Shown here piece after piece: positions 1 to 64,000 of a DNA stretch of 64,000 bases. Under the pieces are notes generated by a model that was not told the origin of the DNA, did not search any database, and was given only the letters and a program-made list of their open reading frames with translations. The stretch comes from Phormidium tenue FACHB-1052 (GTDB taxonomy: Bacteria > Cyanobacteriota > Cyanobacteriia > Phormidesmidales > Phormidesmidaceae), in the NCBI RefSeq assembly GCF_014696675.1, contig NZ_JACJQN010000024.1:1-64000 (forward strand). The letters are read 5' to 3'. Position numbers and translations under genes: made by a program. Positions within the stretch are counted from its first letter, which is position 1. Every line of letters begins with the position of its first letter.

Positions 1-95
1 CACAGCAAAAGCGGCATTTGTCGGGATGGCTGCTCTTTTCTCAGCCCCTGCAACCCGCCCATCTAGCTGTCGCGTCACCGCTTTGTACTTGACAT

Positions 96-986
96 TTGAT
101 ATCCGTCCGCGCCAATGCCCTGAGGGAACTAGCGGAACAACTTCCAGAGCTGCTGCCGGAGGCGCTGGAGGTGACCCGTCAGATTCGCTCTGAATTCGCC
201 CGCGCCATGGCCCTCATGGAACTGGCGAAACACCTGCCGGAGCTACTGCCGGAGGCCCTGGAAGCAACCCGTCAGATTACCGATGAATCCGACCGCGCCA
301 ATGCCCTCATGGAACTGGCTAAACAATTGCCGCCAGAGCTGCTGCCGGAGGCGTTGGAGGTGACCCGTCAGATTAACATTGAATCCGTCCGCGCTAGTGT
401 CTTGAGTGGACTGGTGGAGCATCTACCGCCAGAACTGCTGCCAGAGGCGTTGGAGGTGATCCATCAAATTCGCGATGAATCCGACCGCGCCATGGCCCTT
501 ATGGAACTGGCGAAACACCTGCCGGAACTACTGCCGAAGGCCCTGGAAGCAACCCGTCAGATTACCGATGAATCCGACCGCTCCATAGCTCTGCGTGAAC
601 TGGCGAAACACCTGCCGGAGCTACTGCCGGAGGCCCTGGAAGCAACCCGTCAGATTACCGATGAATCCGACCGCGCCATGGCTCTGCGTGAACTGGTGGA
701 GCATCTGCCGCCGAAGCTGCTGCAAAGTGCTTTCAGCTTAATAGAGCTATTTGGAGATAAGTACTATAGGGCCTCAGCTTGGCAAGGCCTACTGCCGCGT
801 TTAGAAGATATGCAGGTTGACATGGCCTGCTTTGCAAAAGGCTTAGATACCTTAGCTTATCGAGGCCGTGAAGATTTTCTTCGCTGTCTTCCAAACCTTA
901 AAAACACACTCGCTCGCTTGGGTGGTAAGAATACGCTGCCATTATGCCTTGAGGCGATGAGAGAGGTTTGTACTCAGTGGCCTTAA
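96..986 (+). CDS. Helical-repeat protein, probably 5'-truncated STAND (NACHT-type) protein
   Basis: The protein is six to seven tandem repeats of 31-32 residues with the pattern LPELLPEALEvtrqI.dEsdRA.AL.eLa.h, followed by a unique C-terminal tail. Each repeat should form a pair of helices, as in the superstructure-forming tails of NACHT proteins. The tail ends GGKNTLPLCLEAMREVCTQWP-like, matching the ends of the large NACHT proteins at 30730-35136 (GGKDTAKAVTLAIRDVGHWW) and 59487-64000. This suggests it is the 3' part of such a gene. The only start is a TTG in the middle of a repeat, with no ribosome site, and positions 1-95 continue no repeat, so the N-terminal NTPase half appears lost. Sensor or scaffold function is inferred; whether it is expressed is unknown. 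Confidence 0.6.
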   Translation: MISVRANALRELAEQLPELLPEALEVTRQIRSEFARAMALMELAKHLPELLPEALEATRQITDESDRANALMELAKQLPPELLPEALEVTRQINIESVRASVLSGLVEHLPPELLPEALEVIHQIRDESDRAMALMELAKHLPELLPKALEATRQITDESDRSIALRELAKHLPELLPEALEATRQITDESDRAMALRELVEHLPPKLLQSAFSLIELFGDKYYRASAWQGLLPRLEDMQVDMACFAKGLDTLAYRGREDFLRCLPNLKNTLARLGGKNTLPLCLEAMREVCTQWP

Positions 987-1012
987 CCTGCTGAAGGCTT
1001 ATGAGCTGAAAC

Positions 1013-1175
1013 GAGCCTAGGAGCTGATGGAAGTGATTGATTCGCTTAACCAGCACTTTTGATCCAGGACTATTCGACGGGCATCTGAGGGGTTGTGCCA
1101 AGGTTGTGAAGATGAGGGCTGACAGACTAACTCAGCGGTATACAACCCGTTGGGATGAGTTGGTTCAGCGGAACA
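1013..1175 (+). pseudogene. umuC: umuC 3'-end fragment, copy 1
   Basis: This stretch is a diverged copy of the end of the umuC remnant at 3896-4040. It starts at GAGCTGATGGAAGTGATTGA and ends near TACAACCCGTTGGGATGAGT. It encodes pieces of the UmuC C-terminal domain (DUF4113: LMEVIDsLNQ, MRADRLTQRYTTRWDEL) in more than one frame. It lies just after the repeat-protein gene and forms a direct repeat with copy 2, flanking the Trypco1/trypsin pair. The rest of 987-1385 shows no gene; the end of the gap holds the ribosome site of the next gene. Confidence 0.75.
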
Positions 1176-1385
1176 GCGGTGAGTATAGTGAGAAAGAAAA
1201 TCTACAAATTACTGTGAGTCTGCTAACCCATATTGGGTAAAGTTAATGCAGTCTTACACTTAAAGCAGGCAAAGCGGACAGGAGGTGAGAATTTGTGACT
1301 TGGCTTTTTTAGAAAGTAGTCTAGAAAAATTTCTCAAGACAGTGCAAACTGGTATTTAATTGTCGATAGTAGCGAGGAAGACCTT

Positions 1386-1889
1386 ATGAGTAATTTTATT
1401 CCAATCGATGTAGAGGGCGACCAGTTCTATATTGAAGTGCTTCCAACAGAAGACCAAACGGGTATTAAACAGAGATCGCGAGACAGTCTTGCCGAAAAAC
1501 TAACCAAGGATGATTTCAAGAGAATCATCCGTCAGGCCGTAATGCCTGCCTGCGAAACTTTTGTTGACGTCTGGCAAGAACTTAATCAACCTCTTACTGC
1601 TGAAAGTGCAGAAGTCGAGTTTAACTTAGGTTTCACAGCCAGCGGTTCTGCTGTCATCGTTCAAGCTTCTGGTCAAGCAAGCTTTAAGGTAAAAATTTGT
1701 TGGAAGTTTGATCAGGTACCCTTCGGATTTAAAGATAGCCTTTCTCTTGAGGGCATTGGTGACAGGGATCCAAATCCATATATTCTCTCGGAAGGCGTTG
1801 GTGGCGAGGATCCAAATCCACTTATTCGCCCAAAAGGTGTTGGTGGCGGGGATCCAGATCCAATTATCCGCCCAAAACCTGAAGGCTGA
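1386..1889 (+). CDS. Trypco1 (trypsin-co-occurring domain 1, CU044_2847-like) protein
   Basis: A 167-residue protein of the Trypco1 type, a small domain often found beside trypsin-like proteases in bacterial NTPase conflict systems. Visible features are an N-terminal beta segment (FIPIDVEGDQFYIEVLP), a helical segment around residues 35-65, and a strand-rich core ending near residue 115 (NLGFTASGSAVIVQASGQAS). Three 14-residue tandem repeats with a central DPNP follow. GAGGAAG lies 7 nt before the ATG and supports this start. The gene converges on a trypsin-like protease gene only 10 bp away, exactly the partnership for which the domain is named. It is probably a regulator or adaptor of the protease; that role is inferred from context. 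Confidence 0.75.
   Translation: MSNFIPIDVEGDQFYIEVLPTEDQTGIKQRSRDSLAEKLTKDDFKRIIRQAVMPACETFVDVWQELNQPLTAESAEVEFNLGFTASGSAVIVQASGQASFKVKICWKFDQVPFGFKDSLSLEGIGDRDPNPYILSEGVGGEDPNPLIRPKGVGGGDPDPIIRPKPEG
1746..1871 (+). repeat. Three tandem 42-bp repeats within the Trypco1 gene
   Basis: In-frame units at 1746-1787, 1788-1829 and 1830-1871. Each encodes 14 residues with a GIG/GVG turn, an acidic DPNP or DPDP core and a final I-L/I-R. A partial fourth unit (PKPEG) ends the protein. Each unit carries GGATCCA. The tail is probably flexible or partner-binding. Confidence 0.85.
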
Positions 1890-1899
1890 TTGAATTAGC

Positions 1900-3372
1900 T
1901 TACATTTTATATTTGACCTGTAGCTGCTGAATTATTGAAGCAAATTGAGAAGACTCTCTAATTAGCTTTATCTCAGTTAAAACGTCGTTATACTCTCCAG
2001 TCATGTAAAGCTGAAAGTCCTCAGTACGCTCCTCCTGACTTCTAGCTTCAAACGCCGTCTCAATCGATTTAGTTGCTTGCTCTAAGTAAATATCGTTTTT
2101 GCTGATGGAATAAAGAACTGCATAAACAGCAGTCAGATTGTCAGCGCTTTTACTTCGTTGAGTAGAATAACAACTGCCAGCAGCATCAAGTTGGCAACTT
2201 ACCCCTGTTTCACGAATCACTGTATTGTACATTTGTTCTGCTTTTTCCAAGTGTGAAATCATTTTTGTTAAGTTCCACAGTTTACTGGTCTTTTCAAATT
2301 CTGAACGAGCAATTTTTTGGTTATACAAGCCTATAGTGAAATAGATGTCATTTCTGTTGATTGAGGAAGATGTAGTGACTTCTGGATCTTGCAACAGGGA
2401 TTCTAGTGTAGCAATGGCATCTTCAAATTGTCCTGCACGGCCGTAAGCAACACCTAGATTGAATGTTGCTTTCAAGTTAGGTTCTTTTTCCAAAGACTCC
2501 TTAAATGCTGCAATAGCATCTTCAAATCTGTTCAAGTACATCAAGGATGCACCCTTATAAAGATAAGGTTCATTTGCATTTTTGCACTTATTTATCAATT
2601 CCTCTGAAATATTTAAGGCTGATTCATATCGTTCTCCAGAAAAAGCCTCGTTAATAGAATTTCGGTAATTTTCAATAGATTCGGATGAGCAAGAATTGTT
2701 GAGCAGAGAATAGGTTGTGCCTATAGCAACTGACAAGCTTATACCTGTCATCACAACAGACGCAGCTAAGTGGATTCTTCTTTTCTCCCTTTGCTTAACT
2801 GCTTGTGAAACTTCCTTTGAAATATGGGAAAACGGAATTGCTAATCCGCCCTGCAAATCTTCAGAGGCGACTACCAATCCTACCGCTTTGTACTTCCCGT
2901 ATTTATAGATTAAAATAGGTGCTCCACTCTGCCCGCCTTCAATGCGCTGGGCATCGGAGAAGGTTTCTAAACGAATTAACTTTTGATCGCCTAGTTTGCC
3001 ACAACGGGCAAAGGCAGTGAGTTCTCCTCGAATTGGAGCACCATAAAAATCGTCATTGGAAAAACCAAAACTGAGAAATTCATCTCCGATATCAAAATCT
3101 TTTCGGAGTTCAGCTGGTATGACTTGAATGTCTTCAACCTGAAGCAAGCAGAAATCATCGCGTTCCGGATCTCCCTCGTACAAACAGCTAACAGGTTGAT
3201 CGAGAATTCGTACATTTTTCCAGCCCCCTGCATCCTGCACTACGTGGGCGCACGTCAATAAGTGACCTTCTCGGTTGATGAAGAATCCTGTTCCCCAAGT
3301 CTGACCTTGTGCGTCCTTGATTCTAACAACTGATTGCTGAACAGCCTCAAGGCTTTCTCTACGCTTACCCAT
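1900..3372 (-). CDS. Trypsin-like serine protease with membrane anchor and TPR domain
   Basis: A 490-residue protein. Residues 1-190 are a trypsin/HtrA-like peptidase with the triad visible: His43 in LLTCAHVV, Asp73 in RDDFCLL and Ser149 in EGGQSGAP. A hydrophobic segment at about 200-224, after a basic KQREKRR stretch, should be a membrane helix. TPR-like repeats occupy about 250-360 (LYKGASLMYLNRFEDAIAAF, FNLGVAYGRAGQFEDAIATL), and the C-terminal helical region contains a CXnC pair. It lacks a signal peptide, so the topology (protease cytoplasmic or not) is uncertain. It converges on the Trypco1 gene. By analogy with trypsin/Trypco systems it may cleave a target on activation; substrate and trigger are not visible. 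Confidence 0.85.
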   Translation of the reverse strand: MGKRRESLEAVQQSVVRIKDAQGQTWGTGFFINREGHLLTCAHVVQDAGGWKNVRILDQPVSCLYEGDPERDDFCLLQVEDIQVIPAELRKDFDIGDEFLSFGFSNDDFYGAPIRGELTAFARCGKLGDQKLIRLETFSDAQRIEGGQSGAPILIYKYGKYKAVGLVVASEDLQGGLAIPFSHISKEVSQAVKQREKRRIHLAASVVMTGISLSVAIGTTYSLLNNSCSSESIENYRNSINEAFSGERYESALNISEELINKCKNANEPYLYKGASLMYLNRFEDAIAAFKESLEKEPNLKATFNLGVAYGRAGQFEDAIATLESLLQDPEVTTSSSINRNDIYFTIGLYNQKIARSEFEKTSKLWNLTKMISHLEKAEQMYNTVIRETGVSCQLDAAGSCYSTQRSKSADNLTAVYAVLYSISKNDIYLEQATKSIETAFEARSQEERTEDFQLYMTGEYNDVLTEIKLIRESSQFASIIQQLQVKYKM

Positions 3373-3499
3373 TGTTGCTTTTGAAGAAGGTTAGTTAAAA
3401 ATACAAGTACTCTAAGCGGAATTACTGAAAACCCTGAAAGAAATTCAAGACTGTCAAATTCCTCAAGCAGATGCAGCTTTGGTTACCTGACAAAGTCAT

Positions 3500-4050
3500 G
3501 AAAGCCCTGGAAAAACGTTGCTGTTGTGTTTCACGGGCTTTGGGCGACCTATGGAGTCTCTGGCGGAGCTGAGGGAAGCCGTGGCTTTCTATGGGGCAAC
3601 AGCAGCGGCGAAGGTGAGGCGTGCTGGTCAGGTCGCTAAGACAATGACCGTTTTATTACCACCAGCCGCTTCCGGCCCAAGGAGCCACACTATGCCAACT
3701 CTCAGACGTTGGTACTGCCCTTTCCCGCTAACGACACACCGACTTTAGTTAGGGCGGCGCTGGGAGCTACGGAGCAGCTTTATCAGCCGGGGTACAGCTT
3801 CCACAAAGCCGGGGTCATGCTGATGGATTTAAGCCATGAAGGGATTGTTCAAGGGAGCATCTTTGAAGGTCAGGCCAGGCAAGAGCGATCTTGGGAGCTG
3901 ATGGAGGTGATTGATGCGCTTAACCAGAAGTTTGGATCCGGGACTGTTCGATGGGCGACTGAGGGGCTGCGACAGGGTTGGAGGATGAGGGCCGACAGAT
4001 TAACTCAACGGTACACAACCCGCTGGGATGAGTTGGTTTCAGCTACCTAG
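3500..4050 (+). pseudogene. umuC: umuC remnant (C-terminal half of DNA polymerase V), copy 2
   Basis: The translation matches the UmuC C-terminal half: CCCVSRAFGRPM, SLAELREAVAFYGATAAAKV, then LVLPFPANDTPTLVRAAL, LYQPGYSFHKAGVMLMDL and a DUF4113 end MRADRLTQRYTTRWDEL. Two single-base losses in T-runs (near 3541 and 3651) are needed to keep the frame, and the polymerase palm and finger region is absent. The gene is therefore both 5'-truncated and frameshifted. UmuC is the catalytic subunit of the translesion polymerase UmuD'2C and is often carried on plasmids. The last 150 bp are duplicated at 1013-1175. Confidence 0.85.
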
Positions 4051-4123
4051 CGACTAAACAGAGCAAGAGAGTAGATCCGCAGTGTCTAACAATCTGTTTG
4101 GAGCACACTGAGCTGGTTGAAGC

Positions 4124-4588
4124 TCACTCACTGCCACCACCCTTATACGATTTCCCACAGTAAGGACAAAATCGGAACTTGAGAGAGGCGATAGGTTCCT
4201 GGCAACCTGAGCAGCGATCTTGCAACTTGCTCCCACAGGCAAAGCAGTGCTTTGAGCGTGGAGTCGTCCACATCGGATCGGGTGATGTGCCGGGCACCCA
4301 ACACTGGGGGCAGAACTTGAGAGCTGCGATTTCCTCTACAGTCCTTCCCTGACAGACCGCATCTAGATACTCCACTGAAATACCCAGAGCATGGGCCAGA
4401 CCGCTTTTAGCCTTCTGCTTTAGCCGCGTGGTTTGACCACGCTCCATCTTGCCTACACTTTGAGGATGAATCCCAGCCTTCTCCGCTAACTCTTTTTGGC
4501 TCAGGCCTAGGCTCATCCGCCCCCGCTGCACGTAGGCTGCAAGGGTTTCTCCAGGGGTTGGAGCCAGGTTTTGGGATAAAAGGTGCAT
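4124..4588 (-). CDS. XRE-family regulator with C-terminal zinc ribbons
   Basis: A 154-residue protein. A helix-turn-helix of the XRE/Cro type spans about residues 15-75 (LAAYVQRGRMSLGLSQKELA, then IHPQSVGKMERG). Two zinc-ribbon pairs follow: CPQC with CFAC (about 92-118) and CSGC with CPYC (about 128-145). It is divergent from the tyrosine recombinase at 4654, with 65 bp between the starts, so it may control that gene and itself. The ribbons suggest extra DNA or protein contacts. No convincing ribosome site precedes the ATG. Confidence 0.75.
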   Translation of the reverse strand: MHLLSQNLAPTPGETLAAYVQRGRMSLGLSQKELAEKAGIHPQSVGKMERGQTTRLKQKAKSGLAHALGISVEYLDAVCQGRTVEEIAALKFCPQCWVPGTSPDPMWTTPRSKHCFACGSKLQDRCSGCQEPIASLKFRFCPYCGKSYKGGGSE

Positions 4589-4653
4589 TGAAGTATAGAT
4601 AAAAGAGTTTGTATAAACGCTATCTTAGCTTCAAGTAAAAGTAACTAATTGAA

Positions 4654-5550
4654 ATGAAAATGGTCATTACCCTAGCTGGTGTTTCGGTAGAATTTCTACA
4701 ACGCTCAGGACTAGAAAAGAGTACCCGGCGCTCCTATGAGTCCGCCTTGATGCCCCTCTTGCAGGAATATGGGCAGATGCCGATTGAGATCATGACGAGG
4801 CAAACGTTGCAGGACTATCTCAGCGAGTTGTCTAACCTGGCTTACACCACTCACCAACGACATCAAGCCACTATCCAGGCGTTGTTCAACTTCGCAGTCG
4901 AGCAAGGCTATATCAAAGCCAACCCAATCGCTCGATTGAAGCGGCGGAAGCCTGACCGGGAGAAAGGTGAGCATGGTACGGATGACGTGATCCGCTATCT
5001 GACACCCGAGCAGCTTAAGGTCTTGTATCAAGTGGTAGCACCAAATTTACGGATGAACGCGCTGGTTCATCTGCTGCACCGAACAGGCGCAAGGATTGCT
5101 GAAGTACTGGCCCTTGATCTGAAAATCATGAACTTAGACCAGCGAAAGTTTCAGGTGGTCGGCAAGGGCAACAAACGGCGGTGGTGCTTCTATAGCGAGG
5201 ACGCGGCTTGGGTTCTGGAGCGCTATCTAAAATACCAACGACACTCAGGTTGTTCAGCCCTATTTACAGCCCAGCAGCCCTTCACGTTGGAAGTAAGCCG
5301 GATGAGCTATCGCACGGCTCACCAGGATTGGACGGATTTAATCGCCCAAAGCCCTGAGCTAGAAGGCATTCGGATGCATGACTTGCGCCATACCTTCGCT
5401 ACTGAGCGGGTAGGCCTAATGGGTATCGAGGAATTAAGAGCCTTAATGGGGCACCAGAACATTCAGACAACCTTGCGCTATCAAAAGGTGACATCGCAGC
5501 GAGCCGAAACAATCGCTAAAACGGCGCTTGCTGCGTTGGCTAAAAGTTAG
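4654..5550 (+). CDS. XerC/XerD-like tyrosine recombinase
   Basis: A 298-residue site-specific recombinase. It has an N-terminal SAM-like core-binding domain (about 10-100) and a C-terminal catalytic domain with the expected residues: Arg147 in RTGARIAE, Lys171 in VVGKGNKRR, His242 and Arg245 in MHDLRHTFA, His267 in LMGHQNI and nucleophile Tyr276 in TTLRYQ. The length is normal for Xer proteins and the active site is complete, so it should be functional. It is divergent from an XRE regulator. A near-perfect inverted repeat about 70 bp past its stop (5619-5649) could be its site. Which DNA it recombines cannot be told from the sequence. Confidence 0.9.
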   Translation: MKMVITLAGVSVEFLQRSGLEKSTRRSYESALMPLLQEYGQMPIEIMTRQTLQDYLSELSNLAYTTHQRHQATIQALFNFAVEQGYIKANPIARLKRRKPDREKGEHGTDDVIRYLTPEQLKVLYQVVAPNLRMNALVHLLHRTGARIAEVLALDLKIMNLDQRKFQVVGKGNKRRWCFYSEDAAWVLERYLKYQRHSGCSALFTAQQPFTLEVSRMSYRTAHQDWTDLIAQSPELEGIRMHDLRHTFATERVGLMGIEELRALMGHQNIQTTLRYQKVTSQRAETIAKTALAALAKS

Positions 5551-5618
5551 TTATTGCTCTACGAAAAGCGCTGGTAAGTGTATGCAGTTGTATAGCGTTT
5601 ATCCCTATATGCTTCTGC

Positions 5619-5649
5619 TGATACAGAGTACATATAGTACTCTGCATCA
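5619..5649. repeat. Inverted repeat, possible recombinase site or terminator
   Basis: Arms TGATACAGAGTAC (5619-5631) and GTACTCTGCATCA (5637-5649) pair with one mismatch around a 5-nt ATATA centre. Two 13-bp arms around a short spacer resemble a tyrosine-recombinase crossover site; a hairpin in RNA is the other reading, though no T-run follows. The rest of 5551-5927 shows no gene, CRISPR or tracrRNA-like structure that I can support. Confidence 0.4.
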
Positions 5650-5927
5650 AGAAAGTGAGGTAAAAGAGGTTCACTACCCGAAAACTGTCGTAAATGGATC
5701 CAAATTGAGCCAAAAACAAGCGAGTACGGATATTCAATGCATGTTGCCAGAGAACATAAATATAGGTGTCGGCATCCATGGTCCTCACTAAAACGGACTA
5801 ACTATAGGAGGCCCGACCAGTTCGCAGACAGCATTGCAGCTTGAGATGCACCGCTGAAGCCTGGCTAGCGACATACTTATTCTTAAAGGAAAAGTCACCT
5901 AACGCTCACATGGCATTTCGGAGTTGC

Positions 5928-6452
5928 CTAACCTATTGTTTTGACATGCCTTTGCTTCTTGCCCATAGACCTAAAGGGCATTCCACAGTGATGACATTCA
6001 CCTTTCTCCCAAAGAGATGGGATTTGAAAGGGTTTCTTGCAGCAAGGACACCTGCTTAAAAGCTGTAGATGGTGGTGATTGCAGATAGGTACCTCAGCTT
6101 TATGCTGCCATTCCATGCGATGGCAAGGGATTTCGGCATAGCAAGCCCCACACAGCAGAATAGGTCTGGGCTGCATGGCACTCTCCCTTTGAGGAAGCAT
6201 TGCCTCTAGTAGTCCAGCATCCATATGACACAGATTGGCAAGAGTTTCTAACGCCTGTTCCTCAGGGAACGGATTGAAGTAAAGCTTTTCCCAACGCGCA
6301 ACGGCTGACCCAACACCAAGGAGTTGCCCTAAAGAGTAGCCTGATGGAAGGCTGTTGGCCTTAAAACGCCTTAAGCGACCCAGGTAATGGCTAATACTTT
6401 CGTGCTGATAAGGTTCAACATAGCCTAATCTGGGTGAATAATTACCGGTCAT
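5928..6452 (-). CDS. tniQ: TniQ, target-selection protein of a Tn7-like transposon (V-K CAST type)
   Basis: A short TniQ of 174 residues, the size seen in type V-K CRISPR-associated transposons and much shorter than TniQ/TnsD of Tn7. It shares block after block with the ShCAST protein as I recall it: EPYQHESISHYLGRLRR, VGSAVARWEKLYFNP, LCGACYAEIPCHRMEWQ and CHHCGMPF. Two zinc-binding clusters are visible (CGAC...PICNHH, then CPCC...CHHC). ATG at 6452 has GAGG about 10 nt upstream; a GTG one codon earlier is less likely. It is the last gene of a tnsB-tnsC-tniQ operon, 11 bp after tnsC. In V-K systems TniQ caps the TnsC filament at the target complex. Confidence 0.92.
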   Translation of the reverse strand: MTGNYSPRLGYVEPYQHESISHYLGRLRRFKANSLPSGYSLGQLLGVGSAVARWEKLYFNPFPEEQALETLANLCHMDAGLLEAMLPQRESAMQPRPILLCGACYAEIPCHRMEWQHKAEVPICNHHHLQLLSRCPCCKKPFQIPSLWEKGECHHCGMPFRSMGKKQRHVKTIG

Positions 6453-6463
6453 CACCTCTACCC

Positions 6464-7309
6464 TCAGCTCTGTGGATTTTTCGGGCGGATGTATTCCTGG
6501 CCATAAAAGTTGGTAATGTTTTCTAAAACAGATTCATCTACTCTACAATTGCCTTTCACTAGTGAATGTAAGACTGCCTTTGTCAAAACCTTGATCAGAG
6601 TTCCCATTCGGCCACCGGTACTTAAGGATAAAGTCTCGAATGAAGCACCATCAGCTAGATTAGAAGGCTCAGGTAAGTTTAGAATCTCCACCTCAATGGT
6701 TCGCAAAGTTCTCTTAAAATCATCCTCAGCTAAAGGAGAAAACTCAAACAATGATGGAAACGAAAAAATTAAATCATCGCCTAGAATGTTATCAAGATTA
6801 TGACTACCCACTAATACAATAGGGACACTAGTTTCCTCGTGAAGTTGCTTGAGATCTAACAGCGCTTCTCTCTGTAAGCTATCTGCATTATCGACGATAA
6901 TTGATTCAATTCCAAAGATAGAAATGCTACCAGAAAGTCTAGGTTGAAGAGCTTTTCGATTGCCTTTATAACCAGCATGTTTAATATCCTCAAGTATTTG
7001 AGAGAACAGCCTTCTTGAGCTTGAGTTTGACCATGCCTTAACGTAGGAAAATTGTCCTTTCTCTTCCTCACAATAATTTAGTGAAGAGCGACTTTTCCCT
7101 AGCTCTCTAGGTCCTATAACTCTCCCGCACTGCTTTACTAAGCGAAGCTCATCCAGCCACTTGAAATAACTAGAAGACATTTCAGTCGGAATGAAAGATG
7201 CCCTAAATGTCTCCTCGATTTCTGCCGTCTTGTTTGATATACTTTGCAAGTCAAATTTTGGAGCTAGTACTTCAACTAGAACCTGCTTTGCCAGCGGAGA
7301 ATCAGCCAT
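6464..7309 (-). CDS. tnsC: TnsC, AAA+ regulator of Tn7-like transposition
   Basis: A 281-residue AAA+ protein of V-K CAST TnsC size. Walker A is intact at residues 66-73 (GPRELGKS). The Walker B position reads SIIVDNAD (Asp140-Asn141), so the usual catalytic glutamate (DEAD in ShCAST TnsC) is Asn. A sensor-like strand IVLVGSHNLD follows, and the C-terminal helical lid is present. TnsC polymerises on DNA with ATP and links target selection (TniQ and, in CASTs, Cas12k) to the transposase; hydrolysis allows TnsB-driven disassembly. The start is 1 nt after the tnsB stop, with GGAAG 9 nt upstream, so expression is coupled to tnsB. Confidence 0.9.
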   Translation of the reverse strand: MADSPLAKQVLVEVLAPKFDLQSISNKTAEIEETFRASFIPTEMSSSYFKWLDELRLVKQCGRVIGPRELGKSRSSLNYCEEEKGQFSYVKAWSNSSSRRLFSQILEDIKHAGYKGNRKALQPRLSGSISIFGIESIIVDNADSLQREALLDLKQLHEETSVPIVLVGSHNLDNILGDDLIFSFPSLFEFSPLAEDDFKRTLRTIEVEILNLPEPSNLADGASFETLSLSTGGRMGTLIKVLTKAVLHSLVKGNCRVDESVLENITNFYGQEYIRPKNPQS

Positions 7310-7310
7310 A

Positions 7311-9170
7311 TCAATAAAGCTTCCTTACATTTCTGTTTTTAGGAACAACGAGCTGATGGCGATCTACCATATTAGATGGTGGGATGGGCGGTTCTATATT
7401 CTGTGAAGTAGTCGTAGCATCATGCGCTTGTTTTACTTGTGTAAGGTCAATACGTTCAGGCAATACCTCCACAGATGCTAGAGATATATTAGCCTTTGCT
7501 TTTTGTTCTTCTCGTTGTTTTGCTACTTCTGAGTTACCTTTGCCTTTCGTTCGCAGCTTTTTCTGCTCTGACTGTTGACGATCTTTCTTGTCTTGTTTAC
7601 GTTCATTAACTAACTCTTTACGCTTGCCTAAAGCTACCAAGGCACTATAATTTGAACGATCACGCTTCTTACTATTCCGTTTTTTATTGATTTCATCAAT
7701 GTCATATAGACTTAGATCTTGGTTGTCCATATTGATTGCGTGAGCGTAACCAATAAAGGTGTCTTTTAACACTTGATCATAAACAAACATGGTTAGAGCA
7801 TGGTCGGGATCATACCTGAGACTAACAAATTTCCCTTTGAAAGCCTTTAATTCTTCACAGCGAAATATGATATTTCTAAAATAAAAAGATCCATTTGCTT
7901 GGACAGTTACTTCCACTTCGTTCATTAAAAGAAGATCGAGTTCTCGTTCGTCTAAATGTTCAGGCAGCTTGTTGCCCATGCCCCTGAACCAGCGTTCATA
8001 ACGAGTTTCACGAGGATCCTTAGGATACGCGTGATGATTGTAATCATCACAAAAGTAACTTGCCAAAATCCTGTCGAGATCGTCTATGTTCAAGCAGGCC
8101 TCCTTCTCGGCTTTCTCAATTTCCTCTTTTTTGGGCCGACTAGGTTGATATCCAGGCAAAGCCTCTAAAACCTGTGTATTAATAGTCTTGAAGAGCCTCT
8201 CAACTATTCCTCCCTGATTAGGACGATCTCGCAATTCACAGAGAAATCCCAGTTTTCGACCAATTGATTTAATATGCTTTGATGAACTTAAATCCTTACC
8301 GCCATCTGTAAAGAAATACTTTAAAGGCGGTCCGTAGACGTTCCAAGGTTTTTCAAGCTCATACTCTGGTGGGAATTGTTTAGGTAGAATGGCAACCCTT
8401 AGGGTAAGCCCAACTTCATGGGAACCGGGTTGCTTATGCCACAGATGATAGCCAATTAAGCAGCCAGAAAAAGTGTCCACAACTATAGTCAGCCATGGTC
8501 GCCATTGAAGAGTTTTACCATCTTGATCGATAATTCGAATATCTAACTTTGTATGATCGCACTGAACAATTTCATTGCTAAAATTAGCTCTTAGCGATTG
8601 CCCATCTCTTGTCTCAACAACAAGCCATGAACCCGATCCAGGATTTCGAATCTTCTTATTTCGCCTCTGCTGCTCGATGAGAGGATTTAAGATACGGTAT
8701 ATGGTTGCTGGATGGGGATAGTCGCCATGTTTAAGCCCTAGATCTACTTCAGCATGGCGCCTGACTTCTCCCACGACATCAGCAGGCTTGAGAGGATGTT
8801 TATCTTTTAAGCTATCTTTATATATTTCTTGAATTTTATTTTGCCAGTATTCGTTAATCCGACGACTTCCTTTATCTGAGCGCACAATCCCAGTATCTTC
8901 TTGCAGTTCACCGTCAAAGTACTGCTTCAGCAATCGTTCTACCTGGCGGATATTGAGCTTAAGAGTCTCTGCGACCTTGGTTTTCCTTTCAGACTTAATT
9001 TTACGATTAGGAGACGCTGCCAACCATTCAATTAGTCGATAGCGAAGTTTGTGCGGATCTGAAGACTCTATTACGACTTGGAAGGGATCTGTACCAAAGG
9101 CAGTTTCACCAAGAGAAACTTCGTCAAGGTTTTGATATGTTAACGAATCTTCAACTTGTCTCTCGCTCAT
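7311..9170 (-). CDS. tnsB: TnsB, DDE transposase of a Tn7-like (V-K CAST type) element
   Basis: A retroviral-integrase-fold transposase of about 619 residues from this start. Catalytic residues, counted from the longer frame opening at 9281, are Asp242 in VQCDHTKLD, Asp326 in FFTDGGKDL and Glu361 in GGIVERLF; in this numbering they are 205, 289 and 324. N-terminal helical DNA-binding domains precede the core, and a basic, low-complexity C-terminus ends in a tail that in CASTs contacts TnsC. The frame is open to ATG 9281, but that extension covers two of the left-end TnsB sites and has no ribosome site, so I prefer ATG 9170; neither start is strongly supported. It is the first gene of the operon and lies next to the left end, as in V-K elements. 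Confidence 0.9.
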   Translation of the reverse strand: MSERQVEDSLTYQNLDEVSLGETAFGTDPFQVVIESSDPHKLRYRLIEWLAASPNRKIKSERKTKVAETLKLNIRQVERLLKQYFDGELQEDTGIVRSDKGSRRINEYWQNKIQEIYKDSLKDKHPLKPADVVGEVRRHAEVDLGLKHGDYPHPATIYRILNPLIEQQRRNKKIRNPGSGSWLVVETRDGQSLRANFSNEIVQCDHTKLDIRIIDQDGKTLQWRPWLTIVVDTFSGCLIGYHLWHKQPGSHEVGLTLRVAILPKQFPPEYELEKPWNVYGPPLKYFFTDGGKDLSSSKHIKSIGRKLGFLCELRDRPNQGGIVERLFKTINTQVLEALPGYQPSRPKKEEIEKAEKEACLNIDDLDRILASYFCDDYNHHAYPKDPRETRYERWFRGMGNKLPEHLDERELDLLLMNEVEVTVQANGSFYFRNIIFRCEELKAFKGKFVSLRYDPDHALTMFVYDQVLKDTFIGYAHAINMDNQDLSLYDIDEINKKRNSKKRDRSNYSALVALGKRKELVNERKQDKKDRQQSEQKKLRTKGKGNSEVAKQREEQKAKANISLASVEVLPERIDLTQVKQAHDATTTSQNIEPPIPPSNMVDRHQLVVPKNRNVRKLY

Positions 9171-9235
9171 AGAAGGAAACAGCCTTTTTTGTCTATGAGG
9201 CGAATGTACCACTCCTCTCTTCAAATATCTAGCAT

Positions 9236-9441
9236 TTGCGACACCTAATTTGCGAATGAATGGGGTAGGTATTCGCGACATCTATTGTGCGAAAAATGAT
9301 TTTGCGACACTTATTTTGCGAAGCCTCGAAATGCCATATTGCAGGTTGAATTTGCTAGAGTGCCCTTAATGAAAGGGGTTGGGGTAGTCACCACTTGCGA
9401 CATCAATCTGCGAATCGCGACATTTAGCGTGCGGACGTACA
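9236..9441 (-). repeat. Transposon left end with five TnsB-type binding sites
   Basis: On the plus strand, five related sites of the form TTGCGACAyyTAnTTTGCGAA occur at 9236-9256, 9272-9293, 9302-9322, 9395-9414 and 9415-9433. The outermost abuts a terminal ...GTGCGGACGTACA that reads 5'-TGTACG inward on the minus strand. Closely spaced repeats with a TGT terminus are the hallmark of Tn7-like ends. The sites lie in and just before tnsB, so TnsB could also repress its own operon. Confidence 0.85.
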
Positions 9442-9659
9442 TACGCCTTAAACCATTACGTAACAAGGAATACAGCCTTTGTTGCGGTTTTTATATTTTG
9501 GCTATTCTTAGATCGATTTGGACTTTTTCAGGCACTTTGGGAACTCGTTTGAGCACTCTTGGGCACTCTCGGAAACCCTTGTGGTTAAAAGTTTTGAAGC
9601 TATCCTGATGCGCCAGTACTCTGGTCGGAAGAGGTGCCAGACGCTTCGGGCAGGTACCC
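9442..9659. other. Non-coding flank of the transposon insertion
   Basis: Target-side DNA between the transposon end and the integrase remnant. I see no gene, tRNA or strong promoter. V-K elements often insert near tRNA genes, but none is recognisable here. Confidence 0.4.
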
Positions 9660-9910
9660 ACCGTGACAGTCAGGATCCCAAAATCTTATAAGGGCACAGT
9701 TTCGGCTTTGAGTCAGGAGGACTGCTGCGCCTATGATGGCGAGTTGAGGGATCGGACAAGAGACCGGTACTGTACCTGGGCTTACCCGACACGCGCTTCA
9801 ACCGCAAAAAGGCAAAACTGCTGGCAAAGCAAATTGAGATTGATCTGGCGGAAGGGACTTACGACCCAACGCTCGAAAGGTACCCGGTTCAAGTTCGCCC
9901 ACGAATGTAA
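9660..9910 (+). pseudogene. Decayed N-terminal domain of the adjacent integrase
   Basis: Translation in two frames recovers the N-terminal arm-binding domain of cyanobacterial phage-type integrases: KSYKGTVSALSQE in one frame, then after a shift near 9716 WRVEG, VLYLGLPDTRFNRKKAKLLA and EIDLAEGTYDPTLERY. The second frame has a TGA before WRVEG and a TAA directly before the ATG of the catalytic ORF, and is in frame with that ORF. So one frameshift and two stops separate this domain from the rest of the gene. Confidence 0.75.
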
Positions 9911-10837
9911 ATGAGCAGGTCAGATCCCAGGGTTAAATCCGTGATGGATTTCTTTGCCCCGTTTGTGGAGCAAAAGGCCAAAGAAGTAGACGCCAGGACG
10001 TTCGGAAAGTACGGAACCTTGGGGACAAGGTTAAAGCAGTTTTTCCAAGACCAGCGGGTGGATTTTATCGGAATCGAAAAGGCAAAGGAGTTTGTGGAGT
10101 TTCTCCGGCAGTACCAGAAGCCTCGGACGATACGCGATCGCCTGGCTACCTTATCGGAATGTTGGAAGTGGGGACGCCAGGATTTGGATCCGTGGAAGCT
10201 GGTGAAGGTGAAGGACGATTTGAAGTCAAAGCCCAGGCCATTTACCCACGCCGAGGTGCAGCAAATTTTGGAGACCTTTAAAGGCGATCGCTACTACGCC
10301 CACTACTATCCCTACGTCTACTTTTTGCTCAATACCGGTTGCAGGCCTGCTGAGGCTGCCGGGTTGAGATGGAACGCCCTTGACGAGAAGTCCACCAATA
10401 TCTGGATTGGGCGCACCATTACCAGGGGCAAAAAGGAGAAAAACACCAAGACAGGCGAGGTGAGGAATTTTCCCTGCAACCAGCAGATGGAGGCTTTTCT
10501 GAAAGCGCACCGCCCCTTAAACGCCCAGGAGGCTGACCTGGTGTTTCCGGCTCCTAAAGGTGGCCCGATTGGCGATAACAACTTCTGCAAGCGCCCCTGG
10601 ACTAAGGTGCTCGAAAAGGCAGGAATTGCCTATAGAAAGCCTTATCTGACTCGCTCGACCTTTGTCAGTCACTGCCTACAGGCTGGAATGTCGCCATCGG
10701 TGGTGGCTGAGATCACGGGGCATGATGTGAAAACCCTCTATAGAGACTACGCAGGCTGTATTGTTGCCCGTCCCCAAATCCCTGATCTCTATCAGGAAGG
10801 AACACCCGACGATAGTGGGAATTCGGCGGAAGAGTAA
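9911..10837 (+). CDS. Tyrosine recombinase (phage-type integrase), catalytic part
   Basis: A 308-residue reading frame holding a SAM-like core-binding domain (about 8-95) and the catalytic domain. Visible residues are Arg145 in NTGCRPAEAAGLRW, a basic beta-hairpin near 172-185, the HxxR position occupied by Tyr245-x-x-Arg248 (KPYLTRSTF), His271 in EITGHDVKTLY and Tyr280 in YRDYAG. Tyr in place of the first His is common in this group. The N-terminal arm domain upstream is decayed, so this frame may restart at ATG 9911 and be only partly active. The transposon end sits about 220 bp upstream and may have cut off its promoter. Confidence 0.8.
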   Translation: MSRSDPRVKSVMDFFAPFVEQKAKEVDARTFGKYGTLGTRLKQFFQDQRVDFIGIEKAKEFVEFLRQYQKPRTIRDRLATLSECWKWGRQDLDPWKLVKVKDDLKSKPRPFTHAEVQQILETFKGDRYYAHYYPYVYFLLNTGCRPAEAAGLRWNALDEKSTNIWIGRTITRGKKEKNTKTGEVRNFPCNQQMEAFLKAHRPLNAQEADLVFPAPKGGPIGDNNFCKRPWTKVLEKAGIAYRKPYLTRSTFVSHCLQAGMSPSVVAEITGHDVKTLYRDYAGCIVARPQIPDLYQEGTPDDSGNSAEE

Positions 10838-10852
10838 TGGCTGCTGCTGTCT

Positions 10853-10893
10853 GTCAGGTACTGGGGCAACGTAAATGTCCCCTAGTACCTGAC
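10853..10893. terminator. Hairpin between convergent genes, probable bidirectional terminator
   Basis: GTCAGGTACTGGGG (10853-10866) pairs with CCCCTAGTACCTGAC (10879-10893), one bulge, 12-nt loop. It lies 15 bp after the integrase stop and overlaps the last codons of the convergent small gene. There is no T-run, so termination strength is uncertain. Confidence 0.5.
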
Positions 10894-11115
10894 GGACTCG
10901 GTGATAATCGCTGCGGCAGCCAAACATCCCACCAACACTAGGGCGCGCGGCAGCAAGTGTTCTACAGCGATCGCGATAACCTCGGTAATGACTGTACACT
11001 CCAGCACAAGCGCCATGATGTAGGCAATTGTGCAGCCTGCCAAGCTGAGAAACAGATACTTCACAGCTTTGAACGTCCATTCTAAAAGCCACCTGCGGGG
11101 CTGTTGCTGTTTCAT
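10882..11115 (-). CDS. Small membrane protein, two predicted helices
   Basis: A 77-residue protein with a basic N-terminus (KQQQPRR) and two hydrophobic stretches at about 20-45 and 55-72. GGAGG lies 8 nt before the ATG. The gene starts 14 bp after the stop of the NfeD-like gene, so the two form an operon. I recognise no family. Membrane proteins are typical partners of NfeD domains, and it may anchor or work with its neighbour, but this rests on context alone. Confidence 0.65.
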   Translation of the reverse strand: MKQQQPRRWLLEWTFKAVKYLFLSLAGCTIAYIMALVLECTVITEVIAIAVEHLLPRALVLVGCLAAAAIITESVRY

Positions 11116-11129
11116 GGGATTGGCCTCCG

Positions 11130-11357
11130 CTAAGGTAGGGGCTTGACCAAGAGCGTCAGACCGTCACGGTCTACCACTTCAACCGGGGCACCGGGGTGCA
11201 GGTCACCAGCGGCATCCGGCTGAAAGAATCGGGCAGGCCAGTAGGAGGCCTGAAAGTAGACGCGACCTGGGATTGAGGGAGTAATGGTGCGCTCGACGAT
11301 ACCTCGACCTTGAAAGGTGGTTAGGTCAGAGGATGGGGACAGGGTAAAAAGCGTCAT
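11130..11357 (-). CDS. NfeD-like OB-fold protein
   Basis: A 75-residue protein matching the C-terminal soluble OB-fold domain of NfeD: GxGIVERTI.PSIPGRVYFQASYWPARF, then LHPGAPVEVVDRDGLTLLV. It lacks the membrane helices and protease part of full NfeD. GGAGG lies 9 nt before the ATG. Stand-alone NfeD domains are common in cyanobacteria, usually beside membrane partners such as stomatins; here a small membrane protein follows. Its cellular role is not established from this sequence. Confidence 0.75.
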   Translation of the reverse strand: MTLFTLSPSSDLTTFQGRGIVERTITPSIPGRVYFQASYWPARFFQPDAAGDLHPGAPVEVVDRDGLTLLVKPLP

Positions 11358-11637
11358 GGGGGTTTTCCTCCGAAGGTGAAGGGACGAAGCATTTACTGAA
11401 CTCGGTATGAGGTCAGTAAACTAAAGAAGCCAGAAATCTCTCAGGAAACTTGGGTGGGTTAGGAGAAAGTTGGCAGAATTTTTGGCTGCACCCGATACCG
11501 TTTCTAGTAACCCCTATAAGACAAGCCTTCCAGCGGCTGAGCAGGTCTGTAAAAGATCGCGTATTATCGATGCATTCCCTGAGAACTTTCCCTTAAGTTT
11601 CCGATTGTGCTGAATCGTCATCTACCCGTCTGCCGCC

Positions 11638-14013
11638 ATGAGCCGTCGTCAACGTGGTGTGGTCTTGACTGATCGCGGTAAGCAACGCCTGGAAGCTGCG
11701 ATCGCATCTGCCCAAGACCAAGAAAAATATGGTGCTCGCTTCACCCAGACCGAACTGGAAGATCGCGCTGGCCTCAGCATTAAAACCATCAAGAAAATTT
11801 GCCACCAGGCAGGCCCCGCCGACCAGTCTCGCGTGGAAGGGTTATTCAGTGCCTTTAACCTGACGCTAGAACCAGCTGACTACGGCTGGCCCCAACCAGA
11901 CGCGGATGACACCCTACAACCTGTCTTTGATGTCGCAGCTTATCGCAAGTGTCTGCAAGCCAACTACGGCTATCTGAAGCTTTATACCCTCGACAGCACT
12001 GATCGCGCCGACAACATCAAACTGTGGAGCATGTTCATTGAGCAGACGGTGCGCGAAGCCCTGCCGCCTAGTCGCTACGAACTGCCCCTGGATCTAAAGC
12101 GACAGCTTCAGGATGAGGATGCGCTAGGCGAAGACCTATCTGCCGAGGCGCTGGACTACTATCGCCGCGAGTATTTTCAGCAGCCTGCCTGTAAGGTGCT
12201 AGCGGCGGTGGCGGTGGCGCAACGGTGTGTGGTGTTGGGCGACCCAGGGGCCGGGAAATCGACCCTGCTGCAATATCTGGGGTTGGAGTGGGTGGAGAAC
12301 GATGCTGCCGATCTGCCCCTGTTAATCGAACTGCGGGAGTACGCCCTGGCGGAATCGGCGAACTTCCTAGAGTTTCTGCATCGGGGGCGCGGGGTTGATT
12401 GGCAGTTTGACCCCACCGTGCTGCACGACTACCTGACTCAGCACGCCACGTTGGTAATGTTTGACGGTCTGGATGAGGTCTTTGACCGGGCCACCCAGGC
12501 CGCCATCATTGACGACATCATTCGCTTTGCCCAGCAGTATCCCCTGGCGAAGATTCTGGTGACCTCCCGGATTATTGGCTACAACCCAGAGCGGCTTCAG
12601 CACGCTGAGTTTCGCCATTTCACCATTCAACCGCTGGATGATGGTGAGGTGGATGAGTTCATTGAGCGCTGGTATGACCTGGCCATGGGCAGCGATGCCG
12701 ATAAGGTAAGGCTGAAGCAGCGCCTGCGAGAGGCGATCGCCAGTTCTAAGGCGATTCAAAACCTGGCGGATAATCCGCTGCTGCTAACGATGATGGCGAT
12801 TTTGAATCGGCGGCAGGAGTTACCGAGGGATAGGGCCGATCTCTATGACCAGGCATCGCGGGTGTTGCTATACCACTGGGATGTAGATCACAAGCGGCTA
12901 CAGTTGCCGATGGATGCGATCGGACGGCGCGAAAAGCAGGAGATTTTACGCCTGGTGGCCTACGAGATGCAGGCTGGGGAGGATGGCCTAAAGGGTAATT
13001 TGATCAGCGCGAATCGGCTGACTCAGATTTTGACGGAGTATTTGCGAGAGCAGGGGTTTAGTGAACCCCGTGAGAAGGCGAATGGGCTAATTCATCAGCT
13101 CAGGCATCGGAACTTTATTTTGTGCGATCGCGGGGCAGATACCTATGGATTTGTTCACCGAACATTTTTGGAGTATTTCTGCGCGGTCGAGATTGTCAAT
13201 CGTTTTGAGAAACAGCGCACCCTCAGTTTTGAGCAATTGCGGGATGAGGTGTTTGGGCTGCACTGGCAGGATGAACCCTGGCATGAAGTTCTGCGGTTGA
13301 TTTGCGGAATGATTGATGCCACTTTTTCGGAAGAAATCATTCAGTCTCTGCTCACGAAAGAAATTGACCGCTCAAAATTTCTTATTAGAGAACCATGGGG
13401 CCAGAAGCGATTGCAAGTTGGTGGATTCTTGAATTTAATGCTAGCTTCTGACTGCCTCTCTGAAGTCAAGAATGTTAGATCTATCTCTAAAATTCAATTC
13501 CAGGTAATTGAAGCTCTCAAGAATGAGATAGAGAATTATGAACATCCTTTATCTTGGGATTCGGCTAATGCCCTTACTAAAAGAGTATCTAAACCATTAG
13601 GTGAAAGCTTATCTTGGCTTAAAGGGCAAGTAGAATCTAATAAGAGTTCTTTTATACAATGTGCAGCCGTGGGCTCTGTTGCTGCAAGCAGCAACAATGA
13701 AGAAATCTTTCATTGGCTTAAAGAATTGGCAATTAACGGATCTGACTGGGGCATCCGCGTAGGCGCTGTAGATGCTATTTCTGCTCATCCATCATGTAAA
13801 TCGTCTGAAATATTTGATCTATTGAAATATCTTTTGAAAAACGATAGTGATTGGGGAGTTCGTCGAGCCTCTGTACAGACCCTGTCAAAGAATTTTTCTG
13901 GCCTTCCAGAAGCGTTCAATCTGTTGTGTCAAGTAACTCAAAATGACCCGTTCTCGCGTAATCATGCTGAACAAGATAAACCCTCGTTTATTTTCTTTGA
14001 GTGCTCTTCTTGA
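11638..14013 (+). CDS. HTH-NACHT-HEAT STAND NTPase (bNACHT-like), 3' end frameshifted
   Basis: A 791-residue signalling NTPase. An N-terminal HTH-like domain (about 1-85: RGVVLTDRGKQRLEAAI, TQTELEDRAGLSIKTIKKI, LEPADYG) is shared with the next gene. The NACHT core shows Walker A GDPGAGKST (201-209) and Walker B with the NACHT signature DGLDE (276-280), followed by winged-helix-like segments. HEAT-like helical repeats run from about 560 to the end (WLKELAINGSDWGIRVGAVD, LLKNDSDWGVRRASVQ). The final repeat is cut by a frameshift at about 13950-14010. Bacterial NACHT proteins act as antiphage sensors that oligomerise on activation. The effector is not obvious; the N-terminal domain may serve in adaptor recruitment (inference). 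Confidence 0.85.
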   Translation: MSRRQRGVVLTDRGKQRLEAAIASAQDQEKYGARFTQTELEDRAGLSIKTIKKICHQAGPADQSRVEGLFSAFNLTLEPADYGWPQPDADDTLQPVFDVAAYRKCLQANYGYLKLYTLDSTDRADNIKLWSMFIEQTVREALPPSRYELPLDLKRQLQDEDALGEDLSAEALDYYRREYFQQPACKVLAAVAVAQRCVVLGDPGAGKSTLLQYLGLEWVENDAADLPLLIELREYALAESANFLEFLHRGRGVDWQFDPTVLHDYLTQHATLVMFDGLDEVFDRATQAAIIDDIIRFAQQYPLAKILVTSRIIGYNPERLQHAEFRHFTIQPLDDGEVDEFIERWYDLAMGSDADKVRLKQRLREAIASSKAIQNLADNPLLLTMMAILNRRQELPRDRADLYDQASRVLLYHWDVDHKRLQLPMDAIGRREKQEILRLVAYEMQAGEDGLKGNLISANRLTQILTEYLREQGFSEPREKANGLIHQLRHRNFILCDRGADTYGFVHRTFLEYFCAVEIVNRFEKQRTLSFEQLRDEVFGLHWQDEPWHEVLRLICGMIDATFSEEIIQSLLTKEIDRSKFLIREPWGQKRLQVGGFLNLMLASDCLSEVKNVRSISKIQFQVIEALKNEIENYEHPLSWDSANALTKRVSKPLGESLSWLKGQVESNKSSFIQCAAVGSVAASSNNEEIFHWLKELAINGSDWGIRVGAVDAISAHPSCKSSEIFDLLKYLLKNDSDWGVRRASVQTLSKNFSGLPEAFNLLCQVTQNDPFSRNHAEQDKPSFIFFECSS

Positions 14014-14137
14014 AAACCATCCTTCTCATGAGAAAACTCATGAATTACTGCAGGACAGGGCTCTCAATGATAGTGATGAAAAATTGAGAGAATGGGCAAG
14101 CCAACAATTAAACAGAATAAAACAAGCAAAGCCATGA
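14014..14137 (+). pseudogene. Displaced C-terminal end of the NACHT-HEAT gene
   Basis: The other forward frame (open from 13943) continues the HEAT pattern: SLSALLENHPSHEKTHELL, then DSDEKLREWASQQLNRIKQ. It completes the repeat that the upstream gene leaves unfinished, so a one- or two-base change in 13943-14013 split one gene. The intact protein would be about 830 residues. Confidence 0.65.
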
Positions 14138-14228
14138 AAATTAAAGGGATCTTCTCTTATCTAATATCTGTTATTGTCAAGAACTTGAAAATACTTTTAG
14201 AAACACTTTTTTGCACTTTATCTAACTC

Positions 14229-17200
14229 ATGAGCCAAAGCCAAAATCGTTATCGAGGCGTGATTTTAACTCCGCAGGGCCTACGGCGGTTGGAGAACGCT
14301 ATTATCCTGGCACAGGAACAAGAAAAATTTGGCTCACGGTTCACCCAGACAGAACTTTCAGAACGGGCAAAACTCAGCATCAAAACGATTAAAAAGATTC
14401 GGGCAGGCAAAATCCCCACTGATGAAGCATCTGTTCGAGCTCTATTCGCGGCTTTTTGCCTAGAAGAGCTAGAACCGGCTGACTATGGTCAACCCGAGCC
14501 AATCCAGACTACTCCTGAAGCCCATCCCCCAAACAGCAATTCTTCCTCAATTTCCAAAATAGACTGGGGCGAGAAGCCCGACACTGCACTTTTCTTTGGC
14601 CGCACCGCAGAATTGGCCACCCTCAATCAATGGATTCAAGTGGAGCAATGCCGATTGCTCACCCTATTGGGCATGGGTGGCATTGGCAAAACCTCCTTGG
14701 CGGCAAAGCTGGCTAACCAGGTCTACGATCACTTCGACTATGTGATCTGGCGCAGCCTGCGAGAAGCCCCACCCCTGGATGAAATCTTGGTGCGGTTGAT
14801 TCAGTTTCTCTCTGACCAGCAAGAGACCGAAATCAACCTGCCGACTCGGTTGGGAGAGCGCATCATTCGCCTGCTGCACTACCTGCGCGAACATCGCTGC
14901 CTAGTGGTGCTCGACAACCTGGAGTCGATCTTGCAAGCCGAAACAGCGGGCCATTACCGAGACGGCTATGAGGGCTATGGCGAACTCATTCAGCGCATCG
15001 GCAACACCGAGCATCAAAGCTGCCTGCTGCTCACCAGTCGAGAATGCCCCAGAGAACTGGCCCCCTGGCGGGTGACCTGACGCCGGTACGTCTGTGGTCA
15101 GTCGGCAGCATCGACACCGAGGCCGGGCGAGAAATTCTAAAAACCAAGGGCTTGGCGCTGGATGAGGCTGATGACCAGGGGCAAGAATTGATTCGCCGCT
15201 GTAGTGGCAACCCCCAGGCGCTGCATCTGGTGGCAACGGCCATTCAACGAGAGTTTTTGGGCGATGTGGATGATTTTTTGCAGGAGCAGGTAACGGCAGT
15301 TGAAGATGTGCGCAGCCTACTAAACCAGCACCTGAGCCGTCTTGCACCCCTGGAGCGATCGGTCTTGTTTTGGCTGGCCATTAACCGCGAACCCGTTGGC
15401 CTAGATGAGTTGATGGAAGATCTGCTGCCACCAGTAACTAAGCAGGAGGTGCGGGGGGCGCTGAGAGGGTTGAGCGATCGCTACCTGATAGAAACGGTAG
15501 GCAAGCAGTTTACCCTGCAAAACGTGATCATGGAATTTGCCACAGATCGCTTCATCGAGCAAGTTTACTATGAACTTCAAAGTGAGAGATTTGAGCTATT
15601 TCATACACATGCTCTTATGAAAGCTATAGCCCAAGATTATGTGCGAGAAACACAAATAAGACTGATTCTGAAACCAATAAGTGAGCGAATAAGTAATTTT
15701 GGGAAAAAAGTTGATGAATACCTGAAAAATATTCGTATCAACTCCAACTGGACACAGGGGTATGCCGCAGGAAACTTAATAAACTTACTATGCCAGGATC
15801 AACCTAAAATTCTTTGCTTAAACTTTTCAAGCCTTACGCTCAGGCAAGTTTACATAGAAGGAATACAACTTCACAAACTCAATTTAGCTAACGCAACATT
15901 TGTTAATCCATCTCTAACCCATACATTTGGCCGAATTTACTCAGTTGCTTTGCACTCGGATACAGGCACTATGGCAACAGGCGATAGCAATGGCCAAATC
16001 CGCTTATCTCATATTAGAAATCCACAAAACTCTTTCATACTTGAAGGGCATAGTGATTTAATTTCCTCAGTCAGTTTTAGGCCCGACGGCCGTTGGCTTG
16101 CTACTGGTAGTGGGGATGCCACAATTCGACTGTGGGATCTCCAAAAGCGCCAATGCATTCATACATTAACAGGCCATACTGATGCCATTTGGTCAGTAGA
16201 TTTCAATCCCGATGGCAATTTGCTTATTTCTGGGGGTGGAGATGCAACTATTCGACTTTGGGATGTCCAAAAACTTCAGTGTATTCACTCATTTAGAGAT
16301 GACGATACTATAAAAGGCAAGATTTGGGCAGTTTCTTTTAGCTCAAATGGCGAATTATTTGCAAGTGGCGGTGATGATTCTAAACTTCGAATTTGGAATA
16401 TCCGAAAAAGGCAATGTATTCATACTTTTACAGGACATAGTAATACGATTAGGTCTATAGCTTTTAGCCCTGATGGTAAATGGCTCGCCAGTGGTAGCGG
16501 AGATCATACTATCTGTCTTTGGGACGTCCAGCAGTGTCAATGTGTTCACAAGTTTTTTGGCCATACAGATTTGGTAAGGTCGTTGATCTTTACCCCTGAT
16601 AGTAGATGGCTTGCTAGTGGCAGCGGAGATCATGCCATTCGTCTTTGGGATATTCGACAGCGTAAATGCGTTCACACTTTTATAGGGCATAGAAATTGGG
16701 TGTTGTCAGCAACTTTTAGTTCAGATGGTCGATGGCTTGCAACTAGCAGTGAAGATGCTACAATTCGGCTCTGGGATGTTCAAAAGCGTCAATGTTTTTA
16801 TACCTTAACAGGGCATACTAACCGGGTTAGATCGATAACCTTTAGCCCTAACGGCAAATGGATTGCTACCGGCGGAGAGGACTCTATTGTTAGGCTGTGG
16901 GACGTCAAAAAACACCAATGCATTCATACATTCGCTGGCCACAAAAATTGGATCTGGTCAACTGTTTTCAGTCCTTGTAACCAATGGTTATTGAGCAGTG
17001 GTGGGGACGAAACAATAAGACTTTGGGATATTGAGAACAACCAGTGTATTCATGTATTCAGAGATCACGGAAACCTGGTTACGTCAATGGCTTTTAGCCC
17101 TAATGGACAATATATTGTGGCTGGTGGTCGAAAATCAACACTCAAGCTTTGGGATATTCAAACAAGGCAATGTATTCATTCTTTTACAGGACACAATAAT

Positions 17201-17803
17201 TGGGTCAGAGCGGTAGCCTTCAGCCCTGACGGTCAATTGATTGCTGCTGGTGGTAAAGATTCTACTATTCGATTATGGAATATTCAAAATCTTCAATGTA
17301 TCCATACGTTTAGAGATCATTCTGATTCAATCTTGTCAGTTGCCTTTAGTCCTGATGGCAAATGGCTGGCTAGTAGCAGCAAGGATAATACAATTCGACT
17401 GTGGAGCATTCAGAAAAAAACATATATCCATGAATTTATTGGCCATAATAAATTAGTCTGGCTAATAGCTTTTAGCCCGGATAGCCAGCGATTAGCTAGC
17501 AGTAGCGGAGATACAGTTCGTCTTTGGAATATTCAAGAAAAGACTTGTATACAAATGTTTTCCATCCATGGTGGTTGGATTCGTTCAGTAGTTTTTAGTC
17601 CTGACGGTCAAACTCTAGCTAGCGGTAGTAATGACGGTACAATTCGTCTATGGGATGTCTCAACTGGGGAATGTACAGCGATTTTTCAGGCACCTCGTCC
17701 GTATGAAGAAACTAACATTACTGGAGTGCAGGGTTTGAGTGAAGCACAGCGAACCTCAATGCTTGCATTAGGTGCAGTTGATTACTCTACGCCTTCAAAT
17801 TAG
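14229..17803 (+). pseudogene. HTH-NB-ARC-WD40 STAND NTPase, split by a single-base frameshift
   Basis: Two overlapping frames (14229-15080 and 15044-17803) make one protein of about 1,190 residues. The first carries the same N-terminal HTH-like domain as the preceding gene (about 1-90), then NB-ARC with P-loop GMGGIGKTS (148-156), Walker B LVVLDNLE (225-232) and LLLTSRE. The frame breaks in a C-run at 15061-15065; one added C restores ELAPLAGDLTPVRLWSVGSI. The second frame holds the winged-helix part and 14 WD40 blades ending in RLWD-like motifs, enough for two seven-blade propellers, and the usual cyanobacterial tail GVQGLSEAQRTSMLALGAV. Such proteins are cytosolic sensors with the propeller as ligand-binding platform. 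A homopolymer error in sequencing would explain the break as well as real decay. Confidence 0.85.
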
Positions 17804-17850
17804 GACTTTACCTCAACCTAGGTCATTCATAGACTGACTGCTCGTAATTT

Positions 17851-17959
17851 GAAGCGCCTTTCACCCTTCTGATAATTCAGCAATCCTTGCTAATAAGTTT
17901 CGACCGCCCGTATATTGGCATTCGGGCTACCCAGGTTGTGTAGCTAATCTTGAATTAGA
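17851..17959 (-). pseudogene. Degenerate 3' fragment of the excisionase-like gene
   Basis: Translated on the minus strand this reads LIQD*LHNLGSPNANIRAVETY*QGLL, clearly matching LIQDWLHNRDNPNAHMRAIEVYRQGLL at the end of the gene at 18792-19052, with two in-frame stops. It is in the same orientation, so it forms a direct repeat flanking the Uma2 gene. The rest of 17804-18034 shows no gene. Confidence 0.8.
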
Positions 17960-18034
17960 AAGTATGGCGGATAGTATCCATCACTGAATTTTGCATATAT
18001 CAAAATAAACCTGGTGTTGCCAATTCAAAACCTG

Positions 18035-18622
18035 TTAGACGCTAGTTTTACTACCGTCTTGCTCTAACATTACATCTTCATAAATGGTTTCCATCGGTAT
18101 CCTTATTCCCAAGCTAGCCAACTCGATAGTTTCACCTACTCCATAGGGAATAAACGTCCAACTTCCATCACTACTACGGAGAAACACCTCCACCGTTTTA
18201 GCCTCAGAGCCCACCAAAACATACTCCTTCAGGCTGTCTAACTGACGGTAGAGCGTAAACTTTCCACCTCGGTCATAAGCCTCTGTCCCCGGCGAGACCA
18301 CCTCCACAATCAAACAAGGGTAGCGAGAAAATTTTTGCGCCGTGCGGTCTCGTTCATCACAACTCACACTCACATCCGGGTAGACAAACGGGCCATCCTC
18401 AGTGATGCCAACCTTTGCATCAGAGTTTCGCACCTTGCAGCTGCCCTGTAGCTGTGCCTTTAACAGACTGGCAACATTCAGAGCAATATCGGCATGGGGC
18501 AGCGAGCCCCCAGCCATGGCAAAAACTTCGCCATCAAAATACTCGTACCGCAGCTCTTGCTGGGCTTCCCACTCAAAGTACTCTTGCGGTGTGAGTCGAT
18601 GGTGTACTTGGGCAGAAACCAT
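18035..18622 (-). CDS. Uma2 family (DUF820) PD-(D/E)XK nuclease-like protein
   Basis: A 195-residue protein of the Uma2 family, greatly expanded in cyanobacteria. Family landmarks are present: LTPQEYFEWEAQQELRYEY and FDGEVFAMAGGSLPHADI at the N-terminus, VYPDVSVSC and LIVEVVSPGTEAYDRGGKF as the core with the expected acidic residues of the nuclease fold, then LDSLKEYVLV. Its targets are unknown, as for most Uma2 proteins. ATG 18622 is preferred over a TTG two codons upstream; no strong ribosome site is seen. It lies alone between an intact and a degenerate copy of an excisionase-like 3' end. Confidence 0.88.
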   Translation of the reverse strand: MVSAQVHHRLTPQEYFEWEAQQELRYEYFDGEVFAMAGGSLPHADIALNVASLLKAQLQGSCKVRNSDAKVGITEDGPFVYPDVSVSCDERDRTAQKFSRYPCLIVEVVSPGTEAYDRGGKFTLYRQLDSLKEYVLVGSEAKTVEVFLRSSDGSWTFIPYGVGETIELASLGIRIPMETIYEDVMLEQDGSKTSV

Positions 18623-18791
18623 TGGCAAAGCCCCGACAGAAAAGGTTGAGCCTATATTGTAGACCAGCCTCTAGAACCAGCTATTGCCAAAACTTTGCGC
18701 GATTTCAACCTTAGTTCCAGCGATCCAACTTCAGCCGCCTGATCGCGCCACCCTAGGGTACGGTAGGCTGCCAAGCCCATAAAACACAACA

Positions 18792-19052
18792 CTATTTCCC
18801 TTTTCGCGGCTTCCTAGGGTAGCTCAATAGGCCCTGCCGATAAACCTCGATCGCCCGCATGTGGGCATTCGGGTTATCCCGATTGTGCAGCCAGTCTTGA
18901 ATCAACTCCAGGTTGTAGCGCACACAGCGGCTGTTAATCCTCACCCAGTGGAGGCCCTCAACCCAGTCGCCCTTCAGACGATACTTCTTCAGGGTCGAGC
19001 CGCTGAGGTTAAGACATTCTGAGGCCGTTCGTTTATTGACAAAAAGCAGCAT
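18792..19052 (-). CDS. Excisionase-like small DNA-binding protein
   Basis: An 86-residue protein with a MerR/excisionase-like helix-turn-helix (NKRTASECLNLSGSTLKKYR, then GLHWVRINSRCVRYNLELIQ) and a basic tail (RKPRKGK). AGGAG ends 9 nt before the ATG at 19052, which decides the start over an upstream in-frame ATG at 19121. Proteins of this type direct integrases or regulate plasmid genes. No integrase lies directly beside it, so its partner is unknown. Its 3' end is duplicated at 17851-17959. Confidence 0.7.
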   Translation of the reverse strand: MLLFVNKRTASECLNLSGSTLKKYRLKGDWVEGLHWVRINSRCVRYNLELIQDWLHNRDNPNAHMRAIEVYRQGLLSYPRKPRKGK

Positions 19053-19355
19053 GGCACCCAACTCCTGGGTCAACAGCAAAGACAAATTCTGGTTCAGAGT
19101 TGGTAGAGCATAGCGACACAACTTTTCTTGGTTATTTCAAGTTGTACCGTCCTGATACTGTCATCCTAAAGGAATCAACAACAGTTTAGCTGATTTAATG
19201 CTGAATATTAACAATAGTTAAACCTTGATCAGCATGACTAGGTGCCTTGGCGGATCTGTCTAATCTCTATAAATACTGCTGGCAGATGCTTTTGTGGCGT
19301 AGATGCGGCCCACAACGCCCTAGGCATAGAGCATCGACTCAGAATCGCCCTCAAG

Positions 19356-19838
19356 TTAGTCCTTGAGGATATCTCCCAGGTCGCCTAGCTCATCTCCATC
19401 CATCGCCACCCCCTTCTCAATATCCACAGATGCTGGGATAGGGGATGGGGGCGCGATCGCCCCTCCGCCTCTGACGACCACCACTAACTCCTCCAAGATG
19501 GCTTCCAGTCGAGCAGTGCTGCCCAATGGAGCCGAAGCACCGACATTAGCCATGACTGGATTGGCAATGTGGTAGCGATCGCACAAATCAGCAATCTGCT
19601 TCGCCAACCGCTCCACACAGTGCCGCGCCATTTCCTGAATCTCCGAGACCGACAACTGGCCGTGGAACTCTTCCGCCAGAGGACGGTAGAACGCCATCAT
19701 GGCATCCATCCCCTGCTGTCGGCCTTGGCGACCAGTGAAATGCGGGTTGTTCAGCAGATAATTCAGCACGACCGCTGTAGCCGCCGGGAATTGGGCGTTG
19801 TAGATAAACTTGACCCGATCTGAACGGTCTTGACTCAT
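19356..19838 (-). CDS. Putative partner of the actin-like plasmid segregation protein (ParR-like)
   Basis: A 160-residue protein with a helical N-terminal half (RVKFIYNAQFP, VVLNYLLNN, SEIQEMARHCVERLAKQIAD) and a proline/acidic C-terminal tail ending GDELGDLGDILKD. It is directly downstream of the actin-like gene, with ATGA overlap, the place where adaptor (ParR) genes lie in actin-type partition operons. I recognise no family by sequence, so the ParR role is inferred from position and size. The acidic tail could contact the filament. Confidence 0.55.
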   Translation of the reverse strand: MSQDRSDRVKFIYNAQFPAATAVVLNYLLNNPHFTGRQGRQQGMDAMMAFYRPLAEEFHGQLSVSEIQEMARHCVERLAKQIADLCDRYHIANPVMANVGASAPLGSTARLEAILEELVVVVRGGGAIAPPSPIPASVDIEKGVAMDGDELGDLGDILKD

Positions 19839-20979
19839 GACGCCCCCCGCATCCGATTAGCATCTCCCAGTAACGCCTGGAACAGACCAAAGCCATCGGT
19901 CATCCGCATCGGCAGAGACGGCAGTTCCACCGCTTCGGGCAGCTGAGCCTTGACCAGTTGGGACAACGCCTCCTGGTGCTCCCAGGCAAACGACAGACGA
20001 GACGCAAACCCGCGCTCCTTAAAAAACTGCTGTAACGGTTCCCGCATCAGGTAAGCAGCTCCGCCTGCCAGTACCACATCGCCCTTGCCCGTCGCCAGAC
20101 TCGGCAGCAGGTGGTCGGTAAAGTGGGATTCCAGGCTGGCCAGATATGCCGCTTCCACCTGGGCGATCGCCGCCGAGAAATCAACCGAAGTCCCCTTGGC
20201 TACCGAGTACTGTTGTGACTGCCCGGTCTCCAGCGCCCTAAGCAGCACGTCGTATTCCGTCACCGACACCCCCGCCGCATTGGCCGCTTTCTCAAACGAC
20301 TCCCAGAAGCCCGGAAACTTGGAGGTTGATTTAGCCGAGTTCAGCGTCCCCGTCTCGAAGGCGAGTTGGGTGCCGTTGCGGTGGCCCAACATCTCAATCC
20401 AGGTGGTGCGCTGAGCGATGGACACCCCAGCCTGCTGAAGCTGAGCCTTGCGCTGGACGTAGATACCGTATCCCTCAGGCCGAAAGCTGAGCGTCAGATT
20501 CACCCGGTACTCCACCTCATCTTGAAATCGAAAGCCTTGAGCCAGGGTTGTTAATCGAGACGCGATCTGCTGACGGGTAGCCAATTCATTAATCGGCAGC
20601 AGCACCCAGACCACCGCATCAAAGCGAGCTGGAAGGCTTTCGGTTTTGGCGATCGCTCCCAGTGCCCCGACAATCCGCTCGGGAGCCTTTAGGCTCTTGT
20701 CTTACTTGAAGCTGTTGTAGTCGAGAAACCGCTGAGCGGCCTTGCCCACAAACGTCAACACCTCACCATTAACGTCAACACCTCACCATTGCGGTACCAG
20801 GCACAATCTTGCGGACGGCCCCCAGGGCTGATCGATTCGACCCCAGCGGCTTCGCGTTGGGCTACTTCCGCCTCCATCCAAAGGGCATGGGTCTGGCCGT
20901 GGAGCAGCTTGTAGAAGAACTTGCCGCCCGATTTACCTAAGTCGCAGGCTAATAAAAGCGTCGGAGCATAAGAATTCAT
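19835..20979 (-). pseudogene. Actin-like (ParM/StbA-type) plasmid segregation protein, broken
   Basis: The N-terminal piece (ATG 20979, with GGGAGA upstream) has LLLACDLGKSGGKFFYK, the phosphate-1 loop of actin-like proteins, and the C-terminal piece (20614-19835) has VVLAGGAAYLM and family-typical middle sequence. Two lesions separate them. A 20-bp tandem duplication at 20751-20790 shifts the frame; removing one copy restores YRNGEVLTFVGKAAQRFLDY. Then a TAA at 20704-20702 stops the restored frame before APERIVGALGAIAKTESLP. Such proteins form ATP-driven filaments that segregate plasmids. Here the gene looks inactivated although its downstream partner is intact. Confidence 0.75.
20751..20790. 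repeat. 20-bp perfect tandem duplication inside the actin-like gene
   Basis: AACGTCAACACCTCACCATT occurs twice in direct contact (20751-20770, 20771-20790). As 20 is not a multiple of three it shifts the reading frame. Perfect identity suggests a recent event. Confidence 0.95.
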
Positions 20980-21304
20980 AGGAACATCTCCCAATCACTG
21001 ACTTATTTATCAGCACTCACTCAGCCAAATCCGTGCAACTTTGTGAAAATTTGCGAAAAGCGCTGATTTTCACAGAGAGCAATGTGATCTTTTGGGACGC
21101 GTGCCCACAATGCTGATTGATTGGAATACAATTTGGTGTATCAGGATGCTGCGCCCCTATCGGGGGCTTCGCGGAGAGGTCACACAGTACGCCAAGGTTT
21201 TGGCAAAAACCGGGCAACGGCCCTCCCCTCGGGGTTTCTACCGCTTTTGAAGACGCTGCCGCTTTCGCCCCAGGGTGGTGTCGTGTTTTTAACCCAGCTT
21301 CTCC
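20980..21304. promoter_or_regulatory. Divergent control region between partition and relaxase genes; possible oriT or operator
   Basis: No gene is supported here. It holds an inverted repeat GTGAAAAT (21043-21050) / ATTTTCAC (21066-21073) with a 15-nt spacer, and a GC hairpin GCCCC (21153-21157) / GGGGC (21163-21167). Inverted repeats upstream of a MobF relaxase and an actin-type partition operon are where an origin of transfer or a partition operator would be expected. No nic site could be identified by eye. Confidence 0.35.
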
Positions 21305-24300
21305 ATGCTTTCCACGAGCAACCTCTCTGTCGCTCAAGCGGAGACCTATTACACCCACGAGGACTATTACTCGGCTGAAGAAGCGGCTCACCCGACGCAG
21401 TGGGTAGGCAAAGGGGCTGCGTCGTCGGGTTTGGCTGGGGTCGTCAATCAGCAAGAGTTCAGCCAGATGCTTTCCGGGCAGGCTCCCGATGGGCGATCGC
21501 TGACAGGAAAGGTAATTGACCCAAAAAAGCGACGGGCGGCAACCGACTTTACCTTCAGCGCCCCCAAAAGTGTCAGCATTGCAGCCTTGGTGCAGCAAGA
21601 CGAACGGGTGTTAGTGGCCCATCATCAGGCGGTAGCTAAAGCGCTATCGGTGTTGGAAGAGCGCTATGCTCAGACCCGGATTTCAACCGAGGCCGGAAGG
21701 ACAAAGGTGACGACAGGGAATATCGCCGCAGCGGTGTTCACCCACTCCACCAGTCGGGAGGCGGAGCCGCAGCTGCACAGCCATTGTGTGGTGATGAATG
21801 CGACTCAGTTGGAGGATGGGCGGTGGTTTAGTTTGAGCAACGAGGCCGCGATCGCCGACCAAAAACTCCTGGGCCAGATCTACCAGAACGAGTTGGCCGT
21901 CGCGCTGAAGCAGCAGGGATACCAGATTGAGCCCAAGGCCCACGGGCAGTTTGAATTGGCGGGATATTCGCCAGAGTTGCTAAAGGCGTTCTCGACCCGG
22001 CGGCAGCAGATTCTGAGGCTGATCGAGGAATGGGAGGTGACGGGGTCTGAAAACAACCGGGCAATGCGGGAAACGGCGACCCTGGTATCGCGGAAGCGGA
22101 AGCCCAAAGAAGTGGACGAGGGGCTGTTGCAGCGAGGGTGGAATGCGCTGATTCAGTTGAAGGGGCTAGAAATGCCGGAGTTGCCCGAAGGCGTCGCTCC
22201 CTTAGCTAAATCATCTTCATCGGCCACATCGATAATTGACGCAGCTATTCAGCACTGTGGGGAACGGGAGTCGGTGTTTCGGAGGACGGCGCTGGAGCGC
22301 TTTGTCTTTGAGCATGAATTGGGGGTGCAGGGGTTTGAGGCGATCCAGCAAGGCATTGCCGAAAGTCCTGAACTCATCCGAGTCGCCGACGACAAGTTAA
22401 CTACCCAAACCGCCCTCAATCTAGAACTCAACACCATTCGTCTGATGCAGCAAGGGCGAGGACAGGTGGGCGCAATTGTCCCCAACGGCATCCAGTTGGA
22501 CAGTCTGGTAAGCCATTCCCTGAACTCCGAACAGCAAAACGCGGTGGAAATGGCGGCCACCACACCGGATGCGGTGATGGCGTGGCAAGGGGTAGCCGGA
22601 GCGGGCAAGACCTATGCTCTAAGCGTTTTGAAGGATCTGGCTCAGGCGCAAGGTTACGTAATCCGAGGCTTTGCCCCCAGTGCTGAAGCGGCCCATGTCT
22701 TGGGGGAATCGCTAGGGATTGAAACTATCACAGTGGCTGGGCTGCTGGTGTCGCAGCCATTAGATAAACCGCCTCAGCCGACGGTCTGGATTGTGGATGA
22801 GGCTGGACTTTTGAGCATGAAGGATGCCCATGCCCTCTTCCGGCGGGCGGCACTGAAGCAGGCCAGGGTGTTGCTGATCGGCGATACCCGGCAACTTTCG
22901 GCAGTAGAAGCGGGCAATCCCTTCAAAAGTTTGCAGGCGGGGGGAATGACCACCGCCTACCTGGAGACCCATCGGCGACAGCAGAATGGGGTGCTGCGAT
23001 CAGCGGTGGAATTGGTGGCCCAGGGGCAGGTCAGTGAAGGCATTGAGCTACTGGCTCAGGCGGGGTGTGTTAAGGAAGGGGCTCAAACCCAGGAGCGGAT
23101 TCAGCAGGTGGTGACAGACTATTTGGTGCTGGCAACAGAGGAGCGGAAGGCCACGCTGGTGCTGGCGGGAACTAATGCGGAGCGGTTGGCTCTGACCCAG
23201 GCAATGCGATCTGGCTTACAGAATGAAGGGGCTTTGGGTGCGGATGGCTTTGTGATGCAGAGCTTGCGCCGCAAGGATTTGACTACGGCCCAGTCCAGTT
23301 ACCTCAAGGCCTACGCACCGGGGGATGTGTTGGTGCCAATTCAGGATTATCGGAAGCAGGGGTTGATCAGAGGGGAACAGTACCGAGTGATCGCGGTGAA
23401 CTCCGAGGCCCAGCAGGTGGTGCTGGAGACGCCGAGTGGGTCGGTGTTGTCGATCAATCCGTCTCTGTGCCCCCGCAAGACGGTATACACAACGCAATCG
23501 ATTTCGGTAGCGGTGGGTGATCGCCTGCGGTGGACACGCAACAACCCCAACGCTGGAATCCGCAATGGGCAGGGGTTTGTGGTGATGGGGTTGGAAGCGG
23601 ATGGGACGGCGACGATTCGGGATGGGGCAGGCCAAACCTCCACCATCGACCTTAGCGGAAATCAGTACGTGGACTACGCCTGGGTGAGCACCACCTACAG
23701 CAGCCAGGGCAAGACGGCGGAACGAGTGTTAGCCCTGCTGGGCGAAACGACGAATCGAGAAGCGTTTTATGTGGCGATTTCTAGAGCCAAGCAGGCGGTG
23801 ACGTTGTACACCACCAGCCAGGCCGACCTAGTGCGGCTGGCCCAGGTGTCGCGGGCCAAGGAGAACGTCAGTGACTATGTGCCATTAACTCAACAGGTGA
23901 TGACCTATGGACAGCATGAACAACGGGAAGAATGGAAACCAGAACCCTTCTCCGGCTTTGACCCCAGAGCAGTGGGAGAGCGTATTGGCCAGCGTGTTGT
24001 GGAGCAGCTTAGAACCGCTGCGGGCCGAGATTTGCGTGAATACGCAGCGGGTACTCCACCTCGAAGACCACGTCCAGATCTTGGGCGAGAATTTGGCGAT
24101 GTGGCCGCAGCACTGGAACCAGAGCTTGGGGTGCTTGGTCGCGCAATTGCAGCGTATCGTCAGCGACGAGACCTCCTCCGATGCGCAGGCGACCTTGCAG
24201 GAGCAGTTGCGGCTGTTGATTGCGGCTTTGAGCAGCTGGAACGGGCAGCTCCAGACCGAATTGGCCTTGCAGCAGCAGTTGATCGACTCGCTAGAGCGGT

Positions 24301-24727
24301 TGGAAGGCCGGTTGAACGAGAGCTAGGAGAGTGCCGTGACAGTTCAGATGGCAGGGGCAAAGCATTAACCAGCACCTATGGGGAGCTAGATGTGGGTGCG
24401 ACTACCCCGGAAGCGGGTTCTCTTTCTAGCAATAGCCATTATCGGCAGATGTGGCAGCAATATTCCTTTGGTATTGAGGTAGCTAACCAAGTTGATTTGG
24501 ATCGGCAGGTTGCACAGCGGGCATTGAACGCTGGATGTGCCCGCAAGGATGTTGGATTGATGTTGGTCGCTGGGAGCTTTATGGTTCGAGATATTGCACA
24601 GAACGAGGGAAAAGATAAAGCCCGACGCTATGTGAATTGGCTTGTTCGCAAGATTTATGCTGAGCAACAAAAACAGCGTCCATCCCCACGACAGCAGCAC
24701 AAGCACCAGTGGGAATTGGGGGATTAG
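21305..24727 (+). CDS. MobF-type conjugative relaxase-helicase (TrwC/TraI-like)
   Basis: An 1,140-residue protein. The relaxase domain (about 1-300) begins MLSTSNLSVAQAETYYTHED with catalytic tyrosines at 15/16 and 21/22 and the metal-binding histidines 147, 158 and 160 (QLHSHCVVMN). A RecD-like SF1 helicase follows: Walker A GVAGAGKTYAL, VWIVDEAGLLS, LIGDTRQLSAVEAGNPF, TTYSSQGKTAERVL and FYVAISRAKQAVTL. A Gly/Arg/Ala-rich linker (about 870-1010) has another gene in a different frame. The C-terminal 120 residues (RALNAGCARKDVGLML) look like a separate small domain. It nicks oriT and unwinds the transferred strand in plasmid conjugation. All motifs are intact; no coupling protein or type IV secretion genes are in the window. 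Confidence 0.9.
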   Translation: MLSTSNLSVAQAETYYTHEDYYSAEEAAHPTQWVGKGAASSGLAGVVNQQEFSQMLSGQAPDGRSLTGKVIDPKKRRAATDFTFSAPKSVSIAALVQQDERVLVAHHQAVAKALSVLEERYAQTRISTEAGRTKVTTGNIAAAVFTHSTSREAEPQLHSHCVVMNATQLEDGRWFSLSNEAAIADQKLLGQIYQNELAVALKQQGYQIEPKAHGQFELAGYSPELLKAFSTRRQQILRLIEEWEVTGSENNRAMRETATLVSRKRKPKEVDEGLLQRGWNALIQLKGLEMPELPEGVAPLAKSSSSATSIIDAAIQHCGERESVFRRTALERFVFEHELGVQGFEAIQQGIAESPELIRVADDKLTTQTALNLELNTIRLMQQGRGQVGAIVPNGIQLDSLVSHSLNSEQQNAVEMAATTPDAVMAWQGVAGAGKTYALSVLKDLAQAQGYVIRGFAPSAEAAHVLGESLGIETITVAGLLVSQPLDKPPQPTVWIVDEAGLLSMKDAHALFRRAALKQARVLLIGDTRQLSAVEAGNPFKSLQAGGMTTAYLETHRRQQNGVLRSAVELVAQGQVSEGIELLAQAGCVKEGAQTQERIQQVVTDYLVLATEERKATLVLAGTNAERLALTQAMRSGLQNEGALGADGFVMQSLRRKDLTTAQSSYLKAYAPGDVLVPIQDYRKQGLIRGEQYRVIAVNSEAQQVVLETPSGSVLSINPSLCPRKTVYTTQSISVAVGDRLRWTRNNPNAGIRNGQGFVVMGLEADGTATIRDGAGQTSTIDLSGNQYVDYAWVSTTYSSQGKTAERVLALLGETTNREAFYVAISRAKQAVTLYTTSQADLVRLAQVSRAKENVSDYVPLTQQVMTYGQHEQREEWKPEPFSGFDPRAVGERIGQRVVEQLRTAAGRDLREYAAGTPPRRPRPDLGREFGDVAAALEPELGVLGRAIAAYRQRRDLLRCAGDLAGAVAAVDCGFEQLERAAPDRIGLAAAVDRLARAVGRPVERELGECRDSSDGRGKALTSTYGELDVGATTPEAGSLSSNSHYRQMWQQYSFGIEVANQVDLDRQVAQRALNAGCARKDVGLMLVAGSFMVRDIAQNEGKDKARRYVNWLVRKIYAEQQKQRPSPRQQHKHQWELGD
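23907..24326 (+). CDS. Small helical protein encoded in an alternative frame inside the relaxase gene
   Basis: A 139-residue frame fully contained in the relaxase gene. Unlike usual shadow frames it reads as a normal protein: LTPEQWESVLASVLW, LEPLRAEICVNTQRVLHLED, then long amphipathic helices rich in Leu and Gln (QLQTELALQQQLIDSLERLE) that should form a coiled coil. AGGTGA lies 8 nt before its ATG. In the relaxase frame the same DNA gives a Gly/Arg/Ala-rich stretch of low complexity, as if that frame were the secondary one. I believe similar small proteins occur beside relaxases on cyanobacterial plasmids, but I cannot check this here. Function unknown. Confidence 0.6.
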   Translation: MDSMNNGKNGNQNPSPALTPEQWESVLASVLWSSLEPLRAEICVNTQRVLHLEDHVQILGENLAMWPQHWNQSLGCLVAQLQRIVSDETSSDAQATLQEQLRLLIAALSSWNGQLQTELALQQQLIDSLERLEGRLNES

Positions 24728-26215
24728 AACGGGTGATGTGGGTTCAACGGGTCATGGATGGGGCGAGTGATGTTAGCGGGGACAGGATGGTGGCAATTTT
24801 TTGCCAGTCTGGGCGTACCCAGCCAATAATATGAAGGATGTGACTGAGGACGGGGCTGGATAGCCCTACCTCTAATTGTTCTAGACTTGCGGTGGCGATC
24901 GCCAGAATACGGATAAAGTCATCTGGTGTTTGAGTGTCCAAGGTATCTAAGGCTTCAGCAAAGCGATGCTGTCTCATAAGGGCGAGCGCAAGAGAACCTA
25001 AGGCCAATCGTTGTTCTTTATCATCTTGAATGGCCCAAATTAAATGCTTGGCTTCCGAGAACTGACCCACCTGCGACAATTCTCTAGCCACGGCAGTCAA
25101 AGCTCTATCTCGTTCTGTCCAGCGGTCAATTCTGTCAATAATTTTTTTGGCAGATGAAAACCGACCCAGTCTAGCATGGCTGATAGCTAAATCCTTACGC
25201 AGAGATGCCTGATATTGTGATACATCACGATCTACTGCCTGTTCAGCGGCTGCAAAAAATTCCTCGGCTTCAGCAGGCTGGTCCAGTTGAAGCATGAGTT
25301 TGGCGAGATCTTGGAACATACCTACTTGCTGAAAGTTAATTAGATCTGTTTCGGCTACTTGTTTGGCTTGAGCAATGTAGTTTGGATTTTGTGAAGCTGT
25401 CGCTAGCTCCTGCCAAGCCAAGCCCAAACATTGCTTGTCCTCAATGGTCGAGATAGTATCTTCTGCCTTTGTCCATTGGCCAAGTTGGATAAACACTGTT
25501 GCTATAGTGAGTAATGCCCAAGGCTTCCGATCAGGAGATTCTATGGTTAAGGCTAGCTGTTGAGCCTCAGCTAATAGAGCCGCTGACGTGGTCTCTTGTC
25601 CGACACGGGCTAAAGCAACTGCCAAAATACTCAGGGCATCTATCCGTTGTCTATTGTCTGTAGAAATCGATCGAGCAATTCTTTCGGCTTCTTCAAAATG
25701 ATGTTTCTGAGCTAATGCTTTAGATAGTGTAGCTAAAGCTTCGGATTGCTGCCGACAGTCCTTATCATTAATGGCCCAAGCTACTCTCTCGGCCTCTGCA
25801 AAATAGCCTATCTGGGCTAAAGCCCGAGATAACCCTGTCAGTACACCTTCACGGCGAGGAAGAGCAATATCCTCATGGCGATAGTCTTTCAGAACCTCAG
25901 CTAAAGCTTCAACCTCCTGGAAAAGCCTTTGAGCATCAGCTTTTTGGTTAGATAGAGCAAAGGAGATAGCAACTTGCTGTAGTGTCCCGGCACGTTCTAA
26001 GGGCTCTTGAATAACTTGAGCGAATTGCTCGGCTTCTAAGGCCAACCCCTGCTCTGCAAAGTCGGTCACAATTGCCCCAAGGGTCGTCCTCTGGTCTATC
26101 TCGTCTTCAATGGATTTAGCAGCCGATAGAGCAGCTTGGAACATTTGCTCAGATTCCTTTTGATGACCGGCTTTCTTTATGGTCGTGCCTAAGACCACGA
26201 GGGAAAACATTGTCC

Positions 26216-27651
26216 GTAATTGCTCAACTGGGTTGACGGGTACCGGCTAAAAAGAGAGAGTGGTAAACTTTTGGCATGAAAGACCTGCCGCCGTTAGAAG
26301 GCCTCAGTTCTGAGGAGAAAGATGCTCTGATACGAGAGCTATGGCAAATGGTGCAAGCCTTGCAGGCCGAGGTCGAAAGGCTCAAAGGCAAGCGCATTAA
26401 GAAGACGTCACGCAATTCAAGTTTGCCTCCGGCGAAGGGTTTTAAGCCAAACTCAGAGGGTTCCAAGCCCAGTCAAAGCCAGCGAACCGCAAGTGTGGGT
26501 CGAGCGGGCGGTGGACGAGAACTGAGTGCATCACCCGACCAAGTGGTGGTAGCGCAAGTGAGCCGTTGCCCCCACTGTGGCACTGAGGTAGACCCGACTA
26601 AGCAGCAACTCAAAGCCGTGTATGAGCGGATTGAACTACCGCAGGTGCGACCCCAAGTGACTCGCGTCGAACGCTATGGGGGAGACTGTCCATGCTGTCA
26701 GCAGGGCTATGAAGCCCCCGTACCGGTTGGTTTAGAGGTGGGGTCGCCGTTTGGTCAGAGTATTGCCAGCGTGGTGACGTATCTGAGGTACCACCATGCG
26801 GTGAGCTATCAGCGCCTCAGCCAACTGATGGGGGATCTGTACGGGATAACGATTTCCGTTGGAGCGATTGCGAACCTGCTCCAGCGGGTTCAAACCCAGT
26901 TAGCGTCCTCGGTGGCCCGAATTGTCGAGCGTCTGCGCAGTGCTCGCCTGGTGTGCAGTGATGAGACCAGTGCTCGGCTCAACGGCCAGAACCAGTGGGA
27001 GTGGGTGTTCCAGAATGAGCAGGTGTGTCTGCATGTGATTCGTCCCAGCCGGGGGAAAGCCGTGATTGACGAGATGATGGCCGGTCATCGCCCCCAAGTT
27101 TGGGTTTCTGACTTATTCAGTGCCCAAAAGGCCCACCCCGCCGAGCGTTGGCAAGTTTGTCTGGCCCATCAACTTAGGGATTGTCAATATGCCATTGACG
27201 CAGGTGATGACCTGTTTGCCCCTCGAATGAAGCACTTATTCCTGCGTGCCATTGCCGTGAACCGACGACGACACACCCTGGCCGCCTCGACGCTTCAGCA
27301 GTACCGTGCTCGATTGAGAGGTAGCCTACGGGAGGTCTTGAATCTGAAGCCTAAGTCCCCCGAGGGGCAGCGATTGCTCAAACGCTACCAAAAGATTCGA
27401 GCGCATCTGCTGCTATTCCTCGACGATGAACCGGTACCGCCGACCAATAATTCCAGTGAACAGGCGCTGCGCTGGAGTGTGGTCTTTCGCAAGGTCACCC
27501 ATGGCCTTCGCTCCGACTGGGGCGCAGAGTTGTTCGCCCAGGTGCGCTCGCTGGTCAACACGGCTCGGCGGCAGGGTATGTCTGCCTTTGAAGCCATTTC
27601 TCGCGCCCTTACCTCATACCAGTCCGATTGGCTACTGAGTTGAGCAATTAC
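26216..27651 (+). mobile_element. IS66-family insertion sequence (ISBst12-like, single-gene)
   Basis: Terminal inverted repeats GTAATTGCTCAACT (26216-26229) and its complement (27638-27651) bound a 1,436-bp element with one transposase gene whose stop codon lies in the right repeat. The GTAA terminus is typical of IS66. The flanks (CATTGTCC left, GATAGGAA right) do not form the expected 8-bp target duplication. Confidence 0.88.
26276..27643 (+). CDS. IS66-family transposase (TnpC-like)
   Basis: A 455-residue DDE transposase. The N-terminal leucine-zipper-like segment (LWQMVQALQAEVERLKGK) is followed by a basic SRNSSLPPAKGFKPN motif typical of IS66 TnpC and a zinc-finger pair (CPHC, CPCC). 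The catalytic acids are in VCSDETSARL, VWVSDLFSAQ and PTNNSSEQALR. No tnpA or tnpB accompanies it, which fits the ISBst12 subgroup. The frame is intact, so the element may still be active. Confidence 0.92.
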   Translation: MKDLPPLEGLSSEEKDALIRELWQMVQALQAEVERLKGKRIKKTSRNSSLPPAKGFKPNSEGSKPSQSQRTASVGRAGGGRELSASPDQVVVAQVSRCPHCGTEVDPTKQQLKAVYERIELPQVRPQVTRVERYGGDCPCCQQGYEAPVPVGLEVGSPFGQSIASVVTYLRYHHAVSYQRLSQLMGDLYGITISVGAIANLLQRVQTQLASSVARIVERLRSARLVCSDETSARLNGQNQWEWVFQNEQVCLHVIRPSRGKAVIDEMMAGHRPQVWVSDLFSAQKAHPAERWQVCLAHQLRDCQYAIDAGDDLFAPRMKHLFLRAIAVNRRRHTLAASTLQQYRARLRGSLREVLNLKPKSPEGQRLLKRYQKIRAHLLLFLDDEPVPPTNNSSEQALRWSVVFRKVTHGLRSDWGAELFAQVRSLVNTARRQGMSAFEAISRALTSYQSDWLLS

Positions 27652-30422
27652 GATAGGAATTTGGGGATCTTCAACCACTGGAGCGATCGCCCTGGCGGCT
27701 TGAAATAGCTGGGTAGCTTCTGCTGTTCGACCGGCTTTGGCCTGCATCATGGCCAAAACCCTCAGCACAAAGGCTTTGCCGCTGTTATCTTGAATGAAGG
27801 TGGCGATTCTCTCTGCTTCGGCGATCGCATCCTCAATCTGGTGATCTTGGGCCAGGGAAGCGGCCAGGTCTGCTAGCGCCTTGGTTTTAGCCCAATCAGT
27901 CTCAATCGTTAGGGCTACTCTTTCTGCTTCGGCATATCGCCTGGCTTGGGTTAGCGCTTGGGCTAGGTCTTTTAGGGCTTCTCCTTGTTCAAAATCCTGA
28001 TCGATGGAACGGGCTAGAGTCTCAGCTTCAGTGAACAACAGGGTTGCCTGATCTGTGCAGCCTGCGTTTGCCCAGGCGCTGCCGATCTGGGCTAGAGCTT
28101 TGGCTCGGTTAGCCTGCTTGTCGATGCTTCGAGCGACCCTGTCTGCGGCTTCTACCGCTTGAGCGGTAAGGAGAGCGTCAACAATTTCTGTAAGGAGCTA
28201 ACTCTGGTCATACTCGTTGGGCAAGGTGCGGGCTATAGCTTCGGCTTCGGCAAAGAGGGGGGCGGCAGCTTGAGGTTGGCCAGATTGGGCTAGTGATGTC
28301 CCTAAGGTGGCCAAGCTCCAGGCTTGCCATCTAGGGCTAGCTATCGTGCGGGCCATTGCCTCGGCTTCGGCAAAATATCCAGTTTGGGCTAGGGACGCTA
28401 CCAGTTCCTTAATGGCAAAAGCTTGCTGGGCTGGATTGTCTACTTGGTGGGCTAACTGCTGGGCATCAGCAAAGTAATCCTGAGCAGTGGACTGCTGACC
28501 GGCTTTGGCATGGGCATGGGCTATACCGCCCAGGGCGATCGCTTTGGCTTTGGGATCGTCGATGATGTTGGCTGTTGTCTGCAACTCGGTCAACAGGTCT
28601 GCACAAGGCTCGCCCTTCTCTAGTAGAAGTTTATGGAGGAGAAATAGCCCCCAAAACCGCTGCTGGGTTTGGGGGCGCAGACGAACCTGGTTTAAAGCCT
28701 CTGTTTCACGGTCTAGCCAAACCAGCGTTCTGAGATTGACGTCGTCATAGCGGTTGACTCGTTGGGCTACAACTTGGCGGGCTGTGTGTAGTTGCAAAAG
28801 GTGTAGCAACTGTGCCGGAGTGAGAGGGTCAGCAAAGCTGCTAATCGATAGGTCGAGGTCGGCAGCGTAAGCAGCATCGCCCTGGCAGTGGATAAATTTG
28901 GCCTCCATCCACTGAGGAGAGGCGGTGAGGAGTTGGTGTAGATCGGCGGTGCGATCGCCCTCGAACAAATGGTATGTCAGATGATCGTAGCCGTAGCTGT
29001 CTAGATGATGCAAATTCAAAGTTTCTAAAGCTTGAGATGGCTGCCAGTAGTGATGGGCAATTTGCTGATGGAATTCTTGGGGTGGAAGGTAGTAGGGGTT
29101 GTGGCGGCTATTTTTGCTCCAATTGAACGATCGCACTCTCAAGAAGTCCACAACTGATTGGTGATACAGCCTGTAGCTGGTTTCCGTGGTTGATGTTGGC
29201 TGTGGCTCAAGCTCTTCTAAAAACTGTCGGAGGTCACCTAAACACTGCCAAACGGCAGATTCTGCTTGCTGAGTAAATGCTTGTAATTGGCTAAGGGTGA
29301 GGCTGGTACGGGCAACAGAGAGAACACCGATGATTGGAGCATAGGTTGTTCGCCAATTCTGCTTACCCAGGGTGACGACTCTTTCCAGGGATTCGTAGTA
29401 CAAGCCGTCTAACCCTTCTGGGAGTCCTTCAAGATTGGTGAGCGATCGCTCTCCTTGCTCAATTGCATCTAGCAGAAATCGGACATACAAGAAATTGCCG
29501 TCTGATTTTTGGGTGACTTGATCAATCGCGGATTCTTGCAGCTGGGGTTCTAGATTAGACAGGTGGGTTGAAAGTGTGGGTGCTTGGGAGATACGGGTTT
29601 GGATATAGGCACGAATATCAGCCTGGTTATGGATATCAAATTCCGGAGCGGAAAGGTTGAGTTCTACGGCATTGAGAAACTTGTTTTCGACCTGGGGGAC
29701 TTTGCGGCTAGTCAGGATGAAGCGAACTTGGGGCGGTAAGCCTTCCAGGTTGGCAAGGAGATCAACGATGGTGCGATCGCCCTCGTGGATTAGGGCCTCG
29801 TCTAAGGCATCAACCAGAATGGTAATTGGTTGGTCAAAGCCTGCTTGATAAATGGCGTGAAGCGGATTTAAGACGACCCAGTTGAAGGCTTCCTGGGTGG
29901 TCATTATGCCTGATAGATCGAGGTTGTGAATAACGAGGGCTTGAATACTACTGTCATTAGCTGCCCCAACACTCTGATTTATCTGGATGTTGACTTGCTT
30001 TTCGCCGGTATCTTTTAGGGATTGAGCGAATGAGGGAATGTGTTGTGCGAGTTGGAGGGCAATAGCGCGAGCAAAGGTTTTGGGGTCGATAGAGGTGCTG
30101 TCGCGGGCAGAGCAGTGATGAATTGCCCTAAGAAAACTGGGCAATAGGTCTGGATGTAGGGGGTCTGCGCTTTGGGAGAATTGAGTTAGCCGATCGCTGA
30201 TAGCAGTTTTGCCTGCACCTGGTTCTCCTGTGAGCAAAAAGTAACGTGAGCCAGTGGGGTCAGAGAGCCATTGGTAGATTGCCCTAAAGCCCCATTCACG
30301 CCCTGTGAAGTTTGAGGGGCGATCGCTAGTCTCATTGGTGCTGTTAATACCTAGCTTGCGAGTGAGGGATAGCATAGTTAATGGGGAGAGCAATTGAGCG
30401 ATCGCTGTGTAGAGATTAATAT

Positions 30423-30659
30423 CTACAATCTGCCATTCCCAGGAGTGATGCTGAAATAACCTTTAGGATTTGAAAGGATAGCGATCGCACTTTTCCCTAC
30501 TCCTGGTTCTCCAGTCAAGATGAAGAACCGCTGATCCTTTTGTTGAAGCCAGTGGTTTGTGTTAGTGAAAATGTGCGATCGACCTGTGAAACCTTCGGCG
30601 AGTTGTTGGAGGTTGGGGAAGGCGATCGCTTTTAGTTGCATCGTGGTGACTTCAATCAT
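30423..30659 (-). pseudogene. Truncated NACHT leader fragment with P-loop, copy A
   Basis: A 78-residue frame: LKAIAFPNLQQLAEGFTGRS, HWLQQKDQRFFIL, then Walker A GEPGVGKSAIA, followed at once by unrelated sequence and a stop. It is the very start of a NACHT gene cut just after the P-loop. Copy B at 59263-59487 is cut at the same place. It lies between two large NACHT genes in the same orientation, 70 bp after the stop of the upstream one. Confidence 0.75.
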
Positions 30660-30729
30660 TGAATTTCACATCACAGGTGGTGCTCACCGAAAAACTCAAT
30701 AACATCTAAACTCCTTGATATAAGCTTCA

Positions 30730-33700
30730 TTAAGGCCACCAATGACCAACATCTCGAATGGCGAGCGTTACTGCCTTAGCCGTATCTTTCCCTCCAAGCA
30801 TGGATATAACCTTAACAAAAGGATGTAGAAACATTAGGAAAGTTGAACGAGGACGATTAACTGAATTTTTAAGGAAGTGACACCAAAGTGTGTATAGTTC
30901 ATCTGTAGGTAGAAGAGCTAATTGAGGAACAATAACCTCAAGCGCAATTACAACTGCACTACCATCCTCAGATTTCATTGAGTAATCAATGTACTCCTGT
31001 AAAGCTAATGGTCTGACAGACTGAGGAAGATTCTTAACTGGATTCAGAAAAATGTCTACAAGCTCTGAATCGTTTTTTGATGCTAAGAATTCCTGTAGTA
31101 TTTCATTTTTGATTGCGCTTGGCATAGCACGCTCAAACTCTTCTAAAATTATTTTCCGTCCATACTCTTGACCCTTCTCTCTTTTCTCAAAAAATAGTCC
31201 AACACCCGCAGCAGTTCCAGCAAAAGTTTTAAGTGTTGTTTGGACTAAAGAACTAGCTAGAGAGTTGGAAAGCGAATGTACTAAAATTCCTTGCCATTTC
31301 TCATCCCCAATTGCTAAAACACTGTTCAAGGCATCCTTGAGAGTTTGTTGCTTCAGTGGCTCTGGTAAACTAACAGAAATCTTTTCGAGAGCTTGGGAGC
31401 GTACTTGTTGGTCTTTGATGTTTTTTACGATTCTTAGAGCCTCTTGCTGTAATTCATTAGCTAAACGAGGTGTCAAGTGCTGTAGTCCTTCAGCACGCCA
31501 CTCATCTTCTTGAATCTCTTCAACTGCTTTTAACAGTTTCAATTTGGAAGACTCAGGAATACGAGAAAAGAGTGAATAGAGAAGGTTTAAGCGATTTACT
31601 CCATCTTTGATCGAAAAGGCAGAATCAAGTAACTGCTGGTTTACTGATTCAGCTAAAGAAGGAATTAAATTTCTCAACAAACTTACACGACTTTTCTCGT
31701 CATTAAGCTTCATTGTCAGCTTTAATAATTCTGACAAAATTTGCTGCTTCTGAGTTTCTAGCAAATATGGCAGGATTGCATATAATAGCCATGCCTTCTC
31801 ATGCTCATTACGGTATCTTAGTGCAGACTGTAGAACTTGTTGCCTTTGAACTTCATTCAAATAGGGAAGCAACTGCTGAAATAAGCCTGACTGCCCATTT
31901 TCATTACGATATTTCAGTGCAAACTGTAAAATCTGTGTTATTTGAGCCTCATCTAAGTGGAGAAGTAATTTCTGAAATAACTTTGACTGCTCAGATTCGT
32001 TGCGATATTTCAGAATGGAATGTAAAACTTGCTGTTTTTGAGCTTCATTTGAGTTAGGAAATAGCTTTTGAAGTAGCCCTGATTGTTTTTCTTCCTTTTT
32101 TACTTTGAGTACATCGCTCAAAACACTTTGCTTTAAGGATTCAGGTAAATAATCAGAAATATTGCATAACGATTCAAGCGTTTCGTATTCCGAAAATGAG
32201 CTGAATGCAGTAGTCGCGACGTCAAATACTTTTTTCCCTGCTTGCCCTAACAATCCTGGTAACTCGATAGTAGTTCCTAGATCGCGTTGGATTTTATCTG
32301 CTAACACCTGTTGCGCTGGAATCGACAACGCAGCATCTAAAGCTTCTTGCCTCAATGGAACTGGTAAATGAGGAACTAAATCTAGAAGTGCATATCTCTT
32401 ACTATATTGACTAGAGAGGGCCAATATTCTGTTTAGAAGATCCCGTTTCCAAATATCAGGTATGTAAGAAATAAATTTATTAGCTTCGTTCCAACGCTCA
32501 CTGTCACTTAGGCTTACAAATATATCTAACGCTTCCTGCCAAGCTTGTTGCTGTAATGATACTGGTATACAAAGCGCTAAATCGACAAAAAAACGTAGCT
32601 TTCTCCCCTTAGATAGCTTTAATGTGGAGGTCAGCTCTAGAATTTTTTGCCAGCTTTGAAGTTGCTCAGGTTCATTGAGATAAACAACTAAAAATCTAAG
32701 CGCCCACATTCTTAATTCATCATCTTGGATCCTTAAAGCAATCGCTAAAGCATCTTGCTTAAAGGATAATGATAGGTGAGGAACTAGTGCAGTTAAGCCA
32801 GCAACTTGGTTGATCTCAGAGACTTCTGAAAGTATTCTTAAAGCGTCTGAAAGCGCAAATTGAGATAAGTGAGCAGCGATGCGTGTTTCCCAAAAGATCC
32901 CGTATCCAGCAACTTGATGTAATCCAGTTTCAAAAAATTTGTCGGAGAACAGTGCCCTTTCAAACCATGCTCCTTCATCCAATGCGTTAGAGCGCCAAAC
33001 ATACTTCACCTCTAACTCCTTCTGCCACAATATCAGCCATTGAGAATCTGAAAGATGAGGAGAATCAATTAAAACGCGCCAGGAGCGGGTTCCTATTAGT
33101 GTGGTAAAAGCTTTTGCTGCGAGAGTCTCTGAAAGGCAAGGAATAATTGCAAGTAGAGTATCCGTCCACTTGTCGATGATAAAACTAAACCTTGAATCAC
33201 TACCTCTTGAATTATCAGATGGGGGGTTTAGAGCTACTTCAAGAGCATCTTTCTTTAGGCATTCAGGCAGGTTAGGAAATAATTCTTTTAAAGCCTCTAA
33301 AGCTTTTTCTTGATCTTTAATACTTAAAGATGCATTCAACGCCTCTTGCCATCCTGTTTGCTGCATAGGCTCACTAACTAGATTCGGTGTCAAACTCATC
33401 AGTGTTTTCAATCTTTGCTTTGGATCTGGGATCTGCTTCACGTAGCTCAATGCTTTACGTTCTGTCCACACCTGAGCTTTTACTAAATTAATTAGCAAGC
33501 TATTTGAAATATTACTTGCCAGTTTGCCAACCGAAGTGGTGATTAACGCATAGCGGCACTGTAGGCTGATTGCTCTTTCTGGATTGAGTTGGAATTCCTC
33601 TTCTGCCTTACCCCATGCCAATGCAATATCTGTCAGAAAACCTTCTAGATCGCCAATCTGATCTTTAGCTTCAAACCATGCATGGCGTTTAGTGATTGTC

Positions 33701-35136
33701 TCTACAGCTAACAAGTCATGCAGTTCCCTTGTACGTTCTGCTTTCACTAAATGTTGAGTGAGATGACGTAAACCATATTCATCAAAATCTCCTATAGCAA
33801 TATCCTTCCACGCTTTGTCTAATGGACAGTAGGATTGCAAAATGCGATCATACTGCTCTTTTTCTGGTGTGTAATAAGGATTATTTATTTCTTTACTATC
33901 AATCACAATGGATTTTTTTCCTAGAAAATCAATTACTGATTGATGATAAAGTTTATATTTCTGCACAAGGCTTTCTTTTTCTGGTTTGATTTCGTCAACA
34001 AACTGTCGTAGGTCACTTAAGCACTCCAAAGTTAATGATTCTGAGTTGTGGGTAAAAGCTTGAATCTGACTAATAGTAAGGCTTTCCTGTGCAACGGAAA
34101 GAATCCCAAGACATGGAGCATAAATGCTTCCCCAATCTTTTTTCCCAAGTTTTACTACCCGCCTCAGCGAATCGAAATATAAAGCTTCTAAACCTTTTGG
34201 TAGTCTATCCAGTTCTGTAATAGACTGTTGCCCAGATGAGATGGCATCGAGTAAAAACCGAGCGTATAGAAAGTTCTCCTCCGACAGTTCAGAAATCTTT
34301 GTAGCTTGTTGCTTTCTCCAAGTATCGTTTGTGGTTTGAGCAGGCAGAGGTAGGCTTTCTAGACGATGTTTTACGTATACAGTGATGTCTTCCCGATTTC
34401 TGGTTTCAAACTCTGTAGCAGAGAGAAATAATTCTCGTACTCCTGTTAATTCACTTTCAATTTGTGTCTCTTTGCGGCTTGTCAAGATAAAACGTGCTTT
34501 GACTGATGGAGGAATTCTAGAGAGTAAATCTACAATTTTGGTTTCTCCAACATGAGTCAAAGCTTCGTCCAGACTATCTACTAAAAGCACAAGGGGATCA
34601 TTAAAACCCTGCTGATATAGAGACTCTAAAGGATTCAGCACAACCAAATTAAAGGCTTCTTGAGCTGACATTACTCCCGAGACATCCAGGTTATTAATTA
34701 CTACACCTTGAACAGCACTGTTTGTGGCAATCCCAATATTTTGAGTGATTTGAATGTTAACCTGTTTTGTACCAATCTCCTTCAAAAGATTCGCATAAGC
34801 AGGAATTTGGGCAAGTTGCAAGGCAATTGATTCAGTGAAGTTTTTGGGATCAACTGAGGTGCTATAGCGCGCAGAACAGAAATGAATTGCCGTTAGGAAA
34901 CCTTGGTCAAATTTTTGGTCTTGCTTCTCTCCATTAGCAAATTGAGCAAGTCGAGCCGCGATCGCCGTCTTGCCACTCCCTGGTTCACCCGTCAGCAAGA
35001 AAAAGCGATCACCATTAGAATCAGCCAACCAACTCTGAATTGCCTCAAACACCCACTCTCGTCCTGTGAAGTTGAGCGTGCGATCGGCAATATAATTTGA
35101 GAAATCAATTCCTAGTTTGGGGTTGAGAAATGGCAT
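30730..35136 (-). CDS. Large NACHT STAND NTPase with helical-repeat array
   Basis: A 1,468-residue protein. The NACHT domain is near the N-terminus: NFTGREWVFEAIQSWL, Walker A GEPGSGKT (50-57), and LVDSLDE (185-191) as Walker B. FILTSRK and the KYKLYHQSVIDFLGKKS and YGLRHLTQHL motifs close the core at about 490. The rest is a long array of helical units (LPvplrqEALdaALsI..e..R...L..L.p.L), about 32-36 residues each, and a C-terminal signature GGKDTAKAVTLAIRDVGHWW also found in two other proteins of the window. The frame is intact. It should be an ATP-dependent switch with the array as sensor; no N-terminal effector domain is present, so signalling would need a partner. The broken NACHT-TPR gene downstream is a relative. 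Confidence 0.85.
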   Translation of the reverse strand: MPFLNPKLGIDFSNYIADRTLNFTGREWVFEAIQSWLADSNGDRFFLLTGEPGSGKTAIAARLAQFANGEKQDQKFDQGFLTAIHFCSARYSTSVDPKNFTESIALQLAQIPAYANLLKEIGTKQVNIQITQNIGIATNSAVQGVVINNLDVSGVMSAQEAFNLVVLNPLESLYQQGFNDPLVLLVDSLDEALTHVGETKIVDLLSRIPPSVKARFILTSRKETQIESELTGVRELFLSATEFETRNREDITVYVKHRLESLPLPAQTTNDTWRKQQATKISELSEENFLYARFLLDAISSGQQSITELDRLPKGLEALYFDSLRRVVKLGKKDWGSIYAPCLGILSVAQESLTISQIQAFTHNSESLTLECLSDLRQFVDEIKPEKESLVQKYKLYHQSVIDFLGKKSIVIDSKEINNPYYTPEKEQYDRILQSYCPLDKAWKDIAIGDFDEYGLRHLTQHLVKAERTRELHDLLAVETITKRHAWFEAKDQIGDLEGFLTDIALAWGKAEEEFQLNPERAISLQCRYALITTSVGKLASNISNSLLINLVKAQVWTERKALSYVKQIPDPKQRLKTLMSLTPNLVSEPMQQTGWQEALNASLSIKDQEKALEALKELFPNLPECLKKDALEVALNPPSDNSRGSDSRFSFIIDKWTDTLLAIIPCLSETLAAKAFTTLIGTRSWRVLIDSPHLSDSQWLILWQKELEVKYVWRSNALDEGAWFERALFSDKFFETGLHQVAGYGIFWETRIAAHLSQFALSDALRILSEVSEINQVAGLTALVPHLSLSFKQDALAIALRIQDDELRMWALRFLVVYLNEPEQLQSWQKILELTSTLKLSKGRKLRFFVDLALCIPVSLQQQAWQEALDIFVSLSDSERWNEANKFISYIPDIWKRDLLNRILALSSQYSKRYALLDLVPHLPVPLRQEALDAALSIPAQQVLADKIQRDLGTTIELPGLLGQAGKKVFDVATTAFSSFSEYETLESLCNISDYLPESLKQSVLSDVLKVKKEEKQSGLLQKLFPNSNEAQKQQVLHSILKYRNESEQSKLFQKLLLHLDEAQITQILQFALKYRNENGQSGLFQQLLPYLNEVQRQQVLQSALRYRNEHEKAWLLYAILPYLLETQKQQILSELLKLTMKLNDEKSRVSLLRNLIPSLAESVNQQLLDSAFSIKDGVNRLNLLYSLFSRIPESSKLKLLKAVEEIQEDEWRAEGLQHLTPRLANELQQEALRIVKNIKDQQVRSQALEKISVSLPEPLKQQTLKDALNSVLAIGDEKWQGILVHSLSNSLASSLVQTTLKTFAGTAAGVGLFFEKREKGQEYGRKIILEEFERAMPSAIKNEILQEFLASKNDSELVDIFLNPVKNLPQSVRPLALQEYIDYSMKSEDGSAVVIALEVIVPQLALLPTDELYTLWCHFLKNSVNRPRSTFLMFLHPFVKVISMLGGKDTAKAVTLAIRDVGHWWP

Positions 35137-35202
35137 GGTTGGTTTCAGGTAAGAAGTTTGTATATGTCAGGCAAGACAAGGGGCGATCGCACTTTTCCTA
35201 TT

Positions 35203-36466
35203 TCAAAGGGTTGGATTGTTGAAGTCGGCTACTGTCGGTTCTTGCACAGACACTTCGTTTAATTGGTGTCGCGTTGCTGCGAGCGCCTGATACACCTCCT
35301 TTCGCACCCGATTCACACCACCTAGCGGTCTATGGTCAGGAAGAGCATGCCAAGGATTAAACGAGAGATTTTCGTCAAATTCATTGCGAGCCTTTGTATC
35401 AAACTGCTGCTGCGGAATCCGAATAGTCGCCACCTTGACAAAAGAAGAATCTGCCTCACTCCACTCCACTGTGGCATCTTCAAGCGGCATGCGTACCGCA
35501 TCGGTCTGCACCTGCACCATAAAATCAAAGAAAATATCCTGGTGACTGAGCTGCTGCACCATCGCTTCCCGTAGAAAGTTATCTGACGTTGGGGTTGGTT
35601 GGCTATCCCCAGTTGGTTGTAGCTCCCGAGGGATAGCTGCAAACTTAATCGCGTGCGGCCCCAGCTTGTAGGGGGTGGTGCTCCAGTACTGTATCTGTAG
35701 AAGGTTGGTCACCGGCTTTTGACGGATGGCTTTGAGAATGCCCACCTGCTTCCGATGAGATGGTGCATACATTAAGAGGAAAGGCAACGGTTTCAACGCC
35801 TTCGGCATTTTCTTGACTGCCAGCAGGGCTTTAGAAATCGCCAGCGTATCCTGAGCATCTTCCAAAAAAAGTGCCGGATGGTTGATCAGAATGAAGTCTT
35901 GGGTTGTGGCACCCTTCTCGCCATCCAGAAGTTTTTCACCGGGGACGCCCACCAGTTTAATCGCCATACCACGCACATCACCCTTGGCATCGGGCTGGAT
36001 GTTAGAAGACCCATTGGAGAAGCGAACCCAGGCAGGATAGGTGCAGGTACTGGTCTCTTAAAAGGTGATGGAGCCCTAAAACCTTTATTCGGCAATGGGT
36101 TGAGCCAATTGGAGCCAAAATCCTGACAGCGCTTGTCTAGAGAGGCTTTCCGCCATTTATCTCCTGTTGGCAGACCAGTGCCTAGGTGCAAGGCTCTGTG
36201 AACACTCCAAATTTCAGATGCTCTGGCACGTCTTTCACAATAAATTCGGCCTTGACACAGCCATGACTCTTTGGATGCTGTTGCCGCTGCACCGGATCGG
36301 CAGTCTTATTTAAGAGGTCTTGCGATAGCTTGATGATCGCTGCGATTGTCTGCTTTTCACTTGTAGGGGGATTTTCCTGTGCCAGTTCTAGTTTGTTAGT
36401 AAGTGTCATAGGACTTTGTAGGTGTGTGGGTAGAAAAAAATCCTTGTCATCAGCCCCCTTTGCCAT
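35203..36466 (-). pseudogene. Catalase-like (short heme catalase family) protein split by a MITE
   Basis: The 5' piece has QHPKSHGCVKAEFIVKDVPE and HLKFGVFTEPCT; the 3' piece has VRGMAIKLVGVPGEKLL, TTQDFILINHPALF and FNPWHALPDHRPLGGVNRVR, all typical of the short catalase-related proteins. Removing the insertion with one target-site copy (145 bp) joins them as EPCTYPAWVRFSNGSSNIQ in frame. Members of this family are heme proteins related to catalases or fatty-acid-modifying enzymes; the substrate cannot be told. An ATG at 36409 is an alternative start. It lies between a DUF1304 gene and a NACHT gene in the same orientation. Confidence 0.85.
36046..36182. mobile_element. MITE, 137 bp, with terminal inverted repeats and 8-bp target duplication
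   Basis: Ends GGTACTGGTCT (36046-36056) and complement of GGCACTGGTCT (36172-36182) form 11-bp inverted repeats with one mismatch. TAGGTGCA flanks it on both sides (36038-36045 and 36183-36190). It has no coding capacity. The matching full-length element is not in this window. Confidence 0.92.
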
Positions 36467-36607
36467 GCTATAAAATTCTCGGGGGGGGTTAGCAAGGTGA
36501 GAATTGAAGGTGATTGCAAACTTCGGGGTATTTATCTCAATACGGCTGAGTGGGATGAATGGAAAGAAAAGGGCGATTGCTTTTGCTCGGTCAGATCACA
36601 AACCAAC

Positions 36608-36988
36608 TCACTTTTGAAATTTCAACTGAGAGCGCGTGAACCAGACAAAAGCCAGCGCTATAAATCCGGGAATGGTTTGCAAGGCGAGAGTTGTCCACTT
36701 CAAAGTGAATGCACCAAAGATACCAGCAATAATGACACAAACCAGGAAGAAGACTCGGAGTTGCACAGTATTGCTTTTGGCAAAAGCTGCCCAAATGAGT
36801 CCAGCAGCAATGAAGCCATTGTATAAACCCGCATTTTGAACAATCGGGGCAACCTGGTTTGCCACATCAGTAGTAAAATCGAGCCTTTGATAAACTACTG
36901 GGTTCTTCCAGAAGAGCATCTCTACGATGGAAACGAGAACATGGATGGCACCAACAATGAAAACTGTAACCGTTGCAGCATTTAGCAT
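36608..36988 (-). CDS. DUF1304 family membrane protein
   Basis: A 126-residue protein with four hydrophobic helices (about 4-25, 50-70, 76-95, 100-120). The family features WKNPVVYQRLDF, LYNGFIAAGLIWA and a GAFTLKW...LALQTIPGFIAL end are clear. AAAGGAG ends 9 nt before the ATG. DUF1304 proteins are small inner-membrane proteins of unknown function. It is 123 bp downstream of the giant gene and in the same orientation, so it may belong to the same transcript. Confidence 0.85.
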   Translation of the reverse strand: MLNAATVTVFIVGAIHVLVSIVEMLFWKNPVVYQRLDFTTDVANQVAPIVQNAGLYNGFIAAGLIWAAFAKSNTVQLRVFFLVCVIIAGIFGAFTLKWTTLALQTIPGFIALAFVWFTRSQLKFQK

Positions 36989-37111
36989 TTTGAAATATCT
37001 CCTTTCTGAAAACTGGTCTAACTTCGACGAATAGTTTTATTTCCTGCACTCTCCATTGGTTAATGGGCCAACGGGCAATCATCTTGGTGGAGACAGACAC
37101 TAATGTGAGAA

Positions 37112-40100
37112 TTAAGTAGACTGACCCTGATCAATCCATTCATCAATCCAATGGGTTGATCCGGATTGAGTAATCTTTTGGATGCCATAGTTATAGTCAT
37201 GGTCGGGCTTTTCCTCATGGTCGGGATTTTCTCGTTTGGACTTTACTCGCACTGTGTCAGTCCATTGAAAGAGTGCTCGTCGGCGAACAATTTCCGTCCG
37301 CAAATCGTCAGGTTGCACTAGATCAACGATCGTAGGTGCTGCCCCCCATGCAAAACGCGCACACTCCACCACTGGTTTCTCGTTGAGAGTATGTTTCTTC
37401 AGCAATGCATAAGCAGCTTGCGGCAAAGGAATAACAGGCTCTGCTACAACATCCACGGTTAAAACAAGTATCTTTTCGGGCACAAAAATTTTCTTATTGT
37501 CAAGGACATATTCTGATTTTTTTAAGCTCAGTTTGATCAACAATTTATCCCCTGGAATAAGTTGAGAAGGGATTGAGGAGGATTGATCCTCAGACGAGCG
37601 CATCACAAACTGCGAGAGTTGCAATTGTAGTAATTGCTTCACTTTCAGGCGAACTGGTTCTATTAGAGGCACTTTGTTGCCATTCTTATCTAGCTTGCTG
37701 AAACTTAACTCGGCTGTTAATGGGAGTGAAGGTTCATCCGTAGTGGTTGCTTCTAAATCTTCATCGCGAGGTTCTGAGTAACACATCAGTGCCATAACTC
37801 CATCTGGGTTATAAGCCTTACGATCAGCCGCTAGAATCAGCGTATGTGGCTCAGGAGACTTCTCGCCTCCTCCTACCGTTTTCTCAACTTCCACTAAGGT
37901 GCTAGCACGAGCCGTAGATGAACTAAGGCGGCGGTTATACTCCGGATCTTCAAAGCAAATAAATCTCGGTTGCAAGGGTAGAGGTTGGCGACGGCGATCG
38001 CTTAACCGTAGCAAGAATGTCAAGCTCTGGTAAAAACCAGACTCATCCAGAGGGCTTCCAGGTGGGTAAACTCGTATCGTGGCAGTAAAGGATAAGCCAA
38101 CTGGACGGCTTAGAAAGCGTCGCAAGTCTTCCTTCTCTACTCTATCGTCTGGTAATTTGAACTGAACCTTAGAATTTTGCTCAGGGACTTGACCAGGTTC
38201 AATCTGGCTGTAGAAAAACTGCGTTGCGCCATCACTCAAAACTAAGTTACGGATATTCCAACCTGATACGCTCGGCTGAGAATCTGATTGGGCTTGAAGT
38301 TCAAACGTCAGTGTTCCATCCCAATCAACCGGAATTGCGCCAAATTCATGGGTTAATACCACTCTTAAACCTAAAGCTACTTGGGTAGAAGTCGCAGCGA
38401 TGAATGCAGTGGCGAATGGAGCAGGCTCAATTGACAAATCCTTTGTTGGTTCAAAGTAACTAGCCCACGTTCGCAATGCTTGATCCCGATCGTCGTTAGG
38501 AGGTAAAACAACAGGTCTGGGCACCCGATGCTGCACTGGCAGACTGCCAGAAGTCAGAATGTTTGTGCGGTTGTCTAGAAAGCTTTGGCGCAGAAGTTGA
38601 CTACGCATTGCTAGAAAAACCCCAGCTCTACTACCTAACAGCAGCATGGCAAAAGAGCCAGGTAGAATTGGCTGCCATAGGTTTTCTCCAGGTTGACTTG
38701 TTGTTCTGGAGGGATTTTCAGTGGAATCTTGAAGCGCAGTTTCTAGAGCTGACTGATCTGGCAACGGCAAATCAGGCAGCACTGGCAGTAAACTCTTAAT
38801 TGCCGGGGCACGGAATGAAGGAGGTAAACCAGCCGCATTCGGACGAAATTGAACCGATTGCTGCACCGCCTGCCACCATAGAACTGAAGGAACTAAGGAA
38901 TTGTCAGCAGGAGTAGCCCCAATTACAGCCGCCTCTGCTTCGGTATAACGGACAGCAATGCGAAGGGCACTTAATCCCCAAGGAATAGGCTGTGGCTTGG
39001 ATTGAGAATAAACTGGTTGAACCCCACAGATTTGTGGAGGAGCCAGTTCAAAATTGTGTAACGCATCAGAAACGATCGCTTGAGCATTATACTGCCCGTC
39101 ACGAAATCGAAGCTGGGTCGGTTCAGCCCGCAGTGCAAACATTTGTCGTTTTAGTGCAAACTTTGACTCTAGTTCCCCTAAGACCTTAAAGGCGTAGGTA
39201 GTCGTTAATGGAGCCGTCGTTAGTGGAGTTATTATGCTGGTGTCAGCATCAGCAAGGCTAATTTCCTCATTCAGCCGTCGCAGTCGCAGAACTGCAATTG
39301 GTGACTCCGGACAAAGTAGGGCATAGGTTTCTTTTGCCCATCGCTCGATTTGTTGTGTGATCGTTTCTTCTGCCTGGTATATGTCAAAACGATCGCTTCT
39401 CTCCCACACTGAGTAAAGAAGCTGTCCTTCTGTCCTAATCTCGTAATTAATACCAACCGTATCAATTTGTTGCCGTTTGACCTCAACGACCGTTTCATCT
39501 TGAATGACTGGAGCTTGAGAGCCTGATGTCTGATTGGCGCTTGTCGCTTTGATAATGACACCCGGCAATATCGATTGTGCTGAACCTTGTCCGGTATCAT
39601 CCTGTAAATTGAACCGATCGCTTTCTGTTCGAGAGACTTGTTGTTTTTGCAATTCCCAAGTGTAGGTTGTTACGTATTTGAGACTGCCAGTGGCAAGATC
39701 AAAGCAGACTAACTCTGCGGTAATGAGCTTGAGTTCGCGTCTCAGGCCGGCGGGTTGAAACGCCAAACTTAAATAGGGGCTAACTGCTAAACTCACAGGC
39801 ACAGGATTAAGTTTATCTTTAACCTTAAGTTTATCTTCAACCTTAAGTTGCGCCGGAATAGCGGTTGCTGCACTAAAGTAGAAATTGGTTTTATCTTCTA
39901 CAGCCTCAAATGCTTGCCGGAGTAGCAACCCTATAACAGCCCAACCATAGGGAATATCACTTAATTGCAAAGTATTACTAGACTGTAGTGTTAGCAGGCG
40001 ATCGGAACGCCACACCAACAACGAAGAGTCTACATCTACATCAGCGGAAGCAGATTGTGGCACCAGCGTGCGACGCGGATCGAAGGCTTGCTTGAGCGAT

Positions 40101-43100
40101 GAAGGACGACTACTACGACCGGGAGAGTCAACCAAGGAAGCCGTTACACTTTGAAGGGGTGGATTAGATCGCTTTTCATTACTGAGGAGTTGAGATGCAG
40201 AATCACTCAACGGATTTTGTAACCGAAACCAACTCTCGCGGAGTGAAAGCGGATCTAAACGAGACCAGCGACTGCAAGCGAGGGTATCAAAACCAGAAAA
40301 GCTTATCCGTTGTGGCTCCTCACCAGCAGCCCAATGTGTCAATCCTAAGGAAAGTTCTGGTAGCGGCCTGTTTTGCGATCGCGATCGCAACAGCGTCAGA
40401 ATTGGATCGATTTGCAAGAGACTTTGTCCTTGAGCCGCTTGAGTCTCTAAACCATCAGCGGGCGATTGCTGTAATCGACCAAAAAATGGGGTGATGATAA
40501 GTAACCAGTCTGGCGAAACCGGATCAGAGACACCAAAATCATCAGGGTCACTGAGAATGCCCATCTGGCATCCATCAGGCAAAAACTGTAGCGTTACAGA
40601 TTCGCGTTGAGGAATACTCGCTAGACGCAGCCAATGAGGGGCACTCGCTTCTACTAAGAGTGTTGTCCCTAGCTGGTCTAACTCTGAGTCCGTAAGCCGC
40701 GATCGAATAGGAGTTCCCAGATAGCCATCGGTAGCAGATGAAATATCAATTACTCCGTTTGAGGGATCCAACATCTTCTGATTGTTGTGTGATTCAAGAA
40801 AAGCCTTAAAGCCTTGAGGCGTACATAATCGCACTTCTTGAACAGCCGTCCAGCGTCGCTCATTGCTTAACGGTAATTCTGGTTGTTCATCTTGAAGCAT
40901 GACATCAACTAGCTGATGCTCTACAACAGCTAGAAATTGCCAGGGACGGTCAGAATGAATATCAAATAGGATGGCATCGGTTCCGCTTAGCGGAATCTGA
41001 GGAATCAACTGATGCTGATTCAATAGGATACGAATACTGTGGCGAGTATGGTTCAGTTGGGGATTTGGATTTGGAGATTGGGAAGTTATTGCAGGCACTA
41101 CTAAACTGAATTCGGGTTCGTCAGATTTTAGGGATAACGCCCAAGAAATCAGATTTCTAACCTCCAGAAAGCCATTGAATAAAAGTGATTCCTTCCAACT
41201 TAGTTCTGCACGATTAGACCCAGTAGTACCTTCGCCGACATAACCTACTATCAAATCTCCTGCTGAAGATGCAAATATTTGCTTGGGATCAGAGGGAGAT
41301 AAGCTAGACTGCAAAAACTCGCCCCACTTACAGGGCAACAATAGCTCTAAGCTTGCTGCTGAAACTTGAAATTGTGGAATCTGATCAACACCACCGACTA
41401 CATCAAACGCAATTACACAGTAACCGGAAGCCTGAGTGGTATCAAGGCTCATTCCTGGTAAAACTTGCGGCGGCTGCATTCCGCTAATAAGCGGAGTACA
41501 GTCTTGCCATTGAAACTGAAGGCTTTTTGTGCCAACTTCAACCAGACTGGGTTTGTCTATTGATGTGAGGGACAATGCACTAAATAAAGTTCCCTCAAGC
41601 CAGAGATTCTCTGTTGATTCATTCAAGATTGGCACTTTAAGGGTTGCTGCGAATGCAGAGGCAGATTGCCGCCCCAATCGGACAGACAAATGGGCAGACA
41701 CCCTATAGTCAGGAGGTTGTAATGTTATCCGGAGAGCTTGAAGAGCAAGTGAACCAGACTGCGTTACCTGAAACGTCAAAGTTTGAGTTGAATTTGGAGA
41801 ATTGAAGGGGAATAATAGCTCACCCTCATCTGGTTCGCTAACCTTACCACTCACTCCAAATAAAGAGAAACGCAATGCGAGGTTAGAAAAGATAAGTTGC
41901 TGATTACTCTGATCAAAGCGAACCTGCCTCCAAATCAACTGGGGAACACCCCCATTAGAATTGGACTCTGAGTCAAGATTCCACACTTGCTCTGTATCAC
42001 TCGGAAATGCCTCGGCAGCGTGCAGATCAAGGCGATCGCTCCCATCTGCCAACTTAAACGTCACCTTGACATAACTGGGAATGTGTTCCTGTTCAGATGG
42101 TATTGCTAAAGGCAGTTGTAGTCTGCCTAGAATCTGAACTTCCTGAATTTGCTGAAGATCCCGTTTCGCCGACCACAACGTCAGAGGATAGAATTCTAAT
42201 CCACAGAGATCAAGTGGTCGTCCATCTCGCTGCCATAGACGCCACTCATAACCATTTAGGTAATTGCGTTCGCGACTGAGCGCTAAGGGATCATTAGTAT
42301 CTGCTTCATCTTCTTGAGAAAAGATGTGGTGAAAATCGCTATCTTCTACATCAGGACGGGTAAAAGTCCAATCAAAGTAGTAAATTGGTTCACTGACTGA
42401 AGACCCGTTGGAAGATTCTTTAAGCTTAAAAGGTAGATCACGGAACCAAAGCGACCAGTCGTCAACTTCTGCGATTGTTCGCAGTTTTAAAGGAGTTTTC
42501 AGGGTCGTTGATATAAAGTTAGCATCCTCAGCTATTTCTTTCTGAATCAACTGCAAATTGGTTGTCACCAACTTTGCTCCCTCAGAAACCTGTGTTGGTT
42601 GCCGATACAATCCACGTTGATCAAGTTGTCCCTGTTCGTCCCCAAAAGCCAGTAAGCTACCTGCAATCAGCCGTAGCAAAGAGGGATCAGAGGTGTCTTC
42701 ACCACGATATTGCAAATTACGGTTTGCATCAGGCTGAAAGCTACCAGTGATGCCTCCAAGGGATCGATCTTCTTTTAACTCAAGTGCTGCTGAGCCACTG
42801 CCTTCCATCAATGTGAAAGAGCCGGGATATGACTCTAGCTTAAATTCTGGTGTGACTATCCACTTGTAGGGTTGTACCAAATTTTGAACAGTAACTGAAC
42901 CATTGTTCTGGCGTAAAGCCGTTACAGCATCTGCGGCGGCGAGACTTGCCTGATTAGCCAATTGCTGCCAGTGTTCTAAAGAAGTATCACGAGACAGTGG
43001 TACAGTTTCATAGTCTGTAGCTGGCTGACCAATGAAGGATAAAGTCCCTGCTTGAGGTTTATCTAATTTAAGTTTAGGTAGCTGTGCCAGAGCATTGATT

Positions 43101-45586
43101 TCGTCAGTGTAAGGTAGATCAAATCGAAACTGTAGAAACAGCTCTGGGAGGAGGCTTGTGAAAGCAGTAGAATGCTCTCGATTTGGATCAAGAATCAGTC
43201 CAGGGAGCGACAAAGATACTAGTGGTAGGTCATTGAGGTTTTTCCACTCGTTGCTTGGCTTTAATGCGGTACTACTGTCAGTTAATTTGCACCACTGAGA
43301 TGCGCCTTCACTTCCAAATTGCCAGGAGGGTGCAGGCAGAGAAGTTCCTGCGTCCTCCACAATTTCTAGCTCAAATGGCGCTAGCTGTCGGCTGGCACTG
43401 GGATAATTTGGGGGAGACTGATTTTGAGTGAGTGGTAGCGATTGAATGAAGGGTAGATAAGGGTGGTGCAACCACAGTAGGGGCAGAGCTTTGAATGACG
43501 TTTTGGGAAGAACCTTTGCATCAATGAAACCTTGTAACGCTGCACGATCGATGCTGTAAGTAAATGACCATTCGTCCAGACTTGTTGCACCTTGCCGCTT
43601 AGGATGAGGGCGTAAATTCAACTGATCAAACTGAAGGAGCATTAGAGCAGGAAAAGGATCGTCGATCTGGGGAATGCGTAGGGGTATTGATTGTAAACCT
43701 GTGACCCAATTTTCCAGATTTGGAATAGCATCCTGGATAGTCGGTTGCCCTGTAGCGAGCCAAAAGAAACCATCCAATTGCGCTTTGGTTGCGCCAATAG
43801 TCAATTCAACTGAGTCAAGGTTCAGTTGACTGTCAGTTAGATCATTGGAGATCTCAAAGTTCCAAGAACCGTTGACATAGGCAGCATCTAAGAGACTAAA
43901 GCTCCACGGTTGTTCGTGAGTATCTTGATCAGTCTGAGTTGCCGCGACCTCATTGCTAAAAATAACTGCACCTTGTAGCAATGTTTGATTCAAATTTGAA
44001 GGACGCTTACCAGTCTGACCTTGCTGATCGCTTGTTCTTGCAAGTTGGGTATCAATATAAATTTGTTCACTAAGATTGGGAATTGGTAACTGTGCCCACC
44101 CATTCTCCAGCGGCATAAATCCCCATACAACAGCAGGTGCTATTGGAATCTCTGCTTTGGAGTCATCAGCACGCTTAAACCAAACTGGCTCTGACAATCC
44201 CTGCTTCTCTCGCAATAGTTGAGGAACTTCTACAGGACTGAAGGCGAGGGTGAGCGTACTTGATCCGGCTAAGGAAAGCTCTTCCTTATTAGAGGATTGA
44301 TTGCTATCAAACTTATAACGAAGATCACATACCTGTGGACTGTGTTGACCATGAGAACCGTTCGTGGCAGACAGAATCAGTTGAAACACATCATCTGTCC
44401 GTACAGGTTCAACTAGAACTGCAACTTCTAGAAACGAAGCGGGCGATCGGCTACTACGCTTTAATGACTGGTCTGCTAGCAGTAGCTTGGCAAGAAATTG
44501 TAGTTTGATCGAGACTTCAGCGTCAAGTTGATCAACATGCCAGTAGATATTGGGAATATCTTTTTTCCCAAGCTTCAGCAAATCAAGAGTAACCCACTGA
44601 GGTTCCTTTGAACCAGGGTTTGACAGCAGCTGTTGGAGCATCTGCCAAGCCTCCTGCCACTCTGACCTTTCTTCATACGTCATGCGTAGAGCATCGGGAA
44701 AAAGTTGACCTTTCGTAAACTGCTCTAGACCTTCACTGAAGATTGGTAAAAACTGAAAAGGTACATTCCGTCGATTATCTTTGCCTTGTAACCAGGGAAT
44801 CTCGACTGAACCAAATATGTTTAATCCACTGCTTCCTGCACTCACAGCACTGAGCAAACGAGCTAGATTCTTCTGATCAGGTTGAGATAAATTGCTAACT
44901 TGAGGGACACGATTTTGCAAATGGTCAGGTTCTTGACGTAATCCTAGAATGTCATAAAGGCGTTGCTGGGCATTAGTATCAGGAACTAACCCTTTTACCA
45001 GGTGAATTTCACCATTTGTGCAGGTGAAGGCAGGTGCTCCCGTAGCGGTCCATGCTTCCGGGTCAGATTCTAGTACAAGTAGAGAGAATTCACCATTTTG
45101 TTGATTCTCGATTAAAGCATCCAGCTTTGGAAAATCCGGAAAAGAGGTAGTTGGAATTCGGAGTATCCAACCAGGCTTAATCAAATCTTTATCAGAAATA
45201 ATGTCTCGATTGCCATCGAAAATCTTTTTATTCTGGCCTCGATCACCATAAAATTTCTCAGCAATGTCAGCTAACGATTCAACCTCTTCCCCTGACGATA
45301 TTTTCCGGGTTTTTACTGTATAAGCGACCCATTCTCGCACCCACTTCAGGTTCGCATCACCTAAGTTAATTTCCATCTGGGTTACGAAGCACAGTGCTTC
45401 TATGGTGCCTGAAAGATAAAGATTGTTGTGACCAATGGCTGATCGAGCAAAATTCTCGATTAGTAAGTTCCGGAATGCAAACTGTTCAGTGCTTGCACTC
45501 GGTCCACGCAATCGAATGAGCTTTGCATCCGCCTGCCAAAAAGGACCTTTGATCTTAATATTAGGCAACCCAGGAATAGTAGTCAT
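37112..45586 (-). CDS. Giant beta-rich protein 2 with a LysM-like domain (2,824 residues)
   Basis: I do not recognise the family. The N-terminus (IKGPFWQADAKLIRLRGPSA) has no signal peptide. A LysM-like domain lies at about 85-143 (SLADIAEKFYGDRGQNKKIF, DLIKPGWILRIP), of the kind seen in phage-tail and injection-system baseplate proteins and in wall-binding proteins. The rest is long alternating hydrophobic and polar sequence with many strand-like segments and no membrane helix or recognisable enzyme motif. Near the end, Lys/Pro-rich segments precede a charged tail. The start overlaps the stop of giant 1 (ATGA), so translation is coupled. The complete absence of stops over 8.5 kb indicates selection. 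A structural or binding role is inferred. Confidence 0.75.
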   Translation of the reverse strand: MTTIPGLPNIKIKGPFWQADAKLIRLRGPSASTEQFAFRNLLIENFARSAIGHNNLYLSGTIEALCFVTQMEINLGDANLKWVREWVAYTVKTRKISSGEEVESLADIAEKFYGDRGQNKKIFDGNRDIISDKDLIKPGWILRIPTTSFPDFPKLDALIENQQNGEFSLLVLESDPEAWTATGAPAFTCTNGEIHLVKGLVPDTNAQQRLYDILGLRQEPDHLQNRVPQVSNLSQPDQKNLARLLSAVSAGSSGLNIFGSVEIPWLQGKDNRRNVPFQFLPIFSEGLEQFTKGQLFPDALRMTYEERSEWQEAWQMLQQLLSNPGSKEPQWVTLDLLKLGKKDIPNIYWHVDQLDAEVSIKLQFLAKLLLADQSLKRSSRSPASFLEVAVLVEPVRTDDVFQLILSATNGSHGQHSPQVCDLRYKFDSNQSSNKEELSLAGSSTLTLAFSPVEVPQLLREKQGLSEPVWFKRADDSKAEIPIAPAVVWGFMPLENGWAQLPIPNLSEQIYIDTQLARTSDQQGQTGKRPSNLNQTLLQGAVIFSNEVAATQTDQDTHEQPWSFSLLDAAYVNGSWNFEISNDLTDSQLNLDSVELTIGATKAQLDGFFWLATGQPTIQDAIPNLENWVTGLQSIPLRIPQIDDPFPALMLLQFDQLNLRPHPKRQGATSLDEWSFTYSIDRAALQGFIDAKVLPKTSFKALPLLWLHHPYLPFIQSLPLTQNQSPPNYPSASRQLAPFELEIVEDAGTSLPAPSWQFGSEGASQWCKLTDSSTALKPSNEWKNLNDLPLVSLSLPGLILDPNREHSTAFTSLLPELFLQFRFDLPYTDEINALAQLPKLKLDKPQAGTLSFIGQPATDYETVPLSRDTSLEHWQQLANQASLAAADAVTALRQNNGSVTVQNLVQPYKWIVTPEFKLESYPGSFTLMEGSGSAALELKEDRSLGGITGSFQPDANRNLQYRGEDTSDPSLLRLIAGSLLAFGDEQGQLDQRGLYRQPTQVSEGAKLVTTNLQLIQKEIAEDANFISTTLKTPLKLRTIAEVDDWSLWFRDLPFKLKESSNGSSVSEPIYYFDWTFTRPDVEDSDFHHIFSQEDEADTNDPLALSRERNYLNGYEWRLWQRDGRPLDLCGLEFYPLTLWSAKRDLQQIQEVQILGRLQLPLAIPSEQEHIPSYVKVTFKLADGSDRLDLHAAEAFPSDTEQVWNLDSESNSNGGVPQLIWRQVRFDQSNQQLIFSNLALRFSLFGVSGKVSEPDEGELLFPFNSPNSTQTLTFQVTQSGSLALQALRITLQPPDYRVSAHLSVRLGRQSASAFAATLKVPILNESTENLWLEGTLFSALSLTSIDKPSLVEVGTKSLQFQWQDCTPLISGMQPPQVLPGMSLDTTQASGYCVIAFDVVGGVDQIPQFQVSAASLELLLPCKWGEFLQSSLSPSDPKQIFASSAGDLIVGYVGEGTTGSNRAELSWKESLLFNGFLEVRNLISWALSLKSDEPEFSLVVPAITSQSPNPNPQLNHTRHSIRILLNQHQLIPQIPLSGTDAILFDIHSDRPWQFLAVVEHQLVDVMLQDEQPELPLSNERRWTAVQEVRLCTPQGFKAFLESHNNQKMLDPSNGVIDISSATDGYLGTPIRSRLTDSELDQLGTTLLVEASAPHWLRLASIPQRESVTLQFLPDGCQMGILSDPDDFGVSDPVSPDWLLIITPFFGRLQQSPADGLETQAAQGQSLLQIDPILTLLRSRSQNRPLPELSLGLTHWAAGEEPQRISFSGFDTLACSRWSRLDPLSLRESWFRLQNPLSDSASQLLSNEKRSNPPLQSVTASLVDSPGRSSRPSSLKQAFDPRRTLVPQSASADVDVDSSLLVWRSDRLLTLQSSNTLQLSDIPYGWAVIGLLLRQAFEAVEDKTNFYFSAATAIPAQLKVEDKLKVKDKLNPVPVSLAVSPYLSLAFQPAGLRRELKLITAELVCFDLATGSLKYVTTYTWELQKQQVSRTESDRFNLQDDTGQGSAQSILPGVIIKATSANQTSGSQAPVIQDETVVEVKRQQIDTVGINYEIRTEGQLLYSVWERSDRFDIYQAEETITQQIERWAKETYALLCPESPIAVLRLRRLNEEISLADADTSIITPLTTAPLTTTYAFKVLGELESKFALKRQMFALRAEPTQLRFRDGQYNAQAIVSDALHNFELAPPQICGVQPVYSQSKPQPIPWGLSALRIAVRYTEAEAAVIGATPADNSLVPSVLWWQAVQQSVQFRPNAAGLPPSFRAPAIKSLLPVLPDLPLPDQSALETALQDSTENPSRTTSQPGENLWQPILPGSFAMLLLGSRAGVFLAMRSQLLRQSFLDNRTNILTSGSLPVQHRVPRPVVLPPNDDRDQALRTWASYFEPTKDLSIEPAPFATAFIAATSTQVALGLRVVLTHEFGAIPVDWDGTLTFELQAQSDSQPSVSGWNIRNLVLSDGATQFFYSQIEPGQVPEQNSKVQFKLPDDRVEKEDLRRFLSRPVGLSFTATIRVYPPGSPLDESGFYQSLTFLLRLSDRRRQPLPLQPRFICFEDPEYNRRLSSSTARASTLVEVEKTVGGGEKSPEPHTLILAADRKAYNPDGVMALMCYSEPRDEDLEATTTDEPSLPLTAELSFSKLDKNGNKVPLIEPVRLKVKQLLQLQLSQFVMRSSEDQSSSIPSQLIPGDKLLIKLSLKKSEYVLDNKKIFVPEKILVLTVDVVAEPVIPLPQAAYALLKKHTLNEKPVVECARFAWGAAPTIVDLVQPDDLRTEIVRRRALFQWTDTVRVKSKRENPDHEEKPDHDYNYGIQKITQSGSTHWIDEWIDQGQST

Positions 45587-48500
45587 GGCAATGGCATAAG
45601 TAGGGGTTCAAGGGGAATTAACGGACTAGGAGCAGCACTACCGCGTCGGGTTCTTAAGTACAATGCACGACCATTTAATCCTCGATTAAGGGCGGTGGTA
45701 TAGAGGCGGCGAAGCGCCAAGCGATCGCGCTTATCTGGGTAGAGCGTTTGTAAACTTGCTAAATCAGTTAGTGTCATTAAACCCTGAAAACGAATTAGAG
45801 CGTTTGCAATTAACAGTTCATCTGGTAAATCCGCAGCAGCAGTTTCTAGTAAGCCGGTGACAGATAGCTGAGTTGGTTGGATTATTGGTAGCAAGACCTC
45901 TGTAACGGCGGCAGTATCCCGGTTGTCGCCGGCCCGCTCAATTAGAGCGTCAATCGCTGCCTTAAATTTAGCATCAAGCGCTTGAGACTCCACTTTGAGA
46001 TTGCGTAGTGCTAACTTTTCAACATTGTTGGGAGTCGCACCATGCCAACGCAGAGCTTGTAAGCTGATTTCAAGACGTTCTCTAAGCGCATCGGGTAAAT
46101 CTTGCTGAGTGGGGCGCGGTGGAGGAGTGATATCTGATAGCATTTTGAGGGCATTTTGCAATAATGCAGATCCAGCTCTTGCCTTAATCTGCTGTCTGAC
46201 TACTTCTGTCATGCCGCCTTCCCAAACTAGAATACTGTTTGGTGCATCAATAGTTTGGACTCGTTGTTTAAGATGATCGGGCAAACCACTCAAGGCTGAA
46301 TCAGGAAGAGTAATAGAAATGGGTGCCTCGCTCATCCAATCAGCCGCGATCGCCTGTAAAGCTTTTCTATCCTGTTCTTGCTCTTGTGCTGTTCCATTAG
46401 CAATGCCAACAATTTTCTCAACTTCGTTGATTGTCAAGTCATTCTTAATTTTGAGAGTGCTTAAGGTTGAGTTAAGGAGTTTTTGTTTGAGTGCTGCATC
46501 AGCGTTGCTGAGTTGATTCAAGTCGTAGGTGCATTTTAGGGATTGCTCTGTTACCTGCTCTAGAGTAATGGTGAGATAGTAATCCTCCGGGGGTGTTGTA
46601 GGAGCTTGTTTAGCTGTAATGTTGAGTAGTAGACGCTGTCCAAGTTGCCGATGCTGAAAATCAGATTTATCAGATGCGGATGATTGAGTTTTGCGATCGC
46701 AGAAAACTTCTCCCTGAACTTCAACATTGCCACTAAAGAGTTCAACAAATTGGTAAACTACGTCTAGATCTGGTAATGAGCTATAGTAACGACCTTCACC
46801 TGAAGCATTTGCCGGATCTTCTACAGCCCATCGCCCTTTTGCTGCTGGTGGTAAACTGTCCCACAAGCGTTGCAGCGGCAATTTTACTTGTCGGGTTCGT
46901 AGGTTAGAAAGTGAATCGTTGTCAATTGCGCTGAGAGATGCACCGATCGGTGAGGGGGCTTGATACTCGAAATCACGCTGAGTAATTTTGTTTATTGCTG
47001 AGACAGTCGTGCTGCTTTGAGCAATCAGCAGTAAGCGATGTTCATAGTAGAAGGGTAAGCCCTGCCATTGCAATACCACAGCACCCTGTTGAAAATCTCC
47101 AATTCGAGCAGGTAAGTCTAGGCTCAGGCGTTCTTCCTGAGTAGACCTAACCTCCACCGGACGAGCAGGGTACTCTTGCGGAATGGCAATCTCCCGTTCG
47201 GGATAAGTTTGAACTGGCTGAATAACGGGACGTTTACCAAAGACTTCCTCTAGATCGTCAGACAATTCTCGGTCTGAGAATCGACGTAACAGAGTAAATG
47301 CGATTTGCCGGAACGAGAGATGACGCACTAGGGTTTGATTGCGTTCACTGAGAGATTGTTCTAAATGGCGTGCAATGATCACTTCCCAGGTTGTACCAGG
47401 AACAACGGATTGCCCTTCTGGCACAACAGGATCTAACCGCCTGGAGGACAGTACCAGAGGCATGGAGATCGGCTCAGTTCGATGTAAAACAATATCTAAA
47501 CCTCCAACCTTTGGTATTGGTAACGAACGTTCTGGAAATAGTGCTTCAGAGAAAAGTGCAAATGATTGACGTAGGCTGTCTAGGAGTAAATCGTAGCGAC
47601 CATAAGGATGAGCAAAATAGCGATATGCATGGGCATAACGATCTTCAATCAGTTCATCATACGTAATGCGTCCACCATCATCTGGGGCAGCATAAGTGGG
47701 AGAGCCAGTTTTAGGATAAGCCGTTGCAACCCAGGGTTTATCTAATGTCGTTACTTCAGTTTGATTGATGTCCCCGCAAAAATCGAAGAATCGTTGCGAC
47801 CAGCCCAGGAAGTCCTCCTGTAGGAACTGCTTTAGCCCTGCTTCATCAGTGGGGATCGCAATTTTGAATTGTTTTGGGTCAAGATCGGGGTCATTACTGT
47901 TAAGCGATTCAATATAGTTTTTGAATCGCTGCCATTGCTGGCTTGTATCAGATAGCCCTTCAGTATCAGGAACAGGTGGTTGTGAGAAAGCATTGGCCAA
48001 GTTGTCAGGACTTGTAGCAAAATAAGCGGTACGCGCATCCGTCACAAGAATCTTGTGAGTCATCACTGATTCACTGGGCAAATTGGACAGATTCAGATCT
48101 GGCTCTGTCGCTAAATTCGTAAGTGCCTCATTTGCTTTCTCTGATTGATCATACGTAAACTTGATAATCCTAAATTTCGGAAGTTCCTTGGGGCCTGAGA
48201 GAATTTCGCTCCGCAGTAGTAGATTGGCAACACCAGATGGTGGCAGTGTTACCTTGAAATCAACCTTAGTTTTATCCGCAGAAGACTCCTGCTGGCCATT
48301 TGCCGAGTCAGCTTGATTAATTAAGCTCCAACGACCTGCCAATTCAATTTCAACATCAATTTGGCTGCCTGCAAAACCACGAATCATAATGGTGCTGTAC
48401 TGCAATCGCTGCTTAGGATAGGGTCTGAGGCTGAGTTGAACGATCGCCAACAATGCAGTTGGATTTGCTCCTGTAGACTGAAGTTCTACACTTCGACCTG

Positions 48501-51500
48501 GTTGAAATAGCAACTCAATATGCAGATGCTCAGCTATTTCAGCAGCAGGGGTGTTCTCAGCTTCTTTTCTAAGCTGTAATAATGCCTCAGTAATTCGTGG
48601 CAACAGTTCATCTCCTGCAAGAACTTTGCCGTCTGCTTTACGTAAACTGAATGTTACAGACAATCCGAATTGCTGTAAGATCCCCCAGCCATAGGGATCA
48701 GAAGCAGAGGCTGTACTTCTGGTAAATGCTGCAAAGTTACAAGGTTGTAAAGGTGGTACTGCTTGAACATCTACAATATATTCTTCACTCCCCTGTTCGT
48801 TTTTGCTGAATATCTCGATTAGCCTTTGAAGAACCCCGTGGAGGCGATCGCTCCGCTCAGTTGTTTTAACAAACTGTCCTTCTTGCCATTGCAACCAGGT
48901 GGGCCATACTAAATAGGACTCACGCCAGGAAGACCAGGCACCTAATGCTAAATTTGCTCCTTGACGACGTTCCTGATTACGAAGACGGCGCATTGTGCTG
49001 GGATACCAGGCTTCCCACTGTCCAGGATTAAGGGTGTCGCCTGGTTCTAATAACAGTTCATCATTGGGGATGAGTTGAACATCTTGAGTCAGGCGTATCG
49101 CTTTTGGTAACTGATCAACATCATCAAAAACAGAATCTGGATGAGCGTCAACATCGAGTCGGAATAGTTGATAGCCAGCGTGTAAGTCCAATGGATAATT
49201 GGGCTGACTACTGGGAGCAATATTCCAGCGATGACGAAGGCACCGAGTTCCTGATGGGTGAGGACTATACCCTATATTCGATAATTCCGGTTCAAACTTG
49301 AGTGATCGCTCAGGCAACGGCATCGGAAACCGAGCAATTCGTGTTGTATCTCCGGGAAAAGGAATGGTCCCATCATCAGTTGGATCACCCTTCTCATCGC
49401 GATGGTCTTTAGGCGGCAGCACCGGAAACACAAAGCGGTGATTTAGTATCCATTCCAGAGCTGCCGGACGGCGCTCCTCTAAAAATCGTTTTTCTTTATC
49501 CGTTTTTGGCTTTTCAAACTGTAGACGTAATCGTACTGGTGCAAGGGCTGAACTCACACCATTCCAGGACTCCGTTTGCAAGAAAACTCGCCATGCTTCC
49601 GGTCTCCAGGATAAATCAGCCCTGGGCAAAATGTTTTCATCTTTCAGATCATCGAGTTTGATATCAGTGCCCTTTCCTTCCTTGTCTTGCCCAGCATCAT
49701 TCGTAATGATTATTGATTCGATCGATGTACGGTCAATTTCAACCACAATATCAGTTGACAACTGACGGGCATTACTTGTTGGCAGTAACGTCTGCCGAGA
49801 CCCTTGAGTTTTGTTGTCTAACCCATAAGTGCCGATCGGTAACGTATTTTCTCGCCGGAAGATCAGCCGGTATTGATTGATGGGTACTTTAGGACCCCTT
49901 TGAGGAAGTGGTGGATCTGACCATTCAATCCGGCACCTAGCGGGTTGCCAAACGGCTAGTAAGTCCTTTGCGCTAAGACCAGAGCCAGGATCGCCCCAAA
50001 CTGGAATTTTATTACTAATATTTAGCTCTTCTGCATCGTAGGTAATGACTAATTCACCGTCTGTCGGTACAAGCGGTGGTGTATTTGGGTAGCGTGTGGC
50101 AAACAAGACAAGTGGCTTGTTACTTCGATGACCACTAAAGTCTACGGGAGTAATAACGTAGCGATAAGATATCCCCTCTGGTGGAATCGCCGCTTGTTCT
50201 TCTGCTGATTCTTGATTGAAGTGGTCAACAACTTGAAAACGAGGTTGCAAATGGATCAATTGATTCGATTCACGATGTAGAAGATCGCAGGGAGTGACTG
50301 TATAAATCTCATCCTGGTTGTCATTACTAAATCCATTCAGTGCTGTGCGACGCACCTCATAATGCTGAAGGTGGTGTCTTGGATCAGCTTGACATTGAGT
50401 TAAGCTTTGTCCGTTGGCACTGGAGGTGGTTGAAACTCGTGTGTCGTCCCAGCTTAAATTCCACCCCAAGGCGATCGTATTTGTATCGACTAATTGATGG
50501 ACTCGCTCGAATCGAGGTGGAGTTTCACTGAATCTTGTGATGCTCGGATTGAAAGTGCGAACGTTTCGTTTTTCTGAATCTTGAAGTGATTGATCTCCTA
50601 AGCGCTGGTGAATGGTTGGTGTCATGCTGTCGTCTGTCAGTTTCAGCAGCCAGTCTGGTGCGTTCTGTTTGGGCACCCGGAAGACTAAGCCCATTTGAAA
50701 AGCAACCGATCGCTGAATAATTTCAGTTCCTTGACCTTCGTCGCGACTACCATCAGGTTGCTCAACGGCTGCTACGTAGTCTCTTAAATCAGCAACCATA
50801 TCTTGAATAATGGTTCCCCGCAGTTGTAGTGCTTGTTGATTTTTTTGAGCTTCCGGAGTGCTTTGTCCATTTGTTTGGTTTACTGACGTAACTTGCCCAG
50901 TTTCTGAGTAGATGGTGGTGTTACTGTCAAGAGACCTATCTAATAAGCGATCGTATTCACTATTTTGCTGATCTCGCTTGAAATAAGGCGATCCCTGAAA
51001 TTGTGCAATTGCACCTCGAACGGCAGCTTCATAGGCATTATCTGAGGGACTAAAAACTCGTGGATCTTCAATTGATTTACTGCTTGGCAGCAGCTCTGGA
51101 TCTCCAAGTGCTTCTAGTGATTGTGTACTATCTCCAAATTGCTTGAAAATGAATGCATAGGCGAGATATTCCTTTAGGGAAATATCATCCCCTGCTACTG
51201 ATTCTTTCGAGAGAGTTCCGTTCTCAGCGATTTGATGTTCTACCGTTTCTTTTTCATCAGATTCTCCTTCCGAATTAGATATCACAATAGATGCCCAATT
51301 ACCTCGCCATGTTATTTGATTCGTTGACACAGATTGCCAAGTGCCAACTTCAGTAGCTACCTGAGCTTGTGATGGTTGGAATTTTTCCAAGCCAGAGATT
51401 GCTTCAAGCAGTGTCAGATCAAAATCCTCGCTTGAACTTTCTTTAGGTGGGGCAGGCAAAAATCCTTGTTCATGAGCAAACTCCTGATTGCTTGACTCAC

Positions 51501-54500
51501 CCTGAGGCAAGAGTAGGAAATAGACAAATCCCCCTTCTTTTTGCTCTGCCTGAGTCTCTAGAACAAAAGTGATGTAGTCTGGAGCATGAAACTTTGGTTT
51601 AACACTTTCACTCGTATCGTTAGCCACAACAGTAGTGTCAGTCGTATCATCTTCTATGAGATTCGTTGGGCTAGTTGTTGAACCATTACTGGTTAAGGTT
51701 GCAGGAGTGGTCACAGTTGACGGTATTCCAGTCAAGCTCATTTCATCCTCTGTGGGATTCGTTGGGCTGGCTGTTGAATCACTGGTTGAGGTTACAGGCG
51801 TGGTCACAGTTGACGGTGTTCCAGTCAAACTCATTCCCACAGCCCTACTTGAAGGACCTGCTGGCACAGATCGTCTTGTAGTACCTGCTGACATAACAGA
51901 TGCTCTTGGACGATCGACACCAGGTATCCCTTCAACATCCGTGGCTTCCAAGCCCATTTGGAGGAACTCAGATGTTTTTTCTTTCGCTTCCCGCAGCGCT
52001 CCCTCATTCAGTCCAAAACGAACGCTTAGCTGAAGACTATGACCCATTGCAGATACAGCTAAAGTGCCAGACCCAGATAACCCAGGTTCTAGATTATTTA
52101 AGCCAAACTCAACTCCTGCGGTGAAGCCAATTGTGGTACTAAGCCGAAAGGATTTAGTGATTTTCTTGAACAATAAATTAATCCGAATCCAAAATTCGAT
52201 GCTTAATTCAATGCGAGCTTCTAAACCAACAGCAGCATAGAACGCAGTCTCTAATTTTTTGGGTTGGGCATAGTTCCTTAAAACCCCGATATATCGTGCA
52301 CCGAAGGCAACACTGACTTCAGCACTGACCCGCGCACCAACAAATCCTAAATTGGCTTCTGCATCCAGTCGAAGTTGCCCTCTTGCCAGAATGCTGCTAC
52401 CGATGACAAGGTTCTGCCGCGAGATTCGGAAGATGAACCCACCGCGAACTTCCATGAGCAGTGGGCCTAAACGATCGCTCCAACGCAGCATATTGGGCCA
52501 ACCAAGCTCATAGTGAATCAACCCTGGTTCAACTAGAAGGGTGGCTGCAAACTGGCTGTTACGAACAGCTTTTTGGATAAAGTCTGGTAAGCGAGGGCGA
52601 TCGCCCAGGTAGCCATTTGGATTCGAGGAAACTTGTGCCAGAAAACGCTTCTGACGGGGTGAGAGGAGTGCAAAACCACTAAAAAGTGGTTTCTCTTTCA
52701 AGTTATCTCGGTTTTTGACGAAGGAATCATAGTTGGTATTTAGCCAACCTCTTACAGCCATGAAAAAAGTTAAGTCGCTGCGAAAAGCGATCACAGCATC
52801 AAAGAGGTAAGCGCAGGGTAGGTTCTCCTCTTTAACCTTGTCGTACTCTAGTGGAGAAACCGATGCCGAACTTTGAGCAATTAATGCACGTAAGGCAATT
52901 GTCCAGCGTGGATCTTGACCAGGTTCTTCTAAATCAATTGCCCACTGATCACGATTAGCAAGATTGCCTTGAGTTCTCGACAGCTTACGCAATTCGCCAA
53001 TCAGTCGCCGTAAATCGTTCTCGCGATCGGCGGCCTTGATACTAACCAGGGTGAACCGGTATCCAAAGCCCAACCCTATCTCGCGCAAATACAGCTCTAC
53101 GACAGGAACCCGGAAGCTAACCTGGCGCAGTTCAATATAAATAAACCAGGCTCGCAACCATTGAGACATTTCATCACGGCGCACCCGAAGAAAGGCAAAG
53201 CTCGCAGCAATGGGTGGCAGTCCCTGGATTGCCAGTGTACCCTCGCCGTCAAATCCTGTTTTGTTGGGGTCGTCATCATAGAAATTGACCACACCAGTAA
53301 GTTTGAAGGCTGCGCCAAAGTCTAGGCTAACTGCCAGTTGTTTGAAGTGGATGCGCGGCTTAAAGTCGCTGGGCTTGGGTAAACCAATTAACAAAGTATG
53401 GTAGTCGGGTTTAGGGTTGGGAGTATCGCCTACACCCTGAGCAAAGCGCAACTGCCCTGTAATCATCATTGCTCCATCATCCCCAAAAACTGCTGCCTGG
53501 GGCAGGAAGCCGATCGCCTTGACTTCCATCTCAAAGCAACCCAGAAAACTAAAAGTTTTGGGACTGGGTAAGTTGATGAGAAATTGTACGTATTGACTCA
53601 AAACACGGGCATTTCCGGTGATGGGGCATTCTACTAAATCGATGCGAATGAGTTGTAGAAGTGCCAATGGACCATTACTATCATCAGATGGTAATGGGAC
53701 AAATTGAGCGCTTCCAGTGAGCGTAAAGTAAAGATGATAGTGCCCATCATCAACAAACTTAAGCCCAAGTGCATTTACAGAGAATTGAAACCGAGTTCCC
53801 TGGCAAATCAAGGGCTTGTTCATTTGCAGTTCGGCACTACCCGTGACTAAGGCAAGCTTTTTCCGATCAACTTGCTTGAATTGTAGTGATATGTCTGCGA
53901 TCGCCTCTCCCACTAATGCTGGTGGTAAAGGTCCAGAACCATTCAATGTGAAATCACTAATCTGATTTTCCTTAATCTCTAACCGAGTATTTCGGAAACG
54001 GAAACGGGTATCTAAACTATTGAGCGTCACTGGGTCATCTGTGACTTCAGCACTCAAGCTAATACCTTTATCAGAGAGGATAAAATCACGAATCTTAAAA
54101 CGGATTGGCTCTTTACTAATTGCCGTGTATTCAAGCGTGAATTCTGTATTTGGAGCTTGTTGAAGCTGGTAATTATAATTCTGAGTGACGAGTGTAAAAA
54201 TATAAACCTTTTTTGCTAAATCTGGATCGGTTGCAGCATCCGGATGTTTATTGCGTCCCTGAAAACTCCAACTTAGTCCGAGGTGAGGGAGTTGTGGCTT
54301 TGCAAGCTCATCTATGTCGCCATAAAGTCTTATTCCCTCATCGTGATTGATAGAGAGCGCGAGAGTTCTTAAGTTGAGCTTGGCGGTAAAACTCGTTTTA
54401 AGTGCTATTTCACCAAATTGAACAAGTGCATCAAACTGAATTGGAATTTCCTCAAGTGGAATTTCGTCGTTGGTCGTTGATTTACTAAGTTGAACCTCAA

Positions 54501-56769
54501 CTTCTTTGAGACTATCAAGTCTGATGAATTGTTTAACGTCACCCTGCTGATTCAGGAACGGTAACGTCAACTGACCTAGCCGGAGTTTGAGTGTTCTCCA
54601 ATTATTTTGATTGATAAATTCTGACAGGTTGAAGTTTGTTCGAGAGCGGAGGACAGCGATTGCTTCTTGTTTTTGGTTTGAGTCTTGGGGATTAATTGCT
54701 GCTTCTAGAGCAGTGCTGAGGGTTGAGAGCGGAGTCTTCAGATCACGTAAAAAAGTGGGTAGCTTGGGGTTTAAGATGTCTTGGTTAATTGTAAAGCTAG
54801 CTAAACAAATACTGGTTTTGCGGTCAGTAGTTAATTCAATACTAAACAGAGGTTGATCTGTCTGAGGTCCCTCTTGAGGGCGATCGGATTGAAGTTCGCG
54901 CTCCACCACGTTACCCGTCGGACGCTGCCAAGCAAAGTTACTTTGCAACTTTATTACTTGCCCAGGTTCTAGAGTCAGCACTAAGTTGGCAGAATTCAGC
55001 CGGGACGAGTTTTGGGCTTCTCCTGCTTGTCCAGCACCTAGCAGGAGACTGAATTGTCCAGTACCCGGCAACTGAATGGAGAATCCTGGTAAATCAAAGC
55101 GGCGATCGCTCCCAGCAATTTCCCAATCAAGGCGAATTTTCTGAATTGGGTTCGGTGAAAACCAATCGAATAGGATACGGAGTAGAGCATTGGAAACTGA
55201 ACGGTTGCCTTTTTCCAGGAAATTGGGCACTAGGCGGTTGAGCCAGTAGTTGACCTGTTCTTCCTGCCATGCCACCACCAAACATTGATGATCGAGATAG
55301 GCTTTATTGATGCCAATACGCTCGCGCAGGTCAGCATTGGGCGCATTGCGATCGAAGTAGGAACTCTCTGGATTGGAATCGAGATTGCCCTGTTGAAATT
55401 GGAGTTGGAGCTTACCTGCGATCGCAGATTCTAACAAGGCTGGACTGGCAATGCGAAGCCCTTCGACGACAAAGGTGCTGGTGCCTGCACTGAAGTTGAA
55501 CTCGGCTTGTTCCCAGCTCAGTGCGAAGAATTGTCCCAGAACTAGAGATGTGGCTCCGGCATCCACAATCAGGCGATAGGTTTGAGGTGCTTCACCTGCT
55601 GAAGGTGCACCTTTCAGGAGAAAATTCGCTGTAACTTGAAACTGCTGAACTTCCAAGCGTGTTTCTGATGGATTGCCAATTAGTAAGGCACACCCTTCTT
55701 CGTTAGGAAGTTTAATGAATTGTAGAGTCGCACTTGCCTCTGGCGGCAGGGGGGATGAGTCAGTCACCCAGGTAGGAGTGCCAGGGATGATTTGCCCGCT
55801 GCTATCTAAACCAGGAAAACCAATTGCAAAAGCAGTTACGGTATCTGTCCATTGCCAGCGGATTAACCATTGCTTCAGCAACAATTCAGCATTGGCATTT
55901 GGGCCGAAGGGAGCAATTACAACACCGAGATTTCCAGGAGTCGGAGGGGAAACGGCAACGGTGGCTCCAATCGCTTGATTTTGCTCATTGACAGCAATAA
56001 TGAACGTGATCAGATCTTCTCCTAACTTCAGCCCAAAGTTATCAACTGCACCGGCAAAGATAGACTTGTCGTCTTCAGCGATACCGGGTAAGGCACCAAT
56101 ATTTAATTCTTCTGCGATCGCGGCTAAACGAGGCAATAGGCGATCGCGAATTGCAGTCGTTTGAGTCTCACTTCCTAATTCTGATGGTATGCAGTGATAA
56201 ACGCGAGCTACCTCAGCAAAGGGGTTTCTGAAGAACTGTCCGAGTCGCTGGAGATTTACCTGGGGGCGACTGTGGGGAAGCCGCAGCAGCAGCCGATTCT
56301 CTACAACAACACTACTTTCAGCTTGCGCGTCAGTGAACGTGATCAACTCTGCGATAACTGCAACGGCATAAAGTTGAGGTTGCCACTGTCGTAAGTAGGT
56401 TGTGAATAATAACGCAATCAGGTCGCGACCAATTTGCTCAAACTGGGGTGGTGGTAAGCTTGGTGGCTCAATAATTCCCTGTAAATCATCCTGGAGCGAT
56501 CGCAGTAAGTTTCTACTATCTTGAGCGATCGTTAGTAACTCTTCTAATGTTGCTTCAGAAGTTGTTGATAACGTTTCAATACGAGTTTTTAGTTCAGCAA
56601 AAGTATTGAGAACTTGAGTTAATTTCACTCTGGAAAAGCCAGGAATCTGCTCCAAGTCCCAACCGATTGTTTGAAACAGCAGCTTTTGGCTGTCAGGACT
56701 ATTGGCAGCAGCAAGGGGAGAAATTAGATAGGTAAGCTGCTGTAGAACAGTCGCATATAAGCTGGGCAT
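45583..56769 (-). CDS. Giant multidomain beta-rich protein 1 (about 3,728 residues)
   Basis: I do not recognise the family as a whole. The first 250 residues are helical. Residues to about 1,600 are strand-rich, with a block like large DUF6603-type proteins (comparison from memory, unverified). A Ser/Thr-rich linker with a tandem duplication spans about 1,640-1,710. Fibronectin-like sandwich segments follow from about 2,080 (ALGWNLSWDD, HYEVRRTAL, ISYRYVITPVDFSGHRSNKP). Three helical repeats of the form L.W.G.m......L.......f..al..L close the protein (about 3,510-3,720). No signal peptide or clear membrane helix is seen. GGAG lies 10 nt before ATG 56769, which I prefer to an ATG at 56826 inside the phosphoesterase gene. 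It is 7 bp after that gene and overlaps giant 2 by 4 nt. Confidence 0.75.
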   Translation of the reverse strand: MPSLYATVLQQLTYLISPLAAANSPDSQKLLFQTIGWDLEQIPGFSRVKLTQVLNTFAELKTRIETLSTTSEATLEELLTIAQDSRNLLRSLQDDLQGIIEPPSLPPPQFEQIGRDLIALLFTTYLRQWQPQLYAVAVIAELITFTDAQAESSVVVENRLLLRLPHSRPQVNLQRLGQFFRNPFAEVARVYHCIPSELGSETQTTAIRDRLLPRLAAIAEELNIGALPGIAEDDKSIFAGAVDNFGLKLGEDLITFIIAVNEQNQAIGATVAVSPPTPGNLGVVIAPFGPNANAELLLKQWLIRWQWTDTVTAFAIGFPGLDSSGQIIPGTPTWVTDSSPLPPEASATLQFIKLPNEEGCALLIGNPSETRLEVQQFQVTANFLLKGAPSAGEAPQTYRLIVDAGATSLVLGQFFALSWEQAEFNFSAGTSTFVVEGLRIASPALLESAIAGKLQLQFQQGNLDSNPESSYFDRNAPNADLRERIGINKAYLDHQCLVVAWQEEQVNYWLNRLVPNFLEKGNRSVSNALLRILFDWFSPNPIQKIRLDWEIAGSDRRFDLPGFSIQLPGTGQFSLLLGAGQAGEAQNSSRLNSANLVLTLEPGQVIKLQSNFAWQRPTGNVVERELQSDRPQEGPQTDQPLFSIELTTDRKTSICLASFTINQDILNPKLPTFLRDLKTPLSTLSTALEAAINPQDSNQKQEAIAVLRSRTNFNLSEFINQNNWRTLKLRLGQLTLPFLNQQGDVKQFIRLDSLKEVEVQLSKSTTNDEIPLEEIPIQFDALVQFGEIALKTSFTAKLNLRTLALSINHDEGIRLYGDIDELAKPQLPHLGLSWSFQGRNKHPDAATDPDLAKKVYIFTLVTQNYNYQLQQAPNTEFTLEYTAISKEPIRFKIRDFILSDKGISLSAEVTDDPVTLNSLDTRFRFRNTRLEIKENQISDFTLNGSGPLPPALVGEAIADISLQFKQVDRKKLALVTGSAELQMNKPLICQGTRFQFSVNALGLKFVDDGHYHLYFTLTGSAQFVPLPSDDSNGPLALLQLIRIDLVECPITGNARVLSQYVQFLINLPSPKTFSFLGCFEMEVKAIGFLPQAAVFGDDGAMMITGQLRFAQGVGDTPNPKPDYHTLLIGLPKPSDFKPRIHFKQLAVSLDFGAAFKLTGVVNFYDDDPNKTGFDGEGTLAIQGLPPIAASFAFLRVRRDEMSQWLRAWFIYIELRQVSFRVPVVELYLREIGLGFGYRFTLVSIKAADRENDLRRLIGELRKLSRTQGNLANRDQWAIDLEEPGQDPRWTIALRALIAQSSASVSPLEYDKVKEENLPCAYLFDAVIAFRSDLTFFMAVRGWLNTNYDSFVKNRDNLKEKPLFSGFALLSPRQKRFLAQVSSNPNGYLGDRPRLPDFIQKAVRNSQFAATLLVEPGLIHYELGWPNMLRWSDRLGPLLMEVRGGFIFRISRQNLVIGSSILARGQLRLDAEANLGFVGARVSAEVSVAFGARYIGVLRNYAQPKKLETAFYAAVGLEARIELSIEFWIRINLLFKKITKSFRLSTTIGFTAGVEFGLNNLEPGLSGSGTLAVSAMGHSLQLSVRFGLNEGALREAKEKTSEFLQMGLEATDVEGIPGVDRPRASVMSAGTTRRSVPAGPSSRAVGMSLTGTPSTVTTPVTSTSDSTASPTNPTEDEMSLTGIPSTVTTPATLTSNGSTTSPTNLIEDDTTDTTVVANDTSESVKPKFHAPDYITFVLETQAEQKEGGFVYFLLLPQGESSNQEFAHEQGFLPAPPKESSSEDFDLTLLEAISGLEKFQPSQAQVATEVGTWQSVSTNQITWRGNWASIVISNSEGESDEKETVEHQIAENGTLSKESVAGDDISLKEYLAYAFIFKQFGDSTQSLEALGDPELLPSSKSIEDPRVFSPSDNAYEAAVRGAIAQFQGSPYFKRDQQNSEYDRLLDRSLDSNTTIYSETGQVTSVNQTNGQSTPEAQKNQQALQLRGTIIQDMVADLRDYVAAVEQPDGSRDEGQGTEIIQRSVAFQMGLVFRVPKQNAPDWLLKLTDDSMTPTIHQRLGDQSLQDSEKRNVRTFNPSITRFSETPPRFERVHQLVDTNTIALGWNLSWDDTRVSTTSSANGQSLTQCQADPRHHLQHYEVRRTALNGFSNDNQDEIYTVTPCDLLHRESNQLIHLQPRFQVVDHFNQESAEEQAAIPPEGISYRYVITPVDFSGHRSNKPLVLFATRYPNTPPLVPTDGELVITYDAEELNISNKIPVWGDPGSGLSAKDLLAVWQPARCRIEWSDPPLPQRGPKVPINQYRLIFRRENTLPIGTYGLDNKTQGSRQTLLPTSNARQLSTDIVVEIDRTSIESIIITNDAGQDKEGKGTDIKLDDLKDENILPRADLSWRPEAWRVFLQTESWNGVSSALAPVRLRLQFEKPKTDKEKRFLEERRPAALEWILNHRFVFPVLPPKDHRDEKGDPTDDGTIPFPGDTTRIARFPMPLPERSLKFEPELSNIGYSPHPSGTRCLRHRWNIAPSSQPNYPLDLHAGYQLFRLDVDAHPDSVFDDVDQLPKAIRLTQDVQLIPNDELLLEPGDTLNPGQWEAWYPSTMRRLRNQERRQGANLALGAWSSWRESYLVWPTWLQWQEGQFVKTTERSDRLHGVLQRLIEIFSKNEQGSEEYIVDVQAVPPLQPCNFAAFTRSTASASDPYGWGILQQFGLSVTFSLRKADGKVLAGDELLPRITEALLQLRKEAENTPAAEIAEHLHIELLFQPGRSVELQSTGANPTALLAIVQLSLRPYPKQRLQYSTIMIRGFAGSQIDVEIELAGRWSLINQADSANGQQESSADKTKVDFKVTLPPSGVANLLLRSEILSGPKELPKFRIIKFTYDQSEKANEALTNLATEPDLNLSNLPSESVMTHKILVTDARTAYFATSPDNLANAFSQPPVPDTEGLSDTSQQWQRFKNYIESLNSNDPDLDPKQFKIAIPTDEAGLKQFLQEDFLGWSQRFFDFCGDINQTEVTTLDKPWVATAYPKTGSPTYAAPDDGGRITYDELIEDRYAHAYRYFAHPYGRYDLLLDSLRQSFALFSEALFPERSLPIPKVGGLDIVLHRTEPISMPLVLSSRRLDPVVPEGQSVVPGTTWEVIIARHLEQSLSERNQTLVRHLSFRQIAFTLLRRFSDRELSDDLEEVFGKRPVIQPVQTYPEREIAIPQEYPARPVEVRSTQEERLSLDLPARIGDFQQGAVVLQWQGLPFYYEHRLLLIAQSSTTVSAINKITQRDFEYQAPSPIGASLSAIDNDSLSNLRTRQVKLPLQRLWDSLPPAAKGRWAVEDPANASGEGRYYSSLPDLDVVYQFVELFSGNVEVQGEVFCDRKTQSSASDKSDFQHRQLGQRLLLNITAKQAPTTPPEDYYLTITLEQVTEQSLKCTYDLNQLSNADAALKQKLLNSTLSTLKIKNDLTINEVEKIVGIANGTAQEQEQDRKALQAIAADWMSEAPISITLPDSALSGLPDHLKQRVQTIDAPNSILVWEGGMTEVVRQQIKARAGSALLQNALKMLSDITPPPRPTQQDLPDALRERLEISLQALRWHGATPNNVEKLALRNLKVESQALDAKFKAAIDALIERAGDNRDTAAVTEVLLPIIQPTQLSVTGLLETAAADLPDELLIANALIRFQGLMTLTDLASLQTLYPDKRDRLALRRLYTTALNRGLNGRALYLRTRRGSAAPSPLIPLEPLLMPLP
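51661..51837. repeat. Tandem duplication of about 93-96 bp in the Ser/Thr-rich linker of giant 1
   Basis: Units begin at 51661 and 51757 with ATTCGTTGGGCT and share GTGGTCACAGTTGACGGT. They encode two copies of a MSLTGxPSTVTTPxTxTS linker. The second unit lacks one codon relative to the first. Such linkers change length easily without harming flanking domains. Confidence 0.85.
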
Positions 56770-56776
56770 CAGTTCA

Positions 56777-59260
56777 TCACTCCACGGAGATCTCTGGTCT
56801 GGGATAATCAGCATTTTCAAAATCAAGAGGCACCTGATAAGTTGTGCGAATCGGTAATACTGTCGCTGGATTGATTCGAGCGTCTTCCCACCAATACAAC
56901 ACTTGTCTCACTTGCAATTGACCGTCATCTAGAAAGCTGATTTCGCCCAGATTGTTCAAGCCGACCAGTTGCCGACCTGCACCCAAGTCACGGGTGTAGC
57001 TTTGGTGATTCCTAGCCATCATGCTGTGTTGCTGAAGCAAGGCACTACGGTCTGATGTACTAGGATCTGCCACTGGTTTAATTTTGCTAGGGTCAGGAGC
57101 CTCTTTATCTCCCTTAATAAAATCAATTCGATACATCCAATCTGGTTGACTGGCATTTTTGACGGTGTAATTGACTTGGCTGGATAGCTTTTCAACTGCT
57201 GGACTTTCTTGAATCAGCCAATCGGCACTTATACCGGGGAAAAAGACCTTTTCCCCCACCACATTTCCGCTCTGATTTTCCCAAGCAACAAAACTTCTGC
57301 TGCGGCTGAGCGGGACAATAACTGCTCCAGCCCAGTGGAGATTATAAGTACTACTGAATAGCTTGCTAGGTCTCCACCAGCCTTCTCTCGTTTCGTTTCT
57401 GAGTGCGCTAGAGGTAAGTTGAGCCATAACCAGTTGGGCTTCTTGACTTAGCTCATCTTGCTCGAAAACTTTATCTGCCCAGTACTGAAACCGAGTGGCA
57501 AATCCATAGTGAACATCGCCTGACAGCAAAACTGCTCGACCTTGCTGATTTCCCTGACGTGTAGAAATTCTAGCGATCAATCTTTCAAAGGTTTTCCTGT
57601 CTAAGCTCCAGGCTTCTGTATCAGTCTTATATTTATTCTCTAATTGAGTCTCCCGTTGCTGTGTGTCTTCAATTAGCGGTAGCCCAAGAACCGGAGTCGC
57701 AGTAATCACTAGCAGTAGCTTGGCCGCAGTTGCATCATCAACGGGAAGCTGTTTGCTAAAGCCATCTTCACTAATCAAAGCTGGAAAACTTTCTGCCGTG
57801 CCTGGATAGGCACGCCAAGTACGGGAGTCTAACACCAAAACTTCATAGTTATGGTCAAGAAAGCTGAGCATGTAGTGCCAGCTAAGCGACTGGGGTTCAT
57901 GAGAGAGCTGGGGTAGACCGGGATGATTTTTGATGCTGTCTAGAGTGGGTAAACTAACGCACGTTGCAATCTCTTGATCAGTTTCAGTCCATTTGTCTTC
58001 CAAAATACGATCGCTAACCAGTTGCAACAGTCGAGCACCGGGTTGACCCGCTACAAACTGTTCAGGCGTATTTCCCCAAGCTTGAAAGATGGCATAGGCA
58101 GTTAAACCATTCAACAATACTCGCTGACCCAAGGGTTTATCTAAAACACTTTCGCACCAGGCAAGGTTGAGAAACCAGTCATCTGTAATTTCATGATCAT
58201 CCAGAATCATGTAGGTAGGAATGTTTGCCAATGCCCGCCGCACTGCTGATAAGGTTGACTTTAGCGTGAGCAACTGGTTTTTTTCTTTGGTGTATTGTTC
58301 GAGAGCTTTGGAAGAAACTTCGATCGGGGTTGAAGCACGATCGCCTGTTACGTTACGCAAACTCTTCAATCTGGTTGGAGAGGTGGGTTGGTCATACACC
58401 ATCTCAAAGCTGGGGATATCTGCATCGTTCTGGAACCATAAAACATCTGACCAAACGAACAGATACATGACGAAGAACTCACCTAACCGCAACAGATGAC
58501 TTTTGGAAATGCCTTCATCAGTGGTGAAACCACATTGGTTACGGGCTAACTCGTCGCGCTTTCCTGGCTTTAGAATCTCTGGTGATGTATTGGGCAAGGG
58601 TTCCTGATGACCGAGGAGGGCGGCATTTGCATCGTCTAGGAGGTATAACAACACATCAGCTACGTCATCGGCATAAATTTGGTCGCCGGTCAAAAACAGT
58701 TGCTGCGGGCGTGATGGCGGAGTAAGGTTGGTGCGATCGACAGCCGCTTGAATTAAGGCATCGATCTGTGCCATAGCGTCTACCCCTTCTGCATGGGACT
58801 TCCGACAGGATGCATGAAGCAGATGCAGATCCTTGAGGTCTCTTGGAGGTAAAACAAAACTTGGCAAGGGCAGGTCTAATTTTGGATAGGCGATCGCTTC
58901 TGTGGAACCAGATGCATCAATCACGTTGGGGCTTTGCAGAGTTTGACCACCACCAAAGTCGAAGTTGTAGAGGTAGGTTTGACCTGGAATGAGTGCATCG
59001 CCACTGGCTGGTGCTGCTGTTCCTCTAGTTTTGGCGGTCACTGTGACAATATGCAGATTTGTTCCAAGCGCTGTTGTCTGGCTTTCACCCACCAATACGT
59101 CTTGTTGCAACAAATCGAGAATTTTGAGGCGAACTGTTTTTTGTTCTTCTTTCAATGCTACCCAAACGGAAACTGAGTTTGGCTCGGTGCGTCGCAGTAT
59201 CGGTCCTGCCAGTACCAAGGGCAGTTGATTGATACGATTTAGCAGCGAGTTAAAAGGCAC
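56777..59260 (-). CDS. PhoD-like metallophosphoesterase, cytoplasmic
   Basis: An 827-residue PhoD-like protein. An N-terminal beta-sandwich (PLVLAGPILRRTEPNSVSVW, about 15-120) precedes the phosphoesterase domain with metal-binding motifs LTGDQIYADD (192-199), MILDDHEITDDW (353-361) and LLSGDVHYGF. VLVLDSRTWRAYP is also family-typical. It lacks the Tat signal of classical PhoD, so it should act in the cytoplasm. PhoD-type enzymes hydrolyse phosphomono- or phosphodiesters, using Fe/Ca or similar metals. Its substrate here is unknown. It is the first of three packed genes, followed after 7 bp by giant 1 (start 56769). Its start lies 2 bp past the NACHT leader fragment. Confidence 0.88.
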   Translation of the reverse strand: MPFNSLLNRINQLPLVLAGPILRRTEPNSVSVWVALKEEQKTVRLKILDLLQQDVLVGESQTTALGTNLHIVTVTAKTRGTAAPASGDALIPGQTYLYNFDFGGGQTLQSPNVIDASGSTEAIAYPKLDLPLPSFVLPPRDLKDLHLLHASCRKSHAEGVDAMAQIDALIQAAVDRTNLTPPSRPQQLFLTGDQIYADDVADVLLYLLDDANAALLGHQEPLPNTSPEILKPGKRDELARNQCGFTTDEGISKSHLLRLGEFFVMYLFVWSDVLWFQNDADIPSFEMVYDQPTSPTRLKSLRNVTGDRASTPIEVSSKALEQYTKEKNQLLTLKSTLSAVRRALANIPTYMILDDHEITDDWFLNLAWCESVLDKPLGQRVLLNGLTAYAIFQAWGNTPEQFVAGQPGARLLQLVSDRILEDKWTETDQEIATCVSLPTLDSIKNHPGLPQLSHEPQSLSWHYMLSFLDHNYEVLVLDSRTWRAYPGTAESFPALISEDGFSKQLPVDDATAAKLLLVITATPVLGLPLIEDTQQRETQLENKYKTDTEAWSLDRKTFERLIARISTRQGNQQGRAVLLSGDVHYGFATRFQYWADKVFEQDELSQEAQLVMAQLTSSALRNETREGWWRPSKLFSSTYNLHWAGAVIVPLSRSRSFVAWENQSGNVVGEKVFFPGISADWLIQESPAVEKLSSQVNYTVKNASQPDWMYRIDFIKGDKEAPDPSKIKPVADPSTSDRSALLQQHSMMARNHQSYTRDLGAGRQLVGLNNLGEISFLDDGQLQVRQVLYWWEDARINPATVLPIRTTYQVPLDFENADYPRPEISVE

Positions 59261-59262
59261 GT

Positions 59263-59487
59263 TTAAGATTCCTCAATGTTGATGGAATGGAATGCATGAG
59301 TAAAAAGGATGATCGCACTCTTCCCCACTCCCGGTTCTCCAGTCAAGATGAAGCACCGCTGGTCGTTTTGCTGGAGCCAGTGGTCTATTTTCTTGAGAAT
59401 GTGAGATCGACCTGTGAAGTCTTCTGCGAGTTGTTGAATGTTGGGGAAGGCGATCGCTTTTAGTCGAGTTGAAATACTGTTTTGCAT
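59263..59487 (-). pseudogene. Truncated NACHT leader fragment with P-loop, copy B
   Basis: Reads RLKAIAFPNIQQLAEDFTGR, HWLQQNDQRCFIL, Walker A GEPGVGKSAI, then 14 unrelated residues and a stop. The ATG at 59487 overlaps the stop of the upstream NACHT gene (TAATG), so it could be translated by coupling. It is the same fragment as copy A at 30423-30659, cut at the same place. A peptide this short cannot form an NTPase. Confidence 0.75.
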
Positions 59488-62400
59488 TAGGACCACCAGC
59501 GGGAAACATCTTGAATGGCTTGAGCGGTGTCTGCTGCTGCTACTTCGCCGCCTATAGCTAATAACAAAGGAATAAAGTTGGTAAGGTTTTGTATAAAATC
59601 GGGACGATTTCGACTGGAAAATGTATACAAAAGATCAGAGCAAAGTTTGACGCGGTTTGGGGATTTAATTAGCGAAGGAAGTAGATCTAGAAAAAACTTA
59701 TCATGATGATAAGGATCAACCTCCTGAATTGCCTTAAGCGCTTTGGGTAAAACATCAGTGAATTGATTGGATAGTGAAGCAAGAATTTCCACACGACTAT
59801 ATGCATGAAAGCTTTCACCTTCAATAATAATTAGAAGCTGTGAGAGGGCTTCAGGTAGCTTTGCCGCTAAAACAGTTAAGATCTCGACGCGGAGGGCAGT
59901 ATCTATACTTTGAGCAATTTGAAATACTTTTATATGTAAAGTATTTGGTAACTTGCCTACTACAGCCGCTAATGCTTTTGCACGAATTAGCTCATTTGAA
60001 ATAGATTGGATTTCCGCAAGAAATTCCTGAAGCTCTTCTTCGGAAAACGATTTATAAAATGCGTCTGTAACAACTTTTAATCCGTACAACAACATTATAC
60101 TTCTTGGAAATATTTGCTCAGCTAATTCATACGCCTGTCTCATTATTTCCAATTGCTTATCAAATTCAATATCGAGTGCATTCAATGCTAATTCATCTAA
60201 TAAAAATTCACCTTTTTCTGATAGTTTAAGTCGTTTGGCTAGTATTTCAAAATCCAAACAAAACTTCTGTCTATCCAATTGGCGGAATAAGGTAAAAATA
60301 GCTTGTTCAGCGTTATCTTTATCAGAAATCAATAGATTCTGAATTGCTTTGAGTGCTTGCAAGTGAGCTTTAGGTAATCTATCCGAAAGGGCAATTAGAG
60401 CTTGACTCTTAGCTAATCTATCTTCAAAACTCTCAGTTACTTCAAACAATTGCAATAGAAATTCATTAGGTGTTTCTATTACAAATTTATTAAAACACCT
60501 TTCCCGACTACTTTCATATCTAGGATCGACGACTGAATCTTGAAGCTGTGATATCTTTTCAAATGCTTGAGGTAACTTTTCAAATAATTTCTTTGAAAAA
60601 GTTTTTGCTCTATTGATAGAATTTATTTTTTTAATGCTTGAGTCTAAAGGTTCTACCTCCTTTAGATAATGTGAAATATATAGGGGAAACTTTAGGAGCC
60701 TTAATGATATTAAAATTCGTCTCCCTTTATCTAAAATAGTCTGAGCAATATTGAGTGCTTGAAGAAGTTTATCTTCAGAAAGCTTGTCTGCCAGAGCTAT
60801 TAAAACATTTCCGCGTATTGTTTCATCTGTAATATTTTGAACTGAATTCAAACATTCAGTAAGCAGACTTGGCAAACTATCTGACAAGGCAATAAATGCC
60901 TTCTGCTGAACCTCTTCATCTTTTATCGCTAGAACTAGACTATCTTTATCTAAGAGTATCTCAGGTAATCTATTAGAGAGAATACACATAGCTTCAGCGT
61001 AGCTCTTTTCATTTTTAATATTTTTTACTATGAGCAAGGCTTGCTGAAGCAAGGGCTTAGGCAACTTTTCAATTAAGGCACGTAAAGCTTCTACACGGTC
61101 TCTATCATCCAGGATTAAATCAATTGCTTTGAGGGCTTTAGGAAATGTTTCTGGTGACTTGTGGGATAGAGCAATCAAGCAAGTTACCACTATCTTTTTA
61201 TCTTTAAAGTTTTCAATAGCATTAATTAACTTTGCCACAAAGTGATCAGGAAGAGCATTTGCTAAAGCAGTCAGAGGAATGTGGGCTGTGTGATAAAGGT
61301 TTTCAGCTTTTTGAACAATTTCAAAAAGTTGTTCTTCCTGAATCAATTGACTAAGTAGTGCTTGTGCTAAACCTAGTAATACTTCTTTGTAATCATTCTC
61401 AGATACTCCAGGCAACATTATTGAGGCACTTCGTCTTTCTTGTTCAAGAGCTTTTTTCAGAAGGTTTCTCACTAGCATTTCTGCTTTAACAACTGGAAAC
61501 TGCTCACTTTCTGGAGGGGAATTATTACTGTTTAGTGAGTCAAACCACTGAATTACTTTTGGAATTGAGTTATTAAGCCTTAATGCAGCATTGATATGAA
61601 CTTTTGACTTTAAATTGTACTCAAGTAGTTGCTCTACGGCATCGAGTGCTGACTGAAACATCAGCGGTCTGATCTTTGAAAGGTTAATAAGAGCATATGT
61701 ATTTAAGATGAGATATAAATGGAAAGAACCATTTATATCGTCTCTATCTAAAGTTGATTGAGATATTTTATGGGTTTGTTCAAGAAGATCTTCTGGTAAC
61801 TGGTCTACCAAGGAGATTGCAGCTAACAAATGTTCATTTTCCCTATCCTTCTCTCTATTCCCTAAGGCAGCATGAAAGGCTTCCGGAACAATGGTTGGTA
61901 TCCGTGCCGACAAAGCAGTTAAAATCTGTGCGCGAAAGCACCAATCGAGCTTAGTATCTCTAGCAATCTCTTCAAATTTTGAAACCAGGTTATCTGGTAG
62001 TTTTGCAGCGATGATAGCTAAAATCTGACTTCGGTTATGTTGATTCAAGCATTTAACAATTTCTTGAATAGACTCAAATGCCGCACTCCATAAATCTGGA
62101 GTGAGTTTTTTGAATAGTGAAACTAAAACTTCAATACAATCACTCTCATCTCTTCGTTTCGCTAATATAAAAATAGCTTTGAGGATCTCTGATAATTTTT
62201 CGGGTAACTCGTCTACTAACAAGGTTAAGACTTCAGCACGAAGCTCCTCTTTTTTAATGGATTGGGCGGCTAAATAAGCGTCCTGTAAAATATCTTCTCT
62301 TAAGTCCTTCACATCTGTTGCTTTTGCAAGCGAAATTAGACTTTTACACTTGGTATACGAATCTGAGACTTGGTGAATATAGGCGAGAGCTTTAGCTGGT

Positions 62401-64000
62401 TTCCACTCCTTGTGTTTAACAAGAGCTACTATAAGTTCTGGTGGAATCTCCTCTGCCAAACTATTAATCGAAGTCTTAATCAGGGCATAGCGACACTGCA
62501 ATCCAATGCTTTTTCCTGGTTCACATTCATATGCTCCATCTGCCTGTGCCCATGCCAGTTCTATATCTGCTAGAAAACTAGCAGTATCTCCCTCATCATC
62601 CTTCACCTTAAACCAGGCGTTCTTTCCATTTTTCTCCAGACTTAGCAGTGTGTGAAGTTCCTCTACTCGCTCCGCCTTCACCAAATGTTGAGCCAGGTGC
62701 CGCCGTCCGTAATCATCTTCCGCAATTTTTTTGAGATCGACCTCTGCCCAGGTTTTTTTTTCTGCTTGGTAATAGTTGACAATACGCTGATTTTGTTTAA
62801 TAGCATCTACATAGCAGTAAGAATAATCCGTTTGTTCTTCCGTCTTCGGTGAGGTGAAAAACTCTGGTAAGGTGCTGTGGTAGAGACGATAACAATTATC
62901 GAGCTTATCTAGGAATTGGCGTAAACGCTCAATTGCGTTATTCAAGTACTTTTCAGAAACTGCACTAAACTTTTGAATTTGCGGAGCAGTTAATGGCTCA
63001 AGCGCAACTGTGAGCGTCCCAAGAATTGGTTGATAGAGATCTTCCCAAACTGTCTCCCAGACAAAGAAATCACCAGTATTGGGATTCCAAATTTGGGTTT
63101 TACTAACAGCATCCTTAATTTTGCCCAAGAAGAAAGCATAGAGGTCTTGCAAGGTATCTGGTAATTCAGACAGCTTAAGGATTTCTCTGAGTAAATCCGG
63201 TTGATTTTGTCGAATTGCCTCATCCACTGCACGACCGATCGCCCCTAAATAGCCAAAGTTGCCATTTGCCTTTGTAACTGCCTGATGGGTAAACGCATCC
63301 AACTCCTGATGCATTTTAATTAAAGTTTGATTCACTTCTGGCGTTTCAATCAGAGAACGGGTATAGAGAGTTAAATCCTTCTCTACATCTGAATCTTCCT
63401 CCGCAATTGATATTTCCTGAATCCGACCCTGCTGACTTCCTCGAAACGCTCTCAGTAAGTCATCATCAGGACGGCAGGTCAAAACAAACCGCAGATTTGC
63501 GGGTAATTCTGGACAGTTTGTCAGCCATTTGAGTAATGATAGTTCGCTGTCTTTGTAACGCAATTCATCCAATGCATCTACCAGCACCACAATCTGTCGC
63601 TGTGGATGATCCACTGCCTCTTGCATTTGCTTCAGCATGGCTTTGGCTGGGTCAAATAAAGCCATAAACTGAAGATTTTCTATCGGTAAATCGCGCTCGG
63701 TGGCATAAAACTCACCAATACGAACTCCCGTGACGCTGGTGTCTTTGCTGTGGGTTACCTGCTGCTGAATCTGGATAACCTTTTCATAGAAGGGAGAGGC
63801 AAACATCTTGCCAATCTCAGCACCCACAATCTCACTATTAGTCGCTGTGCCAATGCGCTGCTCTACCACGATCCTGATTTGTTCTTGCTTAAACAGATCA
63901 GGATAGGTCGCTGCCAGTTGAAACCCCACCTGCAACAAGAAAGAGTAACTTCCCACATCACCCAAAGGGGTGCGCTGATCGCGACGGATAAAATAGCGGC
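59487..64000 (-). CDS. Large NACHT STAND NTPase with helical repeats, 5' end beyond the window
   Basis: At least 1,500 residues are in the window. The frame is open through the right edge (RRDQRTPLGDVGSYSFLLQV), so the P-loop part lies outside. Walker B is IVVLVDALDEL, followed by FVLTCRPDDD and the CYRLYHSTLPEF and YGRRHLAQHL motifs that close the NACHT core. A long helical array follows (LPEALSQLL, LSNRLPEILL, ALSDRLPKAHLQALKAIQNL units of about 33-38 residues). The end, GGEVAAADTAQAIQDVSRWW, matches the C-terminal signature of the NACHT gene at 30730. It is probably an ATP-dependent sensor; no effector domain is visible in the part seen. Its stop overlaps the start of a truncated leader fragment. 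Confidence 0.85.
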   Translation of the reverse strand, partial: RYFIRRDQRTPLGDVGSYSFLLQVGFQLAATYPDLFKQEQIRIVVEQRIGTATNSEIVGAEIGKMFASPFYEKVIQIQQQVTHSKDTSVTGVRIGEFYATERDLPIENLQFMALFDPAKAMLKQMQEAVDHPQRQIVVLVDALDELRYKDSELSLLKWLTNCPELPANLRFVLTCRPDDDLLRAFRGSQQGRIQEISIAEEDSDVEKDLTLYTRSLIETPEVNQTLIKMHQELDAFTHQAVTKANGNFGYLGAIGRAVDEAIRQNQPDLLREILKLSELPDTLQDLYAFFLGKIKDAVSKTQIWNPNTGDFFVWETVWEDLYQPILGTLTVALEPLTAPQIQKFSAVSEKYLNNAIERLRQFLDKLDNCYRLYHSTLPEFFTSPKTEEQTDYSYCYVDAIKQNQRIVNYYQAEKKTWAEVDLKKIAEDDYGRRHLAQHLVKAERVEELHTLLSLEKNGKNAWFKVKDDEGDTASFLADIELAWAQADGAYECEPGKSIGLQCRYALIKTSINSLAEEIPPELIVALVKHKEWKPAKALAYIHQVSDSYTKCKSLISLAKATDVKDLREDILQDAYLAAQSIKKEELRAEVLTLLVDELPEKLSEILKAIFILAKRRDESDCIEVLVSLFKKLTPDLWSAAFESIQEIVKCLNQHNRSQILAIIAAKLPDNLVSKFEEIARDTKLDWCFRAQILTALSARIPTIVPEAFHAALGNREKDRENEHLLAAISLVDQLPEDLLEQTHKISQSTLDRDDINGSFHLYLILNTYALINLSKIRPLMFQSALDAVEQLLEYNLKSKVHINAALRLNNSIPKVIQWFDSLNSNNSPPESEQFPVVKAEMLVRNLLKKALEQERRSASIMLPGVSENDYKEVLLGLAQALLSQLIQEEQLFEIVQKAENLYHTAHIPLTALANALPDHFVAKLINAIENFKDKKIVVTCLIALSHKSPETFPKALKAIDLILDDRDRVEALRALIEKLPKPLLQQALLIVKNIKNEKSYAEAMCILSNRLPEILLDKDSLVLAIKDEEVQQKAFIALSDSLPSLLTECLNSVQNITDETIRGNVLIALADKLSEDKLLQALNIAQTILDKGRRILISLRLLKFPLYISHYLKEVEPLDSSIKKINSINRAKTFSKKLFEKLPQAFEKISQLQDSVVDPRYESSRERCFNKFVIETPNEFLLQLFEVTESFEDRLAKSQALIALSDRLPKAHLQALKAIQNLLISDKDNAEQAIFTLFRQLDRQKFCLDFEILAKRLKLSEKGEFLLDELALNALDIEFDKQLEIMRQAYELAEQIFPRSIMLLYGLKVVTDAFYKSFSEEELQEFLAEIQSISNELIRAKALAAVVGKLPNTLHIKVFQIAQSIDTALRVEILTVLAAKLPEALSQLLIIIEGESFHAYSRVEILASLSNQFTDVLPKALKAIQEVDPYHHDKFFLDLLPSLIKSPNRVKLCSDLLYTFSSRNRPDFIQNLTNFIPLLLAIGGEVAAADTAQAIQDVSRWWS

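What the first reader, a model, noticed from the sequence alone, without database searches (positions are those of the whole stretch)
37112..59260. Candidate undescribed system: PhoD-like phosphoesterase plus two giant beta-rich proteins
Three genes in one orientation fill 22 kb with a 7-bp gap and a 4-bp overlap: a cytoplasmic PhoD-like enzyme, a protein of about 3,728 residues and one of 2,824 residues with a LysM-like domain. None of the giants shows a signal peptide or an enzyme motif. The frames are open throughout while several neighbours carry stops, an IS or a MITE, which implies selection. NACHT-repeat genes flank the module on both sides. I infer a phosphoesterase working with a giant scaffold or recognition apparatus, perhaps in conflict or envelope biology.
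Basis: partly seen in the sequence, partly recalled or inferred. Interest (0 to 1): 0.85.

Follow-up and report, generated by a model that had tools for sequence, protein, structure and literature searches.

The report
Paired giant proteins with swappable enzymes
Two giant bacterial proteins of unknown function were encoded side by side wherever enough sequence was seen, occur in very distantly related bacteria, and often sit next to an enzyme that differs from one bacterium to the next (several cut cell walls or proteins; here a phosphoesterase), which suggests an undescribed device that carries or releases enzymes.

Summary
The genes are as described: a PhoD-like enzyme (827 aa), giant 1 (3,728 aa from its ATG), giant 2 (2,824 aa), one orientation, 7-bp gap, 4-bp overlap. 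The giants are no local oddity. Giant 1 matched 11 plasmids and 32 genome-contig loci; of 39 loci examined, 38 hold giant 2 right after it on the same strand, and the 39th ends first. Hosts span seven phyla; the closest relatives (57-61% in the core) are in Actinomycetota, Chloroflexota, Bacteroidota and another cyanobacterium, so the pair probably moved horizontally. PhoD is not a fixed part: among the loci it adjoins the giants only here. About 17 of 38 loci carry a hydrolase or effector-like enzyme there (lysozyme, PLD, M23, Tae4, Amidase_6, YkuD, C70, trypsin, deamidase, PhoD); 21 do not, by clear matches. The PhoD link is still unlikely to be chance: the same subfamily directly precedes DUF6603 genes in an actinobacterium, a Streptomyces and a haloarchaeon (3 of 14 DUF6603 loci). 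A strongly amphipathic beta stretch is kept in 39 of 39 giant-1 proteins. Best reading: an undescribed enzyme-delivery or release device; mechanism inferred. NACHT partnership is unsupported; LysM was seen only in the window.

The parts
56777..59260 (-). PhoD-like metallophosphoesterase, GTG start, 827 aa, no N-terminal hydrophobic segment; occupant of the variable enzyme place
   Evidence: PF09423 E 1.8e-8; motifs GDQIYAD, DDHE, GDVHY: key G, D and H kept in 23-24 of 24 aligned sequences; 33% identity over 540 aa to the PhoD-like gene before a DUF6603 gene in L106
45583..56769 (-). Giant 1 (G1), 3,728 aa from ATG (a TTG start at 56826 gives 3,747 aa); beta-rich
   Evidence: relatives in all 39 loci examined
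51916..54123 (-). Conserved core of G1 (about 735 residues), the most conserved part of the giants
   Evidence: alignments A1/A3, profile match, conservation by block; AlphaFold2 model m21dfe0b882c4 of residues 640-1660, mean pLDDT 77.6
51967..52509 (-). Amphipathic long-strand beta meander in G1 (residues about 1440-1620, TTG numbering)
   Evidence: beta-moment signal above shuffled in 39 of 39 G1 proteins, median 20% of windows against 1.5%; strands of up to 26 residues in the model
37112..45586 (-). Giant 2 (G2), 2,824 aa, 4-bp overlap with G1
   Evidence: follows G1 in 38 of 39 loci, the 39th cut by a contig end
45146..45316 (-). LysM domain near the N-terminus of G2; no comparable segment at this place in the other aligned G2 proteins
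   Evidence: NCBIfam PRK11198 E 9e-9, PHROG 21966 E 1.4e-8 and endolysin PHROG 380 E 9.5e-7; alignment read by eye
36608..36988 (-). DUF1304 small protein with N-terminal hydrophobic segment, 123 bp after G2; link to the module unproven
   Evidence: PF06993 E 2.2e-25; hydropathy

Best explanation
G1 and G2 form a horizontally spread, two-protein giant apparatus that is made in the cytoplasm and works with an exchangeable enzyme. Shown: pairing and order, spread over phyla, absence of N-terminal hydrophobic segments, a changing set of adjacent enzymes enriched in peptidoglycan hydrolases and proteases, a conserved amphipathic beta stretch in G1, and occasional binding-type inserts in G2. Inferred: the giants leave the cell (by lysis or an unknown route), G2 with its inserts (LysM here, laminin-G-type elsewhere) helps to bind a target envelope, the amphipathic beta sheet of G1 meets or enters a membrane, and the neighbouring enzyme (PhoD-like here) is the payload acting on the target. 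The PhoD gene would be one cargo among many.
For: Pairing: G1 in 39 of 39 and G2 in 38 of 39 loci, the exception a contig end; same strand, G1 first, gap of at most 289 bp or an overlap. Spread; the core tree places the window with Anaerolineae, Kribbella and Saprospiraceae (support 0.755) inside a group that also holds Nodosilinea (0.997), Planctomycetota and Verrucomicrobiales. Rare: 1 of 386 cyanobacterial genomes, the window's own. Enzymes: lysozyme 1.2e-6, PLD 1.3e-14, M23 6.3e-6 and 2.4e-19, Amidase_6 6.6e-7, Tae4 1.7e-10 and 7.6e-12, YkuD 2.3e-8, C70 6.2e-22 and 9.7e-11, trypsin 2.7e-12, Gln_deamidase_2 1.2e-27: about 17 of 38 loci. C70, M23, Tae4 and Amidase_6 together: 11 of 56 adjacent proteins against at most 4 of 135 distant ones (p 0.0003, or 0.012 after merging near-identical loci). 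By hydropathy none of the 39 G1 and 40 G2 sequences, and of the enzymes named here only the trypsin, has a clear N-terminal hydrophobic segment, so the usual export route to peptidoglycan is not apparent. PhoD in the same place before DUF6603 genes; peptidase M64 there in another. Amphipathic stretch in 39 of 39. Inserts: Laminin_G_3 in 3 of 18 G2.
Against: No experiment and no homologue of known function. 21 of 38 loci have no hydrolase or effector-type match at E 0.001 among the adjacent genes (3 of these have weaker NlpC/P60, CHAP or PG_binding signals), and 4 of 38 have no adjacent same-strand gene at all; some immediate neighbours are plainly unrelated (a molybdenum hydroxylase, a TPP enzyme, a transposase). 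The place varies (before G1 or after G2, sometimes the second gene). The enzyme families were chosen after seeing the list, so the p-values are optimistic. Immunity genes were not looked for. The G1 core matches outer-membrane barrels only loosely (Z 12-14, rmsd 13-15 A), so membrane insertion is not shown. The G2 segment gave no significant fold match (best Foldseek E 0.023, best VIA Z 3.1). The trypsin has a signal-like N-terminus, and the CHAP-like neighbour L062 an N-terminal hydrophobic stretch. Gene starts are my own simple calls, not curated.
Confidence: 0.42

Rival explanations
1. The neighbouring wall-cutting enzymes are release factors: the giants form an extracellular complex that is set free by programmed lysis of the producer, as a phage-like lysis cassette frees Tc toxin in Yersinia entomophaga, and the enzyme is not a payload.
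For: No N-terminal hydrophobic segments on the giants; lysozyme, M23 and amidase domains nearby. That a lysis cassette is needed for Tc release is stated in PMC10847046 (passages seen).
Against: No holin was recognised (none was searched for as such); PhoD, PLD, C70 protease, trypsin and glutamine deamidase are not usual lysis enzymes; the enzyme differs between loci more than a release factor would seem to need.
Confidence: 0.22
2. It is an intracellular defence system: the giants sense phage or plasmid invasion and switch on a host-killing enzyme.
For: Several loci lie on plasmids and near defence genes: multiubiquitin/ThiF and Avs1c in L003, AbiEi/AbiEii in L010, AbiEii in L008, CHAT and ATP-binding genes in L006, STAND/NACHT genes in the window; SLOG fused to Tae4.
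Against: No PADLOC match for PhoD or the window's giants; no NTPase or nucleic-acid domain among the Pfam matches of 18 G2 and 12 G1; enzymes aimed at peptidoglycan would be useless in the cytoplasm without export.
Confidence: 0.15
3. The giants are payload or accessories of a contractile injection machine (T6SS or eCIS).
For: Tae4 is named by Pfam as a T6SS effector family; 13 of 28 giant-bearing genomes match T6SS VipB and 11 of 28 a phage-type sheath (9 over the cut-off), the window's genome among the latter.
Against: 11 of 28 genomes match neither (incomplete assemblies may hide some); no sheath, tube or baseplate product is named in the annotated plasmid loci, where many products are only hypothetical.
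Confidence: 0.06
4. The giants are lipid-handling or envelope-surface proteins (a long beta sheet that carries lipid, as in ApoB or MTP), and the enzymes beside them are incidental plasmid genes.
For: ApoB100 aligned along most of the core model (Z 11.9, 480 residues, rmsd 38.5); LptD at the top and MTP far down the Foldseek list; amphipathic stretch.
Against: The ApoB rmsd is far too large to argue homology; enrichment of wall-acting enzymes; patchy, cross-phylum distribution is unlike an envelope housekeeping gene.
Confidence: 0.12

Closest known systems
DUF6603 (PF20248) gene clusters of Actinomycetota, haloarchaea and Proteobacteria
   Same: A large protein of the DUF6603 family (783-1,532 aa by my gene calls) followed on the same strand by further large proteins, 9 of 14 loci on plasmids, with an exchangeable gene in front: the same PhoD subfamily in L106, L129 and L130, peptidase M64 in L105. 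Sub-threshold DUF6603 matches fall inside the G1 core in 3 of 27 genomes.
   Different: The proteins are several-fold smaller; no G1 genome reaches the DUF6603 cut-off; profile comparison probability only 7%; no piece of G1 or G2 matches cluster proteins at E 0.05.
Tc (ABC) toxin complexes
   Same: Very large proteins; release by lysis enzymes rather than a classical secretion system (PMC10847046, passages seen)
   Different: No Tc or RHS Pfam domain in 18 G2 or 12 G1 proteins at E 0.05; the enzyme is a separate gene here. A weak RHS-shell match of the G2 model (4igl, Foldseek E 0.028) is not significant.
T6SS and eCIS effector modules
   Same: Adjacent enzymes of effector-type families such as Tae4
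   Different: No contractile machinery named in the annotated plasmid neighbourhoods, and no VipB or sheath match in 11 of 28 genomes
PhoD-like phosphatases of cyanobacteria
   Same: P0001 belongs to a subfamily with matches in 26 of 244 cyanobacterial genomes searched, the window's own included; motifs kept
   Different: In the 20 other cyanobacterial loci fetched (10-18 kb each) the gene stands without G1, G2 or DUF6603 nearby
Outer-membrane beta barrels, LptD, ApoB
   Same: Long antiparallel amphipathic strands
   Different: No close barrel match: rmsd 13-15 A for porins, 38 A for ApoB; no N-terminal hydrophobic segment

Membership tests
PhoD-like phosphatase (PF09423), for the first gene | Profile match over the gathering score | tested here: met
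   34.4 bits against 27
PhoD-like phosphatase (PF09423), for the first gene | Conserved metal-site motifs (roles recalled, not from a call) | tested here: met
   G and D of GDQ, DDH and GD.H kept in 23-24 of 24 aligned sequences, the window's among them
PhoD-like phosphatase (PF09423), for the first gene | Phosphodiesterase or phosphatase activity | not testable with these tools
   needs an assay
DUF6603 (PF20248), for the G1 core | Profile match over the gathering score | tested here: not met
   0 of 27 genomes over cut-off, 3 weak matches inside G1; 1 of 11 core members at E 7.7e-4; own genome none
DUF6603 (PF20248), for the G1 core | Profile-profile similarity to true members | tested here: not met
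   hhalign probability 7%; no piecewise hit at E 0.05
Tc toxin / RHS | Tc or RHS domains in the giants | tested here: not met
   no such Pfam match at E 0.05 in 18 G2 or 12 G1
T6SS/eCIS | Sheath, tube or baseplate genes in the locus | tested here: inconclusive
   none named in annotated plasmid loci, but many products are hypothetical; whole genomes: VipB 13 of 28, sheath 11 of 28, neither in 11
Known or candidate defence systems (PADLOC 2.0) | Profile match of any of the three window proteins | tested here: not met
   0 families at E 0.1
Outer-membrane beta barrel | Closed membrane barrel fold | tested here: inconclusive
   Z 12-14 with rmsd 13-15 A over about 240 residues
Polymorphic toxin system (variable toxin with immunity gene) | Toxin domain swapping with cognate immunity genes | not tested
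   change of adjacent enzyme seen; immunity genes not searched

The most novel reading that the evidence does not exclude
A previously undescribed, broadly mobile enzyme-delivery machine made of only two giant proteins: G2 with exchangeable carbohydrate-binding inserts aims it, the amphipathic beta sheet of G1 breaches the membrane, and a separately encoded, freely swapped enzyme is the payload. DUF6603 clusters, found also in haloarchaea, would be a second, smaller version of the same plan.
Probability: 0.3. Interest if true: 0.93.

Novelty: categorically new. Interest (0 to 1): 0.8.

Why it matters
In my judgement a gene pair of about 20 kb that moves as one unit between phyla is unusual, and its cost implies a strong benefit. 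If the inferred role is right it is a new way for bacteria to deliver or release enzymes, with natural cargo swapping. Whatever the role, two families of roughly 3,200-4,200 and 2,200-3,100 residues with a strict partnership, a conserved core and no recognised core domain are a clear target for structure work, and the shared PhoD position gives the DUF6603 clusters a testable functional hint.

Tried and rejected
A fixed three-gene system with PhoD: rejected, PhoD is next to the giants only in the window among the loci seen. NACHT partnership: not supported; the flanking gene family has members only in the window, but weak STAND-type matches do occur in 3 of 56 adjacent proteins and were not attributed. 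LysM as a core function: not supported. Viral or phage origin: no match in phages or viral contigs (two short patterns), and apart from the LysM region only one marginal PHROG match. G2 as a query to the genome contigs found nothing, probably because its patterns are too variable; the 32 loci also rest on two short patterns and are a lower bound. G1 as a DUF6603 member: not upheld. PDB sequence search with the core profile: only chance-level matches to SAS-6; with P0001: E 0.53 to a dehydrogenase. One member of the divergent neighbour cluster c2 and one Verrucomicrobiales neighbour gave only chance-level PDB matches and no Pfam match. Viral fold library: three hits under 0.001 with query TM-scores of 0.06-0.11, not used. 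VIA on the G2 model: no Z above 3.1. dN/dS was not attempted, for want of close relatives. Literature: no paper in the held library contains 'DUF6603'; four further word searches listed nothing that by title or start of abstract describes such giants; passages of PMC12419801 and PMC10847046 were seen, no paper was read whole. Subscription papers are not covered, so prior description cannot be excluded.

Rows dropped: of 32 genome-contig loci, 27 were used for neighbourhoods; L022 duplicates pRLN3, L026, L042 and L043 are short contigs, L044 is a second, partial copy in Pseudomonas rubra. Neorhizobium L011 (fragmented genes) was left out of the neighbour tables, which leaves 38 loci. The 135 distant control genes are a sample of 433; 25 of their 170 families are shown, among them all families with two or more members, hence 'at most 4' for four families.
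Full report
WHAT IS THERE. On the minus strand lie a PhoD-like gene (56777-59260, 827 aa), giant 1 (G1; ATG at 56769, 3,728 aa, or 3,747 aa from a TTG at 56826) and giant 2 (G2; 37112-45586, 2,824 aa), with a 7-bp gap and a 4-bp overlap. The other two frames of each giant are full of stops. The PhoD gene matches PF09423 above its cut-off. Neither window giant matches a Pfam family at useful significance; the only clear domain is a LysM near the N-terminus of G2 (NCBIfam and PHROGs).

THE GIANTS ARE A PAIR. G2 as a query matched none of 291 other cyanobacterial genomes, nothing in a pattern scan of genome contigs, but gave a weak match on a Rhizobium plasmid, where another giant lies directly before it. 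The middle part of G1 then matched 11 plasmids. The alignment of that core (A1) found 32 loci in genome contigs, none in viral contigs, and 1 of 386 cyanobacterial genomes, the window's own. Best-segment identities include Kribbella 61%, Anaerolineae 59%, Saprospiraceae 57%, the cyanobacterium Nodosilinea 57%, Planctomycetota 51%, Verrucomicrobiales 46%; most others are Proteobacteria at 30-38% (several of these records are metagenome bins). I examined 39 loci: the window, 11 plasmids and 27 genome loci. G1 is in 39 of 39 and G2 in 38 of 39; the exception ends inside the contig. In 37 of the 38 both genes are large enough to measure: same strand, G1 first, a gap of at most 289 bp or an overlap (large overlaps reflect my choice of the first start codon); in the 38th, Neorhizobium, both are fragmented but in the same order. 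G1 is one open frame in 38 of 39 and G2 in 35 of 38; G2 is in two pieces in two plasmids. Such integrity over about 17-21 kb implies selection. A tree of the core groups the window with Anaerolineae, Kribbella and Saprospiraceae (support 0.755), then Nodosilinea (0.997), Planctomycetota (1.0) and Verrucomicrobiales (0.998): host phyla are mixed, as expected from horizontal transfer.

WHAT THE GIANTS LOOK LIKE. The G1 core (window residues about 900-1640) is the most conserved region. AlphaFold2 on residues 640-1660 with 28 sequences gave mean pLDDT 77.6 and a mainly beta chain whose last part has antiparallel strands of up to 26 residues. Foldseek's top matches include LptD, ApoB and a pilus usher; the VIA second look lists porins at Z 12-14 but with rmsd 13-15 A, and ApoB at Z 11.9 with rmsd 38.5. 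These are likenesses of architecture, not family matches. A simpler test is firmer: in residues 1440-1620 a beta-type hydrophobic moment above threshold occurs in a median of 20% of windows against 1.5% in shuffled sequence, higher than shuffled in 39 of 39 G1 proteins, while three other parts of G1 show medians of 1.8-2.9%. So G1 carries a conserved, strongly amphipathic beta stretch. The G2 segment 440-1200 (pLDDT 73.6) had no significant fold match. G2 accepts inserts: LysM in the window, Laminin_G_3 in 3 of 18 scanned. One of 12 scanned G1 proteins has WD40-type repeats. By hydropathy no N-terminal hydrophobic segment was found in 39 G1 and 40 G2 sequences, fragments included.

THE ENZYME BESIDE THE GIANTS CHANGES. 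Among the loci seen, PhoD is next to the giants only in the window: tblastn of PhoD at E 1e-4 over 44 loci found none, and among 56 same-strand adjacent proteins from 34 of 38 loci Pfam counts no second PhoD (one search lists every family with two or more members, and PhoD is not there). In its place, or after G2, are phage lysozyme (Saprospiraceae), PLD (Kribbella), an M23-type protein (Ruegeria, 26.7 bits against a cut-off of 28.7; relatives in the same place in Roseovarius, Rhodovulum and Bradyrhizobium diversitatis, of which the last has no Pfam match of its own), M23 as the second gene in R. leguminosarum pRLN3 (annotated so), Amidase_6 (two loci), Tae4 (PBB3, and fused to a SLOG domain in two loci), YkuD (a Bradyrhizobium plasmid), Peptidase_C70 (three loci), trypsin, and glutamine deamidase. 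With the window's PhoD that is about 17 of 38 loci at E below 0.001; for Tardiphaga, RBC080, Sinorhizobium chiapasense and the third M23 member the attribution rests on member counts and BLAST clusters, not on individual tables. Weaker NlpC/P60, CHAP and PG_binding signals are in three more. The remaining loci show nothing recognised or an unrelated gene (a molybdenum hydroxylase, a TPP enzyme, a transposase). In a random sample of 135 more distant genes none of C70, M23, Tae4 or Amidase_6 is among the families with two or more members, so at most 4 of 135 against 11 of 56 (p 0.0003; 0.012 after merging near-identical loci). The families were picked after seeing the list, so this is support, not proof. 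Of the enzymes just named only the trypsin has a clearly signal-like N-terminus; a CHAP-like neighbour (L062) has a hydrophobic one. An enzyme aimed at peptidoglycan or at another cell then needs another way out.

WHY PhoD IS STILL UNLIKELY TO BE CHANCE. DUF6603 gave scattered sub-threshold matches inside the G1 core. Looking at true DUF6603 genes (5 of 246 genomes of Kribbella's phylum; 13 plasmid records) showed clusters of large proteins. In one actinobacterium the gene directly before DUF6603 is a PhoD-like protein 33% identical to the window's over 540 residues, E 6e-59. The same holds on a haloarchaeal plasmid (Salinigranum, 40%, 4-bp overlap) and in Streptomyces longwoodensis (31%, 117 bp); in L130 my own gene caller missed the DUF6603 frame, which rests on the record's annotation and the tblastn match. 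Another cluster has peptidase M64 in that place. That is 3 of 14 DUF6603 loci examined (L104-L108, L129-L137); in L107 my gene caller also took a wrong frame, so a PhoD there could be missed. By contrast, in 20 other cyanobacterial loci with PhoD relatives (26 of 244 genomes have one, the window's included) no DUF6603, G1 or G2 gene is within the 10-18 kb fetched. So this PhoD subfamily has been taken into the same position in two cluster types. Homology of G1 to DUF6603 itself is not established.

MECHANISM. Shown: pairing, cross-phylum spread, changing adjacent enzyme, conserved amphipathic beta stretch, occasional binding-type inserts, no N-terminal hydrophobic segments. Inferred: the giants leave the cell, G2 binds an envelope, G1 engages a membrane, the enzyme is the payload. 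Close rivals are that the wall enzymes free the giants by lysis, as a lysis cassette does for Tc toxin (PMC10847046, passages seen), or that the whole is an intracellular defence system, for which plasmid and defence-gene neighbourhoods speak. A contractile machine does not seem required: 11 of 28 genomes match neither VipB nor a phage-type sheath, although incomplete assemblies could hide some.

VERDICT. Observation confirmed. Pfam (window giants, 18 G2, 12 G1), and NCBIfam, PHROGs and PADLOC (window proteins only) name no core family, and five word searches of the held papers gave no description of these giants. I file it as categorically new with respect to known families, while the function remains a hypothesis.

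Noticed in passing
window 5928-9281 (-): Three adjacent transposition genes: Mu-type transposase C-terminal domain (656 aa), TniB/AAA protein (281 aa) and a 175-aa protein that looks TniQ-like by eye (no Pfam match); a Tn7/Tn5053-like element. No Cas gene was searched for.
   Followed up: partly
window 24744-30393: A STAND/NPHP3-type NTPase gene with repeats appears broken by an IS66 transposase at 26276-27643; repeat-like frames lie on both sides (by eye).
   Followed up: partly
window 14229-17803: NB-ARC-like plus WD40-repeat frames overlapping out of phase (283 and 919 aa), apparently one gene with a frameshift; judged by eye.
   Followed up: no
window 35203-35976 (-): A 257-aa protein that looks like a catalase-family relative by eye, without a Pfam match, downstream of G2.
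   Followed up: no
window 21305-24727 (+): Possible TrwC-type relaxase: one of the 135 control proteins matched TrwC at 7e-83; attribution to this gene is inference.
   Followed up: no
L069:8885-12827: An ATPase frame that looks OLD-like followed by a UvrD-like helicase frame right after the SLOG-Tae4 gene; resembles a Gabija pair by eye.
   Followed up: no
L129, L131, L132: DUF6603 clusters on haloarchaeal plasmids, followed further on by a protein of 2,300-3,100 residues (annotated as BGTF surface domain in two, hypothetical in one); cluster function unknown.
   Followed up: partly
L003:26877-34531 and L009:27502-35744: G2 is encoded in two adjacent pieces in Undibacterium and Rhizobium ruizarguesonis; natural split or sequencing error not decided.
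   Followed up: no
L048:7482-9320 and relatives (cluster c2): An unidentified gene (about 600 aa; two shorter pieces in L006) next to the pair in 6 loci, mostly divergent from G1; the one member searched had no Pfam or PDB match.
   Followed up: partly
L044: Pseudomonas rubra carries a second, partial G1 copy on another contig.
   Followed up: no
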